64,000 nucleotides of DNA. Origin: Tribonema minus. Lineage: Eukaryota; Sar; Xanthophyceae; Tribonematales; Tribonemataceae. Positions 1 to 64,000 of the stretch are shown in pieces (within the stretch, counting starts at the first letter, position 1; every line of letters starts with the position of its first letter). The position numbers and the translations under genes are program-made. The stretch covers positions 186,001-250,000 of the forward strand of contig JAFCMP010000008.1 of NCBI GenBank assembly GCA_017506865.1, given 5' to 3'. The notes beneath the pieces were generated by a model. That model saw nothing but the letters and a program-made list of their open reading frames with translations. It did not search any database and had not been told where the DNA came from.

Positions 1-237
1 GGGGTTCTCGCTCCTGCGCGCCGTTGCCAGCTGGCGTTTGGCTTTATGTGCTCTGATGGGAAGTCCGACACGCGCACCAGGTCTGACCAGGGTGAGGTCG
101 AGATCATTAACATGAGCAGGACAGCAACTGCCCCTGAAGTTGAACACCCTTGTGAGGGACCATGCATAGCGTCGCCAAGCGTACCCAATAGCGTAGCTGC
201 AGCAGTTTCACACACATTGCACTCGAGAGCATCGTAG
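1..237. other. left-edge stretch, nothing assigned
   Basis: No reading frame, repeat or RNA gene could be supported. The stretch runs up to the outer end of the palindrome that begins at about 238. Confidence 0.5.
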
Positions 238-1242
238 CCATGGCCGAAGGTAGCACTTGCACTCCCGTGGAGCACCTTTGCCTGATGAAGGCCCATCTTA
301 CCACTGCGGCCAACAGCGTCGAGGGCACTGGACAGAAAGCCAACCACATCGTCCAAAGCGTACTTCGAGATTCATGACTCTCATGTTCCGCGCAGGGCAG
401 AGCCGCGAGGTGGCAGAGCGCCGCACCCTGGGTGCTGCTCAGAGCCATTCTACCGGCCTGAACGCTGCGGTCTCTCACTTCAACGTATGCTATCAACAGG
501 CACAGAACCGCAGGCGCTCGGGGCGCTAACGAGCCTTCCATCAGGAGCGAGGCCGCACACCCTCCACTGCGACACGCAAGGGCACGCATTCGTGAACGAG
601 GCGTGCCAGGAGGTTTCGCGTACCCACCCCAAGCGCGGTGCGTATCACTCTCTGTACCGGATGCAGCAAATTGAACCCAGCGCGGGCGCAATCAGAACAT
701 GCAACTTGAAGTTGGCGCTGGCTTGAGGTGAGACGCACCTGCTGGGAGGCACGTGTGTACGCACCCCAAGCCAGCGTCAACGTTCTGGTTCTGCCCGGCG
801 CGGCGCTCCGTCCGCTGCGTTTGGTACACCGTTTGGTACGCACAAGGCTTGGGATGGCTACGTGCTTCCTCCCAGCGCGCCTCATGCACGAGTGCGTGCC
901 CCCCGCGTGTTGCGGTATAGGGCGTGGGCCTCGGTTCTGATCGTCGTCTCGTTTGCGCCTGAGCGCCTGCGGTTCTGCGCCTGTTGAGAGCTGGCGTTGA
1001 AGTGGGTCTCCGCGGCGTTCAAGCCGGTGAAGTGGCTCTGGGCAGCACCCAGAGTGCAGCGTTCCGCAAGCTCGTGGCTCCCCCTTGCGCTCAGCATTGT
1101 AGTCTTGAAGTGTTTGAAGCATGTTTCGACGAAGTGGTGGCCCTTCTGTCTTATGCTGTTGACGCTGTCGCGCGTGGCGACAAGGTAGGCCTTCATCAGG
1201 CACAGATGCTCCAAGGGCGTCGCAGTGCTTCCTCTGGTCATG
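238..1242. repeat. long inverted repeat (palindrome 1)
   Basis: The left arm (about 238-730) reappears as the reverse complement at about 762-1242, leaving a loop near 31 bp. The arms have diverged (roughly three quarters identical by eye), but both keep related peptide words read outward-in, such as EHLCLMKA and AERxTLGAAQSH. The arms therefore descend from a sequence that once coded. It could be a foldback transposon, or an inverted duplication of a gene fragment. A transcript through it would fold into a hairpin of about 480 bp. Confidence 0.75.
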
Positions 1243-2096
1243 ATTATAATACTCTTGAATGCAGATGATGTGTAGTGGATACTGCTGTGGACACGCTATA
1301 ATTGCCGAGATGCTTGGTTCAACTTACTTGCAAGGGAGCGGTCAGCTGGTTCCCCGATAGATGGCTTGTGGCTGCCTCCTGTCTGGTGTATGCTGTCGAA
1401 TGGCGCTTCTTTGTTTGTTGGTGTTGCGCGCTTCACTGCTAAGCTGCCCTGGTCTGATTGTCAACTGCAAATGCTGCTTGCAGTGGTATGATGATGTCAC
1501 GACGCAATAAGGTTGATGACAGGTGCAGTGCTCGACCAGGAAAGGCGCTACACAATGCATGAGACCTTTGGGCATGTTTCTTTGCGTGCTCTAGTTGGGG
1601 TTGAATCAAATACAGGTGCACAATGTTGTTGTCTATGCGCGCCCACACCGGCTATTCGGCTTAGGCTGCTGACATGATCGGTCATTTGAATTACGCAGCA
1701 TGCGGGGGAGCAACGAGCCTGACTGTGTGATGTTGTGCTAGAAAGTGCATGCAGAGAGGCATATGCATACAGTTATGGACCAAACGGATGCGGCGACTGC
1801 CATGCTCAGCTCAGGCTACTATGAATACGTCGCATGTTGGTGTGCATGAGCAAACAGGTGTCCCACTTCAATTTGACCACTGGCCACAAGCACTGCATAT
1901 GCTGTGCGGGACTGAAAGTAGCCAGGATGAGGCATGGTTGTCTTTGTGTCTTTATCGGGTTAGAGTGAGGTGCTACCGGGGTACAGCAAACACGTTGCAG
2001 CTGTGCGCAAAGTTTGCCATGTGGGTCCGCCAGGCCGGGGGGGGGACCTGGCGTCTGTCTGCAGTCTTACCTGCCAATGAACATGTGCAATGCGGC
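1243..2096. other. no gene seen
   Basis: This lies between palindrome 1 and the TIR element. No reading frame with splice context, no repeat and no RNA gene was recognised. Confidence 0.5.
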
Positions 2097-2156
2097 TACC
2101 GTAAAGTCTATAATTAAGCCCATGGGGCGACTTTTTTACCCTTCTTTGGAGTTCAA
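2097..2156 (+). repeat. left terminal inverted repeat, 60 bp
   Basis: It reads TA then CCGTAAAGTCTATAATTAAG and onwards. Its reverse complement is found at 6308-6348 joined to 5368-5387. The match across both pieces is essentially perfect, so the element is young or was recently homogenised. Confidence 0.85.
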
Positions 2157-2241
2157 AACGGACGTATGGACTTGTATTTATAAAGGCCCAAGGGAGGCCG
2201 GGTTGCCTATGCAATCGAAAAGCTTGCGTCAACGCAGCAGC

Positions 2242-4110
2242 CTAGTCTGCGCTGTGCCCTAGGAGTTTGGATACCGGCGCCGCAACACAGCCCAGCATTC
2301 GCGCTCCACGTGTGTATGCCATGACGCGCTCCGCCAACTCCCGCGCCAGCGATATGCTCAGCTCAATGTGGATCTGACGCTTAGCTAACCCGGCCTTGCG
2401 TAACACATCTGCCTTCCCCCCCCCTGAGCACAGTGCTGAGTGCATTGCCAACTCCTTAACAAAAAGGCTTGTCTGCTTGCCCAGCCGTCCGTACGACTCC
2501 TGCACGAATGGCACAAAAGCCCAAGATGACGTCAAGGTGCCGGTGTGGTGCTTGACCTTCGCGTCCTCCCCCACCCCAGCAGCATAGCCGTCCGTGTTCG
2601 AGGCATTTGTTTTGCCTGTCAGGTACGAGCTCGCTGTGGGCGCGCGCACACTTGTGTCTAGCACTATTCCCTTGTTACGGTATGCACTGCTAAAGTGCAG
2701 ACACCCTGGGTCAATGACTGTGTCCGCCCGATACCCCGGTACCTTGAAGACGCTAGCGTCCTCATTGCGGACAATAGAGACATGGTGCTGTCTCAAGATG
2801 CGCTGTAGGCACCGCTTTTGGGCAGTGTGTGTCGCGTTGTGCCCCCGTATGTGCTGGCTGGGGCAGCTGATCGCATGCGTGGAGGTGGGGCTCACGTCAC
2901 TGCACCGCCATGGGCACACCTCGCCCTGTATGCCCCACCCGTCTATAAAGATCGCAACCATAATCATCGTGGCTGCTGCCATACTGGACATGGGCGCCGC
3001 ACCCGGGCGGTCATTGGCAGCGGGTGGCACGCTCATCCACGCCATTGCCCCGGACGCACGCTGGCTGCGCAGCTGCGCCAGGACCCGCGCGCTAGCCTGT
3101 TGGCGGCGGCGGCTGGTGTCACGCAAGTCACCAATAAGTGTAGCCTGCGTCGGCTTGCCCACGGCACCAGCCGAGGCAGCCTCTAGGTCCTCCACCAGGC
3201 AGTCCTCGTATTGACGTCGAAGAACATTTGAAAGGCCGGCTTGTAGTCCGTGCGTGAAGTGACCGCGCCGGCGGCGGGGCACTACCTTTCTGCAGATCTC
3301 GTCAGCATAGGCCTCCCAGTCGTCGTCGTCGTCCTCCTGCCCGCCGCTGCAGCTGCTTTCTTCCGCGCTAGTTTGTGTTTTAGCGGGCGTGGAAGAGGCA
3401 GCCGCGGCAGCGGCTTGAGGGCCAGGTACGGTCGCCGCCGCAGCGGCCGCCTCGGCGCCAGGCACAATGCCGTGGGTGTGTGGGGCTGGCTCAGTGGTCC
3501 CCGTCTCCGTGACGGCAGTTGCGGCGTAGATCGCTTGCACCGCAGTGGGGAGCGTCGACGCTGCGGCCGTTGTATCCGCTGCCCACCGTAGCAACGATGC
3601 TGGGAGCTGCTCGGCCACAGCTGTGCGTGATTTTTCGCCGCCATCAGCTGTCAGCGCTCGCGTAGAGCGTCGCACGGCCTCGATGATTGGCGGCAGTCCC
3701 TGGTCCTCGCGTATTGCGCATGAGTGCTGCGCGAACCAGGTGACTGCGCCGTGTTCGTCAGTGCCGAGCCTCAGGGCCCCTGCTGCCACAGTGGCATGAA
3801 TTATTGCAGGCCGCAGTGTTGTGCATGCCTGGGCCGTGTATGCGGCTGGTGCCAGTAGCCCCAAAAGCGGCATGCCCAGACCGCCTCGTCGCTCCGGCAA
3901 CCGTGACGCCCGCAGTGGCACTGCGATGTCCGTGAGTTCTGGCGGGCCCAAGCGCGGCAATACCAGCACGCTGCCACTGCTGGCTACCTCATTGTCACCA
4001 GCAGTGCAGGCGGCCAGCAGGTGTGACTTCATGACTGCCGCGGTAGCGCAGCCGTGCAGGTGCAGCATGCGTTCAAGCGTCCATGCACAGAACCCGTCAA
4101 AACGGACTCG
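2242..4110 (-). pseudogene. 5'-truncated LINE reverse transcriptase ORF, C-terminal part with zinc knuckle and RLE nuclease
   Basis: A reading frame of 632 codons runs leftward; its first 10 codons lie in the adjacent palindrome arm. No RT catalytic domain is present. Near residues 85-110 comes the LPERRGGLG...APAAY segment typical of the region after the RT palm in non-LTR retroelements. An Ala/Thr-rich linker follows, then a knuckle C-x3-C-x8-H-x3-C around residues 409-426. A restriction-like (PDDEXK) endonuclease pattern follows: D in YRAD (~473), D in LDTS (~495), and E/K in GEDAKVK (~525-528), then FVPFVQESYGRLGK. This order matches the C-termini of RLE-type LINEs. Loss of the 5' part is what truncated reverse transcription would give. 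The frame is still open, so the loss may be recent. Function as an active element is unlikely. Confidence 0.75.
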
Positions 4111-5358
4111 GCGAGTTTTCTTCCATCCACTTGAACTCAATCTGATCCATCCACTTGCTCCAGCGCTCGAAACTCAGTACGCGAGAACCACACCACCAGA
4201 ACGCGCGCGAGTTGGCTTGCTGGGACGCTCATGCACTGCGCTGTGCGACGATATGGCTGGTGCTCCATGCAACGACCTACAGCGGCAGCAGTCTGCAATG
4301 TCCTGGTTGAATGCCAAAAATTTTGATGTGCACAGATAACGGAGCGCCGTTCTTGCGCTGTACACATTGCCTGCCAGTACTTCTAGTTGGAGCAGCTGGG
4401 GATACTGCTAGCAGCTCCCATTCAACGCTTAGACCGCACTCGCCCATCGTCTATAGCGTTTGAACACTCGTCGAGCACAGCTCCAATTGAGCTTCCACAA
4501 TTGAAAAATTAATTCGCAGCGATTACAGCACCAAAACTGGCGCGCATTGGCTTGCTAGATGGCGCATGAGCAGTATCACGCCGCTCTGCCACCCGCTTCT
4601 TGTGCAAAGGTTATGCGAGAGCATTTGCAGGCGACGCTTGTCAACTGTGCTTCCATTTGAACCTCAAAGTTGAAAGCCTGCGATTGCTCGCGATGACATG
4701 CACCTATGAGTACACGGCTCATGGCATTTCTAGTCGGTTGATGGTGATTGCATGACAACAACAAGAGCCGCGCGGCGCCGTGCATAGAGTGAGAACGCCG
4801 TTGGTGCTTGCAGTGATCACAAAATTTGCGTTGACACAGAGAAAACACAAACACAATAACACCAATAGACCTTTGCACATGATGCTGGTGGCAGCGTGGT
4901 ATGATTTCGTTATGCGCTATCTAACGAGCCAATGCGCGCCAGTTTTGGTGCGGTTCTCGCTGCAAATTAATTTTCCTAGTCTTGAAGCTCAAATGACGGC
5001 TTTGCACGACGGGTGTTCAAACGCCATAGACGATGGGCGAGTGTAGTCTGAGCGTTGGGACGGCAACTCCAGCAGTGTTTCTTCCTGCAACAGCCGGAAG
5101 TCCTGGCCGGCAACGTGTACACCGCAAGAACGGTGCTCCGTTATCTCTGAACAGCAACACTTTTGGCATTCAACCAGGGCACCGCAGACTGCTGCCGCTG
5201 TAGGTCACTGCACAAGGCGGCAGCCACACCGTCGTATTGCGCAGAGCGTGAGCGCTCCAGCAAGCCAACTCGCGCGCGTTCTAGTGCTGTGGTTCTCGCG
5301 CAATGAGTTTCGAGTGGATGGATCAGATTGGAGTTCAAGTGGATGGAAGAAAACTCGC
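4111..5358. repeat. long inverted repeat (palindrome 2)
   Basis: The arm at 4111-4610 is repeated inverted at about 4870-5358, with a spacer near 260 bp. Both outer ends read GAAGAAAACTCGC inward. Both arms carry the same reading frame ending at the equivalent stop (RARVGLLxRS, DLQRQQSA, WLNAK). Substitutions between arms look partly conservative, so this may have coded before or after duplication. It abuts the truncated LINE ORF on its left. Confidence 0.85.
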
Positions 5359-5387
5359 AGACCCCTATTGAACTCCAAAGAAGGGTA

Positions 5388-6306
5388 TGAGAGCGAAAAA
5401 AAGGGGGTGGGGCGTCATTGATATATGGAGGAAAAAAGGGTGGGGCAGATTTATAGTTGAGCCATTACAGCTAATCTAACACCATCATGAAGTGACGGGC
5501 ATCGCCAGCCTTCCGTTTTCAGCGCGTTCGAACTCCGGTTCAACTCGAACTTGAAGTGGCGGTTCAAAAATTTACATGCACGTGATGGCTGCCCGATCAG
5601 GAGCTGGCGGTAGGCTAAAGCCAAGCAAGCTATGAAAAAATCTTCGCGTGAGGTACAGGAAGCAACGCAGCATGCTGGACGTCTTCCGCAATCGCCTAGC
5701 GGGCCATTTCGGTCTCCGCGACAGCCTCAGCTTAGCCTCCCCCCCCCCCGCTACGCAGGTTGTCGTGCAGATAGAGTCTCAAAGCGACAGCGATGATGCT
5801 TCTGTGTATTTGCTGCCTGTTCATGTGATTGCTGCCTTTCTGACTGCTCTGCACGTTGCTGGCAATGGCTGCTTCGCGTTGTTCTATGTGCCCAAATAAT
5901 GTGGTGATTAGGGTTGCCAAAACGGTACCTTTTTTACAAATATACTCCGTAAATCGTAACGTGACCGTAAACTCCTGCCAATTGAGGTTTTGGAGAACTT
6001 CGATACCATTTTTGCGTCTGGCACAGTAAGCCCGAAGATAAACCTCAGGGCACCCGAAGCTGTGGTCAAGATCAGCATGGTTTACGCTACAAATACCGTT
6101 GACCGTCTTTTTTCAATAATACCGTTTTGGCATCACCACTGGTGATGTAGCATGAGTCACTGAGTTGATCATCCCTGCAGCATGCGCATGCGCAGCTGCT
6201 GAGGGCACGTTGTGCTCCATATGCATCTGCAAAAAATGGGGGGGGGCATATTTTCATGAGCAAATAAAAAGGGTGTGGCATCATTTTAGGAGAGCTCGGA
6301 AACTCA
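5388..6306. mobile_element. nested 919-bp insertion with TA duplication
   Basis: It splits the right TIR of the outer element exactly between two TA copies (5386-5387 and 6307-6308). The ends are TGAG... and ...CTCA, a 4-bp inverted match. The two sides also share a G-rich motif (AAAAAGGG.GTGG.G.ATCATT) near each end. No transposase frame was found. It was inserted after the outer element. Confidence 0.7.
5915..6132. mobile_element. MITE-like element, 13-bp TIRs
   Basis: TGCCAAAACGGTA at 5915-5927 is the exact inverse of TACCGTTTTGGCA at 6120-6132. Subterminal CCGTAAA and TTTACG words are also inverted. TGGTGAT occurs at 5902-5908 and again at 6140-6146 and might be a 7-bp target duplication with slightly longer ends. 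It is 218 bp long, has no coding capacity and sits inside the 919-bp insertion. Confidence 0.7.
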
Positions 6307-6348
6307 TAAAAAAGTCGCCCCATGGGCTTAATTATAGACTTTACGGTA
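6307..6348 (-). repeat. right terminal inverted repeat, outer part
   Basis: It holds the outer ~40 bp of the right TIR and ends CTTTACGG before the flanking TA. The inner 20 bp of the same repeat lies at 5368-5387. Confidence 0.85.
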
Positions 6349-6532
6349 CGCTTGTAAACTATGCAGCATGTGAAGGCGTCAGGGTGCCTGCATGATGCCG
6401 CGTGCTAGCAAATGAAGGCAGAGAGGGTTGACAACACATGTAGCTCACTTCATGAGATGACAACAAGTGCTGCAGGTTTACTGCTGTGCTGATCAGCCTT
6501 GCCATACTGGAAATAGTGACTCCTTCATTCAT

Positions 6533-7765
6533 TCACCCAGCTGCATGTGAGAAATTCAGCAAACACACTTCCTTGTCTGGCTGCATGCAAGGTATTCGGT
6601 CGAACACATCGTAATCAAAGCCTGGGAGTGGCTGTGGGCAGCCGTTGGCACGCGCCCACTCCAGCACCTGATATTGCTCACTCGCCTTAGCCGCTAAGAT
6701 GGTGTGCATGTCCCACGGACAGCCGTTAGCATGAGCCCACTGCAGCGTCTCAAGGTGACCGTTTGCTGCAGCGTGCCAGCATGTCTCCTCGTTCCATGGG
6801 CACCCGTGAGAGCGAGCCCACTGCAGAACGTCAAGGTGACCGCATTCTGCGGCAGACGAGCATGTCTCCTCGCTCCACGGGCACCCGCTGGCTCTAGCCC
6901 ATTGCAACAACTCCAGATGGCCCCCGAGTGCGGCGCACGAGCATGTGAGCTCATCCCATGGGCAGCCGTGGGCATGAGCCCACTGCAGAAGCTCCAGGCG
7001 TCCTTGCCTTGCGGCCGTGGCGCTGATGCACTGGTCCCACGGGCACCCGTCGGCGCGCGCCCACTACAGAATTTCGAGGTGTCCGCCCCGGGCAGCAGAG
7101 TTGCAAGTGCAGCTGTTCCACGGGCACCCGTTGGCGCGTGCCCACTGAAGGACCTCGAGGTGACCGCTTTCTGCAGCTGCCATGCAGGTGTCATGGTCCC
7201 ATGGGCAAGCTCGAGCTTGGGTGCGCGCCCACTGTAACACCTCGAGATGGCCTGCCTCTGCCGCCTTGCTGCAGACGCGGTCATCCCACGGGCACCCTCG
7301 CTGCCGCAGCCACTGTAGAAGCGGCAGATGCCCCCTAGCAGCCGATTCGGACGCGTGAAAGCTATGCAGTGGTAGCTCGAACTGGCTGCATAGGAGGCAC
7401 AATCCTTCCAAGTCGCCGCAGCGGACACATGAGGTCTGCGCGATCCTCGGATCCAAGCCATTGTCCATGGCCCAGTGAGCGAGAGAAACACTCGCCACCG
7501 CATCCGCTGCCATAGTTCGATGCTCCACTGGAATGAAGCGATTCTCCACGGCCCAGTGAACACGGGTGACTCTCTCCACCGCGATCGCTGCCATAACTCG
7601 ATGCTCCACTGTGGCCGCGCGTTGCTCGATGGGGGTGTGGAAGATGCGGCAGGTGCTCCTGAGCATGACAGAGGGAGGGAGAAATGCCAGGATGTATGGA
7701 ACGAGAGTTGAGCTGAGCACCACGCTCTCGCGGCCCGCGTTCTTGGTGGTCCGGGTAGAAACCAT
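6533..7765 (-). pseudogene. ankyrin-repeat protein with F-box-like N terminus and one in-frame stop
   Basis: One uninterrupted frame of 411 codons starts at ATG 7765 (MVSTRTTKN) and ends at TGA 6533. It is broken only by TAG at codon 234 (7064-7066). Residues ~15-50 (TLVPYILAFLPP...LRSTCRIF) look like an F-box-type helix pair. From ~140 to the end, about nine units follow the pattern A..GHLE.LQWAR..GCPW...TC..A, the divergent ankyrin type abundant in algae, oomycetes and giant viruses. The stop falls where every other unit reads LQW, so CAG became TAG by one change. No frameshift or other damage is visible. Either a very recent pseudogene, an allelic null or a sequencing error. Likely role: substrate recognition, by family resemblance only. 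Confidence 0.75.
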
Positions 7766-8709
7766 GCTGCACGATGATCTCTCTCGTCACAACATCGATC
7801 TTCAACTTTCATGTGAGTTTGTACTGATGAAGTTCGCAAGTGAAGAAACATCCATCCATCCACAGCACAGGTTACAGCTCCAGATGATAGCTCCATCAGC
7901 GGCTATCAGATTGTGTTGCTGGCGCTCAGGAGCTGCTCGGATAGGCGGGGCTCGGTGTTCTTTGCGACGGGGATTTGCTGCAGGTAAACGCCATTTCTGA
8001 CAAGACCCAGCAAGCAAGCTTTCGTGCACCCGGATACGTTTATCCCGCTTACACTTCTTCGTTCGCTCGCTTCTCCTCACTTTCCAGCAGCAGGCAGCAG
8101 CCGTGCGTTAACAATGAATAATCCGCATTGCAACTCTGACTGAGCCTCTGTAGGCGAAAGCCCAGACTGTAACAGCATTCGTCAAACCTGACCATTTTCA
8201 TTTTCTACTTCGCCGGACTGTGGAAACTCAATCGCCCGCGGTTCTGGAATCCTTGATCAATTGTCAGAGGTAGCTGCTTTGAAATTGTGAGAGCTTGGGC
8301 TTCCGCTCGAGACTATAAACCGCCGGCCCTGTCAGATTATTAGTTCTGTTCATGTTCAGGTCGTTGCTGTGCTGAAATGCAAACACAATAACAAGCATGC
8401 ATCCTTGGCGCGGTCACACAGGCAGTGGCTAGTTCAGGGTACGCATATGCAGGCACGCAGACAGTGCATGGTCTCAAGCATACCCAGGCGCCACATGCTG
8501 GCATGTCATTCATTGTCGACGAAGGGGCACTGATCCTATGTGCTTCAGAAGTGAACAACCTACGACTGACAGGAGACAATAACTTGGCTGTGCCCGCATA
8601 CACCTTTCGGTGCATGATGGACAAAGCGCTGCAGTCCTTCTGCACAAGCGCGCACAACTGTAATGCCCTTGCGCTTCTCGCTCTGCATGTGTTGCATTGC
8701 GCTCCACAG
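7766..8709. other. ankyrin/cox11 interval; first cox11 exon not found
   Basis: The first coding exon of cox11 (mitochondrial targeting) must lie here or within the ankyrin span, because exon 8710 begins in phase. An Arg-rich frame starts at ATG 8447 (MQARRQCMVSS...), but no good GT donor follows it, so I did not join it. Nothing else was recognised. Confidence 0.35.
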
Positions 8710-10905
8710 GCAATGCCAGACCATCGGCGGCGGATGCATTACGGGAGCGGAATAGAAAGATCGCCATGTACATGCTGAGTGTTGTGGTTGGCGTGGGTGG
8801 CGTGAGCTATGCTGCGGTGCCGCTATACAAAGCTTTCTGCCAAGCAACAGGTAGGAGACATGATGCTGAACCTCTTGCTGAAAGGCTCCATGTTGACCAC
8901 TTGACAATCGTGCATCACGAAGGTGATCGTCTGCGTACGTACATGCCTCACAACAAGTCGGCATGTTGACTCAGCATGAGGCAGTGCGCCTGTGTCGAGC
9001 TACCAACGGTGTCGCGGCAGCATTGCACTCGGTGGAGTAAAAGGCGCTTTGCATCACTGTCCGCGTAATGGTCCCACACATACTGGCACAACACTACAGT
9101 ACATGAGTGCGTACAGTCACACTTTCCGCGGCAGGGGTAGGGTTAGGGTTAGGGTTAGGGTTAGGGTTAGGGTTAGTAACCAAGCGCTCACACTGCGCTC
9201 CCACATACCTGCACACCCCATCACCCCCCCTTCTCCCCCAGGCTCCGTCGGCACGACGCAAGTCGCGTCGCGAGAGAAGACCGACCGCATGGTGCCGGCA
9301 GCAGCTAATGTTCATAGTATATTTTTTCTTTACTCGCTTTGCAAAATTTACGTTTCACTCTCATGTACTACAATCAAAATCATCCTTATCCCCAGGCTTC
9401 GGCGGCACGACGCAAGTGGCGTCGCGAGAGAAGACCGACCGTATGGTGTCGGCAGCTGCTAATTTTCATACTTCAAAGTAATATATTTTTTCTTTACTGT
9501 TTCACATAAACTACACTTACTCTTACTAAAATCAGAACCACCCACCGTTATCCCCAGGCTTCGGCGGCACGACACAAGTGGCAACTCGAGAGAAGACCGA
9601 CCGCATGGTCCCCTTGGCCGACTCGCGGCTGATCACCGTCACGTTCGACGGCATGGTCGCCGACACGATGCCGTGGCGGTTTCGCCAGTCGCAGAGCGCG
9701 GTGCGCGTGGTGCCGGGGGAGACGGCGCTCGCGTTCTACACGGCGAGCAACCCCACAAAGAAGCACATCACGGGGGTCGCGACGTACAACGTGTTTCCGC
9801 TGAAAGCAGGTGAGGGCTGGGGGGACTCAGGATTAGGGTCAGGGTTAGGGTTAGGGTTGAGGTCAGTGCTGCGTGTGCGTTCCCGCTGAAAGCAGGTGAG
9901 GGCGCACGCGCGCTTGGGGGGGGGTAGGTACAGGGTTAACACTTCAGGGTTAATACTTCAATGTATCATATTGAGGGTAAGGGTCAGGGGTTGCTTGCGT
10001 GTGTGTTCCCGCTGAAAGCAGGTGATGGCCGCGCGCCTGGGGGGGATCAGGGCTAAGATTAGGATTAGGGTTAGGATTAGGATTAGGGTCAGGGGGTGCT
10101 GCGCGTGCGTGCCTGCCTCTTGGTCTTCGTTGAATCAAATGCTGAGCGCAGTTAGGAGGCAGCACTATCGCGTGTGCATTGGAAGCATGTCACACGACGT
10201 ACAGGGAAAGGTGGCAGGCCGATGTGGAAAACACACAAACATGGCCATAGGCCATGTACCATCGATGCGGTCATCACTGGCTAGTCAGTGCATATGTCCT
10301 CGCGTCCAGCCATCTTCAACATCCAACTTCAACAGTATGCAGCGCGGCCGTGCTGCGTTTGCGGATCGACAGCTCAACACGGCTGAGGCAATCGATGTGT
10401 GTGCGTCAGGCATTCGCCATTCATGCCCTTAAAGGAGGTCTTAGCGTGCCAGAACTGTAGTCACTGAAAACTTCACCTTCATACTCATGGTCGCCTTTTC
10501 GGCGTCTATTCTACTCACATGCTGGTAACCGTTCACCCCCCTCTCAATCCTCCCCAAGGCATCTACTTCAACAAGATACAGTGCTTCTGCTTCGAGGAGC
10601 AGCGGCTGAAGGCCGGCGAGGAAATCGACATGCCCGTACTGTTCTTCATTGATCCCGAGATGTTGGACGATCCTGCCATGGACAACGTCAGCGATATCAC
10701 GCTGAGCTACACGTTCTTCAAGACGGGCGAAGAGGATGCCGTGGAGGAACCTCAAGTTGTAGATGAAGTTGAGGAAGAAGATGAAGAAGATGTCGGGGTA
10801 ACTGCTGCGGGGCGCGGGTGGAGATTAGGGGGGTGGTGGCAGTGGTTGAGAGGGCGCAGAGGGGTGCCAACGGCTACGGCTGGTGACGCTGTTCCACAAA
10901 TGTGA
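8710..10905 (+). CDS. COX11: cytochrome c oxidase assembly protein Cox11
   Basis: Cox11 delivers copper to the CuB site of the Cox1 subunit, anchored in the inner mitochondrial membrane and facing the intermembrane space. Exons 8710-8850, 9558-9809 and 10559-10905 join in phase. Exon 1 has RNRK then a single membrane helix ([20 protein letters not shown]) and FCQATG. Exon 2 begins GFGGTTQ and has the conserved MPWRFRQSQ...[15 protein letters not shown]. Exon 3 carries the copper-binding CFCFEEQRL and DITLSYTFF. After the conserved core there is an unusual tail of about 55 residues, first acidic (VEEEDEEDV) then Trp/Arg-rich. About 245 residues are seen. The 5' exon with the targeting peptide was not found. 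Both introns contain copies of the exon edges (see the repeat entries). Confidence 0.93.
9138..9176 (+). repeat. interstitial TTAGGG tract
   Basis: About six tandem TTAGGG units lie in cox11 intron 1, about 65 bp upstream of the first echo splice site. TTAGGG reads on the sense strand of the host gene. Confidence 0.9.
9242..9450 (+). repeat. two upstream echoes of cox11 exon 2
   Basis: The true exon start is at 9558. Two copies of CCCCAG plus the exon start begin at 9242 and 9396, coding [18 protein letters not shown] before losing similarity. The sequence after each copy (poly-T, TTTCTTTACT, ...TTATCCCCAG) is also repeated. The unit of 154-162 bp is therefore intron end plus exon start. Either echo could act as a decoy 3' splice site. 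Confidence 0.9.
9810..10098 (+). repeat. two downstream echoes of cox11 exon 2 with TTAGGG tracts
   Basis: The exon end TTTCCGCTGAAAGCAG|GTGAGG (9809) reappears as TTCCCGCTGAAAGCAG|GTGAGG at 9895 and TTCCCGCTGAAAGCAG|GTGATG at 10021. TTAGGG-like tracts lie at about 9826-9866 and 10040-10098, between and after the echoes. Confidence 0.9.
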
Positions 10906-11401
10906 ATAAACGCCTCGTTGTAAAGTGTTCTGTGAGAGGATGGAGTGGTGATGCTTGCTGTCTGGCGTCACACCCTGCATGTTTGTCTGATGCAGAGCTG
11001 TTGTTGTTCGTACATTGCATCTTGCTGCTGTGCCTTGTCAGGGCATGTGCATGTGTGCAGTGTACGGCAACAAGGTTGGCATCAACCATCTGGGCATATT
11101 CGCGCCCTAAGCGAGGCATCTGCGTCTAGAAAAGGCGCATGTACACACTTGTACACTCATTCTGAACTAATCCAATGAAATTTTGATAAGTGTTGCTAAG
11201 GAGGTTTTCGAACTGCAACCCTAGTGTCCTTGAACTTCCAAAGCGAGACACGAAGAGCACACACCGCTTAAGCCACCAGGCGATTCCTTAGCGGCAGTCT
11301 GCTGCTGCACGCTGCAGACGCTTTTCCTGCACCCGGTGGTTCCTGAAGACCTTTGCCTGGGCGATCTCCAACGGTGAGAGCCGGGTCTCGCAGATATTGT
11401 C
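10906..11401. other. cox11/CBS interval
   Basis: AATAAA follows two bases after the cox11 stop and TGTAA lies about 15 bp further on; both are close to the stop for a poly(A) signal. A copy of the dispersed ~60-bp repeat lies at 11072-11120 (minus). A degenerate tRNA-like stretch at about 11203-11285 was rejected as a gene. Confidence 0.4.
11072..11120 (-). repeat. dispersed ~60-bp repeat, copy 1
   Basis: Reverse-complement reading gives CTCGCTTAGGGCGCGAA...GCCCAGATGGTTGATGCC. Related copies occur at 17155, 19164, 36534, 38637, 59863, 60296 and 62786. Confidence 0.7.
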
Positions 11402-14400
11402 ATGTTCACAGCCAGCGCGATCCTGCACAGGAGAGGAGCAGGCGCTCTGCTGCGAGCTGGCCGCAATGGAAATGTCTGGAGAGCAGCTCAGAGGGGGATG
11501 GCCGTCGCAGCTGAGTCCGAGGAGACAGAGGGTGAGCATGTTCAGAGCCCAAGGATATATCGATATCCTCTGGATACACAGCCCCCCGTTCCCATGAATT
11601 CTTCAGCGCCAGTACAGTGTTCCGCGCTCATGTGTATTGCGTGCTGAACAAGCAGCTCCGGCCGCACCACTCTGCGCCGCACTTGATTCATCAGGCAGTA
11701 CTTGCCAACGTATGAAGAGGCGTATAGACTGTAGTGCATCTGCGGATGGCTGGCGACGACGTGAGGATGCAACACTGCGTTCAGCATTACCTCTACCACA
11801 CTCATCGTGATGATGGTCATCTCTGGCAGCGTTGCTCCTGGCAGTGTTCTGTTCCGGCCCTTGATGGTTCGGCTGATCGTCATCGTCAACGGACGCGATG
11901 TACAGCGATGTTGTTCCAGACAGTGCACCTCATTGGCGTTGGGTATGTCAAGCAGCGGTTGTTGAGACCTTGAGCTTGCTTTTGTTCCTCATCAAAGAGC
12001 ATGCTGTTGGCTACGTTCATGTCGTGCGGCACGCGTCCGCTTGCATTCAATTCAGAGCTCTGGCGCGCAGCAGTTCCAATGCTCCTGTCCAAGAACCTGC
12101 GCCATGGATTTCGGATTTTGAGAAAGTGAAGCAGCAGGACAGCTCTGTCGGCTGCGACCGCTGAGTAACCATGTTCTCCAATGCCACCATTGTGGTGCTC
12201 CCCTACATTGAAAACCATGCACTGCACAAGCACCACCCAAACGCTGCTCTGATGCCGCAATGTGAGGCGCGATTCAATTTGGAGTTGTCTTTTGTGTTTC
12301 GCTGCAGCACAAGTGGTTTGTCTTGAAGCATCGTGGATTCTGGTCACCTGCTTGGGCCTTCTAACGCCCTGCGCACGTTTGCTTATTATGCCTCTTGTGG
12401 CCGCCAGTTCGGACAGCGCAGCACGCGTGGGAGAAGTCATGCTACTACAACATCGACTACATGATAGATCAGGCGAGTGCTCGGAGCTGGTGTACATCGA
12501 AGTTGTTGAAATTAGTAGAGGTCTGAACTTCTCGATTGATCGCACACATTTATAATTATAAGCTGCTGTCAATTCTCCGAATGCAGGGGTGGGCTACATT
12601 CAAAGACCCGTGTTGACTGGTTGCGCAGATAAGCCAGAACCCCTCCGCTGGCAACTCTCATAATGCAGGCGTGAGCCACATATCTACATTCAAAGACCAG
12701 TGTCTGGCAGCTGTTACATGCACGCGATGCATGTCATGTTGTGATGAGATGAGATGAGACGAGCCCTCAGACATGTGTCACATATGCACAAGAACAGATA
12801 CTTGTGTACAGGCACAAGTTGAGGTGGTTTGTCAATATGTGTGCTCCCCCTATTGGCGGCGACCGCGAGCATGTACCATCGACAACTACTACTGTCACGT
12901 AGGAGCACCCCCCGCGTCCCCCCCGCCCCACCCCCCCGCTTCAGAGTGCCTTGCGAATCCCCCTCTGCTACGCCAAACCGTGTGCCCCTTGCGAATCCCT
13001 CTCTGCTACGCCAGACCGCGCGCCCATGAGAGCAAGGTGTACTTGGATCAATCCTCGCTGAGGGCACGAAAAAAAAAAGAAGAGAGGTACTTCAGTAAAA
13101 ACTGCTTCGAAAGCTGCCATGTTGAAGTACACGTTTCAAAACGCTATCAGTTGCAGCACCTGTTCTGAAAGCTGCCATGTTGAAGTAGCGCGTTCTCCTC
13201 CACTGTGAACTGCTTTGCCGACTGCACCTCCCCCTCTGCCGCGCCGCCCGCGCTCGCAGGAGAGCAAGGCGTATGACGCCGTGCAGCGTATGTATGACAT
13301 CCCAACACCAAGAGCGAAGACGGTCATGCATGCATCATATTCCAACACCGTTGATCAGTTATTAACATTGCCGCGCCTCCCCCTCTGCTGCGCTGCTTGT
13401 GCGCACAGGAGAGCAAGGTGTATGACGCCGTGCAGCGCATGGCAGCGTTCAACGTCGGCTGCCTTGTGGTGACAGAACAGGTACATAACACTGGCGCCAA
13501 TATAGTCACCATGTATGTATGCAGTATGTCCTTGAGCGAGCAGTAAATTATCCAATGAAAAACGTGGAGAATCCGTGTAGAGCAGTGCAACATGGCAGCG
13601 TTCAACGTCGGCTGCCTGGTCGTCACCGAGCAGGTAACGCTGACACCAATAGGTGACCATGTATGTAGTCTATGTATACCGTTGATCTGTTGTTGCGAGG
13701 CGCTTGCATTGGATGCCGATGCACAATTTCATAGCGGTTCTCTGTGGGGGGGGCTGCCTGCATGCCACGGGAAGCGCTGCCGCGCTGCTTGCTGCCCGCA
13801 TCTGCGTTCAGCTGATTCACTCACAAATTGTGCTGCTGAGAGTCGAAGTTAGGGTAGGGTTAACCCTCAGCTGCCCGCTGAGTGCACAAAGTCATTGCAC
13901 GTCAGAGGGCTGTTCACCAGCTGATCTACACACTGGACATGAAGCGCCATAACCTAGCCGTAACCTAACCTAATGCTAACCCTAAGGTAACGAGGGTCAT
14001 GTCCATGATGCTGGACATCCCACACCAGCATCATGCAGGGGCGGCTGTGGCGTGGCCACGTAGCAGACGCTCCCACTTCAACTATCACCGTACTTTAAGT
14101 GTATACGTCATCACCTAACTGTCTGTTGTCCTGATGAAAGTGCGCGTACTCGGTTTCAAAGAACATGCGGCGTCAGCGCACACAACATCAGGCTACAGTT
14201 ACACTATTTATGGCAGTTACATTTGGTGACGACAGTGCTCGGCAGGCTTGCCCTGACGTTGACGCTCCGTGTTCGTTCTCTGTTGTTTTCCCGCGTGCTT
14301 CAGAGCAAGCCGGTTGGCGTGATAACGGAGAGGGACTATGTGTGCAAGGTGGCGCTGCTGGGGCGGAACTCCAGGGAGACATTCATCAAGGTGGGTTGCG

Positions 14401-16734
14401 GCCTAGAAAACGGGTTCAACCCCAAGACTACAGTTGAAGTGGAAGACTTGGGTTGCACTCATAATTTCACACAGAATTCACTATTGCTGGCGATGTGAGC
14501 AAGTGATGTTGACTTCAACTCAGAGTGCAAGGTGGCGCTGCTGGGGCGGAACTTTCATCAAGGTGAGGTTGCGGCCCTAGGACTAGGGTTGCACCGGAAG
14601 ACGTGGGTTGAGCTCAACAGCTTTTATTGAGACTTGGCAGGCGATACAGCAGTGATGTGTCACTGATGTCAACTTCAAGTTGGAGTCACACTGCGTACTT
14701 CAAACTATCAGAGCATGCTGCTGCCGCTGCTGTGAAGGATTCTAAGGGGGCCCTAAGTGGGGTTATGACTCTACAGTAGGGGTGGGCTTCAGCATGCGAC
14801 TTGATCAGTCAAAAGACAATGCCTGCCACGTCTGCATCAGAGGCGGTGCTGTTGAACAGAAAATAGCTTAAAATATGCAGGCGCTGTTGGCAAGGATAGA
14901 GCTACAGACATCGTGCTGTACCGGAGTAAGGTGCCTCAGACACCGTTGAAGTTTCGCCTCATTCAGCCCTGTGAGGGCGACAACTTCAAGCGTGCCATGA
15001 AGTATGTAATTTCAAGCGGAGTTTAAATTGCAGTGATCAGGACGCACTGTTGTGCTTTGTTGCTCGGCTGCGGGCGCGCACACTGAAGTTGAACCTTCAA
15101 GTTCGGTTGAAAATGGCAGAGGATCCACTTGCAGAAATGAGGTGCTGATATGCACAGTGCAATGAGGTGCTATATACAATGCAATGAGGTGCTATATACA
15201 ATGCAACTAGCTGCTGCTATACTCACTATATTCGCAGTTCTGCTATCACCCGTCAAAGTGCTGTCACTCAATTGATTCGCTTCTGGTGTTGATCAATTAG
15301 ATGCTGCTATGCTCACTCTGTTCATTCAATATGTATTCATCGCGTGCAACAAGAAGTGGCAACGGCGCTCAAAGCGGTGGTGCGGCGGTCACACTCCATC
15401 GACTCATTCATCAACATGACAATGATGGGAGTATTTAGTCTATGCGCAGTTCTAGTATTACTGCTTTAATCACTCTGTGCAATTGATATGTGTGCATGGC
15501 GTGCAACAGGAAGTGGCAACAGCGCTCAAAGTGGTGGCGCAGCGGTCCGAACCCATTGACACGCGCGTCAACACGATCACGGCCCTTTTTTATGCGTGGT
15601 TACTACTTTTATTCGATCAGGTGCTGCTGTACTCAGGAAGATGCTCTCATGCTAATGCCAGACATAATATTTTGCACGCACATGACAGGAAGTGGCAACA
15701 GCGCTCAAAGTGGTGGTGCGGCGGTCCGACTCCATTGACACGTGCGTCAAGAAGATGATCACGGCCGACGTGAGGCACCTCCCCGTGCTGAGCGACGACA
15801 ACGACGAGATCATTGGCCTCATATCCGTCAAGGACCTGGTCAAGGAGGTGAGCAGTGCAGCTAGGAGAGAATTGCAGCTTCAGAATTGATTGGGCTTATG
15901 GTCATTGTCCTGTGAGCATGTGTATACGTACATACACCCAATACATGGATCGTCACCTGAGCGACGGCAATGACGAGATCCTCAGTCTCATATCCGTCAA
16001 GGATCTGGTCAAGGAGGTGAGAATTGCAGCTCGGAGAGAAGTGCAGCTTTGGGATTGGTCTTATGGTTATGGTCTTGTGAGCATGTGTATACATACATGC
16101 ACCCAACATATGGGTTGACATCTGAGGGATGGCAACGATGAGATCATCCGTCTCATATCAAGCGAGGATCCGGTCAAGGCGGTGAGCATTGCGGCTTTGG
16201 TTATCGTCTCATGTTAAATATTGACGCCTTGCTGAGCGACAATAAAGATTCGGTTAATATCAGAGGACTTTGTCAAGGAAGTGAGCATCCGATTTACCAG
16301 CCCTAGCTCAACCCAACAGTGTGGGGGGGGTGCGGTGATGCGGTCATGAGACTCGTATTTGTCAAGGATCTTGTCAAGGAGGTAGGGTTGTGGCTTTGAG
16401 GTGATCTGTCTGACTTAAGGGTAGGCTTTCGGATGGGGGCAAGGCGATAGAAATAGTGACATGTCTCCAAGTATACTTGCTTAGAAGTAGTGAGATCTCT
16501 TGAAGTATACTCACTACATCTGGCTCGTACTCTTCACTGTCTCGATGATGCCAGCTACAGCAGCCTTCCATACACCTATGCCTTTCACCCGTGTACCCTG
16601 ACCCCTTGGCTTATCTGTCACCGCCACTGCTGCTGCTGCTGCTGCTGCTGCTGCACCTTCTTTTACAGTACACCAAAGAGAAGGATGAACTCCTGACCAA
16701 GCTGTTCGGCGGCAACCTCTCTGGCTACCTGTGA
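11402..16734 (+). CDS. CBS-pair protein, mitochondrial-type (CBSX3-like)
   Basis: It has tandem CBS domains, which bind adenosyl ligands. Plant CBSX3 relatives are mitochondrial redox regulators; the exact role here is inferred. Core exons 13409-13480, 14304-14390, 15689-15847 and 16669-16734 are all in phase 0. They encode VYDAVQRMAAFNVGCLVV, then GVITERDYVCKVALLGRNS, then RHLPVLSDDNDEIIGLISVKDLVKE, and a short tail ending SGYL and TGA. A likely first exon is 11402-11531: MFTASAILHRRGAGALLRAG... is Arg/Ala-rich without acids, like a mitochondrial presequence, and ends at a GTGAGC donor. Its phase (1) means at least one exon between 11.5 and 13.4 kb, covering the start of CBS1, was not found. 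The gene is rich in exon echoes. Confidence 0.85.
13028..13408 (+). repeat. upstream echoes of CBS exon 13409
   Basis: The true exon begins CACAG|GAGAGCAAGGTGTATGACG. GAGAGCAAGGCGTATGACGC recurs at 13260 behind GCAG, and GAGAGCAAGGTGTACTTGG at 13028 has lost its AG. Pyrimidine-rich CCCCCTCTGCTACGCC-like lead sequence is repeated too. AAAGCTGCCATGTTGAAGTA occurs twice (13110 and 13168). Confidence 0.85.
13481..13633 (+). repeat. downstream echo of CBS exon 13409
   Basis: The copy ATGGCAGCGTTCAACGTCGG...CAG|GTAACG ends at 13633, 153 bp after the true donor at 13480. It still codes MAAFNVGCLVVTEQ with synonymous changes, so it is young or was under selection. Confidence 0.9.
14391..14562 (+). 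repeat. downstream echo of CBS exon 14304
   Basis: TGCAAGGTGGCGCTGCTGGG...TTCATCAAG|GTGAGG ends at 14562, with an internal deletion of CCAGGGAGACA relative to the true exon end. Period 172 bp. Confidence 0.9.
15354..15688 (+). repeat. upstream echoes of CBS exon 15689
   Basis: GAAGTGGCAACAGCGCTCAA behind ACAG is repeated at 15510 and, with one base lost at the junction, at 15354. Spacing is 156 and 179 bp. The older (more distal) copy is the more diverged. Confidence 0.9.
15848..16381 (+). repeat. four downstream echoes of CBS exon 15689
   Basis: The exon end GTCAAGGACCTGGTCAAGGAG|GTGAGC (15847) reappears with ends at 16016, 16181, 16280 and 16381, each followed by GT. Similarity falls with distance. 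The first copy still reads DGNDEILSLISVKDLVKE. The second has LISSEDPVKA. The third and fourth keep only the last 15-25 bases. Confidence 0.92.
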
Positions 16735-16992
16735 TGGCGCCCTTATTAGCATGGTTCAGGCGTCTCGACATTTTTGACAGAAGCCACGCAGCGCAGCGCC
16801 TGTCATAGGCCACCTGACAAAAAGCATTCAAAACGGCGGCGACACATTGCATCCGCAGCGCGCTTTTCACAAGTATGCTGCATGACTGCCGTTGTGTGCT
16901 GTAGGTGACGCCCCAGTTTCCGCTACTTCATGTCCAAATAGTCGTCAGGTATCCTGGAGGGTGAACACTCCGTTTTAATACTTCAAAGTACT

Positions 16993-19900
16993 ATGCCACC
17001 GGCTTTCGTCTGTGCTTTCTCTGTGCTGTCTGTATGTCACCGCTGGTTGTGCTGCCACGGTACATCAAAGTCAGCTGTGTTTTATTGTCGCTGATGATGC
17101 ACACTTTGATGTGATGTTTGATTGGCTGCGAGTGGGCGCCAGGCTTTTTTGTGTGTTTTTGTTGATTCTCGAATAGGTCGCGAAAACGCCCGATGGCCAG
17201 ATGATTGATGTCAAGCTTGCCGCCCGTGCCTTTGTGTACCCTCGAGGCACGTCCATCGAGCAGATGCTGAGCGCTGGTGACGGTGCAGCACTTCAAGCGG
17301 CACTTGAAGTTCGAAGCTCTTCATCCACAGCTCCAAGTCACTTGTTTGGCGCACTGGTGTAAGCGCAGCTTCATGAACAAGTGGGCCGCCTGCTATGCTC
17401 GCAAACTTGTGGGAGACCTTGACAGTGACACACTGCTGCTGCTGGCACAAAGCAGAGCTCCAGCGGATCAAGTTCCAACTGGCGAGTGCATCAGCGCCTA
17501 CAATAGCTTGCCGCATAAAACAACATATGTTCTAGACCTGGGGCCCCCTGTTCCCCTAGAGGGTGCTATTGGACGGCACACATCAATGCAGTTGCAAACC
17601 ATGCTGACATGAAGCAACAAAGCCAAACAGCAGCATCCCATGTGAGGTGAGGCAAAAACACCCCAACATCTTGTGAGGGAACAGCTGCCAAAGCAAGCCA
17701 AAGCAATTGTATCACTGGGACTACAGCGATACCCGCAACACACACAACACCACACACAGTCGCGCAGTGTTCATCATTAGCATTTTATGCCCCCGCAGGT
17801 CAGGTCAGGTTCTTGAAGTTTTTTTTTGTCGTTTCAACTTTGTAACTGTCGCCTTCCGTGCAGTGTGAGCAGCAGCTTGAGCTAGCTGCACACCACATGC
17901 ACGCGTGCACTGCACTGTGAGTTAATATTCACAAACGAACAGAGCTAAGAGACTGACCAGGCGCAGCAGCAGGCTCGGCAGGCCACGAGTGCGAGCATAC
18001 CCGGAACACGCGCTTGCTGGACTGCTTGCAGTGCGCGCAGGAGCTCCGACCCGAGGCGATGATGGCTCTACAGGACAACGCTAATCTGATGATGCAGGCC
18101 GGAAAAATACGCATGAGGCGCAGTTCAAGCGTATCATCGGCCGCCTCAACTGGAAGCATCAACCCGGGCAGCAAGTATCAGGTACAGACGCCAGCAGCTT
18201 CGGCGATTGGCCAAGTGGTTCCTGCTGTCGATAACCACGTAGATGGCGTGCTCCCTGTCCGTAGTTGCAGAACTTATATTCTCGTTCCATCCTCTTGCGG
18301 TCGCGTTCGGTGGTGACTGGACAGCAACCACCCGCCTCTGATTCCAGCTCCTGGAGTGCACTCAAACATCAACAACCGCGGCAAATGAATTTCAGACACT
18401 GCGCACAGCTCACAGAAATTCAAGCCTGTCTGCCAGAGCAGTCAGAGGGTGGTACATACAGCTCACCACAAAATGGTACCCAGTGACCAGCAATCAGTCA
18501 CTTATGCACAGCACATCATTCAGATGCAGCTGTCTCTCGCTGTGGTCATCGACTGTTAACCTCAGCATTGAGAGTTCGACTAGTCTGGAAAACGTGATTC
18601 TTGCACACATGCTTACACATCCCGCCATAGAACCTGAGTGTGGCACAATCTCATCTAGCTTTCACACGCTTGCTGCCCTTAATCGTCAGAATAATCGGTG
18701 CGGCAGGCGAGGGTGTGGCAGTTTTCAGTGCCGCTTCGCGTGGTATTGCATGTCACAAGAGCATGTTAGATGGCGCGCCAGTCAGCAGTTTCTGTCAAGG
18801 GCAAGCTGCAGGTGTCTGCCGCTGTTTTGTTAGCTGGTTTTGCTGCAAGGAAACCGGCCTACAGTGAGGAGCGCTGCTGCTTCGCCAATTACGCGCAGTG
18901 CCTCAGGCAGCACAACAACGTTCAGAATTCATGCGCTGGCCATTGTTTCTATGTACTGCATACCACCGCGTGCACAGGCATCTGCTATAGTTACGCAGTG
19001 ACGGTGCATTGCATTTACTTGCTGGTAGTTGATGACTATCGAGTCATCCCTTTCAATGAGGCAAGTTCGGCAAGTGCTCAATGCATGTAGTCTCTGAAAA
19101 GGAGTATAGGTATGGTTGTCACTGAGACACTTTCATATGTCACACGACATGTAGATTCCGTACAGCAAGCTTAGATGCCATTACTGTGGGCTTTTTTGCG
19201 CTCTGAGCAAGAATTAATAGAAGTACAAGTATGCATCCGGTGCCATAAGACGCTGAGTGCTTCGATATGCGCGCAGTGATGGTACATCAGAAGCACAGCC
19301 ACGTCCAATGGTTTTGAATACTCTGGCATTTCAGCCAGCTGCACAAAACCATCCGCCACTACTCTGATGGTGATCGTGCGTGCTGAGAGCAGTTGGGTCT
19401 GGTGGTTGTCAGCGGACCTTGTTGGATACAAGGCCCCACATATTTTTTATGAAAAACGAATCAAAAAGATTGTTTGCTCTCCAACTACATACTGCATTCA
19501 AATCCGCTTTCTGTGTAGCAATGCTCAAGGAGCCACGACAACCCATTGTATCCCAATGTCAATCCATGTTGAGCGCACTTGCAAGGAATCTAGCCTCTCT
19601 CAATTCTCACAGGTGTACTTCGAAGTAGAAGTATGATACTTCAAACAGCAACTCTCACACGCAGACACACGCGCACACCCTCCCCTCTTCCATCCGCGCG
19701 CCCCGCTGCAGATGTGGACCGACGACTTGAAGTACGGCCTCAAGGAGAAGAGGCGCGACGCGCGCCGCCACTTCAAGCACTTGAAGAAGACCTGGCGCAC
19801 CGAAATGACCGTCATGATCGCGGCGACCCTCATCATCCTCTTCATCCTCGTACGCGTGCTCACGCGCGCGGCCCCCCAGCCAGAGCCCCCTAGCGCCCCG

Positions 19901-22649
19901 CCATCCAAACTTGAAGTTAAAGAAATTGAGGTTATTGAAGTTGAAGCTCCGGGGCCCGTGGCGGACCCGGAGGCGCTGCGTGCGATGCAGCTGCGGGCGC
20001 AAGTGTCAAAGTGCCTTGCGGCGCGGCCGCCGGCGGCGGCGGAGATGTGCGCGGCGGCGTGCGCCAAGGCCAAGAACGTGGGCCCAAGGTGACGCTCCTA
20101 AACTCTAACTTCGGTGACACTTCCTAACGCCAACTTCAATGTTGAGAACTGAAAGTGTTGGCAGCGAGGAGACAGCCGCCGGCACGCGCGTGCAAACGCT
20201 GCCTGTTTCTCGTGTGCGGTGCGCATCATGTAGGGGTTTAGAGGTGGCGTGTGTGCTGTCATGCTGTGCTCTGGAGGTGTGTTCGGGTCATCACCGAAGC
20301 GCAGTAGCATTCGCTCCTGTGCCTCATGACTCTCGGATCATGTGGTGGCAGCATTATGCGCCGCAGCTTCAGGGAACGTAGGCCCAAGGGTGCCCCCCAA
20401 TTTGCTGTCCGTCTGTTCAACCTTCCGGCTCGAAGCTTGCAGCCGGGGCATCAGCATTACCTGCATGCGTTGCTGAGTTGTGCTCTTGGGTGCGCAATTA
20501 GGTCATTGATGCACAGCAGCAGGGTGGCACAGTGCACTCAAAAGTTGAAGTTGTGGTGGAGAGTCCTCGTTGTGTCTGCGCCGTACAGTTCCTGGGTTGC
20601 AGGAGTGCGTGGCTTGCCAATAGTGTTTTACAATATCTTACTTGTAGTAAGACCCTCTTCAGAACATCAACAATCACCTCACATTTGCTAACAAGACAAC
20701 GCATCAACCACAAACACTCGTATTTTGAACGACCTGTCATGCGAGTATGGTATCGGCAGCCTGCTGCACCGGGCATGGCGGACTGCAAGAACGAAGCAAT
20801 GGAAGCGTGGAAAGCAGCAAGCCGAACAACATTTAAGCCTGCCACATTGGCACAAAAACACGCTGCAGTTTCCTGGTGCCACACTCATTCCTGAGCACTG
20901 CTGCGTCCACCTAACCCCCCCCCCCCCCCCCCCCTCATTCTCAGGGCGCTGGCCTACCAAGCTTGCATGACGGGGTGCGAGAGGGGGGCGGCGGGGGGGT
21001 GGGACGGGGCGTGCAAGGGGGGCCCCACCCCCATCATGGACACCAAGGCGGTGTGCCGACACGTGGCCGCACGCCAGGACTGCCGCGCCGGCGCGTGCGC
21101 GCGCTTTAGGTGAGCTTTGTTTTATTGATGTAATTTGTCAAATGCCTCTTGTGGCTGGAAGTGCCTTGCTGTGTGGTGGTTGGCCTTGTTTTCACTCTTG
21201 GACGTAGCATGCATAGGCAGGACTGCCGCGCCGGCGCTTGCGCGCGCTTTAGGTGTGCAAGCGCTGAGCGCTGCCTCTGTGATTTTATGTACTCTTTATT
21301 GATTATCGCGCCCTGGTGTCCATGATGGGGGTGGGCCTCCCCCTTGCACGCAGCCCGCACTTGCTTGCGGTTTAGGTGAGCAAGTGCTGCCCATGTACTT
21401 TATGTACTTTTTATGTACTTTTCAGCAATTCTCGCACGGCAGGACTGCCGCGCCGGCACTTGCGCGCGCTTTAGGTGAGCTTTGTTCTATTAATGTACTT
21501 TTATTATATTCCACGTGTGGCTGTGGAAATGCCATGTTGTAGGTGTGTCGCCTTGTTCTCACTCTTGGATGTAGCATGCAAAGCTCGCACGCCACACCCC
21601 GCCCCCCACATCACCCCCAACAAAGCACCCGCAAGCGACTGTCCCCCACATACTAGCAGGGATACCAAACAAAGCTACAAGACTCTCCCCCCACAGACAG
21701 ACCCGTCTTAGGGCCACCCAGCTCCACGCAGACTCCATCTCAAAGTTTTCATGCAGGCCAAGGTCACCATAATGGGCCCTGAACTGGAGATTGTGGCTAT
21801 CTACGTGAACCCCTATTAATGTACTTTGTCAAATTCCTCTTGTGGCTGGAAGGGCCTTGCTGCGTGGTCGTTGGCCTTGTTTAGGGTTAGGGTTAGGGAT
21901 AGGGATAGGGTTAGGGTTAGGGTTAGGGTTATGTGGCATGCAAAGCTTGCACGCCGCACCCCACATCTCCCACTACAAAGCTCCCGCTAGCGGCTGTCCC
22001 ACACACGCAGGGAGGAAGTCCTTGCGAATCTACTTGATTGCATGACCACCACGTCACAAGCAGACCCGCGCATGTAGTTTGCTGAGTCCCGCTTGAGGGG
22101 CAGACACCCCATGAATAATGCAAGATATATCTGCAGCTCTTGTGCTCAAGGTCAAGCGTGTGTTCATACGCGATTGCAACCTGCCTGTGTACAGGAACTA
22201 TCCGAATAGCTGTGCTTAACGGCATCCCCACCTGCGCCGCAAAGGTGCAACCATTTGCGCCGTGACACTGCACCCACGAGCGTCATGGGCTGTACCCACG
22301 TGCTGCCTCGGACATGCTGCCTCACATGGGTACCACAGCTGCAGCCCCGTGCAGAGCGCACAGCTCTGCCAGCACAGCTGCGTGGCCGGTGCAAACGCCC
22401 CCCATACCTCTTCTCGTTCCGCTTCACATCTACTTCATCAGCTTGCTGCTTTGAACACGCGCTCCGACTAACACAAACCGCTTCTGCGCCCTGCTCACTC
22501 CTGTTCGCCCCACACGCAAAACGGCCATCACCAGGAGCTCCTACCCACGCCCCCTGGTGCTGAACCAGTGCACCAGCGGCTGCGTGGAAGGTGCCAACCT
22601 GGCCTGTGCACAGAGCAAGGCGTACCTCACATCCATCAACGTGGAATAG
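16993..22649 (+). CDS. single-pass membrane protein with Cys-rich C-terminal domain, unrecognised family
   Basis: Three well-supported exons, 19712-20088, 20945-21109 and 22535-22649, join in phase to 219 codons if ATG 19712 starts the protein. They encode a basic segment (KEKRRDARRHFKHLKK), one membrane helix (TVMIAATLIILFILVRVL), a Pro/Glu linker, then paired cysteines (EMCAAAC, ACMTGC, DCRAGAC, QCTSGC), ending SINVE and TAG. The Cys domain probably lies in an oxidising compartment. Possible extra 5' exons are 17961-18181 (CEHTRNTRLLDCLQC...), 17177-17276 (VAKTPDGQMIDVKLA) and 16993-17031. All are phase-compatible with 19712, but 17177-17276 overlaps a dispersed repeat, so the start is uncertain. 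No function is proposed. Confidence 0.6.
17155..17220 (+). repeat. dispersed ~60-bp repeat, copy 2, overlapping a candidate exon
   Basis: It reads GATTCTCGAATAG|GTCGCGAAAACGCCC...CAGATGATTGATGTCAAGC. The AG of its core coincides with the 3' splice site of candidate exon 17177-17276. It is the only copy with an open continuation. Confidence 0.65.
19164..19229 (-). repeat. dispersed ~60-bp repeat, copy 3
   Basis: The reverse complement reads GTACTTCTATTAATTCTTGC, TCAGAGCGCAAAAAAGCCCA, GGCATCTAAGCTTGC. It lies in the intron before the exon at 19712. Confidence 0.7.
21110..21474 (+). repeat. three downstream echoes of exon 20945
   Basis: The true end is GACTGCCGCGCCGGCGCGTG...CTTTAG|GTGAGC at 21109. 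Copies end at 21252, 21375 and 21474 (spacings 143, 123, 99). The last is nearly identical, including GTGAGCTTTGTTcTATTaATG after the donor. The first intron bases and the TGTGGCTGGAA...GGCCTTGTTTTCACTCTTGG block also recur, so the unit is exon end plus intron start. Confidence 0.92.
21881..21931 (+). repeat. TTAGGG tract replacing part of a repeat unit
   Basis: Copies of the intron unit at ~21149-21220 and ~21519-21590 read GGCCTTGTTTTCACTCTTGG then GTAGCATGC. In the copy at ~21839-21945 the TTCACTCTTGG segment is replaced by about eight TTAGGG/ATAGGG units, after which GTGGCATGC resumes. Confidence 0.85.
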
Positions 22650-23539
22650 CGGGCTCTTGAGAGAGAGAGGCACGCAGCGTTGTTGAGCGTTGCTGCATCA
22701 TGCTCGTCCGACCGTCCGCGCACAAAACAACAGGCGCGAAGAGAGAGAAATACGTCGTTGATGCAGGCAGACTGCGGCGTGTTCCATCCGCTTATGTCTC
22801 AGCGGCAGTGCAGTGCGCTTGAGATTTGAAACACGTACAGCAGTGGCATGGGTGCGGGGGAGGTGGGGGGCACGGTGTTTATGGGTGTGCAAATCCAGTG
22901 CAAGTGAGGCTCAGCCAGTACACTAGTGGCGGGGGGGGGTGCATGCGGGGGGGGCGGGGAGAAAGGGGGGGGCGGGGGGGGGGTGGGACGGGAGCCCCAG
23001 GGGGGAGGATGATGATACACGACTGTGCAGGCATGCTGAGATGCCGCTACTGGCACGCCAGTTTTATGGGTGTGGCCGCATGTCTTGCCTCAGGCTGATG
23101 CTACAGGGGGGCGAGTGTAGTACTGTAGGAAAGTACTGTAGGGGCCACCAGACAGCATGTTGAGTATTTGTCTACGTGTCACATTTTGTCGTCAACAACA
23201 CACAACTATAAATTTAGTATTGCACTCTTTACATGCAGAGTTGCGGGGGCACCTGCTTTATGACTTGTCACACAGAGAGTCTGAGTCTTGTGCCAGCACA
23301 CCTGATGCATGCTTGTCAGTTTTGAGCATGCCTAGACAGCCGGCCAAAGCATTTGCAAATTGCTTGTAGTGCTGTAATGAGAACAGCTGTTGGCTATTTG
23401 CTTTTCAAAAAAACTGCCTGAACTTGAAGTTTAGAATCCGTAACCGCCGGCGTTTGAGGTGGGGTTTGGCAGAGAAAAGACACGGAGGAGCAATACAGCA
23501 ATACACGGTAGCCCTTGTCTGGACGCGCAATAGAGTGCC
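22650..23539. other. intergenic, G-rich tract
   Basis: No gene seen. A very G-rich stretch at about 22850-23010, with several runs of 7-9 G, could form quadruplexes on the plus strand. Confidence 0.5.
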
Positions 23540-23737
23540 ATGGACGTCAATCGCATCTTCATGCCTGAGCAGATCACGGTACACCCAGACCTTCCAGGAA
23601 TACTGAAGGAGTTCGCGAAGGCGGTAATCAAGGAGAACCCAACATCCGCAGAGGGCATTGCGGCGTTTGCAGCAGATTACTTCAAAGCGAAAGCTGGAAT
23701 ACAGGGACACAATCTCTTCAAATCACAAGCATGGTGA
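23540..23737 (+). CDS. RIIa (dimerisation/docking) domain protein, ropporin/RSP11 or RIIAD1-like
   Basis: ATG 23540 opens MDVNRIFMPEQITVHPDLPG and then ILKEFAKAVIKENP...GIAAFAADYFKAKAG. The PxxLPxILKEFxKAVI...AFAAxYF pattern is the RIIa helix pair. It forms the dimer that docks to A-kinase-anchoring helices and is found in radial-spoke proteins, ropporin and SP17. In protists these act in cilia and flagella, so the organism is probably flagellated. The frame stops after 65 codons. However, GCATG|GTGAGAG at 23733/23734 is a good donor, so this may be the first exon of a longer protein; I could not identify a second exon. A 65-residue single-exon protein is also possible. Confidence 0.7.
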   Translation: MDVNRIFMPEQITVHPDLPGILKEFAKAVIKENPTSAEGIAAFAADYFKAKAGIQGHNLFKSQAW

Positions 23738-26700
23738 GAGGGGGTGCCAGCGATGCAAAAGCCGCAAAGTTCAAACCATGGTTTTTGATGTGCAGTAGCC
23801 CTTGCTAACGGATCGATCAGCACATGATACACATGGAGCTTGATGTTAGAGGTAAGTGTGTTTGTTCTAGTGACATGCATCTAGTGGCACACACATAATG
23901 GCTGCAATCTCGGATTTGGACACCCCGCTGACAAACCAGCACAACGCGGTTGCTTCACATGCCCGTGAAGTTGTGGTCGCTTCTGATGAAAGTGGAGACT
24001 GATTTGAGGACCACCCGCAGAAAATTGTCATTCAAAAGAGACTTCAAGTCCATGCAGTGAGTTCAGGACATTTGCAAAGTGTCACAGCAATGTGACAGCA
24101 TGCAGGCGAGCACCGCACACGTTGGTGAGAATTTCAGCGAGAATTTCACACGCTTCACTTTCTGCATTACTTTGAGTTCTAGAAGCTTTCAAGGCAGCAT
24201 TCAAGGACCTCGTGAGCATACTCGCAAAGACAGGAACAGCTGTGTTCCGCTGCCTTGCATAGAGATAGCATGCACGACGCAGTGCCTGCTCTGGACCCGC
24301 TCATTTATTGAAGTTCAGTGCATCGTCAACGCCCCCATTCAATGTAGAAAGGCCCCACACGAGGTCGGCGATTGGCGTACACGCCGCAGTACCTGCCCTT
24401 ACTTCAACAGTGACTTCGCATTTGTCGTGCTATCACCAGAGCGGAAATCAACTGTGCAACTATTGGCGCTGCCGCCCCTCATGTGAACTCAATGACACTT
24501 TGCCAGCACTCGCAATGCCAGCAGATGTTCAGCACAGCAGATGTTCAGCACAGCAACCGGCAAGCATCGACGATGATTGTAGCGCAGTTGCATGATGCCA
24601 GATCTGGAGAAGCTCATGAATGGCACACTGCTTTTGCAAGTCTGCATGATTGCTGCTGCCTTTAAGGCTTTGGAACACCGCAGTACCGTATTCGGCTGAT
24701 GTTGATGTGTCCACACCTTTGTCTTGGACAGGCCTCGGCAAGTGACTGCGTCAAAGATAGAAGGTATATTGATGGTGCAGCTGATACGCTAAACTCCACA
24801 CAGTGTCGCGTCAGGGACATGCTGCAATCAAACCGTGACATCAGTTGAGACCTGAGCACCGACACAGCTTCTGAAGCAGGCAGGTGATGCATTGTGCTGT
24901 GCTGTATGATTTTTCCCAAGAAGGTGGTGAAAGCCCAACATGTACGCACGCGCTGCTGCTTGCTGTTGGTGAACGCATACTACATTGGTACTTCTTTAAG
25001 TACCCTCTCCGTAATGGCACTGCGCAACAAACACCACGAAAGTCCATGGGTGAACTGAGGTCTTCGAGATGCCATGAGCGAAGTCGTGTAAGAAACAGAG
25101 CAACTACACCACCTCCAGTGGCATCAAACAACTGCCAGCACACTCCAAGCTCATAGCAAATGCAACATCAAGAGTCTTGAAGTTTTGCCAAGCAGGCACC
25201 ACGCCGTGTTTGTGGCAGTGAGGTATCCACTACCACGATAAGCCATTGGTCTAGTCATGACATCTGTGCTCATGTGCGTTGTGCTGCTTGCAGACACCCA
25301 AGGGAAGATATCGTGCGCACACTGCCAAGGTGCACAAAGGCACATCCGAGTGCTGCTTGGTGTGCCCGCTAGCATTCCCGAGAGCGCCCGTTTGCCATCC
25401 CTCCCAGACCTTGTGAGTGTGGAAAGCGCACAACCCCCGAGGCCCGAGCACCGTCTCGAAGGCAAGACGATGAGGGCGTCACAGTGAGCCCAGGCGGCGT
25501 CTGCACACCTCTTGTATAGCGTCCCGTCGCCTGAGCTGGCAATGTGGCCGTGTGTGATGGACACGGCTTGATGTATACACACCTTTACCTGAATCTGTAC
25601 TTGAAGTTCTTGGGGCGGAGTGCCAATATGATTGAGCTTACATCTTCACATGTACGGAGTTGCTATTGATAGCCCGTGTGCATCGCCGCTGTGCTGCACC
25701 ATGCCTCGCTGACGTCATCAAGCACATGCTTGATGTGCTCGCTGTTGCGGTGTTCTCCTTCAACTTGAATTTTTTCTTCAACTTGATGTTGCCCTCCAGC
25801 CATGGTATTCATGACTACTTTCTATGCGCAATAAGTTTCTTCTGTTGTCTGCCGCCCTCAAAGCATGCAGCTCAACGTACTGCACGGCTCTCCGTACAAA
25901 GCGCCGTCTGTACTGGCGCCGAGCCGAATTATGATGGTCGTACTTCATGAATCTGCTTCGCAGCATCGACCAGGCTCGCACCCGCAAGGTGATCATGGCT
26001 TGCATGCCTGACAAAAACGCTGGTATGATCCACTGCCAGCGAATGCGTCGGGACCAATGATCGACGTGCTGAAGCTGTGCCATGCGACTGTATCAGACTC
26101 CGCGGTTGCTACGTGGAGTTGTCGTTTAGACCTTTCTGACCGTTAAACCAAACTTCAAGCGCCATAGCTTCAAAGTCGCCTGGTGCTGTAAGGCGAGAAC
26201 AGCATGGCGCTCACGAGAGATGGAGTGCGGCCGAGCACCCGACCCTGAATCCGATTCTTGTCGCGTGGCGTTTTCGCCCGCGTCGCTGATGCTCAGGAGA
26301 AAATGCCGTACATTCAACGGTCTGTCACTGCATGCATCAGTTGGTACGTATAAGAGTGAGGAACGCGTACTGGGAGCACGCATTTGCCCAGATTTCCCAT
26401 ACCATGTGCTGCATGTGGACTTGAACTACATTGCAATAATGTCACTCTGTGCCGCCTCGGCTTCAAGACAGCCAGTGTATTACTCGTGACATGGCCTGCG
26501 AGACTGCAGTGAGCACTGCAAACGTGCATGTAATCACATGTGGGGCCTTTCAATGGTCGCTTCTCCATTGCAGTGAAAAGTTCAAGTGCAAACATCAACT
26601 GGTATTTGAAGTTCCCGGCGCGCACCTGCCTCAAGATACACGAGATGCAAAGCGCAATCTGATTGAAGGTACCCAACCGCCTGCTGTTTCAGCAAGATGT

Positions 26701-27676
26701 AAGAGGGCTGCCAGGTTTGCATTCCCCAGTCATGTTCATGACATGCAGAAAAAAATGCAGAGGTTAACAAGAGCCTGCAATAGACAAGCACGGCACGTGT
26801 AATCAGATGGCAGCATGCTAGAGTCGAGTCCAGCTTTTGTGCTGTCAGGTCATGGTGCATCCTGCATTGCGCACCAAGCAAGACAAAATGAATGCAGTTG
26901 CATGAAACACATCTGCAAGCATACATGCCTCCTGCAACCCAGCATGCTAAGTTGTGGACATCCGAGGCCAGACCTCTGGCAGGGTGGTGCAAGTTGGTTT
27001 TTCTCTTTTATTCCAGCATAGATTGGTGTTTCGTTCAACATGAAAGTGTCAGCAAGAGCGCGCATGCATGCTGCCACAAAGTGGCAGAGATGCAACTGAT
27101 GAATGCATGCTCTAGGAACACACTCATGCTCAGCAGACCCTGAAGTCCTGGCAGTAAAATGCAGCTTCTGACCCTGAAAAACGCCGCTATGGATCCGCCA
27201 AACACACGCTACCTGCTACAGGGGGCGACGAACACACCACAACAACACGCAGACCATTGAGCAGGAGACTGCTGCAGAAAGTCCAGCTGCGCCTGGAACT
27301 TGGGGGCGTGGACAAGAGATGGGGCGCCTGCATGGGCTGCTGGCTGCGCAGACAATATGCAAGCTAAGTCAGGTCTAGTGAGCCAGCGCTGTGGCGACGG
27401 ATGAACTGCGGCTAGGCAGCGCACTCTGTGAGGCAGCGCACTCTGTGACGCATCCAGTGGTAGCAGTTGACGCTTGTGAACGGAGGAAGAACACTGCAGC
27501 AGGCGGGCGGCGCCAGCTCTGAATCTCTGTGCAGCGCGCGATGCGCAGCTGCCACGTGGCGCTTCTTGGTTGAGCAGCCGCGAAACGGCATGAGGCTGGC
27601 GCCGCACCCAGCATCACTCTCTGAGCATTACCGCACAACAGGACGCGCAGCATGCGTGCGGACTGCCGCAGCGGCG
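23738..27676. other. 4 kb without a supported gene
   Basis: Frames are short and lack splice context. A plus frame at ~24182-24262 (EAFKAAFKDLVSILAKTGTA) is the only exon-like segment, but its phase does not match the RIIa donor. The sequence around 25290 behind GCTTGCAG is open for ~60 codons without recognisable similarity. AACTTGAA/TTCAACTT words are frequent (for example 25760-25790). Confidence 0.4.
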
Positions 27677-30600
27677 TCATGTCGCGCGCTCGCCTGCGGC
27701 AACAGCAGCAGCTGCACCAGCAGCAGCCGCAGCAGCAGCAGCACCAGCCGTGCCAGCGGCGGCGCTCGGCGATTCCGCAGATGTTGCCCGCGCCATCTTT
27801 GCGGGCGCACCCGCTAGCTCGTGCTGCGCGGCGCGCTTTTCGGGGCGACGGCGGTCTACCACGGCACCGCCGCCGCCGCCGCCGCCTGTAATGGGCTTAC
27901 TCTGCGTTAGCTGCTGCTGCTGCTGTTGCTGCTGCTGTGGCACTGCTGGAGGTGATACCACAGCACTTGCTTCACCTTCAATCTTGCTGTCGCCGCCCCC
28001 TGCTGCCTGTGTGGGCTGCTGCTGCTCCTGCTGTTGCGCCTGCTGCTGCTGCTGCTGCTGCTGCAGCGGCGCCGAAGGCGGCGGCGACACCGGTTTTGGC
28101 ATGTCCTCATCGTTGAAGAAACCTTTCATCCCCCCGGCTTCCCTTTCCAGTATCTCATCTAACCCCCCTTCAAAGAGCGAGTGCATCTCACCCGTGTCCC
28201 CGAAGTCGCCAGCCATGGCAGCTCCTGCGGGAGCGTTGATCGTCCATTCGTGCTCGTGTGGTGTGGCGTCTGCGGGCAGCGCTGACAGAGCACTGCCGCT
28301 GGTGGTGTCGTCAGCCCCGCTTGCAACAGCGGCGGCGGCGGCGGCAGGGGCGGCGGCAGCAGCTGCAGCGTCAGGCCCACCAGCAGCAGCAGCACCTCCC
28401 TTCAGACCCGCAGTGGTATCGGTGCCAGCAACAGCAGACTGCGCAGCTTCCGCCGCAGCGGCATGCGAAGTGGCAGCAGCAGCAGCAGTTGAAGTGCTGG
28501 CAACAGCCGGCGCCGCCGCAGTAACAGCTGGCGCCGCCGCGGCAGCTGCTGCAGTTGTGGCGCCAGCGACAGGCTGCACGTCACCGCCACCAGCAGCAGC
28601 AGCGGCAGCCGCTTTGCGCGACAGGACGCGCGTCGTGCGGATGCGGTCAAGTTCCGCGCGGCAGTCGGGATCGAAGTGGCGACCAGGCTTGGTGGGTGGG
28701 CCAAGGGCGTCCGGATCGTCGGGCGCCAGCTGCAGGATGATGGCCTCGTAGCTCTCAATCTGCAGCAGAGGAGCAGCGCAAAACTGTGCTGTGACACAGT
28801 GCATTTGCTGTTGACGTGACAGCCGTGTCAGAGATTTGGGGCTCAACGTGCGGCAGCGGGGCGGCGTGCTGTGGCACCAGTCGCAGTTCGTGCGCTGTTG
28901 ATGCCGCCGCCGTTTCATAGAATGTGGATCATCGTGCGGCAAGTTGTGTAAGGTGACCTTTGACATGCTTGTAGCTGTTTGCAGTGTGTTCTGGATACTG
29001 GCGCGTCAGTGGCGTGTCGACTAACCTTGCCCCTAACTTGATCCTTAGCCCAAGCCCAAGCTAATTCATGGCATTGCCCACTGCTACTCTGTGCTGGCCT
29101 ACCCTTATTTCAAGCCCAGACTAATTCAAACGTTGCCCAGTGCCACTCTGTGCTACCCTGACCCCAAATTCTAAAAAACTTATGGTCAAGAGAAAGCAGA
29201 CCAGCGTGTATGCCTGTATGCTGTCCAATGGCTGGCATTGCTGAGCGCTGACATGTCAGAGTCCAGTAAACAAAGCATGCACAGTGCTGACTGATGCTTC
29301 CTGAGCATCGCTGCTCAGCCAACGCTTCAACCACTGCAGGACTTGCAGCATTAAGGATACCGCGACCCTCCTGTGAAGGACCCGGGATGATGTTGCTTGT
29401 CAATGAGCTGCAACAAAATCCTGAAAAACTGAGCCATGCTCTGCTGGTGGTTCAACTCACCTGTGTTTTTGGTACTTTATACACTTTCCCAAGTACTTCA
29501 AGGGCAGAACTGAATTGCATTGACTAACAGCGATGCCCCAGGACAGCCTCAATGCACCCAGAATTCACTTCATCGGTCAGGACTCACAACCACCAATTCC
29601 TGATGCAGATCGCCGTTCATTGCTGATTCACTGCAACAACTGATTCTGAGTATAAATATTCCAGACGGCTGCAAGCGCCTTGAGGCTTTATCGCTGACGA
29701 TTCGTCATGACCACAATTGCCCAAAATATGCAGGTCACGGCGGTAGCAATACTGCCAGAGTAAAAAAGGACCGGGGGCTCTATGGTTTTGGAACCATGAG
29801 TCATTGTACCTACACTTTTGTCGTTTTGGGTTACCACTGAAACCTCTACCAATGCTTCAAAGTAGTGTCCAAAATGTATGCAAATGCGCCGCTATGTCTC
29901 CGCTCCAGCTCTCACCTGATAAACTGATCTTCAGCTGTTCTTGATTTTGGTGGTATTTATCCCTTTTTGATTGGATCCTATAGAATCAAACTAGTATATG
30001 GAATGTACGTGAGCGTGCCGCTATGTGCATGTTCCACCTCTCACTTTGCAGTGCAAGCGTGCCTTCAAACCTCGCTTACCACTCACCACCGCGTAGCCAC
30101 CACAATTGCCCGAAACACGCAGGTCTTGGCAGCAGCGACTGTGCCAGTCCAGCAACATCCAAGTAGTACCTGGAATGTACACAAGCATCCCGCTACGCGA
30201 ACATCCCGTCATGTTCCCGCTCCACCTCTCACCTTAGCGCGCAGCGCGGACGTGCCTTCAAAGCCGGGCAGCACTGCTCCGCTGTCGCCGCCGCCGCCGC
30301 CGCTGTCGTGCGTGTCGGCGCCGCGCAGCTTCTGCCGCGTGTGCACCAGTTGCTGCGGAGCGATGCCACCAGCAGAAGTGCGCAGTGGTCAGAGCGGGGA
30401 CCGGGCTTGTAGAACTGAACGATATTTGATTTCAGGTAACCATTTAAAACTACTTGTTGACCACGCACTCAGTGTACGCATCACAATCCGGCGAAGTGTG
30501 ACCTTGTGCTGTAAGGCTAGTGCGCGGAGGTTGCAACGCTCAGATGCCGGCCGGCGCACGCGCATGTCGAGCGCACTCGGGCATTTCCGCACTTAGTATC

Positions 30601-33600
30601 GAGGCACGATGGCGAGCTGTAACGCTGGCAGTCTACGGTGGGCCGGGGGGGGGGGGGGGGGGGGGGATGGTGGAGCAAGCGCCATTGCCTCTGAGTCTTG
30701 TGCAGCCTCAGATGGCAATCGCTAAACAAGAAGGCATGGAGCTGCCCTAACCCTAAACCTGACGCTAAGACAATCCTACCCGACTACCCCAGACGTTTGC
30801 CTAACCCTCAGCCCAGCTTGCCATTGACGCGGCAGCGCAGGCGTGGACGGCGAGGGATAGGTAGGTACGGGTGTAGCGCAAGGTTTACCATGTTCATATG
30901 TGCGCTCCTCGCGGGCTTGTGCGCAATTTACGGAGCTCTCACCCTCGCTACTGCACTAGCGTCATCACTGTTTCTTGCCCCATGTAGCTAGGTATTGAGT
31001 GAATTGCGGGGTTGACCGTTGTGCTGCACCCGACACAGTGCATGGCTCTACATGCCTACTCAACTACTTTTACGAGCGCTGCTTCAGCACCTATCAGTGG
31101 TGGCCTGAGTGAGTTTTTAAAAAGCGGTGCTGCGCGCAGATTGCTTTTGCTAACAAGACATAACAGTGTTGTTTCATTATGCTTCTGAATTAGTTCCGGA
31201 CACCGTCACGGACTGATCATGGTGGTGTCGCGGGACGGCAAGCACCAGGATTTGCTCTGTAGCGCCCGCAGCAACTCGTTGACGCACTCGTGAATGCGTT
31301 TACTCACCTGTAGACTCACTGACTCATTTACTCACTTTTGGCTCACTGACTCACCACAATGGCGCCGTCACAGTGGTACAGCAGCCACCTGGAATCATTC
31401 ATGATCAAAGCATCTGCGCCCGCAATGATTCCATGACTGATTGACTTGCTCATCTACTCACTGACGCACTAAGGTGGCCGAGCTTGCGCGCCACAGTTGC
31501 GTTGGCACCTCACTGCACTAATCAAATAACTCACTCATGGACGCGCTCATTGACCCGCTGACTCACCATGATGGCGTTGCGGTACGGCAGCCACCTAGAC
31601 TTGCTCGCGTTGAAGCATCCGCACCCGCATCGATCCAACTACTACTCACTCACCGACTCACTGACTTACCATGATGGCGTACTCACTTGTCGTCTCATTG
31701 ACTCATCATGATGGCGTTGTGGTACGGCAGCCGCCCGGATATGCTGGCGATCAACTCATCCGCACCCACCTGATCAAGTGCTTCTACTGTAGTCACTCAT
31801 TGACTCAATGACTCAACACGATGGCGTACTCACCTGCTGACTCAGTGACTCATCATGATGGGCGTTGTGATACGGCAGCCACCCGGACTTGCTGGCAATC
31901 GACGCATCCGCACCCGCCCTGATCAACTACTTCTATAAATTCACTCGTTGACTCACTGACTCAACACGATGGCGTACTCACTCATTGATTCAGTGACTCA
32001 CCATGATGGCGTTGTGGTACGCCAGCCACCCGGACTTGCTCGCGATCAACGCGTCCGCACCCGCACAAATTACCCATTTGCTGACTCACTCGTTGACTCG
32101 CTTGACTCACCATGATGGCGTTGTGGTACGGCAGCCACCCCGACTTGCTCGCAATCCACTTCTTCGCGCCCGCGCGCAGCAGCCTCTCCACCTCCCCCCT
32201 GTCCCCCCTGTGCGCCGCTCTGCTGAGCGCTGTTGACCGGTTGTGATCCGACCTGTCGTTGACATCAATGTCCGCTGTCTTGGTCTGGCCCATTTCGACG
32301 AGGAGCTTGGCGACATCGGTGCTGTGCATCACCGCCTCGGTGAGCGGCGCGTAGCGGTCACGCGCGTCGTACTGCGACTCGAAGCGCACCTTCGCGAGGC
32401 CCGGCCACTGCACCAGGAGCGTCTGCGCAGTTGAGGTTCAGCAGCGGAAGTAAAGTAGTAGTAATCAATTCCAGTACTCTTGGGGCAAATCGCGCTGGCA
32501 TGGAGCAGCCTTTCATTGAGAACGCTGCTAGTGGAGTGTGCACAGATTGCATATGGTGATGCACAGCGGTCGCGTGCGTCGTACGGCGCCTTGCAGCGCA
32601 GCTTGGCAAGGCCGCCCACTGCACCAGGAGCGTCTGCACGGCCTGAAGTACACAGAGATTTTGGTGTTGCTGCAAGAGCGTGTACTCTTGGGGAAAACAT
32701 GCTGGAATAGAGCAGCCTTCAAGTGAGAACATATGGCATATGGCGATGCACAGCGGTGCGTAGCGGTCGCGCACGCACGCAGCGAACGACAGCGCTCAGA
32801 GTGAACACAAGTATCAGATCAGTTTGTCGCGCTTCAGAGTGACGCAAGAAGTGACGCAAGACGCAGCAAGTGGCGCGAGCCGCGCGTGCATTCCCCCCTA
32901 GACGCAGCCTTGCTGAGCACTGCTGCACTCTGCACTCGCGCGCCCGGCCTTGCAAGCACTGCCATGCTGTATCACGCACGCACGTCTGCCCTTGCTGAGC
33001 AGCGCCGCACTGCAGCAGCGTCACTGCGCGCTGCCATACTGCACTAAGCACGCGCGCCCCCCCCTCACCTGCACCGTCGCCGTGTCAGAGCCGCGTGGCC
33101 CTAATCCTAACCTTAAAAGCAACACACAGCTGACACAAACGCACGATGCGCAGAACGCTTCAACTGCACCGTCGCTGTGTCGCCTCGCGGATCACCGCGC
33201 GGAACGCCCTTAACTCTGACCCTATCCCATACCCTCACCTTAACCCAACCCTAACCCTAAGCAATACGGAGGGAGCGCTGACATAAGTGCACGTCACGCG
33301 AGCGCCCCACCTGCACCGTCGCCGTGTCGCCGCTGCGCATCGCTGCGCGGACCGCCCTCAACCCCAACCCTCATCCTAATCCTAATCCTAACCCTAATCC
33401 TAGTCCTGATCCTAACCCTAAGCAATGCGGAGGGAGCGCTGACATGGAGCACACAGCGTGAGCGCCTCACCTGCACCGTCGCCGTGTCGCCGCTGCGGAT
33501 CGCCGCGCGGCACACATCCCTAACCCTAAACCCAACCCTAACCCTAATCCTAACCTTAACCCTAGCCCTAAGCAACATGAGTGCTGACATAGAAGTCACA

Positions 33601-36600
33601 ACGCGCGAGCGCCTCACCTGCACCGTCGCCGTAGCGCCGCTGCGGATCGCCGCGCGGAACACATCCCTAACCCTAAACCTAACCCTAACCCTAAGCAATA
33701 CGGGGCGCTGAATAAAGGAACGACGTGCTAATGCCTTACATAAAGGAACTGCAAGGGCCTCACCTGCACCGTCGCTGCGTCGCCGCTGCGGATCGCCGCG
33801 CGGAACGCCGCCGCAATCACGTCCGGCACTGTCACGGGCTCACGCTCCCCTTGACCAGCCGCCGCGGCGAATACGGGTACACCTGGCGGCGGCGCGCCGT
33901 GCGCTGAACTGGAGGTGTACTGGAGGTGACCTGGTGGAGCGTCGCCGAGGGACTGTTGCTGCTGTTGGAGTTGAAGTTGCTGCTGGTGGTGGAATGCGGC
34001 TGGGACGGCGGGGCGCGGTTGGTGGCCTGCGGCGCGACTGAGGTGGGAGCGTCACGCAGCGGAGAGTCACATGACTGCAAATGAGAGTTGAGGTTAGTCT
34101 GCCGGCGGCTGGTGGGTGGCCTGCGGCGCGACTGAGGCGGGAGCGTCACGCAGCGGAGAGTCACATGACTGCAAACGCTATATTACGGTTGGTGTGCCGC
34201 CCACTTGAGGAGGAGCCCATGGACGGGCTAGTTGTTTCAGGATATTGTTCAGTTTTATTGACCACAAATGAGTTACGTAAAACCCTCATCATGACCACTT
34301 TTGTTTTGGACAAGTATGAAGCATACGTCCACCAAAAGCAATTTTACATGAGAAGTATTTTTTAGGGGTGTGTGTGTGTGTGTGTGCGTGTGTGTGTGCG
34401 CGCATGCGCGTGGTAGCTGAGGACACTAGCTGAGGACACTGATATGAACCACAAACCCTGCACCTCATTCAATGCTCGCAGTCACAGCTCTTTTGCTCAA
34501 GTGCGTGTGCGTGTGCGTGCGCCTGTGTACACACAACACAGCGAAGGCATGCGCCAGCAAGGTGCTCCCCATGGTCGCACCTCCTTGGGTGGAGCGCTGA
34601 TGCTGCAACTTCAAGAGTGAGCCTTTGCGATGACGCCGCAACTTGCAGAGGGCGAACAGCATTTTACCGTGCAGCACTTAGTGCTCGTGTGCTTTTGCTC
34701 CGCGCCTCATGCCGGCCCTGGTGATTGTACTTCAAGTACTAATGATATGGCGCCTGCATTGCATGTGTGGGTATATAGGTAAAATTGCTGCACTCGCAGT
34801 GCTCAGCAGAAGAGAGCGCTGCCGCCGTGCTTGCGAGCGCGGCGTCCCAGTCCCGCAGTGTGAGCAGGTGCTGATTGAATGATCTACACTATGTTTTTAC
34901 TGTAAATGCGGTGTACGTAATCACTGAAAGCTAATGTTATAGGGTAGCACTTTGCAGGATGCAGCGCGACTCACCGCCTATGCCAGACGCGGTGGTCGTG
35001 AGAGATGTCCTTGCATCATTCAAAGAAGTGCAATTGCTGAACACGCGATCGTGCACAGTTAACAACAGTTTGCGGGCGCACAAAATGTAAGTTCTTTGAG
35101 TGTGGAACCCAATTTGCGATTATGTATGTGCACCGCTGTTCTTGCGGCAGGACCAGGACATGCTGTAGGTAACTGGTGCAAACCGAAGAAGGGTGTGCGC
35201 ATGCATGCATGTCAGACATATGCACAGCTGTACTTCAAATTGAGGTTTGATGAGCCACCAAGCTTCCATATTTGGGGGGATGTGCGGATTCTGTTACATG
35301 CACTCACTTCAAGAAAGTGAAAGCGACGCTTCAAGGTAGTGGTACACGCAGTATTGCAGAGGCGGATGTGTACATGATTGGAAGCGCTTCAGCAAAATGT
35401 TTTGTAAAAATGCCTCATTGGCAAAAATGCTACATCATACGTCATCAATACAATTCCTAGGTGTGGATTGTTGCAAGTACAATCGCTGATTTGAACTTCC
35501 AAACGTGTACTGACTCAGATCCTTCAAATCAGATCACACTACCCACCTCTGCTCGGCGTTGAGTGGCAGCATGATGTAACTTCACAAGAAGTTGAAGAAT
35601 ACTGATTCTGACACATTTGATCTGGATCATTCGTACCCACCTATGCTCAGCGTTGGGGGGCAGCATGAAGTAGTCATACGCCGTCGTCGTTGCCAGTATA
35701 GGCACCAATTTGAACCTTCCAAAGTGAACTACTTCTGATACTTTGAGCTAAAGTAGATCATTCTACGCACCTTGGTTCGGTGCTGAGTGGCAGCATGATG
35801 TGGTCATACTGTAAGTACAGTCATTGCTGTGAACTCTCCAAAGAGCAGTGATTCTGATACGTTCGATCTAGATCATACTACCCACCCCATGCTCAGCGTT
35901 GAGTGGCAGCATGATGTAGTCGACACCAGATCACGCTACCCACCCCATGCTCAGCGTTGAGTGGCAGTATGGTGCAGTCGACACCAGATCAAACTACCTA
36001 CGCCATGCTCAGCGTTGAGTGGCAGTATGGTGCAGTCGACACCAGATCAAACTACCCACCTATGCTCAGCGTTGAGTGGCAGCATGATGTAGTCATAAGC
36101 AGTGTCGGACAGGTCCAGCAGGAACGTGCGGACGGTTCCGGGCGCGCGCGCGAGTCGACTCAGATTCGTGTCCCACCACGAGTTTTTGCCAGCTCCCACC
36201 AGGGGCAGCCTGAAGGCACGGGGGACAAGAAGTGCACGAGGATATAGTACGGGAAGGGGAGATGACAGTTGGTGATGTCATGAAGAGCTGATCGCGAGTC
36301 GACTCAGATTTGTGTCCCTCCACGATTTTTGCCGGCTCCCACCAGGGGAAGCCTGAAGGCGGAGACAGAAGTGCACGAGAATGTAGTGTGTGGGGGGGGG
36401 CACATGATTCGGTAATGTCATGTAGCTGTGATCGTGGATACGCGTGGCGATACTTCGAGTTGAAGTGATAATAGACGAGCATGGCAAAATGTCCAGTTGT
36501 CGCAGGGTACATGTAGACTCTGGTAGTAGTAGGAAGCTTGGCATTGATCATCTGGGCTCTTTCGGTTCCTAAGCGAGAGGTGGGGAAAGTACATCAGATA

Positions 36601-39600
36601 GTGCTGGTGATGATGCTGGGTAAGCGCAATCGTGGCTGAGCACTTGTCGCAGACCGCATTGTGTGCATATGAGAAGGATGGCCACCAACTGAGCTGGGCG
36701 ATGTTCCAAACCGATTGTCGATTGAGTACGCGTCAAGCGTATTCTGAAGCCTTTTTCCTTCAACAAATACAAGTCCATGAGTACTCTAGATAGAGCATAT
36801 GTCATGTCATAAATTCATCACAATAGCTTGTCACTCGCCAGTATAACAAAACTACTACTCAAGGGTACAACATTCGATTCCGGGGAGGTCCCTTGTAATA
36901 CCTCTGCCCCCGGTACTTGCACGCACGCGTTGAGTGTGTATGCACTGGCATGGGACATGACATGAGACTACGAACAACAGTTTGACACGAATACATGCGA
37001 CGCCCTGAGATAGTGCGTGTGCCACCAATAGTGGCCCACTGACCTCGACAATTGCAGGAGGCAGGTATTCATGTAGAAGTGATACTGTATATGCTGGCGA
37101 TTGCAAGTATCAAGCGCTACAGTGGTAATTCGGACCTTTGGGTTCTTGCTCCTGAGGCGTGCATGCGAGACATACACCTGGCATAAGACTCAGCACTTCC
37201 GTCTCTACTTCCGTCTCTACTCGATCAAACATATGATCAAGAGACCCACATTAACCCTAAACCCAACCCTAATCCTAACCCCACCCGTAATCCTAACCTG
37301 TTTCAACACCTCCGCCGCTACTCCATGGTACATAATCAAGAGACCCACTCTAACCCTACCCCTGATACTAACGCTAACCCTAATCCTAAGCCCTACCCCT
37401 CACCCTCACCCACCTCGATATCTGCAAATATGGTCAGCACGCAGTCATCACACAGCCTAAAGCTAATCCTAACGCTAACCGTAACCCCCAAGCCCTACCC
37501 CTAGTCCTCACCCACCTCGATATCTGCAATATGGCCAGCGCGCAGTGGTCACAGCCTAATGCTATTTCCTAACGTAAACCCTAACCCCCAAAGCCCTAGC
37601 CCTAGTCTGCACCCACCTCGATGTCTGCAATATGGCCAGAGCGCAGTCGTCACACAGCCTAAAGATACTTACCCTAACGCTAACCCTGACCCCCAAGCCC
37701 TAACCCTAGCCCTAACCCTAACCCTCACCCACCTCGATATCTGCAATATGGCCAGCGCGCAGTGGTCGCACAGCCCCAGCCGGTGCTTCAGCCAGGCCCA
37801 CAGGTCCCCTGGCTGCGTGGGCTCATCGAATCGGATCACGGCGCCTGCAACCTCTCGCTCATTCTGCAGCGCACTCAGAGAGGGACAAGCCTTAGAATCA
37901 GGGGTTTACCTGGGCTGATGTTCAGGGCAAGCACACGCTCATGGGTACCAGTAGCAGGGCACCGAGACACAAGGTGTCCTGGCACTTGCGCATGATGGAA
38001 GTGTTAATGAACAACAAATCAAAAGATCGTTGAGCTCTAGGTGACAAGGGACGGTTAGCCGCGAGTGCCTTCCACCACTAACCGTGGTCGCCGCTGCTGC
38101 AGTGATTGGCCACAAGTCAAACAGTGCCACCGTGTCCACCAGTCAAAAAGACTTCTGTGTGCAAGCTTTTAGCGTTCGAGGTTTATAAGCGCGGCGTGAG
38201 CAGAGCACTGTGCTCAGGGATGATGGACGTCCCTCAGGATTGGGGTCGAAGCTCGGCAACCGTTGACACGCGACCATGAGCGTTCTGAGCAGAAGCAGCG
38301 GGACACAGAGGCACGAGTGCTGGTTTCCTGGCACGCATGGATGATGGGAATGTATGCGGCAGCAGACTTGCAACGCTCAGGCGTCGCCTGTCAGCGACCC
38401 CTGCTGCCGGTGGCAGCGATTGATTAGCGTCCATGCCGCAAGTGGCGACTGCGTGACACACGGCACGCGTTACCCTTCTCCGTGGCCCTTGGCTCGTTCC
38501 TGGTTTTGGCTTCATTTACGCAGTTGCCAAAAACTTTTGAAATCGGTGAGGAGGGCGTGTTGCAGTGATGAGAAGCGATTGTCGATGCGCATTGGGACAC
38601 TTCTCTCGCTATCACAAGATACATGCGGACTCTCTAGCAAGCTTGACGTCAATCATCTGGGCTGTTGCGCCCGAAAGCGAGAATCAATAATAGTACCTAG
38701 TTGCTGCGGTGTACGCGGAGAAATGTGCACGGGCGCACTGAGCACTGTGCACACGGGGCATCAGAACTCAAGCTATTGGCCGTGCCATTCAGCCACTGTC
38801 GTGAATGCGATCTTGGCAGCGCGAATCCGCCTGCGCCTGTTGAAACTTCAACTTCCCTCTCTGTAGCATGCCTCATGAATACCCGTAACCGACACGTCGG
38901 CGCTGGGTCGCAACAACATTAAGCTGTTCAGCAGTAAACAAGCAAAAGACTGGGCGCCCCCTGCACAGCTGCTGCAGCCGCCAAACAGGACTGTCTCACA
39001 AGTTCGCGCAGCTGTGCAGTGGCTGCCTTGCATCAACCTCGCCGCTGCCTTTCTGAGCACGGCTGCTGCCTGTCTGGTCTCTACCGCCCCTCCCCGCACA
39101 ACACGAGACCATTCACTCGCTCGTGTAAGCATGCGCTGGTCATCCCGCAGCGCTCAAAGCCGCCGCTGTCGCTGCGACGCGTCACTTCTGAATCCCCAAC
39201 TTCAAGTCCACTTGCCTTGAGGCTAACGGCCACTGTCTTGAACTTGAGCTTGGCAATGCCCAACTGGTGGGAGCTGATGTCAGTGCTCCAAAACGCCTTC
39301 TGCGTGATGTCCTGCTCTATATTCGTGCCGCGCCTGCAGTTGTCATCGGTGCACGTGCGCGGCGTGCGCTGCAGGTGCGCGAGCCGCAGCAGCTGTATGC
39401 TGATGCCGTTCTTGGGGTTTTGCTTCTGCAGCGGCGGCGGTGGCAGCAGCGCAGCGGCGGCAGCAGCGGCAGTGGCGGCGGCGGCGGCAGTAGCAGCGGC
39501 AGCGGCAGCAGAAGCAGCAGGGCTCGTCAGGCGTTCTGACGATAGATGGCAATTCCCATCATCACGCGCATGGGGTTCGTCTCAATGACATGTCCGCTTA

Positions 39601-41909
39601 CAAAGTTTGTAGTCACTTCCGCAGCACAGCAGGATGAAGACTGAGGAAAGCTGTACTTTACAAGGGATGGAGTTATGCATTGTAGCAGTACGCACGTAGG
39701 TGACGTGCATACTCTTTTGGTGGGGATTAACGCAAACCGGTAGCACCTGCATATACGATCAATGCCGATGCTTCGTGAGCAGATTTGCTGGAACATGAGG
39801 TCCACAATAGGTATGCTCCAGCTTATCAAATAAAAGCGCAAGCGCACATTTAGCAAAGCGGCAAACATGCGATGCTTGCAGCTGGTGCAGTGGCCTCCTG
39901 CTCTATTGTAGACTTGGCTTGCATGGGGACATCTGGAAACAACAATACAAACCTGCAGAAAGTGCGTGTAAGAGTCAGTCGAGTGTGTTGCTGAGCTTCC
40001 CGAAATTACAGATACGCCCAGCCACGTCCTGATTTTCGCCTGTTGCGAGGTTCGAAATATCACTTATCTCATGAAAACTTCTGCTGACAAATGCACTTAA
40101 TCGGCCAGTCTCCAGCAAGCCACTCTCCTGCCCCATTTATTGTACAAAGAGATGGGGTTTCCCCTTCCAGTAAAAAATGAGGTTTCCCCTCCCATTTAAT
40201 TGATGACGTGCCCAAAATTGCAACCAAGTATCACTCCCACTTGGCCCATGGCCATTAGCGGTACTTCAATCCCTTCTTTGGTTCCTCTGCAGCACTGATG
40301 TTGTGTTGGGACTTGGCATTAGGTAGGGACTGGACCTTGAGCATCAGTACTGCCGGCTCTCCCATGACATCAATGCGTACACAAGCTCATTGCCAAAACT
40401 GAAACGCAAGTGCCACAAGCGGTGCTGCGCTCCTACCTTCAGGTCATTGCAACATGGCAGTGCGCAATGGGGTTCAGGGTGAAAGATTGCACCCAGATCC
40501 AAGCAAATAGAAGATCATCCGACACGAAGCGAGTCTACATCATGCAGGACATGACGTCACCACCAAAGCAGGGCCTCTGCAGAGTCTGACCACTGCCTGG
40601 AATTGATCTCAGTGCAAAAACGAGCCCGTAACTTAACCAAGGATGCTGTTGCGGCAAGGTGTCCTTGCAACTTAGACGTGCCTTATTGTTATTGCCAGCT
40701 GGACCGCCAACATCCACCGCCTTGAAGTGCCGCGTCGGACGCCGCAAGTCGCCGCGTTCGTACACCTGCTCCTCTAGCTCATTGGCTGCAAAGGCACACA
40801 GGCGCAGAGAGTAGAGGGCAAGGGAGGAGGTGAGAAGCATCAGGATAGCCCAAAAGCTTGCCAGCAATTATCTAAACAACAATGTACAGTTCTGAACCCG
40901 GATTTCGATGTAAAAGAGACTTCATAGTGACATCAAGCCTATAACTACAGTAGCTACTAGAATGGCCTGTGCGATTTGGAGTCGGAGGAACACATCTGAT
41001 CTGCTGCGGACAATACTTGTACACGGCAGTGCACATGCTGGCCATCAGATCACATGACGAGTCTGCTGCAATCAACACGGCGTTGGTGGCAGCTGGCACG
41101 GCGCAGAGCTTTCAAAAAGTGACACACACACACACAGCTCTCAAGCTCGCTGCACTCGGTTGGCCAGAACTGCTTAATGGCTGGGCGAGTGCCAAGCTGA
41201 CCCCACCCTTGCGCCACCATCGCAATTCGCTCACCTTGAACGTACCCAGCACTACCGCTTCGACTGACTGTCTCCATCCGGTCCATGGCTCCTCCGCTGA
41301 TCATGTGACTGGATTAAAAAGTCCTCGGGTCACTCCCGTGACCACGGGAGTTCACCTGCTCTCATGATTTTGCATGCACGCTGGCTCGCTCCTGATACCA
41401 TGTTGCCAGGATGCATAAAGGGTACAGCATTACTAGCATCTGTAAGGAGCGCGGCGTGTACATCGTACAACAGAGGGACTGAGCTTGGAGCTTCCGCACT
41501 GGCAGTAACTTAGGCGCCTGCTTACATCGAGACAAAGGCGTATTACACCAGGAGGAGGAGCATGGAGGCTATCTTGAGCATGGCGGCGGAAGGGATGGCG
41601 TGGCACCAGCCGGCTGCCATAGCCGCGACCTGTGCTATGCTGGTGAGCCAAGACCGGACTGTGCCGGTCTATTTTAAACACCATCTCTAAATTGCACTGC
41701 ATGCTGCAGTGCGCTGAAGTGGTTGCGTATTCGCGTGCACCATAGACTCCTTGACCAATAAAACCAGCCGCTGTACATGATACCGTACCATGTGTTTCTG
41801 AGCATGCGGCACGTGAAAATAATGTGCCCGAAGGCTGCTCACAACACGAGGGCAGAAAAAGTAGAAAGTAGAGTGTGGCGGCCGCTATGGCTCTAATTGA
41901 TCCTGCCAT
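27677..41909 (-). CDS. large ankyrin-repeat protein with signal peptide, Ala- and Gln-rich low-complexity regions
   Basis: Nine exons on the minus strand chain in perfect phase to 846 codons: 41843-41909, 40705-40785, 39216-39535, 37733-37863, 36060-36209, 33764-34037, 32111-32422, 30233-30352, 27677-28759. The N terminus MAGSIRAIAAATLYFLLFLPSC is signal-peptide-like. Next come a poly-Ala/Pro tract, a segment ending FKTVAVSLK, NEREVAGAVIRFDEPTQPGD and LPLVGAGKNSWWDTNLSRLA. A Gln-rich linker follows, then ankyrin-type helices (AAFRAAIRSGDAATVQ, LTEAVMHSTDVAKLLVEMG, ALSRAAHRGDRGEVERLLRAG). The last exon has IESYEAIILQLAPDDPDALG followed by long Ala, Gln and Ser runs. One intron (after 39216) uses a GCAAGT donor. 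A signal peptide with ankyrin repeats is unusual, so the first exon is the least certain. Function unknown. Confidence 0.7.
29916..30232 (-). repeat. downstream echoes of exon 30233-30352
   Basis: On the gene strand the true end is GGCTTTGAAGGCACG...GCTAAG|GTGAGAGGTGGAGCGGGAACAT. Partial copies with GTGAGAGGTGGAACATG and GTGAGAGCTGGAGCGG donors end at about 30045 and 29916. Confidence 0.8.
31220..32110 (-). repeat. long array of downstream echoes of ankyrin exon 32111-32422
   Basis: The exon end reads on the gene strand GGCTGCCGTACCACAACGCC, ATCATG|GTGAGTCA. Copies with GCAAGTCCGGGTGGCTGxCGTA...CATG|GTGAGT end at 32002, ~31852, ~31706, 31567 and ~31352, plus shorter GTGAGTC-only remnants. 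Several have lost the GT (GATGAG). The array makes the plus strand look like endless ACTCACTGACTCACC. Confidence 0.9.
32423..32780 (-). repeat. upstream echoes of ankyrin exon 32111-32422
   Basis: GTGCAG|ACGCTC and the following ~100 bases of exon start are copied beginning at 32633, reading ACGCTCCTGGTGCAGTGGGC. A more eroded copy (CGACCGCTACGCACCGCT) lies near 32770. Confidence 0.85.
33069..33763 (-). repeat. five downstream echoes of exon 33764-34037 with TTAGGG tracts
   Basis: The exon end CGCGCGGCGATCCGCAGCGG...GTGCAG|GTGAGG recurs with ends at 33618, 33471, 33311, ~33166 (GT lost) and 33069. Spacing is 146, 147, 160, 145 and 97 bp. Between them lie CCCTAA-type tracts on the plus strand (33238-33260, 33361-33420, 33520-33570, 33664-33695), that is TTAGGG in gene sense. 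Confidence 0.93.
34038..34165 (-). repeat. upstream echo of exon 33764-34037
   Basis: TTTGCAGTCATGTGACTCTC...CCTCAG|TCGCGCCGCAGGCCACC is duplicated 94 bp upstream in gene sense, with the echo starting at 34131. Confidence 0.88.
35547..36059 (-). repeat. six downstream echoes of exon 36060-36209
   Basis: The exon end ATGCTGCCACTCAACGCTGA, GCATAG|GTGGGTAG recurs with ends near 36004, 35943, 35883, 35771, 35640 and 35547. Each is followed by the same TTTGATCTGG/ATGATC intron start. Copies at 35943 and 35883 are nearly identical. Confidence 0.93.
36210..36370 (-). repeat. upstream echo of exon 36060-36209
   Basis: CCTTCAG|GCTTCCCCTGGTGGGAGCCGGCAAAAA starts at 36352, 143 bp upstream of the true start, and carries similarity for about 65 bases to GAGTCGACTCGCG. 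Confidence 0.9.
36534..36594 (-). repeat. dispersed ~60-bp repeat, copy 4
   Basis: The reverse complement reads CTCTCGCTTAGGAACCGAAA, GAGCCCAGATGATCAATGCC, AAGCTTCC. It is intronic in the nine-exon gene. Confidence 0.7.
37414..37732 (-). repeat. three downstream echoes of exon 37733-37863 with TTAGGG tracts
   Basis: GCGCTGGCCATATTGCAGAT, ATCGAG|GTGGGTGAG recurs ending at 37617, 37516 and 37414 (116, 101, 102 bp apart). Plus-strand CCCTAA-like tracts fill the gaps and continue to about 37249. Confidence 0.92.
38017..38157 (-). repeat. conserved-peptide repeat, copy 1
   Basis: Read on the minus strand it encodes VALFDLWPITAAAATTV then GGRHSRLTVPCHLEL. Related copies are at 53092-53239 (plus) and 62339-62482 (minus). 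It lies in an intron of the nine-exon gene. Confidence 0.8.
38637..38699 (-). repeat. dispersed ~60-bp repeat, copy 5
   Basis: The reverse complement reads TATTATTGATTCTCGCTTTC, GGGCGCAACAGCCCAGATGA, TTGACGTCAAGCTTGC. This is the copy closest to the exon-like one at 17155. Confidence 0.75.
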
Positions 41910-44872
41910 GACTCTATACAAACAGCATGGGTGTTTTGAAATGGGTAACCTGCTTTGCGTAAGTAGTTTGCCATTGAGCACGCTGGTACAAGATCGATTG
42001 TCAAGGCCTCAAGATCTACATGTGCTTGCATCCAAGTGTGTCTGGATGCAGGAGATCTGTCAGCACTAGTTGCACATACAAAGTACTTAGACCGGGCATA
42101 AAAGTGTGCTTGGTGCTGACAGGCACAAGCAAACTATATAGCCGCTCAAACCTTGTGGCCAGCAGCTATTCTGTCAAGAGTCAATAAGAATCATTTACTA
42201 TTGTTTTCATGCCCAGCACGCACTACATGGATGACTCATGCACCAATGAGAACACATAGACTACAACACAGGAATGAATCATATGAGCGGCAATCAAATA
42301 CCACTGCCAAGTGAACCCAACTCTGCAGCCGCTTGCAATGCCGCTTGTATGGTACGCCGCAGGTTCATCCCTCCGCCGAACAATTACAATTGGCGCAGCT
42401 GGCAGTATCAGAAACAAAGGGGCGTGCTACTTGTGGCCGAGCATTGCCATGCCAGACCAGCGCTGCCTCGCATCACGCCAACACAGTCATTCCAATGCTC
42501 TAGCACTCACCCCCCCATTGTCCTACCCTCAGACTCCTCCAACTGCTTAGGACAGGGGCACTTCCCACTGTACCACAAGGGGTTGCGCACTGTCTGGTCA
42601 GACTTTCCCAACCATTTGCCTCCACATGCTGCCCTACCTCACCTTGTCCCCGCCCCCCCCTTCCTACGCGCAGTCAGTGGCGGCTTGCCTGTATGCCTCA
42701 CATCATGCAAACATATTCCCTTGCACGGTCTCGCACTCACCCACCCATTATACCCCCCCAACCCCCCCCCCACCAACCCCCCCCTCTCACCCCCCCCCAT
42801 CCCTCCTACGCGTATGCCTCACATCATTCCAACACACTCCCTTCAACGGTCCCGCACTCAGCCACCCATTGCCCCCCCCACCCCCCGCCCCCAAACCCCC
42901 CCTTTCCCCCCCCCCTCCCTTCCCTTCCATGCGCAGTCAGTAGCGGCTTGCCTGTATGCCTCACATCATGCCGACATGTTCCCTTGAACAGTCTCGCACT
43001 CACCCACACGTTGTTCCCCCCCAACCCCCCTCCAAACTCACCCTTTCCTCCCCCCCCTCCCTCCCACGCGCAGTCAATGGCGGCTTGCCTGTATGCAGTG
43101 CCTGCCGGACACTCACCCTCCCATTGCCCCCCCCCACCCTCCCCCACCCCCCTTACACGCAAACAGTGGCGGCTTGCCTGTGTGCAGTGCCTGCCGGCCA
43201 CTCACCCTCGCAGTGTCCCCCCCCACCCACCCCAACCCCCCCTACGTGCAGTCAGTGGCGGCTTGCCTGTATGCGGTGCCCGCCGGCTACGGCGCGCGCC
43301 CCATGCGGACCCTGCTGTGCCGCCGCTGCCACTCCGAGGAGCAGCTGCTGAGCAGCTCACACGGCGGCACGTCACCTGATGCTGACTTCGATGACAGTTA
43401 CAGCGGCAGTTTCATGAGCGAAACCGACGGGGGTGCGGACGCGTCGGAGCCAGCGCGCTGCGATCTGCAAAGCACGTCTATCGGGGATGCCGCATCGGAG
43501 GCGAACTTCAACGCCAGCGTACACGCCCGTCAGTCGAAGATGGAGTTGAAGTTGGAGGTGCCCGCTGCCAGCGCTTCATCGGACGCCGCCCTGCCTGCCC
43601 GCTCGCTGTTCTACTGGCCAGGCGTCTTTACGCCAAGGTGAGATCCTATTAGTGATTTACTTCTTCTTGAACCAAGTACAAGGCAGTGCTGAGTGGGGGT
43701 ATACGCTGGCAAAGTCACTGCTTACGAAGTTCTGAGATAGGCGTCTGTGAGGTGTGAATGTCTTCTACGAAGCAGTAATTAAGAACAACAGATGCAGACG
43801 ACTAGGATGCCCCAGCCTCCCCGACATACGCCCTCAAGTGCCCGCAACCTGACGCTTTTGGTACCGCTGGCTGAAGAAATGAATTCCGGCTGATGCAGGA
43901 GCAGACCCATGCCTGCTGCAGCACTGTAAGCACAAATGCAAAGCAGGCAGGGACCCATAAATGTTGCCTTGCCGTTCACTGCTCCGCGCCAGATGCGTGG
44001 CACTGCTAATCCCACGTTATGTCATTACAGTTTGTATAGAATTCTTCCTTGTGTCTGTGCATGATATCGATGTCACGGTGCAATTCGCATGTTGTTCCGC
44101 CCAACGAATTCATAGTGCTCTGTTCAGCAAGCATGGACATGTAAGGTTTGCCACTGCTGCCGCCGCTGCTGCCGTACACCTGTGCTGAAGTGGACAATGG
44201 CTACGGTGTCGAGAAGCTATCATTTGACGAAGTACTTGAGTACCTGGAATGAGTGCACTTCACTCAGAGCGAAGTACTGAACCTGAAATGACCCATCTTC
44301 AAGAGCAGTACATTGCCTTGTGCACATGACACACGCGCGGCGCAGAACTCGGTGCCGCTGTTGTGCCTGCAACAACTTGCCCGCAAAGCCCCGTCCCCTT
44401 TCCACTTCTGCACGTGGAGCCACTTTTGAAGCATGCACGCACTGTACACGAATGTGCTGACGGTGATGACGATGGCCGCGCTGTGCGCATCGCAAGCGGC
44501 AGGCCACTTGGGCTACATGTATCAGCAATATCTATTAGTACTGACTGTGTTGAAAACGTTGCATTTTTTTCACGTCTACATCAGATTGTGTCACTCACCA
44601 GGCATGCCCGCCCCCTCTCTCAACTTCTGCACCCGGTCCCACAAAGTGCAGCACACCGTGGGGCTATTAGAACACAGGAGCTATTGCAAGTACATGACAC
44701 CAAACCCATTCACAATGTCTGCTAATGCCGCAGGTGTGCGGCGCCCGCCTCGCCCAATGGCAGGGCGCCACGTGGCGGCGTCACGCTGGCGCTGCCGGCC
44801 GACTACCAGACGGCGCGCGAGCGCAGGCGTGCGCGCCGCTGCCACAAGTGCTCCGGCAAACTCTGCCTCTGA
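41562..44872 (+). CDS. small protein with N-terminal hydrophobic segment and C-terminal CHKC zinc-type motif, unrecognised
   Basis: Exons 41562-41642, 43252-43637 and 44734-44872 join in phase to exactly 202 codons. MEAILSMAAEGMAWHQPAAI leads into a hydrophobic stretch (AATCAMLSVAACLYAVPAGYG) that spans the first splice. Next come CRRCHSEEQLL, an acidic Ser/Asp-rich middle (SPDADFDDSYSG), a KMELKLEVPA segment, LFYWPGVFTPR, and a basic tail RRRARRCHKCSGKLCL with TGA. CRRCH and CHKC could together bind zinc. It may be membrane-anchored with the Cys motifs outside the helix. Exon 1 lies inside the first intron of the opposite-strand gene that starts at 41909. Function unknown. Confidence 0.65.
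42674..43251 (+). repeat. four upstream echoes of exon 43252
   Basis: GCAG|TCAGTGGCGGCTTGCCTGTA (true start 43252) is preceded by copies at 42674, 42937, 43074 and 43162, with a shorter CTACGCGTATGCCTC remnant near 42815. Each follows a long C-rich pyrimidine tract. Copies nearer the exon are longer: those from 43074 and 43162 reach TGCAGTGCCTGCCGG. The 43162 copy has lost the AG. Confidence 0.93.
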
Positions 44873-44984
44873 AGTGCGGTACAGCCAGGTTCAACATTGA
44901 GCTATGGACCGTGAGCGGTGCCACGTCCAAGTTCGATTCTGCACAGTCGGCATGTGAGCTTTCTGTAAAAACCTGTTCAACTTC

Positions 44985-45090
44985 AACTCTGCGCAGTCGG
45001 AGTGCCAGACGACGTGCGGGCACCCGCGCGCGCGCTCGTATCACAAAAGCTCGAGCAAACTCTACCTCTGCCAGACCACCTCTACTGTAG
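44985..45090 (+). repeat. echo of the last exon and stop region of the 41.6-44.9 kb gene
   Basis: GCGCGCTCGTATCACAAAAG, CTCGAGCAAACTCTACCTCTG matches the terminal coding bases CACAAGTGCTCCGGCAAACT, CTGCCTCTGA about 200 bp earlier. The following TTCAACATTGA.CT.TG sequence is repeated too. Echoes therefore also follow a terminal coding exon. Confidence 0.75.
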
Positions 45091-46226
45091 TCCACTTCAA
45101 CATTGAACTGTGCCTGTGAGCCGTGCCATCGTCAGCTCCAAGCCTGCACGCCGTCCCAATGTTGTATGGTGAGAGGAGGGACCTTTCCAGCTTCTTATAC
45201 ATACCTGCCACTTGTACATACCATAAGCCAACTTCAACATTATAAGACTCTATTGAAGTCTCCTCTTCACTCTTCGGTCGGACCTGAGGCGCATGGCGTG
45301 TAGATTCAAGTGTTCTCGTGCAAGTAAATACAGTTAATAAAGTGGGACAAAGGTTTTATTGGGCCCAGGTTTGTGGAGTCTCAAACCCCCTTTTGTCTGT
45401 TTGCGCTGCGCTTGCCCCGCAACAATGGTTTCCGCGCAAGGCACCGCCGTGCATGCCTGTAACTGATGTGATGTGCGGCAGGTGTCATGTGTGAATAGAT
45501 GCATACCTCGAAGTTGTCGAGTGTCCTGGGAAACCCTGTGCAGCGTGATCTGTCAAGATCATGTGCCACAAAGGCACCCAAGCCGCACCCGCGTGTACTC
45601 TCGGTTTCATCTTTGCAAAGCAATGTAAGGCCAAAAAAAATCTTGTTAAAAGGCTAATGAAACAACTCCTTGCTCCCTGTTTTTATAATTTAGCAACTTG
45701 GCCTGCTCATGATTACTGTCGATTTCGCTGGTTTTCTGGTTAAGGCACTTTGACCCCTCTGGAATAAAGCACTCGTCAATGACTACTCCAGGCTACTAGT
45801 ATGCATGGCCATCAGAACATACCCTAAATGAACGTTAACTTTGAACAAGAGCGCGAGCGTTTGGCACGCATGTACATGTGCACTTGCTGTCAACACCGTG
45901 ATTGCAGCAGTAGCAGCAGCGTGATTGCACTGCAAAATGAGGAGGCCAAAGTTCAGCACTACATCGAGGATGCCCCGTATCGCTGCTGCTGCGTCTTTTG
46001 GAGATGGCTGATACGCCTCTTCTGAACAAGCAAGTCAAGGCATACGGCAGTGCACCGGCGTACACGAGGTTCCGCACCTGCCTAAAACTTTGTGTGGAAA
46101 TTAAGGCTGTGCTTGCTTCAAGTTGAAGAAATTGTGCTTGCTTCAAGGTGAAGGAATTGCCGCAATGTCGACACACAGTGTCGCGCTTCTGCAGCCGTGG
46201 TGGCAGCTCTGACGCACTTGAAGTTC
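45091..46226. other. convergent intergenic region
   Basis: It lies between the 3' ends of the CxxC gene (+) and the PT-repeat gene (-). An AATAAA at ~45336 could polyadenylate the plus-strand gene. On the minus strand, behind GGCTGCAG at 46189, a short open stretch containing VCRHCGNSFTLK might be an extra last exon of the PT gene, but the PT frame already stops at 46227. Confidence 0.4.
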
Positions 46227-49200
46227 TCACTGCGCGGCTGGCGTCTTCGTCGGACGCCTGGTGGGCTTTGCTGTCGGTGTGTTGGTACGCGCCGTAGGGT
46301 TCTTCGTAGGTGCCGTTGTTGGCGTCCTGGTTCGGGTGGGGGACTTGGTAGGTGCCCTTGTCGGCGTCTGTGTGGGCTTGGACGTTGGGGTCTTCGTAGG
46401 TGACGGTGTTGGGACCGTAGTCGGCTTTGCTGTTGGTACCTGTAGAATGAAGCAGAGCAGTGGGCAGCGCGCAGGGCGCACTGTGAGCAACTGCTTTGGA
46501 GTGCGACCGGTGGAGTTGCTATGCCGCACGTCGGAAAAGCACTGCGAGCACTGGAGTAACTAAACACATGAAGATTTGAATTCAACATGCATTACCTGTA
46601 GCTGCAGAGCAGCAGGTGCGCATGATTGGTTCAGCCTGAGCCTCAACGCTCTGAAGCCAGCTGTACTGCGGTATCGGCGACGCAGAAGACGTCTGTGAGA
46701 AGGACTGAAAAGTTCTTGACTGACCATGTATCGTGATGCTGGATGTCAATGTGACTAAGTCTTGTCGACATGCAACAGCTGAGTCGGCAACGCGCGGGCA
46801 ATGCTACTACTCCGAGGCTGTGCGCTCAGGCTGTGGTTGTGGCAAGCGATGGCATACGTAATGAGGTATCAAAGCCAAGCGTTCAAGCGCGACACAACAG
46901 GTACTCGTCCCTTCTTGTCTGTACCGCACTGCCACCCTCCAGGCGCACCAGTGCTCTTGGTGGCGGTTACCACAACCGGCATCAACTTCAACGCATGTCT
47001 GCCATGGGGCTCGTCGTCAAGACATTCCTGGTGGGACCAGGTACTCTGAACGCAGATGGAGAGTCTGCCACTCTGCCTGATTGATGGCGTATACCAGAAG
47101 TCGTTGAGGCCCGCTTTTGCCACAAGGAGCGCGCAGTGTAATAGGCAGGCCGCGTATGACCTGATTTGAGATGTTGATTGCATTGTAATGGTTTCGTTCT
47201 GTTTGAAAAAAAAAGTACAGCTCATCCCCCAATGTCAGGTCTGTTCAAAACCTATTGTTTCCAAAACGTCCAGCAAGTTTGGCGCACGCTTGTCGAGATT
47301 TTGAGTTGGCTGATGAGGGTTGGTGGTCGTGGAAAGGGAGGGGAGCTTCAAGTTGTATGCACGCAAGAGGGTGTTGCACAAGTGCGTAATCAGAAAACAT
47401 GGGTTGCAACACAAGTTGAAAGGATATCTAGCCAACCTAAGTACGCCTTGTGCTGTTCAATGGACTGCAATGGGTAGCCTGTTTCTGCTGTGATCATGTT
47501 TTTCGCTCTTGTTATATGCCACAAGCAATCGGGCCTGCAACTAGTTGCATTGCTACCTCTATCAACCCGAGAGTCTCTCCGAGTCTACACCATCCCTAGA
47601 ACTTGCCTGCGCCTGCGGGGCTGTTATACTGTATTCAAGATCCCTAAATCCAGTCACAATTGTTGGCTTTCAAGTTGTTCAACAAGTTGTCACTGCAATC
47701 CTGAGCTGGCATGCCTGCTAGTAGGTGCACTGCACGTTAAAGCTTCAGGATGTGCATTTTACTTATTAAATTGTTCCTTTTTCCCATGCATTAGCGCATG
47801 TGCGTCCCGTTGCTGTCACGGCGGTGCTCAGCTCAGGTTTGCCTGCACAATGATCTTCGAGTCATGAAGTTCGAGATGTCAACTTCTTCATGCACCATCG
47901 TTGGGCGCTGGGTAGGTGTCCCTGTTGGTGTCTGGGTGGGTTTGAGCGTTGGGACACGCGTTGGGCGCTTCGTGGGAGCCGGCGTTGGTGCCTGTCAGAC
48001 ATCGGATGAGCACTGCTTTGTTTAAAAGTAGCCAAGTTGAACATGTTGCGCTGGAATTTGAGCAGCTGCATTGCTGCAGTAGACGTTGTGCCACCAATTT
48101 CCCTTGCGGTCGAAGTTGCCAGGTGGTGGTTGACGTGATGTGCACAACAACACCCTAGGGCTAGCTATTAGTAAAGCGGTGCCGTTCGAACTTGAACTTG
48201 AACTCTGGTCCTTCATTCTCGCAGTTGCATGGTACAGGCATGATGTAGGGTCTACTAGTAGTACACAATGACCAATTGCAAGCTCTATTGCAGCCTCACT
48301 GCCGCAGCGCAGCACAAAGCAGCAACTGCATAGCCACAACTGTTGTGCACCAGCTACAACAACTGACCTGAACGCCTGCATGTAGTGGCGGTGAACGGAA
48401 AAGCAGCAATTGAAGGCACACAACGAGTGCAAGGCGAAGAGCCGAGCATCTCCTAGGCTCAGCTGTGTGTGGCATCTTTACGTGGCCATCACTGCCTCCA
48501 ATTCATCATCATGCGTCTACTGTATACATGCTACAGCAGCTGCAGCAGCAGAGCAGGCTGCACAATGGTGCATGCCATTGGCCCGGGGCTGCATTGTGAA
48601 GGTTGGTCAGGAAGGCATGTGAAACTGACATACTATTTATCAGCGAGCTCAGCATGCAGAAGATCACTGGCAATGATGGCCTCTCCAGCACCAGCGTGAA
48701 ATTACACCAGCCACCTGGACACTGCTTTGTGCGGGAGACCACGGTGAGCGCAGGCAGGAACTAGTACATAGTACGCAATACGACAAGGACCATACTGCTG
48801 GTGATGCAAGTTGTGGTGAGTCAGACATAAGCGGTGACATGTCACGATGCTGGTGACGCAGGTGACCTGACAGTGTCGACATGCGGTCAAGTCAGTGACG
48901 TGCAGTGGCACTGGTTTGATGTGTACAGCTGACAGTGTGTTTATGGCGAGCACTGGTGCGCACAATGGATTACCATTTGTACAACGTTGCTTTTGAGATC
49001 TTCTTGACAATGGTACGGAATACTCCAACTTGAAGACTTCAAGTTGGTGACTTCGCAATCATTATGCTGAGCTATCAAGCTTATTTGATTGGACTACATT
49101 CGAAGTTTGCCATGGAATAATATCTGATTCACTACGTTTCCCACACTCTACTACTAGTACGTACGTGTTCAAGGCTTTGTCTGTTGCTGCCACCGTGACG

Positions 49201-52200
49201 GCACCGCTCAGGTTTCTCTGCAAAGTGGTCTTGGAGGTGTTACAGTAGTTGCTATCATATGATCATGCACCTTAAAGTTTGTCGGCTTTGCGGTTGGCTC
49301 AGCAGTTGGCTCAGCAGTCGGCTGCAATGACAATTGTGACTGCCCCATAATGATGAAGCATTGATGATAAATGATTCAAGTTGCTTGCGCCGAAATGGCC
49401 CTACAATGCATTGCACGAGAATGAGGTCACCTGTCAGTGAGTTAACAAGTAAAGTTACTGAAATGATATTACAGTAGTCGTACATGTGTCGCATGGCATT
49501 GCTCCAGTCTGCTAATGAATAGCCTATTAGTAAGGGTTCAAGTTGGCAACACCGTACTACAGCAACTCAGTTAAACTACAGAATAATTGTGTAAACTTGA
49601 AGTAATACACAACAATGTCATGTACGTACACTGTCTTGGTGACAGCTTGCTAATGGTTGGATTAGAGCAGGTCCTGGACCTAAGACAGCTACACGCTGCA
49701 GCAACAAACACATCGGGCCTATCAACCAAGCCATGCGAACAACGGCCCGGTGCAGTTACTGTACTAGTAGCAGCTGCGGCAGCCGAACCCAGCAGCTGAA
49801 TATAAAGGCCCCGGGGGAGCATTGCCAAGACCTCTGAGTCATTCACTTTCAAATTGCCGTGCTTGCCACAGTGTGATCATTTACAACTTGAAGGAGGTTT
49901 GCAAGTACAATGTATACACTTTGAAGTTACTTATGCATTGTGTCTCACTGATTGGGTGACTTTGTAGATTCAATTTGCTAACCTGAGGGCTTGCTTCTAG
50001 CCTAAGGGCTTGCTTCCAGGCACGGTGACCGGTCACAAGACTTTAAGGTTAACTTAGTGCAACAATCCAATATGACATTTAATTTAAATTTTTGTGTTCA
50101 ATTTGACACAATCCGATTGAATCATGATGTCACATGCTTCAAGTTGATAATTGACTGTCAAACAAGTCTAGTACTGTAACAGTTACTGTTACAGTAACAC
50201 TTGACAATCTGAGTTGCAGTATTTGAATTGAGGCACTCACTGAGGGCTTTCAACTGCCGCAGCTGCTGCAGGTTCTGCCGCAGCTGCTGCAGTGCACTGC
50301 CAGGTAGTACTGCAGCAGTCACAACCAGCCTGAGGCATCTGATTCAGTGAGTCCTGGTCCAGGACCAGTCTGAGAGAGTTGCAAGAGCTTCAAGTTGAAA
50401 GACAGAGTCTGACTCACTGACACTGTCAGGCTGAGTGTGTCACATTGTCGCCCTCAGGCTGCCATTATGATAATGACATTATGTGGGAATCTGGCGTATT
50501 TCCACGGCTACATTCTGCAGTTTCTTGGCAGATTTGGGCTCAGGATGTAACGGCTCAAACACCGACATTATGACAATGAGTAACTTACTACTAGTAATAG
50601 ACTCAGTCTTAGTCTATTCGTAAGTCTAACCGCTCGTAGTACTGTAACAGTTACTTAAACATTCCATCTGGCCACAACTCACCACCGTGACTGTGGCAGT
50701 CTGATTCGACAGTCTGAGACTCACTGGCAGACTCTCGGACTGACTCCTCGTCTGAGGCTTCAAGTTCTACTCGAAAATTAATTGTCAGTCTGTTGACGCT
50801 ACCATATTGCTGCGTCAAAGAAAACATTAAGTTAATCCTTTGATTTAAATTTTGAGAGCACTGTGACAGTCACTGTGTCAGTTTTATATACTACCGTACA
50901 ATGATAGTATACTAGTAGCCTTTAAGTTAGGCTACAGTATCTGGTAGGCCGCTTTCAGAGCGCCGCGTCGACTCGGATGCCAATGGACAGCGACTTTGAA
51001 ATCCGAGTTCAAGCGTCAGCCTAGTACCAGTTACAGTAACTGTAGTACTTACTTATAATATCAGTCTAGTAGCCACCAAAAACTGGTGCCCGGCTGTGAT
51101 CCTCAGGAACTTCGATTGAATCCTGGACCAGGAGATGCCTCTCGCAAGTTGAACCTACATAAGCACCATCATGGGCAGCGATAATGATCATGGTCACTGA
51201 CAAAGTGCCACTGGCACAGTGACTGCAGCACTCTTTGAACATCAGATTCTGATTCAACAGCTTTTTGAACTTCTCACCTCTGCAGTGGGCATTGCAGTTG
51301 GCGTTGCGGTGGGCATTGGAGTGCTGTCTGCAAGAAGGCAGCACCGTGTGGCAATGTTATCGTGAATAATCAGTTGATTCAGAACTTGAAGTTCTTTGAA
51401 CTTCGATTGAATATGAATTGACTCACTTCTGTCAATTTGAAATTGCATTTGAATATGAAAGGCATGGCACTGTGACAGCTGGTGCTTGAAGTTCGTTTAA
51501 CTGGTGACCTTTACGTTCAGTGTAAGTTAAAGCTTCAAAGTGGTCACCAGCAGCACACTGGCAATAATTTTTACAGACTGACTGACAGTCTGGCACCGTC
51601 ACAGTGACGTGTGAGTCAGCTGCTGTGACAGTCACTGACATAATGATTGACAACGGTGACCGCTGCATTAAAGTTTTCATGTTACTAACAGTAGCCTGTT
51701 AGTAAGCGTAATACTATTAGTCGCAGATAACTGTCACGGTGGCGACATGAAATGACGCTTGCGTATACCGTAGACACTTCTGATTCAGAATCAATAATCG
51801 GATTACAAAATGCAGAAATTCAATGTGAACTTTTCATACTATAAGTCAAGACGTGACGGTATGTTATCATGGGAATCATTGTAGTTACTGTACTACATGA
51901 TTCACTTATGCAGGGGGGCACATATCTGCCAGCCTGAGAGTGCCCTGCATAATGTCAACAAATCGAAGAAAAATTTAATGTACCTATTATTACGTATGAC
52001 ATTGTACGGCATAGGTTTCGTTTTGTAAATTACGACGGACGACCCGGGACAGAGTGGAAAGTTTAACTGGGCAGCTGGTCCAGGAGCTAGGAAGGAGTCT
52101 TACCCTCGAGCGCGCCGAAGCTAGGGGCCCCGGGTCAGACAAGACTCCTGACCCACGCTCCACTAGGGCCTGCTATGCTACTGCTCGTAGTTGTCAATGA

Positions 52201-54360
52201 GGAAACTTTAAGGAGAACACTACGGATACTATTAGCTCCAAGTCGTAAACATTGTCAACCTGGAGCCTCCATCATGTCGCTGCATCGATTGGCTCACAAC
52301 CTGCTCACCACCTTCTGCACTACGCGCATCCAAGAGCGCTGTCACTAGCTGCTGGATCATCGTATGATACACACTGGCAGGCGCCAGCTGCTGCAGTCAC
52401 TGATGGCATGATAACTGTTTCACCCATCTGCATCAGAATCTGTGCCTAGGCTGTCACGGTGCTAGACGCTGGCTTGCCAATGGGTATCATAATGGCCGTG
52501 CCTGCTGATTTGGCGAGCACCCACTTGCCGAATGCTAGCTCTACTGTAACACGACACCGTGGGCAGTTGGCGACTCGGTGCGCTGGACAGCCAAGAGTAT
52601 CTGATTCACTCAAGGCATCATAATGATTGCATCTGCTCCCTCGCCGCTGCTTCGCGTGTGCCGGTGACGCACCACTGGCATGTGCCTCACCGTGTCTCTG
52701 CTACTAAAATAATTGCTTCCCCGGGGACGGGAGCGCTCAGCTAACAATCGTCCCCCGGGTCGCCATCCTACGTGCGCCTCCTGTTACTAATCATATGATA
52801 GCCTATTAGTGAAGGTAATACTATACCAATTTTTGAAAATTATTTCATAATGGTTTCCGCTTGGATCGCTCAAAACGACAAAATAAGCCAAGTGCCACAG
52901 TGATTAACGCCAGTTTCAAATTGACTGATGCAAATCAATGACATTCAACATGAAATAACCGAAATAAGCCAAATTTCGATTTGCGCAATCATTTCCCTAG
53001 TAACTGCCATCCGATCAGTTGTAAAAACTCTGCATTTGGTTCAACATACTACCAATAGTAGTATGAATGACATAGATTCTGAAGTCTTTTGGCAGCAGCT
53101 GTGGATCATCTATGATATTATGCCAGTGGTGGCACTGTTTGACTCGTGGCCAATGAGCGCAGCAGCGGCGACCACCGTGACGGTTATTCAACTTGAAGTG
53201 GGGGGCAGGCACTTGCGGCTAACCACTCCTTGTCACCTACACTTATAATGTTTTAATTTGTTTCGGAATCCAATTTAAGATCAGATCAGGTGACCACGCT
53301 GAAAATTTTTACCATCATGCATCAACCGTCGTTACGTAGAATTAATTGAATTTGATTCAATTTTCCGACTCGTGGTTTTCCCGACGGCGTCTCTGAGCAA
53401 CGACTTCGGCCAGGCCCTCAAAGCCTGTACAGTATAATCATTGTGCTGTCACAGTCACTGTGGCTGCCCTGCCAGCCTGAGGCAGCTGACTCAGAGTCAC
53501 ATTAGAGGTTCCGGGAGCCATTACTGTAACAGTTGATAATATTCAAGTATTACTTATTGTATAGTGACTGTCGCACTGACCTGAGATCAAGTAGAAGTTG
53601 TCCATGATGGGGATGGATTTGCCAGTGTACGCTGCAATACCGATGCCCGTCCCAAACCCGATCGCCGCCGGTGAGCCGCAGGAGTACGTCTGATCAGCTG
53701 CTGCTGCAGCAGATCCGCCGGCATCCACAATGTTGGTGAACTCGACAACGATGTTGTTGCTGCTGCTGCTGACATACGCTGTAAATGTCGCCGAAACAAA
53801 TGGTGTAGAAAGCGGTAACAATCCGGCATACTGGCTGGACCCCTTGTTGTTGCTTGATAGCAGCCGACGGCGGTAAATGCCATCGACCCACTCTCGTCCT
53901 GCTGCACCTTCACGAAGGCGTTTTTACCAGCGACGACTGAGCTGCCAGCTCCCAGAATAATGGCAGCGTAAAATGAGTCTCCATTCGTGTTTGCAATCGC
54001 AGACACATCCATTCGCGCGCCGACTGGAGTCACTGTGGTGCTTGACGACTCCGTCCACAGCAAAACATCGGTGGGGACGTCCATATCTCCCGCGCCCTGG
54101 TTGCTTGATATAACCAGCGAGCCCCCATATTCGGGCAACCCTGTGGCGGTAACCCAGTTGGCGCTCTGCAGCGGTTTGTCAGCACGGTCAAAGTCGTCTT
54201 TCAAATAGGCGTAAAGTGTAGTACTACTAGGGAGCAGGCTACGACCACCCGGAATGACGCCGCCGCCGGCGCGGCCCGGGGGTAAGCCGTGAATTACACT
54301 GAATAGTAGCAGCGCTGGGATGATCAGCAGCGCTGCTAACTTACAGCTGGACGCCGTCAT
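46227..54360 (-). CDS. secreted protein: signal peptide, lectin/LamG-like domain, Pro-Thr repeat stalk
   Basis: Exon 1 (53581-54360) starts MTASSCKLAALLIIPALLLF, a clear signal peptide. It continues with a beta-rich domain (DDFDRADKPLQSANWVTATG, WTESSSTTVTPVGARMDV, GFGTGIGIAAYTGKSIPIMD) resembling concanavalin-like surface domains. Exons 51278-51327, 49271-49321, 47896-47991 and 46227-46439 are in phase and encode PT-x-x-PT repeats (PTAEPTAEPTAKPT, PTPAPTKRPTRVPTLKPT and so on), ending TKTPAAQ and TGA. Such stalks are typical of algal and stramenopile cell-surface or wall glycoproteins. Within exon 1 the frame changes once near 53846-53860, between FTAVGCYQ and NNKGSSQYAGLLPL, so one base is missing or two are extra. 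Introns are long (1.3-2.3 kb) and AT-rich. About 396 residues if the shift is repaired. Confidence 0.75.
53092..53239 (+). repeat. conserved-peptide repeat, copy 2
   Basis: It encodes VALFDSWPMSAAAATTVT then GGRHLRLTTPCHLHL. Relative to the other copies it carries an extra ~12 bases containing CAACTTGAAG between TTV and GGRH. It lies in intron 1 of the PT gene, antisense to it. Confidence 0.8.
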
Positions 54361-57300
54361 GGTGCAGCTTGCCAAAGTGCCGGGTGTAACCAAAAGTTTT
54401 TTTTAAAAGATTCTGCCGTTTGGGACTTTTTGAACTTTGTTTCTTCTAGGTTTAGCTCATCAAGACACGTGCTGGACAAGGCGACATCAAGCTAGCTGGC
54501 GGCCAGCCAGCGCTTGGCAGAAAGCACCATCACGAGATAGGCTATGTGAGATGCAGATACAGATATCCGTATCCATATCCATATCATATCCAACATCCAT
54601 ATGTATATCCATATCCATATCCATATCCACGACGAGTTTGGGATAACGCGATGTTTCGGTACATCAAAGCACCGAAACGATATACCGAAAGATACAGAGC
54701 CTGTGCCTCAACCTTGCCTTGCCGTTACGGATAAATCAAAATAGGTGGTTATGAGCAGACACCAGGCAGGCACACGAGTGTGTGTGTGATACAGGCACAC
54801 ATGCAACTTCAATGTACTACCGTACTACTAGTATGACAATGACCTGTTATGACCCTGGTTCAAAGCTACAAAGCTACAAATGTGGTAGCATCCGGTCCCC
54901 CTATGCGTACTACCGTAACTACCGTACTAGTAGTACGGCTTGCTGAGCAATGACAAGTGGGAGTCACTTGCCTTGCCATGCTTGCACAATGATCACTGTT
55001 GCATGATTCTGGTGGTGTGTGGTGTACTGCTGCTTGCACAGCGCAGTTCTGCTGGCCCAGAGGCCTTCAAGTTGTTGGTTCAACACGAAGCTATTTATAA
55101 AAACCTTGCAAGTAAAAAAAAAAAACAGTCTCAGTATTTCTCGATTCATTGTAAAAATTGATGAGCAAGATTGATAGCCGCAAAGGCTATCAATCTCGCA
55201 AAGGCAAGGTTCGGTATTATTTAATTTGTGTGGTATCCTGGCACCCCAGAAGGGGACGGCTACCCTGCCAAATGCCACAGCCTGTCAGTGAGTGCACATG
55301 TGCACAAGCTTTGCAGCTCCGAGTCAGTGGTAAAGCCAGGAGCACCACATTTGCGGACTTGACTTCAAGATTTTCAGAAGTTCACATCTTCTTTTTTCAC
55401 ATTCCGCATTTCACATTACAAGATTGAATGAATGAGTTGTGAATAATATCAAATCATTGTCACGGTTCCTGGCTATGCCAAAGATTGATGAGATGGGCAG
55501 TGAGGCTCAGCCTGCTGGAATATGATATTACAGTACAGCACCGCCCAGGCCTGATTAACTCAAATGCAGACTGACCGTCAAGGCTCCTTATGCAACGTGA
55601 GAGAGAGCTAGATGCCCCACCGTGGTGACCTTGAAGATAGCTAGCTCGAGCTCCAGAGTACGATCACTGATGGCATGCAGACTCTGATGAGTTGCGGTCA
55701 GACGCAATACCATGCTTTGACGCACCACCTGCGGGAGTGCGGTTTGCGGACGAGGACAACGGCGCAATGCCGCCCAAAGCTGCACCTGTGAGGATAGCGA
55801 CTTGAACATTCAACTTGAAGTTCAAGGGCAGAGTCAACGAGCACATGAGCACATAATAACTTGAGATACATCATGTTGAACTTGGAGGACTTGAACTTAA
55901 CCTTATCTGTGAATTTGGCTCAAGTACGGAAGATCAACTCCAAATTGAAGTTTGAAATGTGCTCAATGCTCACATGGTATCCTGAACAACTTCAACACTG
56001 GTCCCTTCACCTAATAACTTCAACATCATGTTGAAATTCAGCAGAAACGCTGGCAGGGTTCAACCAGACTTCGCCAAAGTGGCCACCGGTTTGATGCTGG
56101 GTCCCGTTTTCCCAATTCAGGTCCGGGATTGGGACCCGTTTTTCGCATTTCAATCCTCCGGACCGGTGACCTGCTGAACAGTGGGCAGACAAGAGAAGGC
56201 GCATTGCAGCGAGTACTTGTTCAACGAAGTTCAATGTGAACTTTAAAATTGTCCAGAGCATGTCGCGCACACCGGGTGGACGACAATACTCATGTCTGCA
56301 GCTTCAGAGCCGCACAGAAATACCGCCATTGAGGCATGTGCTGGCGAAGCCCTGAGCTCACTGACAATCTGGGCCATGCACTGCAGGTGCTGCTGTCGTT
56401 TCAAATTGGGACACTCCAGAATTATTTTTGCCTGAGTGACGGTCACTAACAATACATGTTTACCGTATAGTGGTGGCATCTAGCTGGAGCCGTCACTATG
56501 TGGCATCTGACTGGAGCCGTGGCACCCTTTTGCAACTCGCCCGCAACTCAGTAAGGCTTGAACCCAAGCTCCGAGCGGCTCTGCTTTGCGCCACTTTAGT
56601 GCAATTGCCAACAGTGTGCTTACATGCATAGTCGCAACTTGAAGGCTTAGCACTAGCTCTGCCACGCACACTGTCACACGGTGGCAAGTAAGCTCGTAGG
56701 CGCAAGAGAGCTCTCTCACAGCATTAAGCACCTTGATTGCATTGTCGCCACCTTCTCACAGGCAGCACACATGTGATCCCACCGCAACGCAACTTCACTT
56801 CAATTTGATGTTTGACGGTGTCTGCAGCACGAAAACAAGCAGCCCACGATTATCGTATAATACGATATTTGCCATAGATTTCGCCATCGGCACCGCACTT
56901 ACGGCACCGTAATCGTTGTGACTTGAGTCAATTGTGGTCTTAAGGTATGCGTTCTGATTCACGGCATACTATTGTTATATTACCCGTAAGAAAGAATTTC
57001 TTGAAGTTGCCCGTAATCTTACGATTTAAACTGCAAAGAACCTAGTAGGCTATTGTATTTCTCAGTATGATATATATACATGGAATAACCAATTCAAACT
57101 TTCTCCCTCAGGCTGGTTTACGTTTGCACCCTGAGGGCCTGTATTTTGCTGGTACCTTGAAAATATCGTGATATCACAATTACTCAGTCTATTGGGAGTC
57201 GAAGCCAGTTCCTGGGCGGCCGTAAGGACCACACAATGTCATGCGCAACATCAAAGTTCCAACAGCGATGATTCTCACCTAGCAACATCAATTGCAAGAA

Positions 57301-57563
57301 GCGCAGCACCCACCCACCGTCGCCGCAAGCCTGCGTATCCCTCCGAAGTGCCGTGTGTCTCAATACAGATTGGTATCCGGATCCTGACTAAAGCTGAGCT
57401 AGCTGAGATGCTGCACTGTCTGGTCTGGCCTGGCTGGCTGGGCTGCTGGAGGCTGGCTGGGCTGGTGGTGCTGGTAATCACGCTGAACTTCATGAAATAT
57501 ACAACTTCATGTGCAAGATGAAGTTTACTCCGTGGCGTTGTACGACGTTTAAGGCCAATCACG
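54361..57563. other. intergenic, AT-rich
   Basis: This separates the divergent PT gene and IMP4. It contains the TATCCA tract at 54560, several TTCAACTTGAAG words (55811-55822, 55990, 56020) and a short inverted repeat around 55168-55192 (TAGCCGCAAAGGCTA). No supported exon was seen. Confidence 0.45.
54560..54631 (+). repeat. TATCCA hexanucleotide microsatellite
   Basis: Imperfect tandem ATCCAT/TATCCA units run for about 70 bp. Confidence 0.9.
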
Positions 57564-58433
57564 ATGTCGGTGAGGCGGCAGGTCCGGCTGCGGAAGGAAT
57601 ATTTGTATCGCAAGGGTCTGGAGGGCAATGAGCGGGCGCAGTACGAAAAGAAGGCCCTCATCAGGAGAGCTCTGGCCGACGGCAAGGCGCTGCCCACAGA
57701 AGTCAGAGGCGAGGAGGAGGCCCTGCGACATGAAATAGAGCTAGAGGACGACGAGACAGCCAAGGTGCGCAGCCACGCCGATGATGAATACGCACAGGCG
57801 GGGCACCGCGACCCCCGCGTCTGTGTGACCACCAGCCGCGAGCCCAGCAGTAGACTGAAGCAGTTCGCCAAGGAGCTTAAGCTGATCGTTCCCAATGCCC
57901 AGCGCATCAACAGAGGCAACTACAAGGTATCCGGTCTCATAGACGCCGCAAGGCAGAACGACTTCACAGATGTCGTGGTAGTGCAGGAGACTCGCGGCGA
58001 GCCCGACGGCCTTTTAGTGTGCCACTTGCCCCTGGGCCCCACTGCGTACTTCACTTTGAGCAACTGCGTCTTGCGACACGATATCCCGAACCGTGGCACC
58101 ATGAGTGAAGCCTACCCACACATGATCCTCCACGGCTTTTCTACGGCGCTAGGCGCGCGAACGGCAGACATACTTAAGTACCTGTTCCCGGTCCCAAAGC
58201 CGGAGTCCAAACGCGCCATCACGTTTGCCAACGACTCGGATTTCATCAGCTTTCGGCACCACGTATGGGAGCGCAAGGGCGGGTCAAAAGAGGTGACGCT
58301 GAAAGAAGTAGGACCCCGCTTTGAGATGCAGCTGTATCAGATCAAGCTCGGCACGGTTGACCAACTCGAGGCTGACAACGAGTGGGTGCTGCGTCCATAC
58401 ATGAACTCGGCCAAGCGGCGGCGGTATCTGTAG
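57564..58433 (+). CDS. IMP4: U3 snoRNP protein IMP4 (Brix domain)
   Basis: IMP4 works in the small-subunit processome with IMP3 and MPP10. It promotes U3 snoRNA pairing to pre-rRNA for 18S maturation in the nucleolus. The 289-residue frame starts MSVRRQVRLRKEYLYRKGLE, as in animal and fungal IMP4, and has the usual full length. The basic N-terminal helix (1-60) is followed by a Brix domain (~83-265) with ITTSR-type VTTSREPSSRLKQFAKELKL, INRGNYKV, LPLGPTAYFTLSN, RHDIPN.GTMSEAYPH, DILKYLFPVPK, ITFANDSDFISFRHH and GPRFEMQLYQIKLGT. The protein ends NSAKRRRYL with TAG. It is a single exon with no echoes, unlike the other housekeeping genes here, so it may be a retrocopy that replaced a split gene. 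Confidence 0.97.
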   Translation: MSVRRQVRLRKEYLYRKGLEGNERAQYEKKALIRRALADGKALPTEVRGEEEALRHEIELEDDETAKVRSHADDEYAQAGHRDPRVCVTTSREPSSRLKQFAKELKLIVPNAQRINRGNYKVSGLIDAARQNDFTDVVVVQETRGEPDGLLVCHLPLGPTAYFTLSNCVLRHDIPNRGTMSEAYPHMILHGFSTALGARTADILKYLFPVPKPESKRAITFANDSDFISFRHHVWERKGGSKEVTLKEVGPRFEMQLYQIKLGTVDQLEADNEWVLRPYMNSAKRRRYL

Positions 58434-59862
58434 CGCGCGCGCTGCACGTGACATGCAAATACAAGGTGAAAGTGTACAGAAGGCACTGTCGGTGTGGTCT
58501 GTTTTTCTGCTGGTGCTGCTGCTGCTGCTGCTGCTGGTGCTGCTGCTGTTCGTGCTGCTGGTAGATACTGATGCAATGTGATCAAACCAAACATGGCTGT
58601 CTGCTCGCGTCACGTTCATCTTGTAGAAGCCAACCATGATGTGAGTGTGTCATTGGGCTTTCGCCCAATATTGTCACCGTCTGTGGTGGGTGGGCTGCAA
58701 AGGTGCCCATGTTGTTTAGTGGCACGTGTGCGTGCATAAGCTGCTGCACAGATTTTGACTGCCTTTTATGTGGAAGCTCAGCGGCGTTCATGGACCTCGG
58801 CATGCCTTCATGGCTGTAAGATACAGCACATGCTTGTATGCGTGCGTCCCGGAAGCTTGCGTGCGTTGCCGTGGCAGTTTACGTGTACTCACAGCAGCGC
58901 CGTGCATGTTCTTCACTGCTCAGCAGCATGACATTGCCGCAGTGCACCCCCTGCAGAGCAACTGTTGCTTGTTGCATCAAATGCTGATCAAACGCTTGCG
59001 ACTTGCTTCAGAGTTCTTCTTCACCCATCCAATGTGGAAAATGTGCTATATACGCCAGACAGAGCACATGAGTGTGGCATGCTTCGACCCGGATGATGCA
59101 GACCTGTACAGGTGAACACTGCTGCTGCTGCTGCTGTTGAAGGTAGGACGCGCACCGCAAGAGCCTGCATGCGGCGCTTCAAAGACTCAATCAATTGTGC
59201 GCCCGCGACAGGTGGGATGTACTGGTACATTCTGACTGTGATGTACTGTAGATGCTCAACAGAGCTTACAGGTGCTGAAAACTGCTGTGTACAGCGCTGC
59301 CCAACCGCGCGACAACTGACGCAGCGCATTTTTGTGTGCGAGCGCATGCTGAGCCCAGCATGCAGAGCCCTCTCTCTCAACCTGAGTGTCGCGCATGATT
59401 CAGCGTCATCGGTTCTCGCGGCGTCAGCACAACTGCTGCCAATTTGTGGTTGCATGTGCGCCGCCTGCATCAAGTATGACAGACAACGCCAAAATGCTCA
59501 TCACGGCATTTGGGTTGGCGCTACAGACCTACCATTGCTTTTTAATGCACATGACCTAGCGACGCACCGTCCATTGTGACATTGATGTCAGTCTGAGTGG
59601 CGGCGATGGTAGTAGTCATGCTATCATTACGGCGCTGCCCACTACGCCCGATGCATTGCAGCTTGGCCACCACTTGCGAGCTGCAACTGCTGGCTGCGGC
59701 GGCACAAAGTCAAGACACAGATCAGTGTCTGATGTGATCATGCTGCGGAGCACAGATTTAGTGCCAATGAAATCGGCTGATGATCAATGCTTGGTACAAG
59801 TGTTAGTCGTACTTGTCATATGTGTATGAGCCATTTGCGGAATTGCAGCACTACACATCCAA

Positions 59863-59925
59863 TGTACTTTTATTAATTCTCGCTCAGGGCGCGAAAAAGC
59901 CCAGATGATTGGCATCTAGCTGTAA
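59863..59925 (+). repeat. dispersed ~60-bp repeat, copy 6
   Basis: It reads GTACTTTTATTAATTCTCGC, TCAGGGCGCGAAAAAGCCCA, GATGATTGGCATCTAGC. It is the best full-length representative. Confidence 0.75.
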
Positions 59926-60295
59926 GGAATCTACATGTCGTATGACAGTCTGAAAGTGTCGCAACGACAACCACTCAAACGCCGTGTACTTTTATGTAGG
60001 TGCACTCAAAGGTCATCAGTTCTCAATCGGCCAGTGATCGGGACAACTGCCGTGCTTGCGTCTGACGAGTCTAGCTGCACAAGTGCGGCACCACACGACA
60101 CAACAGGCAATGTGACAAGTGCAGCACACTGCATACACTTATGCGGGCCAACGCTCACACTTAAGGTCGTGTTCAGTGTGACAGATTCGGCACATGGCGC
60201 GCAGGCATTATTGATGGCTGCAGGCCAATGAAGCTGCCGCGGCGTGTGTATGCAGTGCTGTCTGGCTGAATCCGCATAGAAGTACTTCAAAACAC

Positions 60296-60330
60296 ATGCT
60301 CTGGGCTTTTTCACACCCTCAGCAAGAAAC
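60296..60330 (-). repeat. dispersed ~60-bp repeat, copy 7 (partial)
   Basis: The reverse complement reads TTTCTTGCTGAGGGTGTGAA, AAAGCCCAGAGCATG. Confidence 0.6.
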
Positions 60331-61875
60331 GAACGACACAACATGCGTGCTGACCAATAGAGAGGCAATGGCAGGAAGCAACCAAGGGGCATACAGACGG
60401 ACAAACGCACACTCTTGCGTGCGCGCAAGCACGCATTGTAAACAGAAATTTATGCACGCCTCGCTCGTTGTGCCGCCATAGTCAGGGGGGTGCATGCACC
60501 CGGCGCGCAATCCAACAGACAGGGGTACCCAATAGATGTAATGTCCTGTCACATAAATCGCCCCCTTTCTTCCGTTCTTCTCCTGGTGTCCTTTGTCCCT
60601 TGCTTCGACAGAAGCGTTGCTTTCCTGCAGGCGGCAGGGGCTGCCAAAACTGTGCCATCTACCGAGGCAAGGGGCTACGCCAACGTCAGTGGCATCGAAC
60701 AAGATGTGTACAGTCCCACGCTGGCTACAGCTGTAGTGTCGAGCTCGGCAAGCTTACACACTGTGTCAAACATACAATCAAAGAGCGCTGCCACTGCCGG
60801 CAACACCCTCCCCCCCTTCCCCTCCTCCCCCGTCCCCCAACATCTACAAGAGACACCGACGCCGCCAGCGTGCCGCACGTTGAAAATTCTCTCATGTGCG
60901 TCACCCAGGCTCCAACATCAACATACAATGTGATACGCGGCGCACACAGGTGCGCAGCAGTGCTCCTCTGCTGACAATGCTCGGCGATCAGCAGCTGCAG
61001 CTAAGCTCATGCTCAGCTACTGCTTGCGGCCAGGCGCAACAGCAGTACTGCTGCCACTTCAAGGTGTGACGCGCCGCAAGGGGCACCGCATGCCGATGGC
61101 GGCGTGCACTCCGTGTGCAGAACTGGCAATGCGTTGGCCGCACCGACGGGCGAGTCCGTGTTGCACCGCCATCAACTGGGTGAGTCAATGCGCAACAGCC
61201 CTACATCAACGCCCGCCATATGCAACACGTATTGCGAGAGACATACCCCCCTCAGGGGGGGCGCAAGATGTCTGGTCCCCCCTGCTTGATCCCCCACTTC
61301 CGCCCCCCTCCTTCGTCCAGGGGGGCTGCTTGGCACTGTCAGCGCGGGCGCATGTGGGGACACAAGCGCCAGAGACGGCATGTCGCACGGCACGTGTTGC
61401 GCGCGCGCCGCATCATTGCGAGGATCCACCTGCAACGCACCGTTGTGCAGCACGGCTCAGGCACCCACGTAGCGCTGGCCGCAGCGGCGCACTGCCGTTT
61501 TAGACCAGCGCCGCTCTGCACCACGCCGCAGCGCCAGCCAGATTTGTGTTGCTTGGCAAAGGGCGGCGTCGCACCCGCCCCTGCCTCTCAGGCGACACGG
61601 TGGCCCGACGCACCGGCACAGCGCTCGCGTGCGTCGCCGCACAGCTGTAGTCCGCACCGCGCTCGCCCGCAACGGCACGCACTCTGCCGTACGCAGACGG
61701 CGACCGTCGTTACAGCGCTCGCCGACGAGAGTGCGAGTGCGCAGCTGGCCATGCATTCATGGAGATTCGGTTGCTTGTGCGGGCGCGTTCACTGCCGCTT
61801 CGCTGCTGCTTTTTGTGCGCGCTTCACGCAGCCATCGCGGCCCTCAGCCCCCGCGCGCGCGCTCCGCCGCCGCCG

Positions 61876-63504
61876 TCACAGCGGGCACTGCGCGGTCGCG
61901 CCCGGCACGCCGTTCGCCTTGTACACGCACGCCTGTATGACGAGACCGACCACATCCGCAAAGCAGATGCCCACCGTATCCGCAATGCTGGCGGCGCTGA
62001 GCGCGAGCTCTCGCCGTTCGCGCGGCGCCTCGTGCGCGAGCAGAATAAACGTGCCGACGTACACGCCGCCGCCGAGCAGGCCCGCCGCGAGGCACGGCAG
62101 CAGCAGCGTGTAGTCGTACCACCAGTGGTGCGTGGCGTTCGCGTAGAAGAAGACGAGGAGCGTCACCTGCGCCGCCGGCATGGCGAGCTGCAGGACCCAG
62201 CGCGGCGGCGACACGAGGATGCCGCTGGAGCGCGAGATGAACACGCCCACTTGGTACATCCAGTTGGCTGCGCGCGCGCGTAAGGCGTTAGGGGCGCGGT
62301 TGAGCATTGAAACAGGACTCTCGGGTGTGATGGAAACGAATCAAAAGATCGTAGAGCTCTAGGTGACAAGGAGTGGTTAGCCGCAAGTGCCTTCCACCAA
62401 TAACCGTGGTCACCGCTGCTGCAGTCATTGGCCACGAGTCAAACAGTGCCATCATATCCACAGTAGTCAAAAGACCTCTCTGTGTCAGCTTTTTAGCGTT
62501 CGAGGGCATGGGTGTTCGGTATGGAAAGGTCTCGCGTACAATGTATTGAAGCGCTTGTAGGTGAAACATGAAATAGACGAACACGCCCATTTGGTACATA
62601 CAGCGGGCTGCGCGCGCGCGCGGCGGTGCGAAGGCACGATTGAGCATTGGCCAAGGGCTCCCATGTATAATATGTCAGAAGCACTTCGGTCATGAAAGAT
62701 GAAATGCTTCAACGCGCTGTTGTTCAACAAGTCCACAGTGCAACGTTGCTGTGCAGGGCGGACCATGTGACAGTGGCAACGCTGAATGTACTTTTATCGA
62801 TTTCGCTTCGCAAGGGGCGCGAAAAGCCCTCTCTCTGGGTGTGCACCAACGGGGGACTGTGCCATGCGGCAAGGTTTTGGATCGCAAATAAGTGATTATC
62901 ATGTACTTCCAAGTAGATGCTTGTGCAAGTGGAGAAATAGCCCCGAGGCAGGGGCGGGACAGTACCAGACTGGTGCTGGACCATGCAGTGGTGGCCTTAC
63001 AGGAGAAAGTCCCAGCATGAAGAAACCTGTGTAGGTATATGCATGCACCCAAGTAGGGTATGTAGGTATCGTACTCCGTCAGTCCAGATATACCACGCCC
63101 GGTCCTCGGCAAGTCACGCAATTTACCCAGAATACCTGCGTGCATTGAGCTTGACAAATATCTGCAGGCGGGGGTACGACAAGCCCTGCCGTCAGTGTGT
63201 CATGTTCACCACATGTGTACTTGAAGCGGGGCCTGATAGTGTGAAACGCACTTTCACTTCATATTTAACCCTCATCGTTTACTGCCTGCAGTGTTAATCC
63301 CACAGGCCTACCCCCAAGGGGCCCGTTTCTTGAATGAAACACCATCTGGGCCGTACAGCATTTATGTCCTGCCGTCAGTGGCTCAGTGTCAACACATGTG
63401 TACTTCAAATGGGAGCTGACACTGAAACACGCACCGTAGAGGTAGAACTGCCGCCTGGCCTCTTCCGACGTGATGGGGAACCCAATGGCGCTCCATGTCC
63501 CAGA
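61876..63504 (-). CDS. CLN3: CLN3/battenin, C-terminal exons
   Basis: CLN3 (yeast Btn1) is a polytopic membrane protein of lysosomes and vacuoles. It affects pH and glycerophosphodiester/amino-acid export, and its loss causes Batten disease in humans. Two minus-strand exons join in phase: 63435-63504 (WSAIGFPITSEEARRQFYLY) and 61876-62267. The latter holds the diagnostic ANWMYQVGVFISRSS (compare the YQxGVFxSRSS hallmark), LVFFYANATHHWWYDYTLLL, GLLGGGVYVGTFILLAHEAP and AASIADTVGICFADVVGLVI, ending TAQCPL with TGA. The upstream two thirds should lie beyond the right edge. The intron between the exons contains an exon echo, the conserved-peptide repeat and a dispersed ~60-bp repeat. Confidence 0.9.
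62339..62482 (-). repeat. conserved-peptide repeat, copy 3
   Basis: On the minus strand it encodes MALFDSWPMTAAAVTTVIGG then RHLRLTTPCHLELYDLLI. It sits between the last CLN3 exon and its upstream echo and so interrupts that repeat unit. Confidence 0.8.
62560..62607 (-). repeat. upstream echo of the last CLN3 exon
   Basis: GCGCGCGCGCAG|CCCGCTGTATGTACCAAATG, GGCGTGTTCG starts at 62607 and mirrors the true start at 62267 (CCAACTGGATGTACCAAGTG). Subtracting the inserted ~150-bp repeat, the original spacing was roughly 190 bp. The preceding GAGCATTG/CAATGCTCAA.CG.GCC is copied too. Confidence 0.88.
62786..62830 (+). repeat. dispersed ~60-bp repeat, copy 8 (partial)
   Basis: It reads TGTACTTTTATCGATTTCGC then AAGGGGCGCGAAAAGCCC. 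It lies in the CLN3 intron, antisense to the gene. Confidence 0.6.
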
Positions 63505-63619
63505 CTGCATCGCCAACACGTAACAACACACAACACGTAGCAGCTGAAGATGGCATTTGCGCATCCGCACACAGCAGTAAAGCCATCGTGACTTCTGCCA
63601 CATGTCTCAGCAACGTGGC

Positions 63620-63677
63620 TGCAAAACATTACGTGTATGAATGTCAAGTTCAACCCAATGGCGCTCCATGTCCCAGA
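63620..63677 (-). repeat. upstream echo of CLN3 exon 63435-63504
   Basis: GGCGATGCAG|TCTGGGACATGGAGCGCCAT starts at 63677, 173 bp upstream of the true start at 63504. It is identical for about 27 exon bases, then similarity ends at GGG|TTGAAC. Confidence 0.92.
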
Positions 63678-63732
63678 CTGCATCGCCAGCACGCGACAAC
63701 GCAGGGAGGGAAGCAACTAAGGTGGCGTTTGC

Positions 63733-63948
63733 GCATGCACACACAGCAGTGAAGCCATCATGACTTCTGCCACTTGTCTTAGCAATGTGGCGGTGCACGG
63801 TTTTTGTGTATAAACTTCAAATTTCACACAATGTGGGCACGCATGCACACACAGCAGTGAAGCCATCATGACTTCTGCCACTTGTCTTAGCAATGTGGCG
63901 GTGCACGGTTTTTGTGTATAAACTTCAAATCTCACACAATGTGGGCAC
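63733..63948. repeat. two nearly identical 108-bp tandem units
   Basis: Units at 63733-63840 and 63841-63948 differ by about one base (ATTTCACACA versus ATCTCACACA). A diverged relative is at ~63558-63650. Possibly another echo array whose parent exon lies beyond the window. Confidence 0.92.
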
Positions 63949-64000
63949 GTCCCGGACGCCAAGTGGCTTCAAGAAGTGCACTAACAATCGGCGGTGTTCC

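Follow-up and report, generated by a model that had tools for sequence, protein, structure and literature searches.

Exon–intron junctions of Tribonema minus are found repeatedly copied, in tandem, in the adjoining introns of many genes. In the window, by which we mean the whole stretch of 64,000 nucleotides analysed (positions 186,001 to 250,000 of contig JAFCMP010000008.1), AG and the beginning of an exon recur upstream of that exon, and the end of the exon and GT recur downstream, on both strands. We call these partial copies echoes. They had been described in a sequence-only reading of the window, and this central observation is real and confirmed by the controls given below. Our best explanation, with a probability of about 0.7, combines frequent tandem duplication of ~100–220 bp with a selective filter and neutral decay.

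The genome assembly comprises 158 Mb in 554 contigs, the largest of 2.45 Mb. Several contigs begin or end with telomere-like arrays, and the duplicated contigs C70 and C489 are identical where they overlap. Beyond the window we read ~205 kb, ~203 kb of which were used for gene models. The exon map comes from a custom self-trained hidden Markov gene finder that uses coding and splice-site scores rather than transcripts. It retrieved the Pfam-supported exons of COX11, a Brix-domain protein (best match IMP4), and the CBS, proteasome, CLN3 and ankyrin genes. Exon counts are approximate, as the gene finder fuses adjacent genes and occasionally calls an echo an exon. The main test set contains 136 exons, each 60 nt or longer and with a good coding score; 60-nt segments from the start, middle and end of each exon were compared with 2 kb on each side. 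In the strict count, identity has to be at least 0.78, and no credit is given to repetitive coding stretches or to two exons of low complexity.

The window holds 47 copies within 1.1 kb of their exons, and 43 after removal of four doubtful ones: three of low complexity (exons 27718 and 27976) and one at 13583, where the predicted exon is itself an echo. More than 40 had been located originally. The copies adjoin exons of COX11, CBS, ankyrin and CLN3 genes, all identified by Pfam, and of predicted genes without a family.

On the plus strand, the true copy of the COX11 exon lies at 9558..9809 (gene model; Pfam CtaG_Cox11). Its first acceptor echo, AG plus ~52 nt, is located at 9396..9447 and its second, AG plus ~55 nt, at 9242..9296; two donor echoes occupy 9879..10021, with the exon end copied at 9895 and 10021 and GT after each. 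Three exons of a CBS-domain gene (Pfam CBS) are accompanied by echoes: 13409..13480, with an acceptor echo starting at 13260 and a donor echo ending at 13633; 14304..14390, with a donor echo ending at 14562; and 15689..15847, with acceptor echoes starting at 15510 and 15353 and donor echoes ending at 16016, 16181, 16280 and 16381. The exon at 20945..21109, from a predicted gene without Pfam match, has donor echoes ending at 21252 and 21474. The predicted exon at 43252..43637 is preceded by acceptor echoes that start at 43163, 43074, 42937 and 42674.

The minus strand carries further series. The ankyrin exon (32111..32407; Pfam Ank_2) has an acceptor echo starting at 32618 and six donor echoes, ending at 32002, 31854, 31707, 31567, 31355 and 31218. 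A predicted exon upstream of it (33764..33849) has five donor echoes, with ends at 33618, 33471, 33311, 33164 and 33069. Two predicted exons without Pfam match follow the same pattern: 36060..36209, with an acceptor echo start at 36352 and six donor echo ends (36002, 35944, 35886, 35771, 35641 and 35547), and 37733..37863, with three donor echo ends (37617, 37516 and 37414). The predicted exon at 30233..30331 shows a single weak donor echo (identity 0.79) ending at 30045, and the CLN3 exon (61876..62267; Pfam CLN3) an acceptor echo starting at 62607. Also on this strand, a tandem array with 172- and 108-bp units (63479..63957) is situated at the acceptor edge of the predicted CLN3 exon 63435-63490; it stands outside the 43 counted copies. 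Tandem Repeats Finder reports arrays in the window at 15788, 31559, 33156, 35870, 37368, 43059 and 63479.

The comparison of junctions with exon middles that had been proposed with the original observation gives a clear result in the sampled stretches. At a score of at least 23 in 2-kb flanks, the exon start recurs upstream in 15 of 133 cases and the exon end downstream in 24 of 129. At the same score the exon start is found downstream in 4/132 and the exon end upstream in 1/130, and exon middles are found in the flanks in 0/163 (1/163 at score 20). In agreement with the earlier claim, a full internal exon copy is therefore never seen at score 23. Reverse-strand and other-gene controls yield 0–1 per class at score 23, and the other-gene control up to 5 in one class at the laxer score of 20. 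Together with the random placement of arrays described below, these controls exclude chance as the source of the copies. When the exon set is widened, at least one copy accompanies 76 of the 325 junctions, for a total of 151 that takes in low-complexity matches and copies called exons by the predictor.

Junction copying is common but patchy. Copies accompany 13 of 26 exons in the window (11 of 26 strictly, with two low-complexity exons removed), 26 of 99 exons in arbitrarily placed stretches elsewhere (18 strictly), and 5 of 11 exons in the conserved-gene loci L021–L024 by either count. The earlier statement that most exons are flanked by echoes is hence too strong. We observe strict copies in four of the ten other sampled stretches (L006L007, 10/18 exons; L010L011, 4/9; L004L005, 3/13; L014L015, 1/4) and none in six. 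Among the conserved genes, the proteasome gene L024 and the light-harvesting (LHC) gene L023, both picked from family lists blind to sequence, contain arrays; L021 and L022 contain none, which leaves two of the four loci with strict copies. The proposal of a genome-wide process accordingly holds in so far as echoes occur well beyond the window, and falls short in that their distribution is patchy. The LHC paralogs L022 and L023 share an exon that is 90% identical, and only L023 has echoes; on this scale, echo turnover is therefore fast. The chlorophyll a/b-binding family has 92 matches in the genome, which mark it as that of a photosynthetic eukaryote. For one LHC protein, multi-domain chains (9vfj, LHCI-11 and others) head the solved-structure matches, and single-domain chains named ACPI and CAC, as in cryptophytes, come next; the phycoerythrin alpha family returned no match, an outcome compatible with its presence.

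The arrays have a characteristic unit size. With L008L009 and L018L019 (repetitive coding sequence) omitted, the spacing of 113 copies at 55 junctions has a median of 147 bp (middle half 123–178, 5–95% range 87–224), and 105 of 113 spacings fall within 80–240 bp, close to the ~85–210 bp first reported. Spacings divisible by three show no excess (27/113). A similar scale is found among adjacent direct repeats at large, junction arrays included: of 100 such local repeats in the sample, 63 have an offset of 100–240 bp. The exon part of the copies has a median of 56 nt with a query capped at 70; an array at L006L007 ~15202-15552 copies an exon start over at least 105 nt, which exceeds the 20–60 nt originally described.

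The intron parts of the copies are also homologous in most pairs, with z of at least 4 in 67/109 and below 2.5 in 32/109; these alignments and the identity profile below omit L008L009 and any copy in which the junction could not be located. Among copies detected by intron sequence alone, 34 of 51 also bear the exon edge. The homology of the intron parts identifies the copies as tandem duplications across the junction. A minority combine a nearly identical exon edge with an unrelated intron flank (z below 2.5 in 12 of 53 pairs with an exon score of at least 30). The two fresh duplications that could be analysed are nearly blunt: a two-copy duplication within the array at 63479..63957 (63732-63949, unit 108 bp) has an overlap of 2 bp, and one at L006L007 16305-16446 an overlap of 0.

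The order of the copies is less regular than a ladder. The nearest copy is more similar to the exon than the farthest in 21 arrays, against 7 with the reverse (p 0.013). For copy length there is no clear trend, the nearest being longer in 13 arrays and the farthest in 9, with 6 ties. The outward decay that had been proposed thus persists as a tendency in similarity, and is not seen in length. The true junction unit finds its best match in the nearest copy in just 10 of 23 arrays, for which reason we rejected a strict outward ladder of births, and the most similar pair of units consists of two echoes in 10 of 23. By these two counts, arrays also grow internally and in blocks. Births at the junction, as first suggested, are not the only kind.

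In the explanation that we prefer, a common mutational process would produce short tandem duplications, with units of ~100–220 bp, in transcribed regions. A duplication within an exon would change the protein and be lost. One that straddles a junction would be tolerated while the exon-proximal splice site stays in use, leaving the mRNA unchanged, and the intron would gain one unit that carries an exon edge together with an additional AG or GT. Later rounds, copying single units or blocks, would build the arrays. The copies would then drift neutrally beside a constant true exon, so that the edge would outlast the intron part in recognisability. Fill-in and end joining of a long-overhang break or of paired nicks is a candidate for the underlying lesion. 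The patchiness described above, with six of ten other stretches lacking copies, indicates that a generic process alone is an insufficient explanation.

A self-similarity scan of 73 introns between confident exons reveals 26 arrays, 19 of which extend into an exon by 12 nt or more, 16 on the donor side and 4 on the acceptor side (one on both). Random placement of the arrays in introns gives an expectation of 4.8 entering an exon (sd 1.7, maximum 12 in 2000 draws). Repeats at junctions are thus commoner than at random intron positions; equal frequency is what the sequence-only reading had named as speaking against it. The donor excess among exon-entering arrays (binomial p 0.012) is weaker when counted by exon, at 36 versus 24 of 136, or 28 versus 18 strictly. 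Within exons, 16.7% of windows nearest the edge have a local match and 0.9% of those at 100–150 nt. Farther than 150 nt from the edge, 46 of 654 windows (7.0%) match within 1.2 kb; 44 of these match only within their own exon, and 42 come from the repetitive coding sequence of L018L019.

The duplicated share of 50-nt intron windows is 0.17–0.23 up to 400 nt from the donor, drops to 0.03 at distances above 900 nt, and is ~0.04–0.11 near the acceptor. With exons masked, it amounts to 0.174 in donor-proximal intron (95% interval 0.104–0.251), 0.072 in acceptor-proximal intron (0.035–0.113) and 0.081 in deep intron (0.047–0.121), the bootstrap intervals of the first and last overlapping slightly. 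Short duplications therefore occur throughout introns, and only the donor side is enriched, about two-fold. None of the 78 testable intergenic windows is duplicated.

Part of this bias would follow from the preferred explanation. With the exon held constant by selection, copies that bear exon sequence should remain identifiable for roughly twice the time, and this longer visibility, together with purging within exons, would explain much of the junction pattern. Longer visibility may cover about two-fold of the difference between 19 and 4.8, and some junction preference may remain, which leaves room for a partial, roughly two-fold targeting to 5′ splice sites. The donor excess probably has a cause in splicing: an acceptor copy lies upstream, is equipped with its own branch point and AG, and, being transcribed before the true site, would disturb splicing more than a donor copy, which sits downstream of the true donor.

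Alternatively, the process itself might be aimed at junctions, with transcription or splicing, for example through R-loops or polymerase paused at 5′ splice sites, breaking the DNA near exon ends and chiefly at donors. The excess of donor-proximal over deep-intron duplication with exons masked counts against a purely generic process and favours such targeting, as do the fall of the duplicated share with distance from the donor, the frequent entry of arrays into exons and the greater likeness of nearest copies. Against it stand the lack of excess on the acceptor side, the duplications in deep intron, the longer visibility that a frozen exon should confer on junction copies, and the arrays in which two echoes are the most similar pair. 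We consider it unlikely. Of the junction process first proposed, the recurrent duplication of junctions is borne out in many genes; targeting finds no counterpart in acceptor-proximal intron, which is no richer in duplications than deep intron.

The nucleosome core has a length of 147 bp, which is also the median spacing of the copies. A more specific form of targeting, slightly more doubtful again, would be a transcription- or splicing-coupled duplication of 5′ junctions in nucleosome-sized units that acts as an intron-lengthening ratchet. If true, such a ratchet would seed latent splice sites in many genes.

Several observations indicate how the copies change once formed. For the codon-position and GT/AG tallies, 100 of the 151 copies were retained. 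Mismatches between exon and echo amount to 167/1765, 167/1766 and 315/1756 at codon positions 1, 2 and 3 (9.5, 9.5 and 17.9%), as expected of a drifting echo beside a constrained exon; partial coding constraint would leave much the same pattern. Of the mapped echoes, 44 of 55 on the donor side retain GT (9 further unmapped) and 25 of 32 on the acceptor side retain AG (4 further unmapped), compared with a calculated retention of ~0.83 at 9% divergence, so the splice dinucleotides are lost at about the rate of neutral decay. Among the indels in alignments of 97 copies, 76 of 82 are not multiples of three, which would argue against a general use of the copies as new splice sites. For a CBS copy (13571-13633) in which only synonymous changes had been noted by eye, we considered coding constraint and rejected it, since the pooled mismatch counts fit drift too.

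In copies detected by their exon part, identity is ~0.85–0.90 over the last 30 exon and first 6 donor bases and ~0.67 past donor position +6, with ~0.5 for random sequence; in a simulation on 97 such copies the intron part needs a rate 2–3 times higher. In copies detected by their intron part the contrast nearly disappears, with an intron identity of 0.84 and an exon identity of ~0.85, the latter estimated from the alignment scores of the 34 copies in which an exon block is present. Under neutrality, with the exon unchanging, the divergence of the two parts is predicted to differ two-fold, a value between the two estimates. We treat the contrast as a product of ascertainment and of shuffled array history; conversion from the exon, or constraint, may also contribute. 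When gap penalties are lax (85 copies, 42 arrays), random identity rises to ~0.73.

The drop in identity after position +6 is one argument for regarding the echoes as functional, either as decoy splice sites or as regulated pseudo-exons under selection. A second comes from L006L007 10428, where four copies have a near-identical exon start of 50 nt and the adjacent upstream intron is widely diverged; this locus looks like a candidate for conversion from the exon. We dropped selection as the cause of the identity drop, as intron-detected copies have about equal identity in both parts. The near-neutral retention of GT and AG, the equal decay of codon positions 1 and 2, the mainly frame-shifting indels and the restriction of echoes to one of two 90%-identical LHC paralogs likewise oppose function, which we judge very improbable.

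Tandem exon duplication, or the confusion of coding repeats with echoes, is suggested by a few cases: some predicted exons are mutual copies (L006L007 15202-15853 and two in L024, whose four predicted exons probably include duplicates). As a general account it is more improbable still, given that exon middles are absent from the flanks, that the true exon extends beyond the copied edge, that stops interrupt three copies at L006L007 10428 and that copies elsewhere have frame-shifting indels. Mobile intron elements (introners) or another dispersed repeat would also place repeated units within introns, and can be practically discounted: no echo is common to other genes at score 23, and the 3.2-kb ankyrin stretch, the one region tested, is single-copy, with only telomere-like parts recurring among the matches listed. 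Tandem repeats are prone to misassembly, but an artefact has equally negligible likelihood when the copies differ from the exon and from one another (identity mostly 0.75–0.97), a like pattern appears at several independent loci, and contigs reach 2.45 Mb with telomere-like ends.

Related cases have been published. The RdRp gene of potato contains a tandem copy that joins an intron's 3′ end to the 5′ side of the exon after it, and the first intron of this gene has an extra 83-bp tandem duplication (PMC4974935). The likeness lies in an adjacent direct copy spanning an intron/exon border, which the Tribonema arrays also display. The potato gene is an isolated instance, in which a new intron was created; the arrays here occur in many genes, on donor and acceptor sides, with the original structure apparently kept. 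In the Rogers model of intron gain, duplication of an AGGT-bearing exon segment yields a new intron (PMC3443670), and a short internal tandem duplication likewise provides spare splice sites. The difference is that the duplicate here includes an existing junction and enlarges an existing intron. Duplications with ends from the exon interior, as in that model, were not found, judged indirectly from the rarity of exon starts downstream, exon ends upstream and exon middles in the flanks.

Intronic variable-number tandem repeats (VNTRs), of which ABCA7 is an example of the minisatellite type, are tandem arrays within introns that can affect splicing (PMC5954066). The arrays detected by Tandem Repeats Finder are, like minisatellites, tandem direct repeats of a short unit; compared with such VNTRs, the unit here contains an exon edge and a splice site, and the array terminates on one side in the exon. 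The formation of small tandem duplications at breaks has been ascribed to CST-guided Pol alpha-primase (PMC8355091), a possible source of short tandem duplications. The near-blunt ends of the two fresh duplications examined are compatible with this route, which we regard as a candidate only. Among open-licence papers we found no report of junction arrays across the genes of one genome. The earlier impression that nothing of the kind had been described is accordingly tempered by the published junction-spanning case in potato (PMC4974935) and can hold only for the scale, the presence of junction-duplication arrays in many genes of one genome.

The repeated junction duplications support the proposal that introns grow in this way and acquire decoy-like splice sites that decay. 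For gene finders they call for caution, as echoes can appear as pseudo-exons. In T. minus, intron growth would be recorded with its own internal dating, a frozen exon reference standing beside each drifting copy, so that rates of duplication, decay and loss may be read from a single genome. True junctions beside near-identical decoys would offer natural tests of spliceosome fidelity, and the process that forms them may be a mutational source of alternative splice sites and new introns.

The LHC gene paralogs at L022 and L023, two loci sampled elsewhere in the genome, share an exon that is ~90% identical, and acceptor echoes (AG plus the exon start) are present in L023 only, with none in L022. 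Both paralogs seem to carry two LHC domains within one protein. In another sampled stretch (L006L007, 10428-10657), an exon start occurs four times; the copies are almost identical over ~50 nt, while the intron immediately upstream of them is widely diverged, a pattern suggestive of local conversion or constraint.

Reading the sequence by eye, we find likely GC-AG introns at two minus-strand exons of the window (39117-39425 and 40682-40785) and in the sampled stretch L004L005 (8785-8928), where the echo also carries a copy of the GC donor.

Telomere-like TTAGGG/CCCTAA arrays are observed at six sites in the window (9133-9176, 21881-21931, 33366-33421, 33518-33571, 33665-33694, and 37252-37730), for the most part intronic. 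Some of these arrays are contained in echo units, and the contig ends are built of the same repeat.

A run of diverged direct repeats with an 81-bp unit (27 codons; window 6635-7344) is apparently an array of another kind than the junction echoes. Over the compared stretch of contigs C70 (L025) and C489 (L026), the shorter contig is identical to part of the longer one and is probably an unmerged haplotig.
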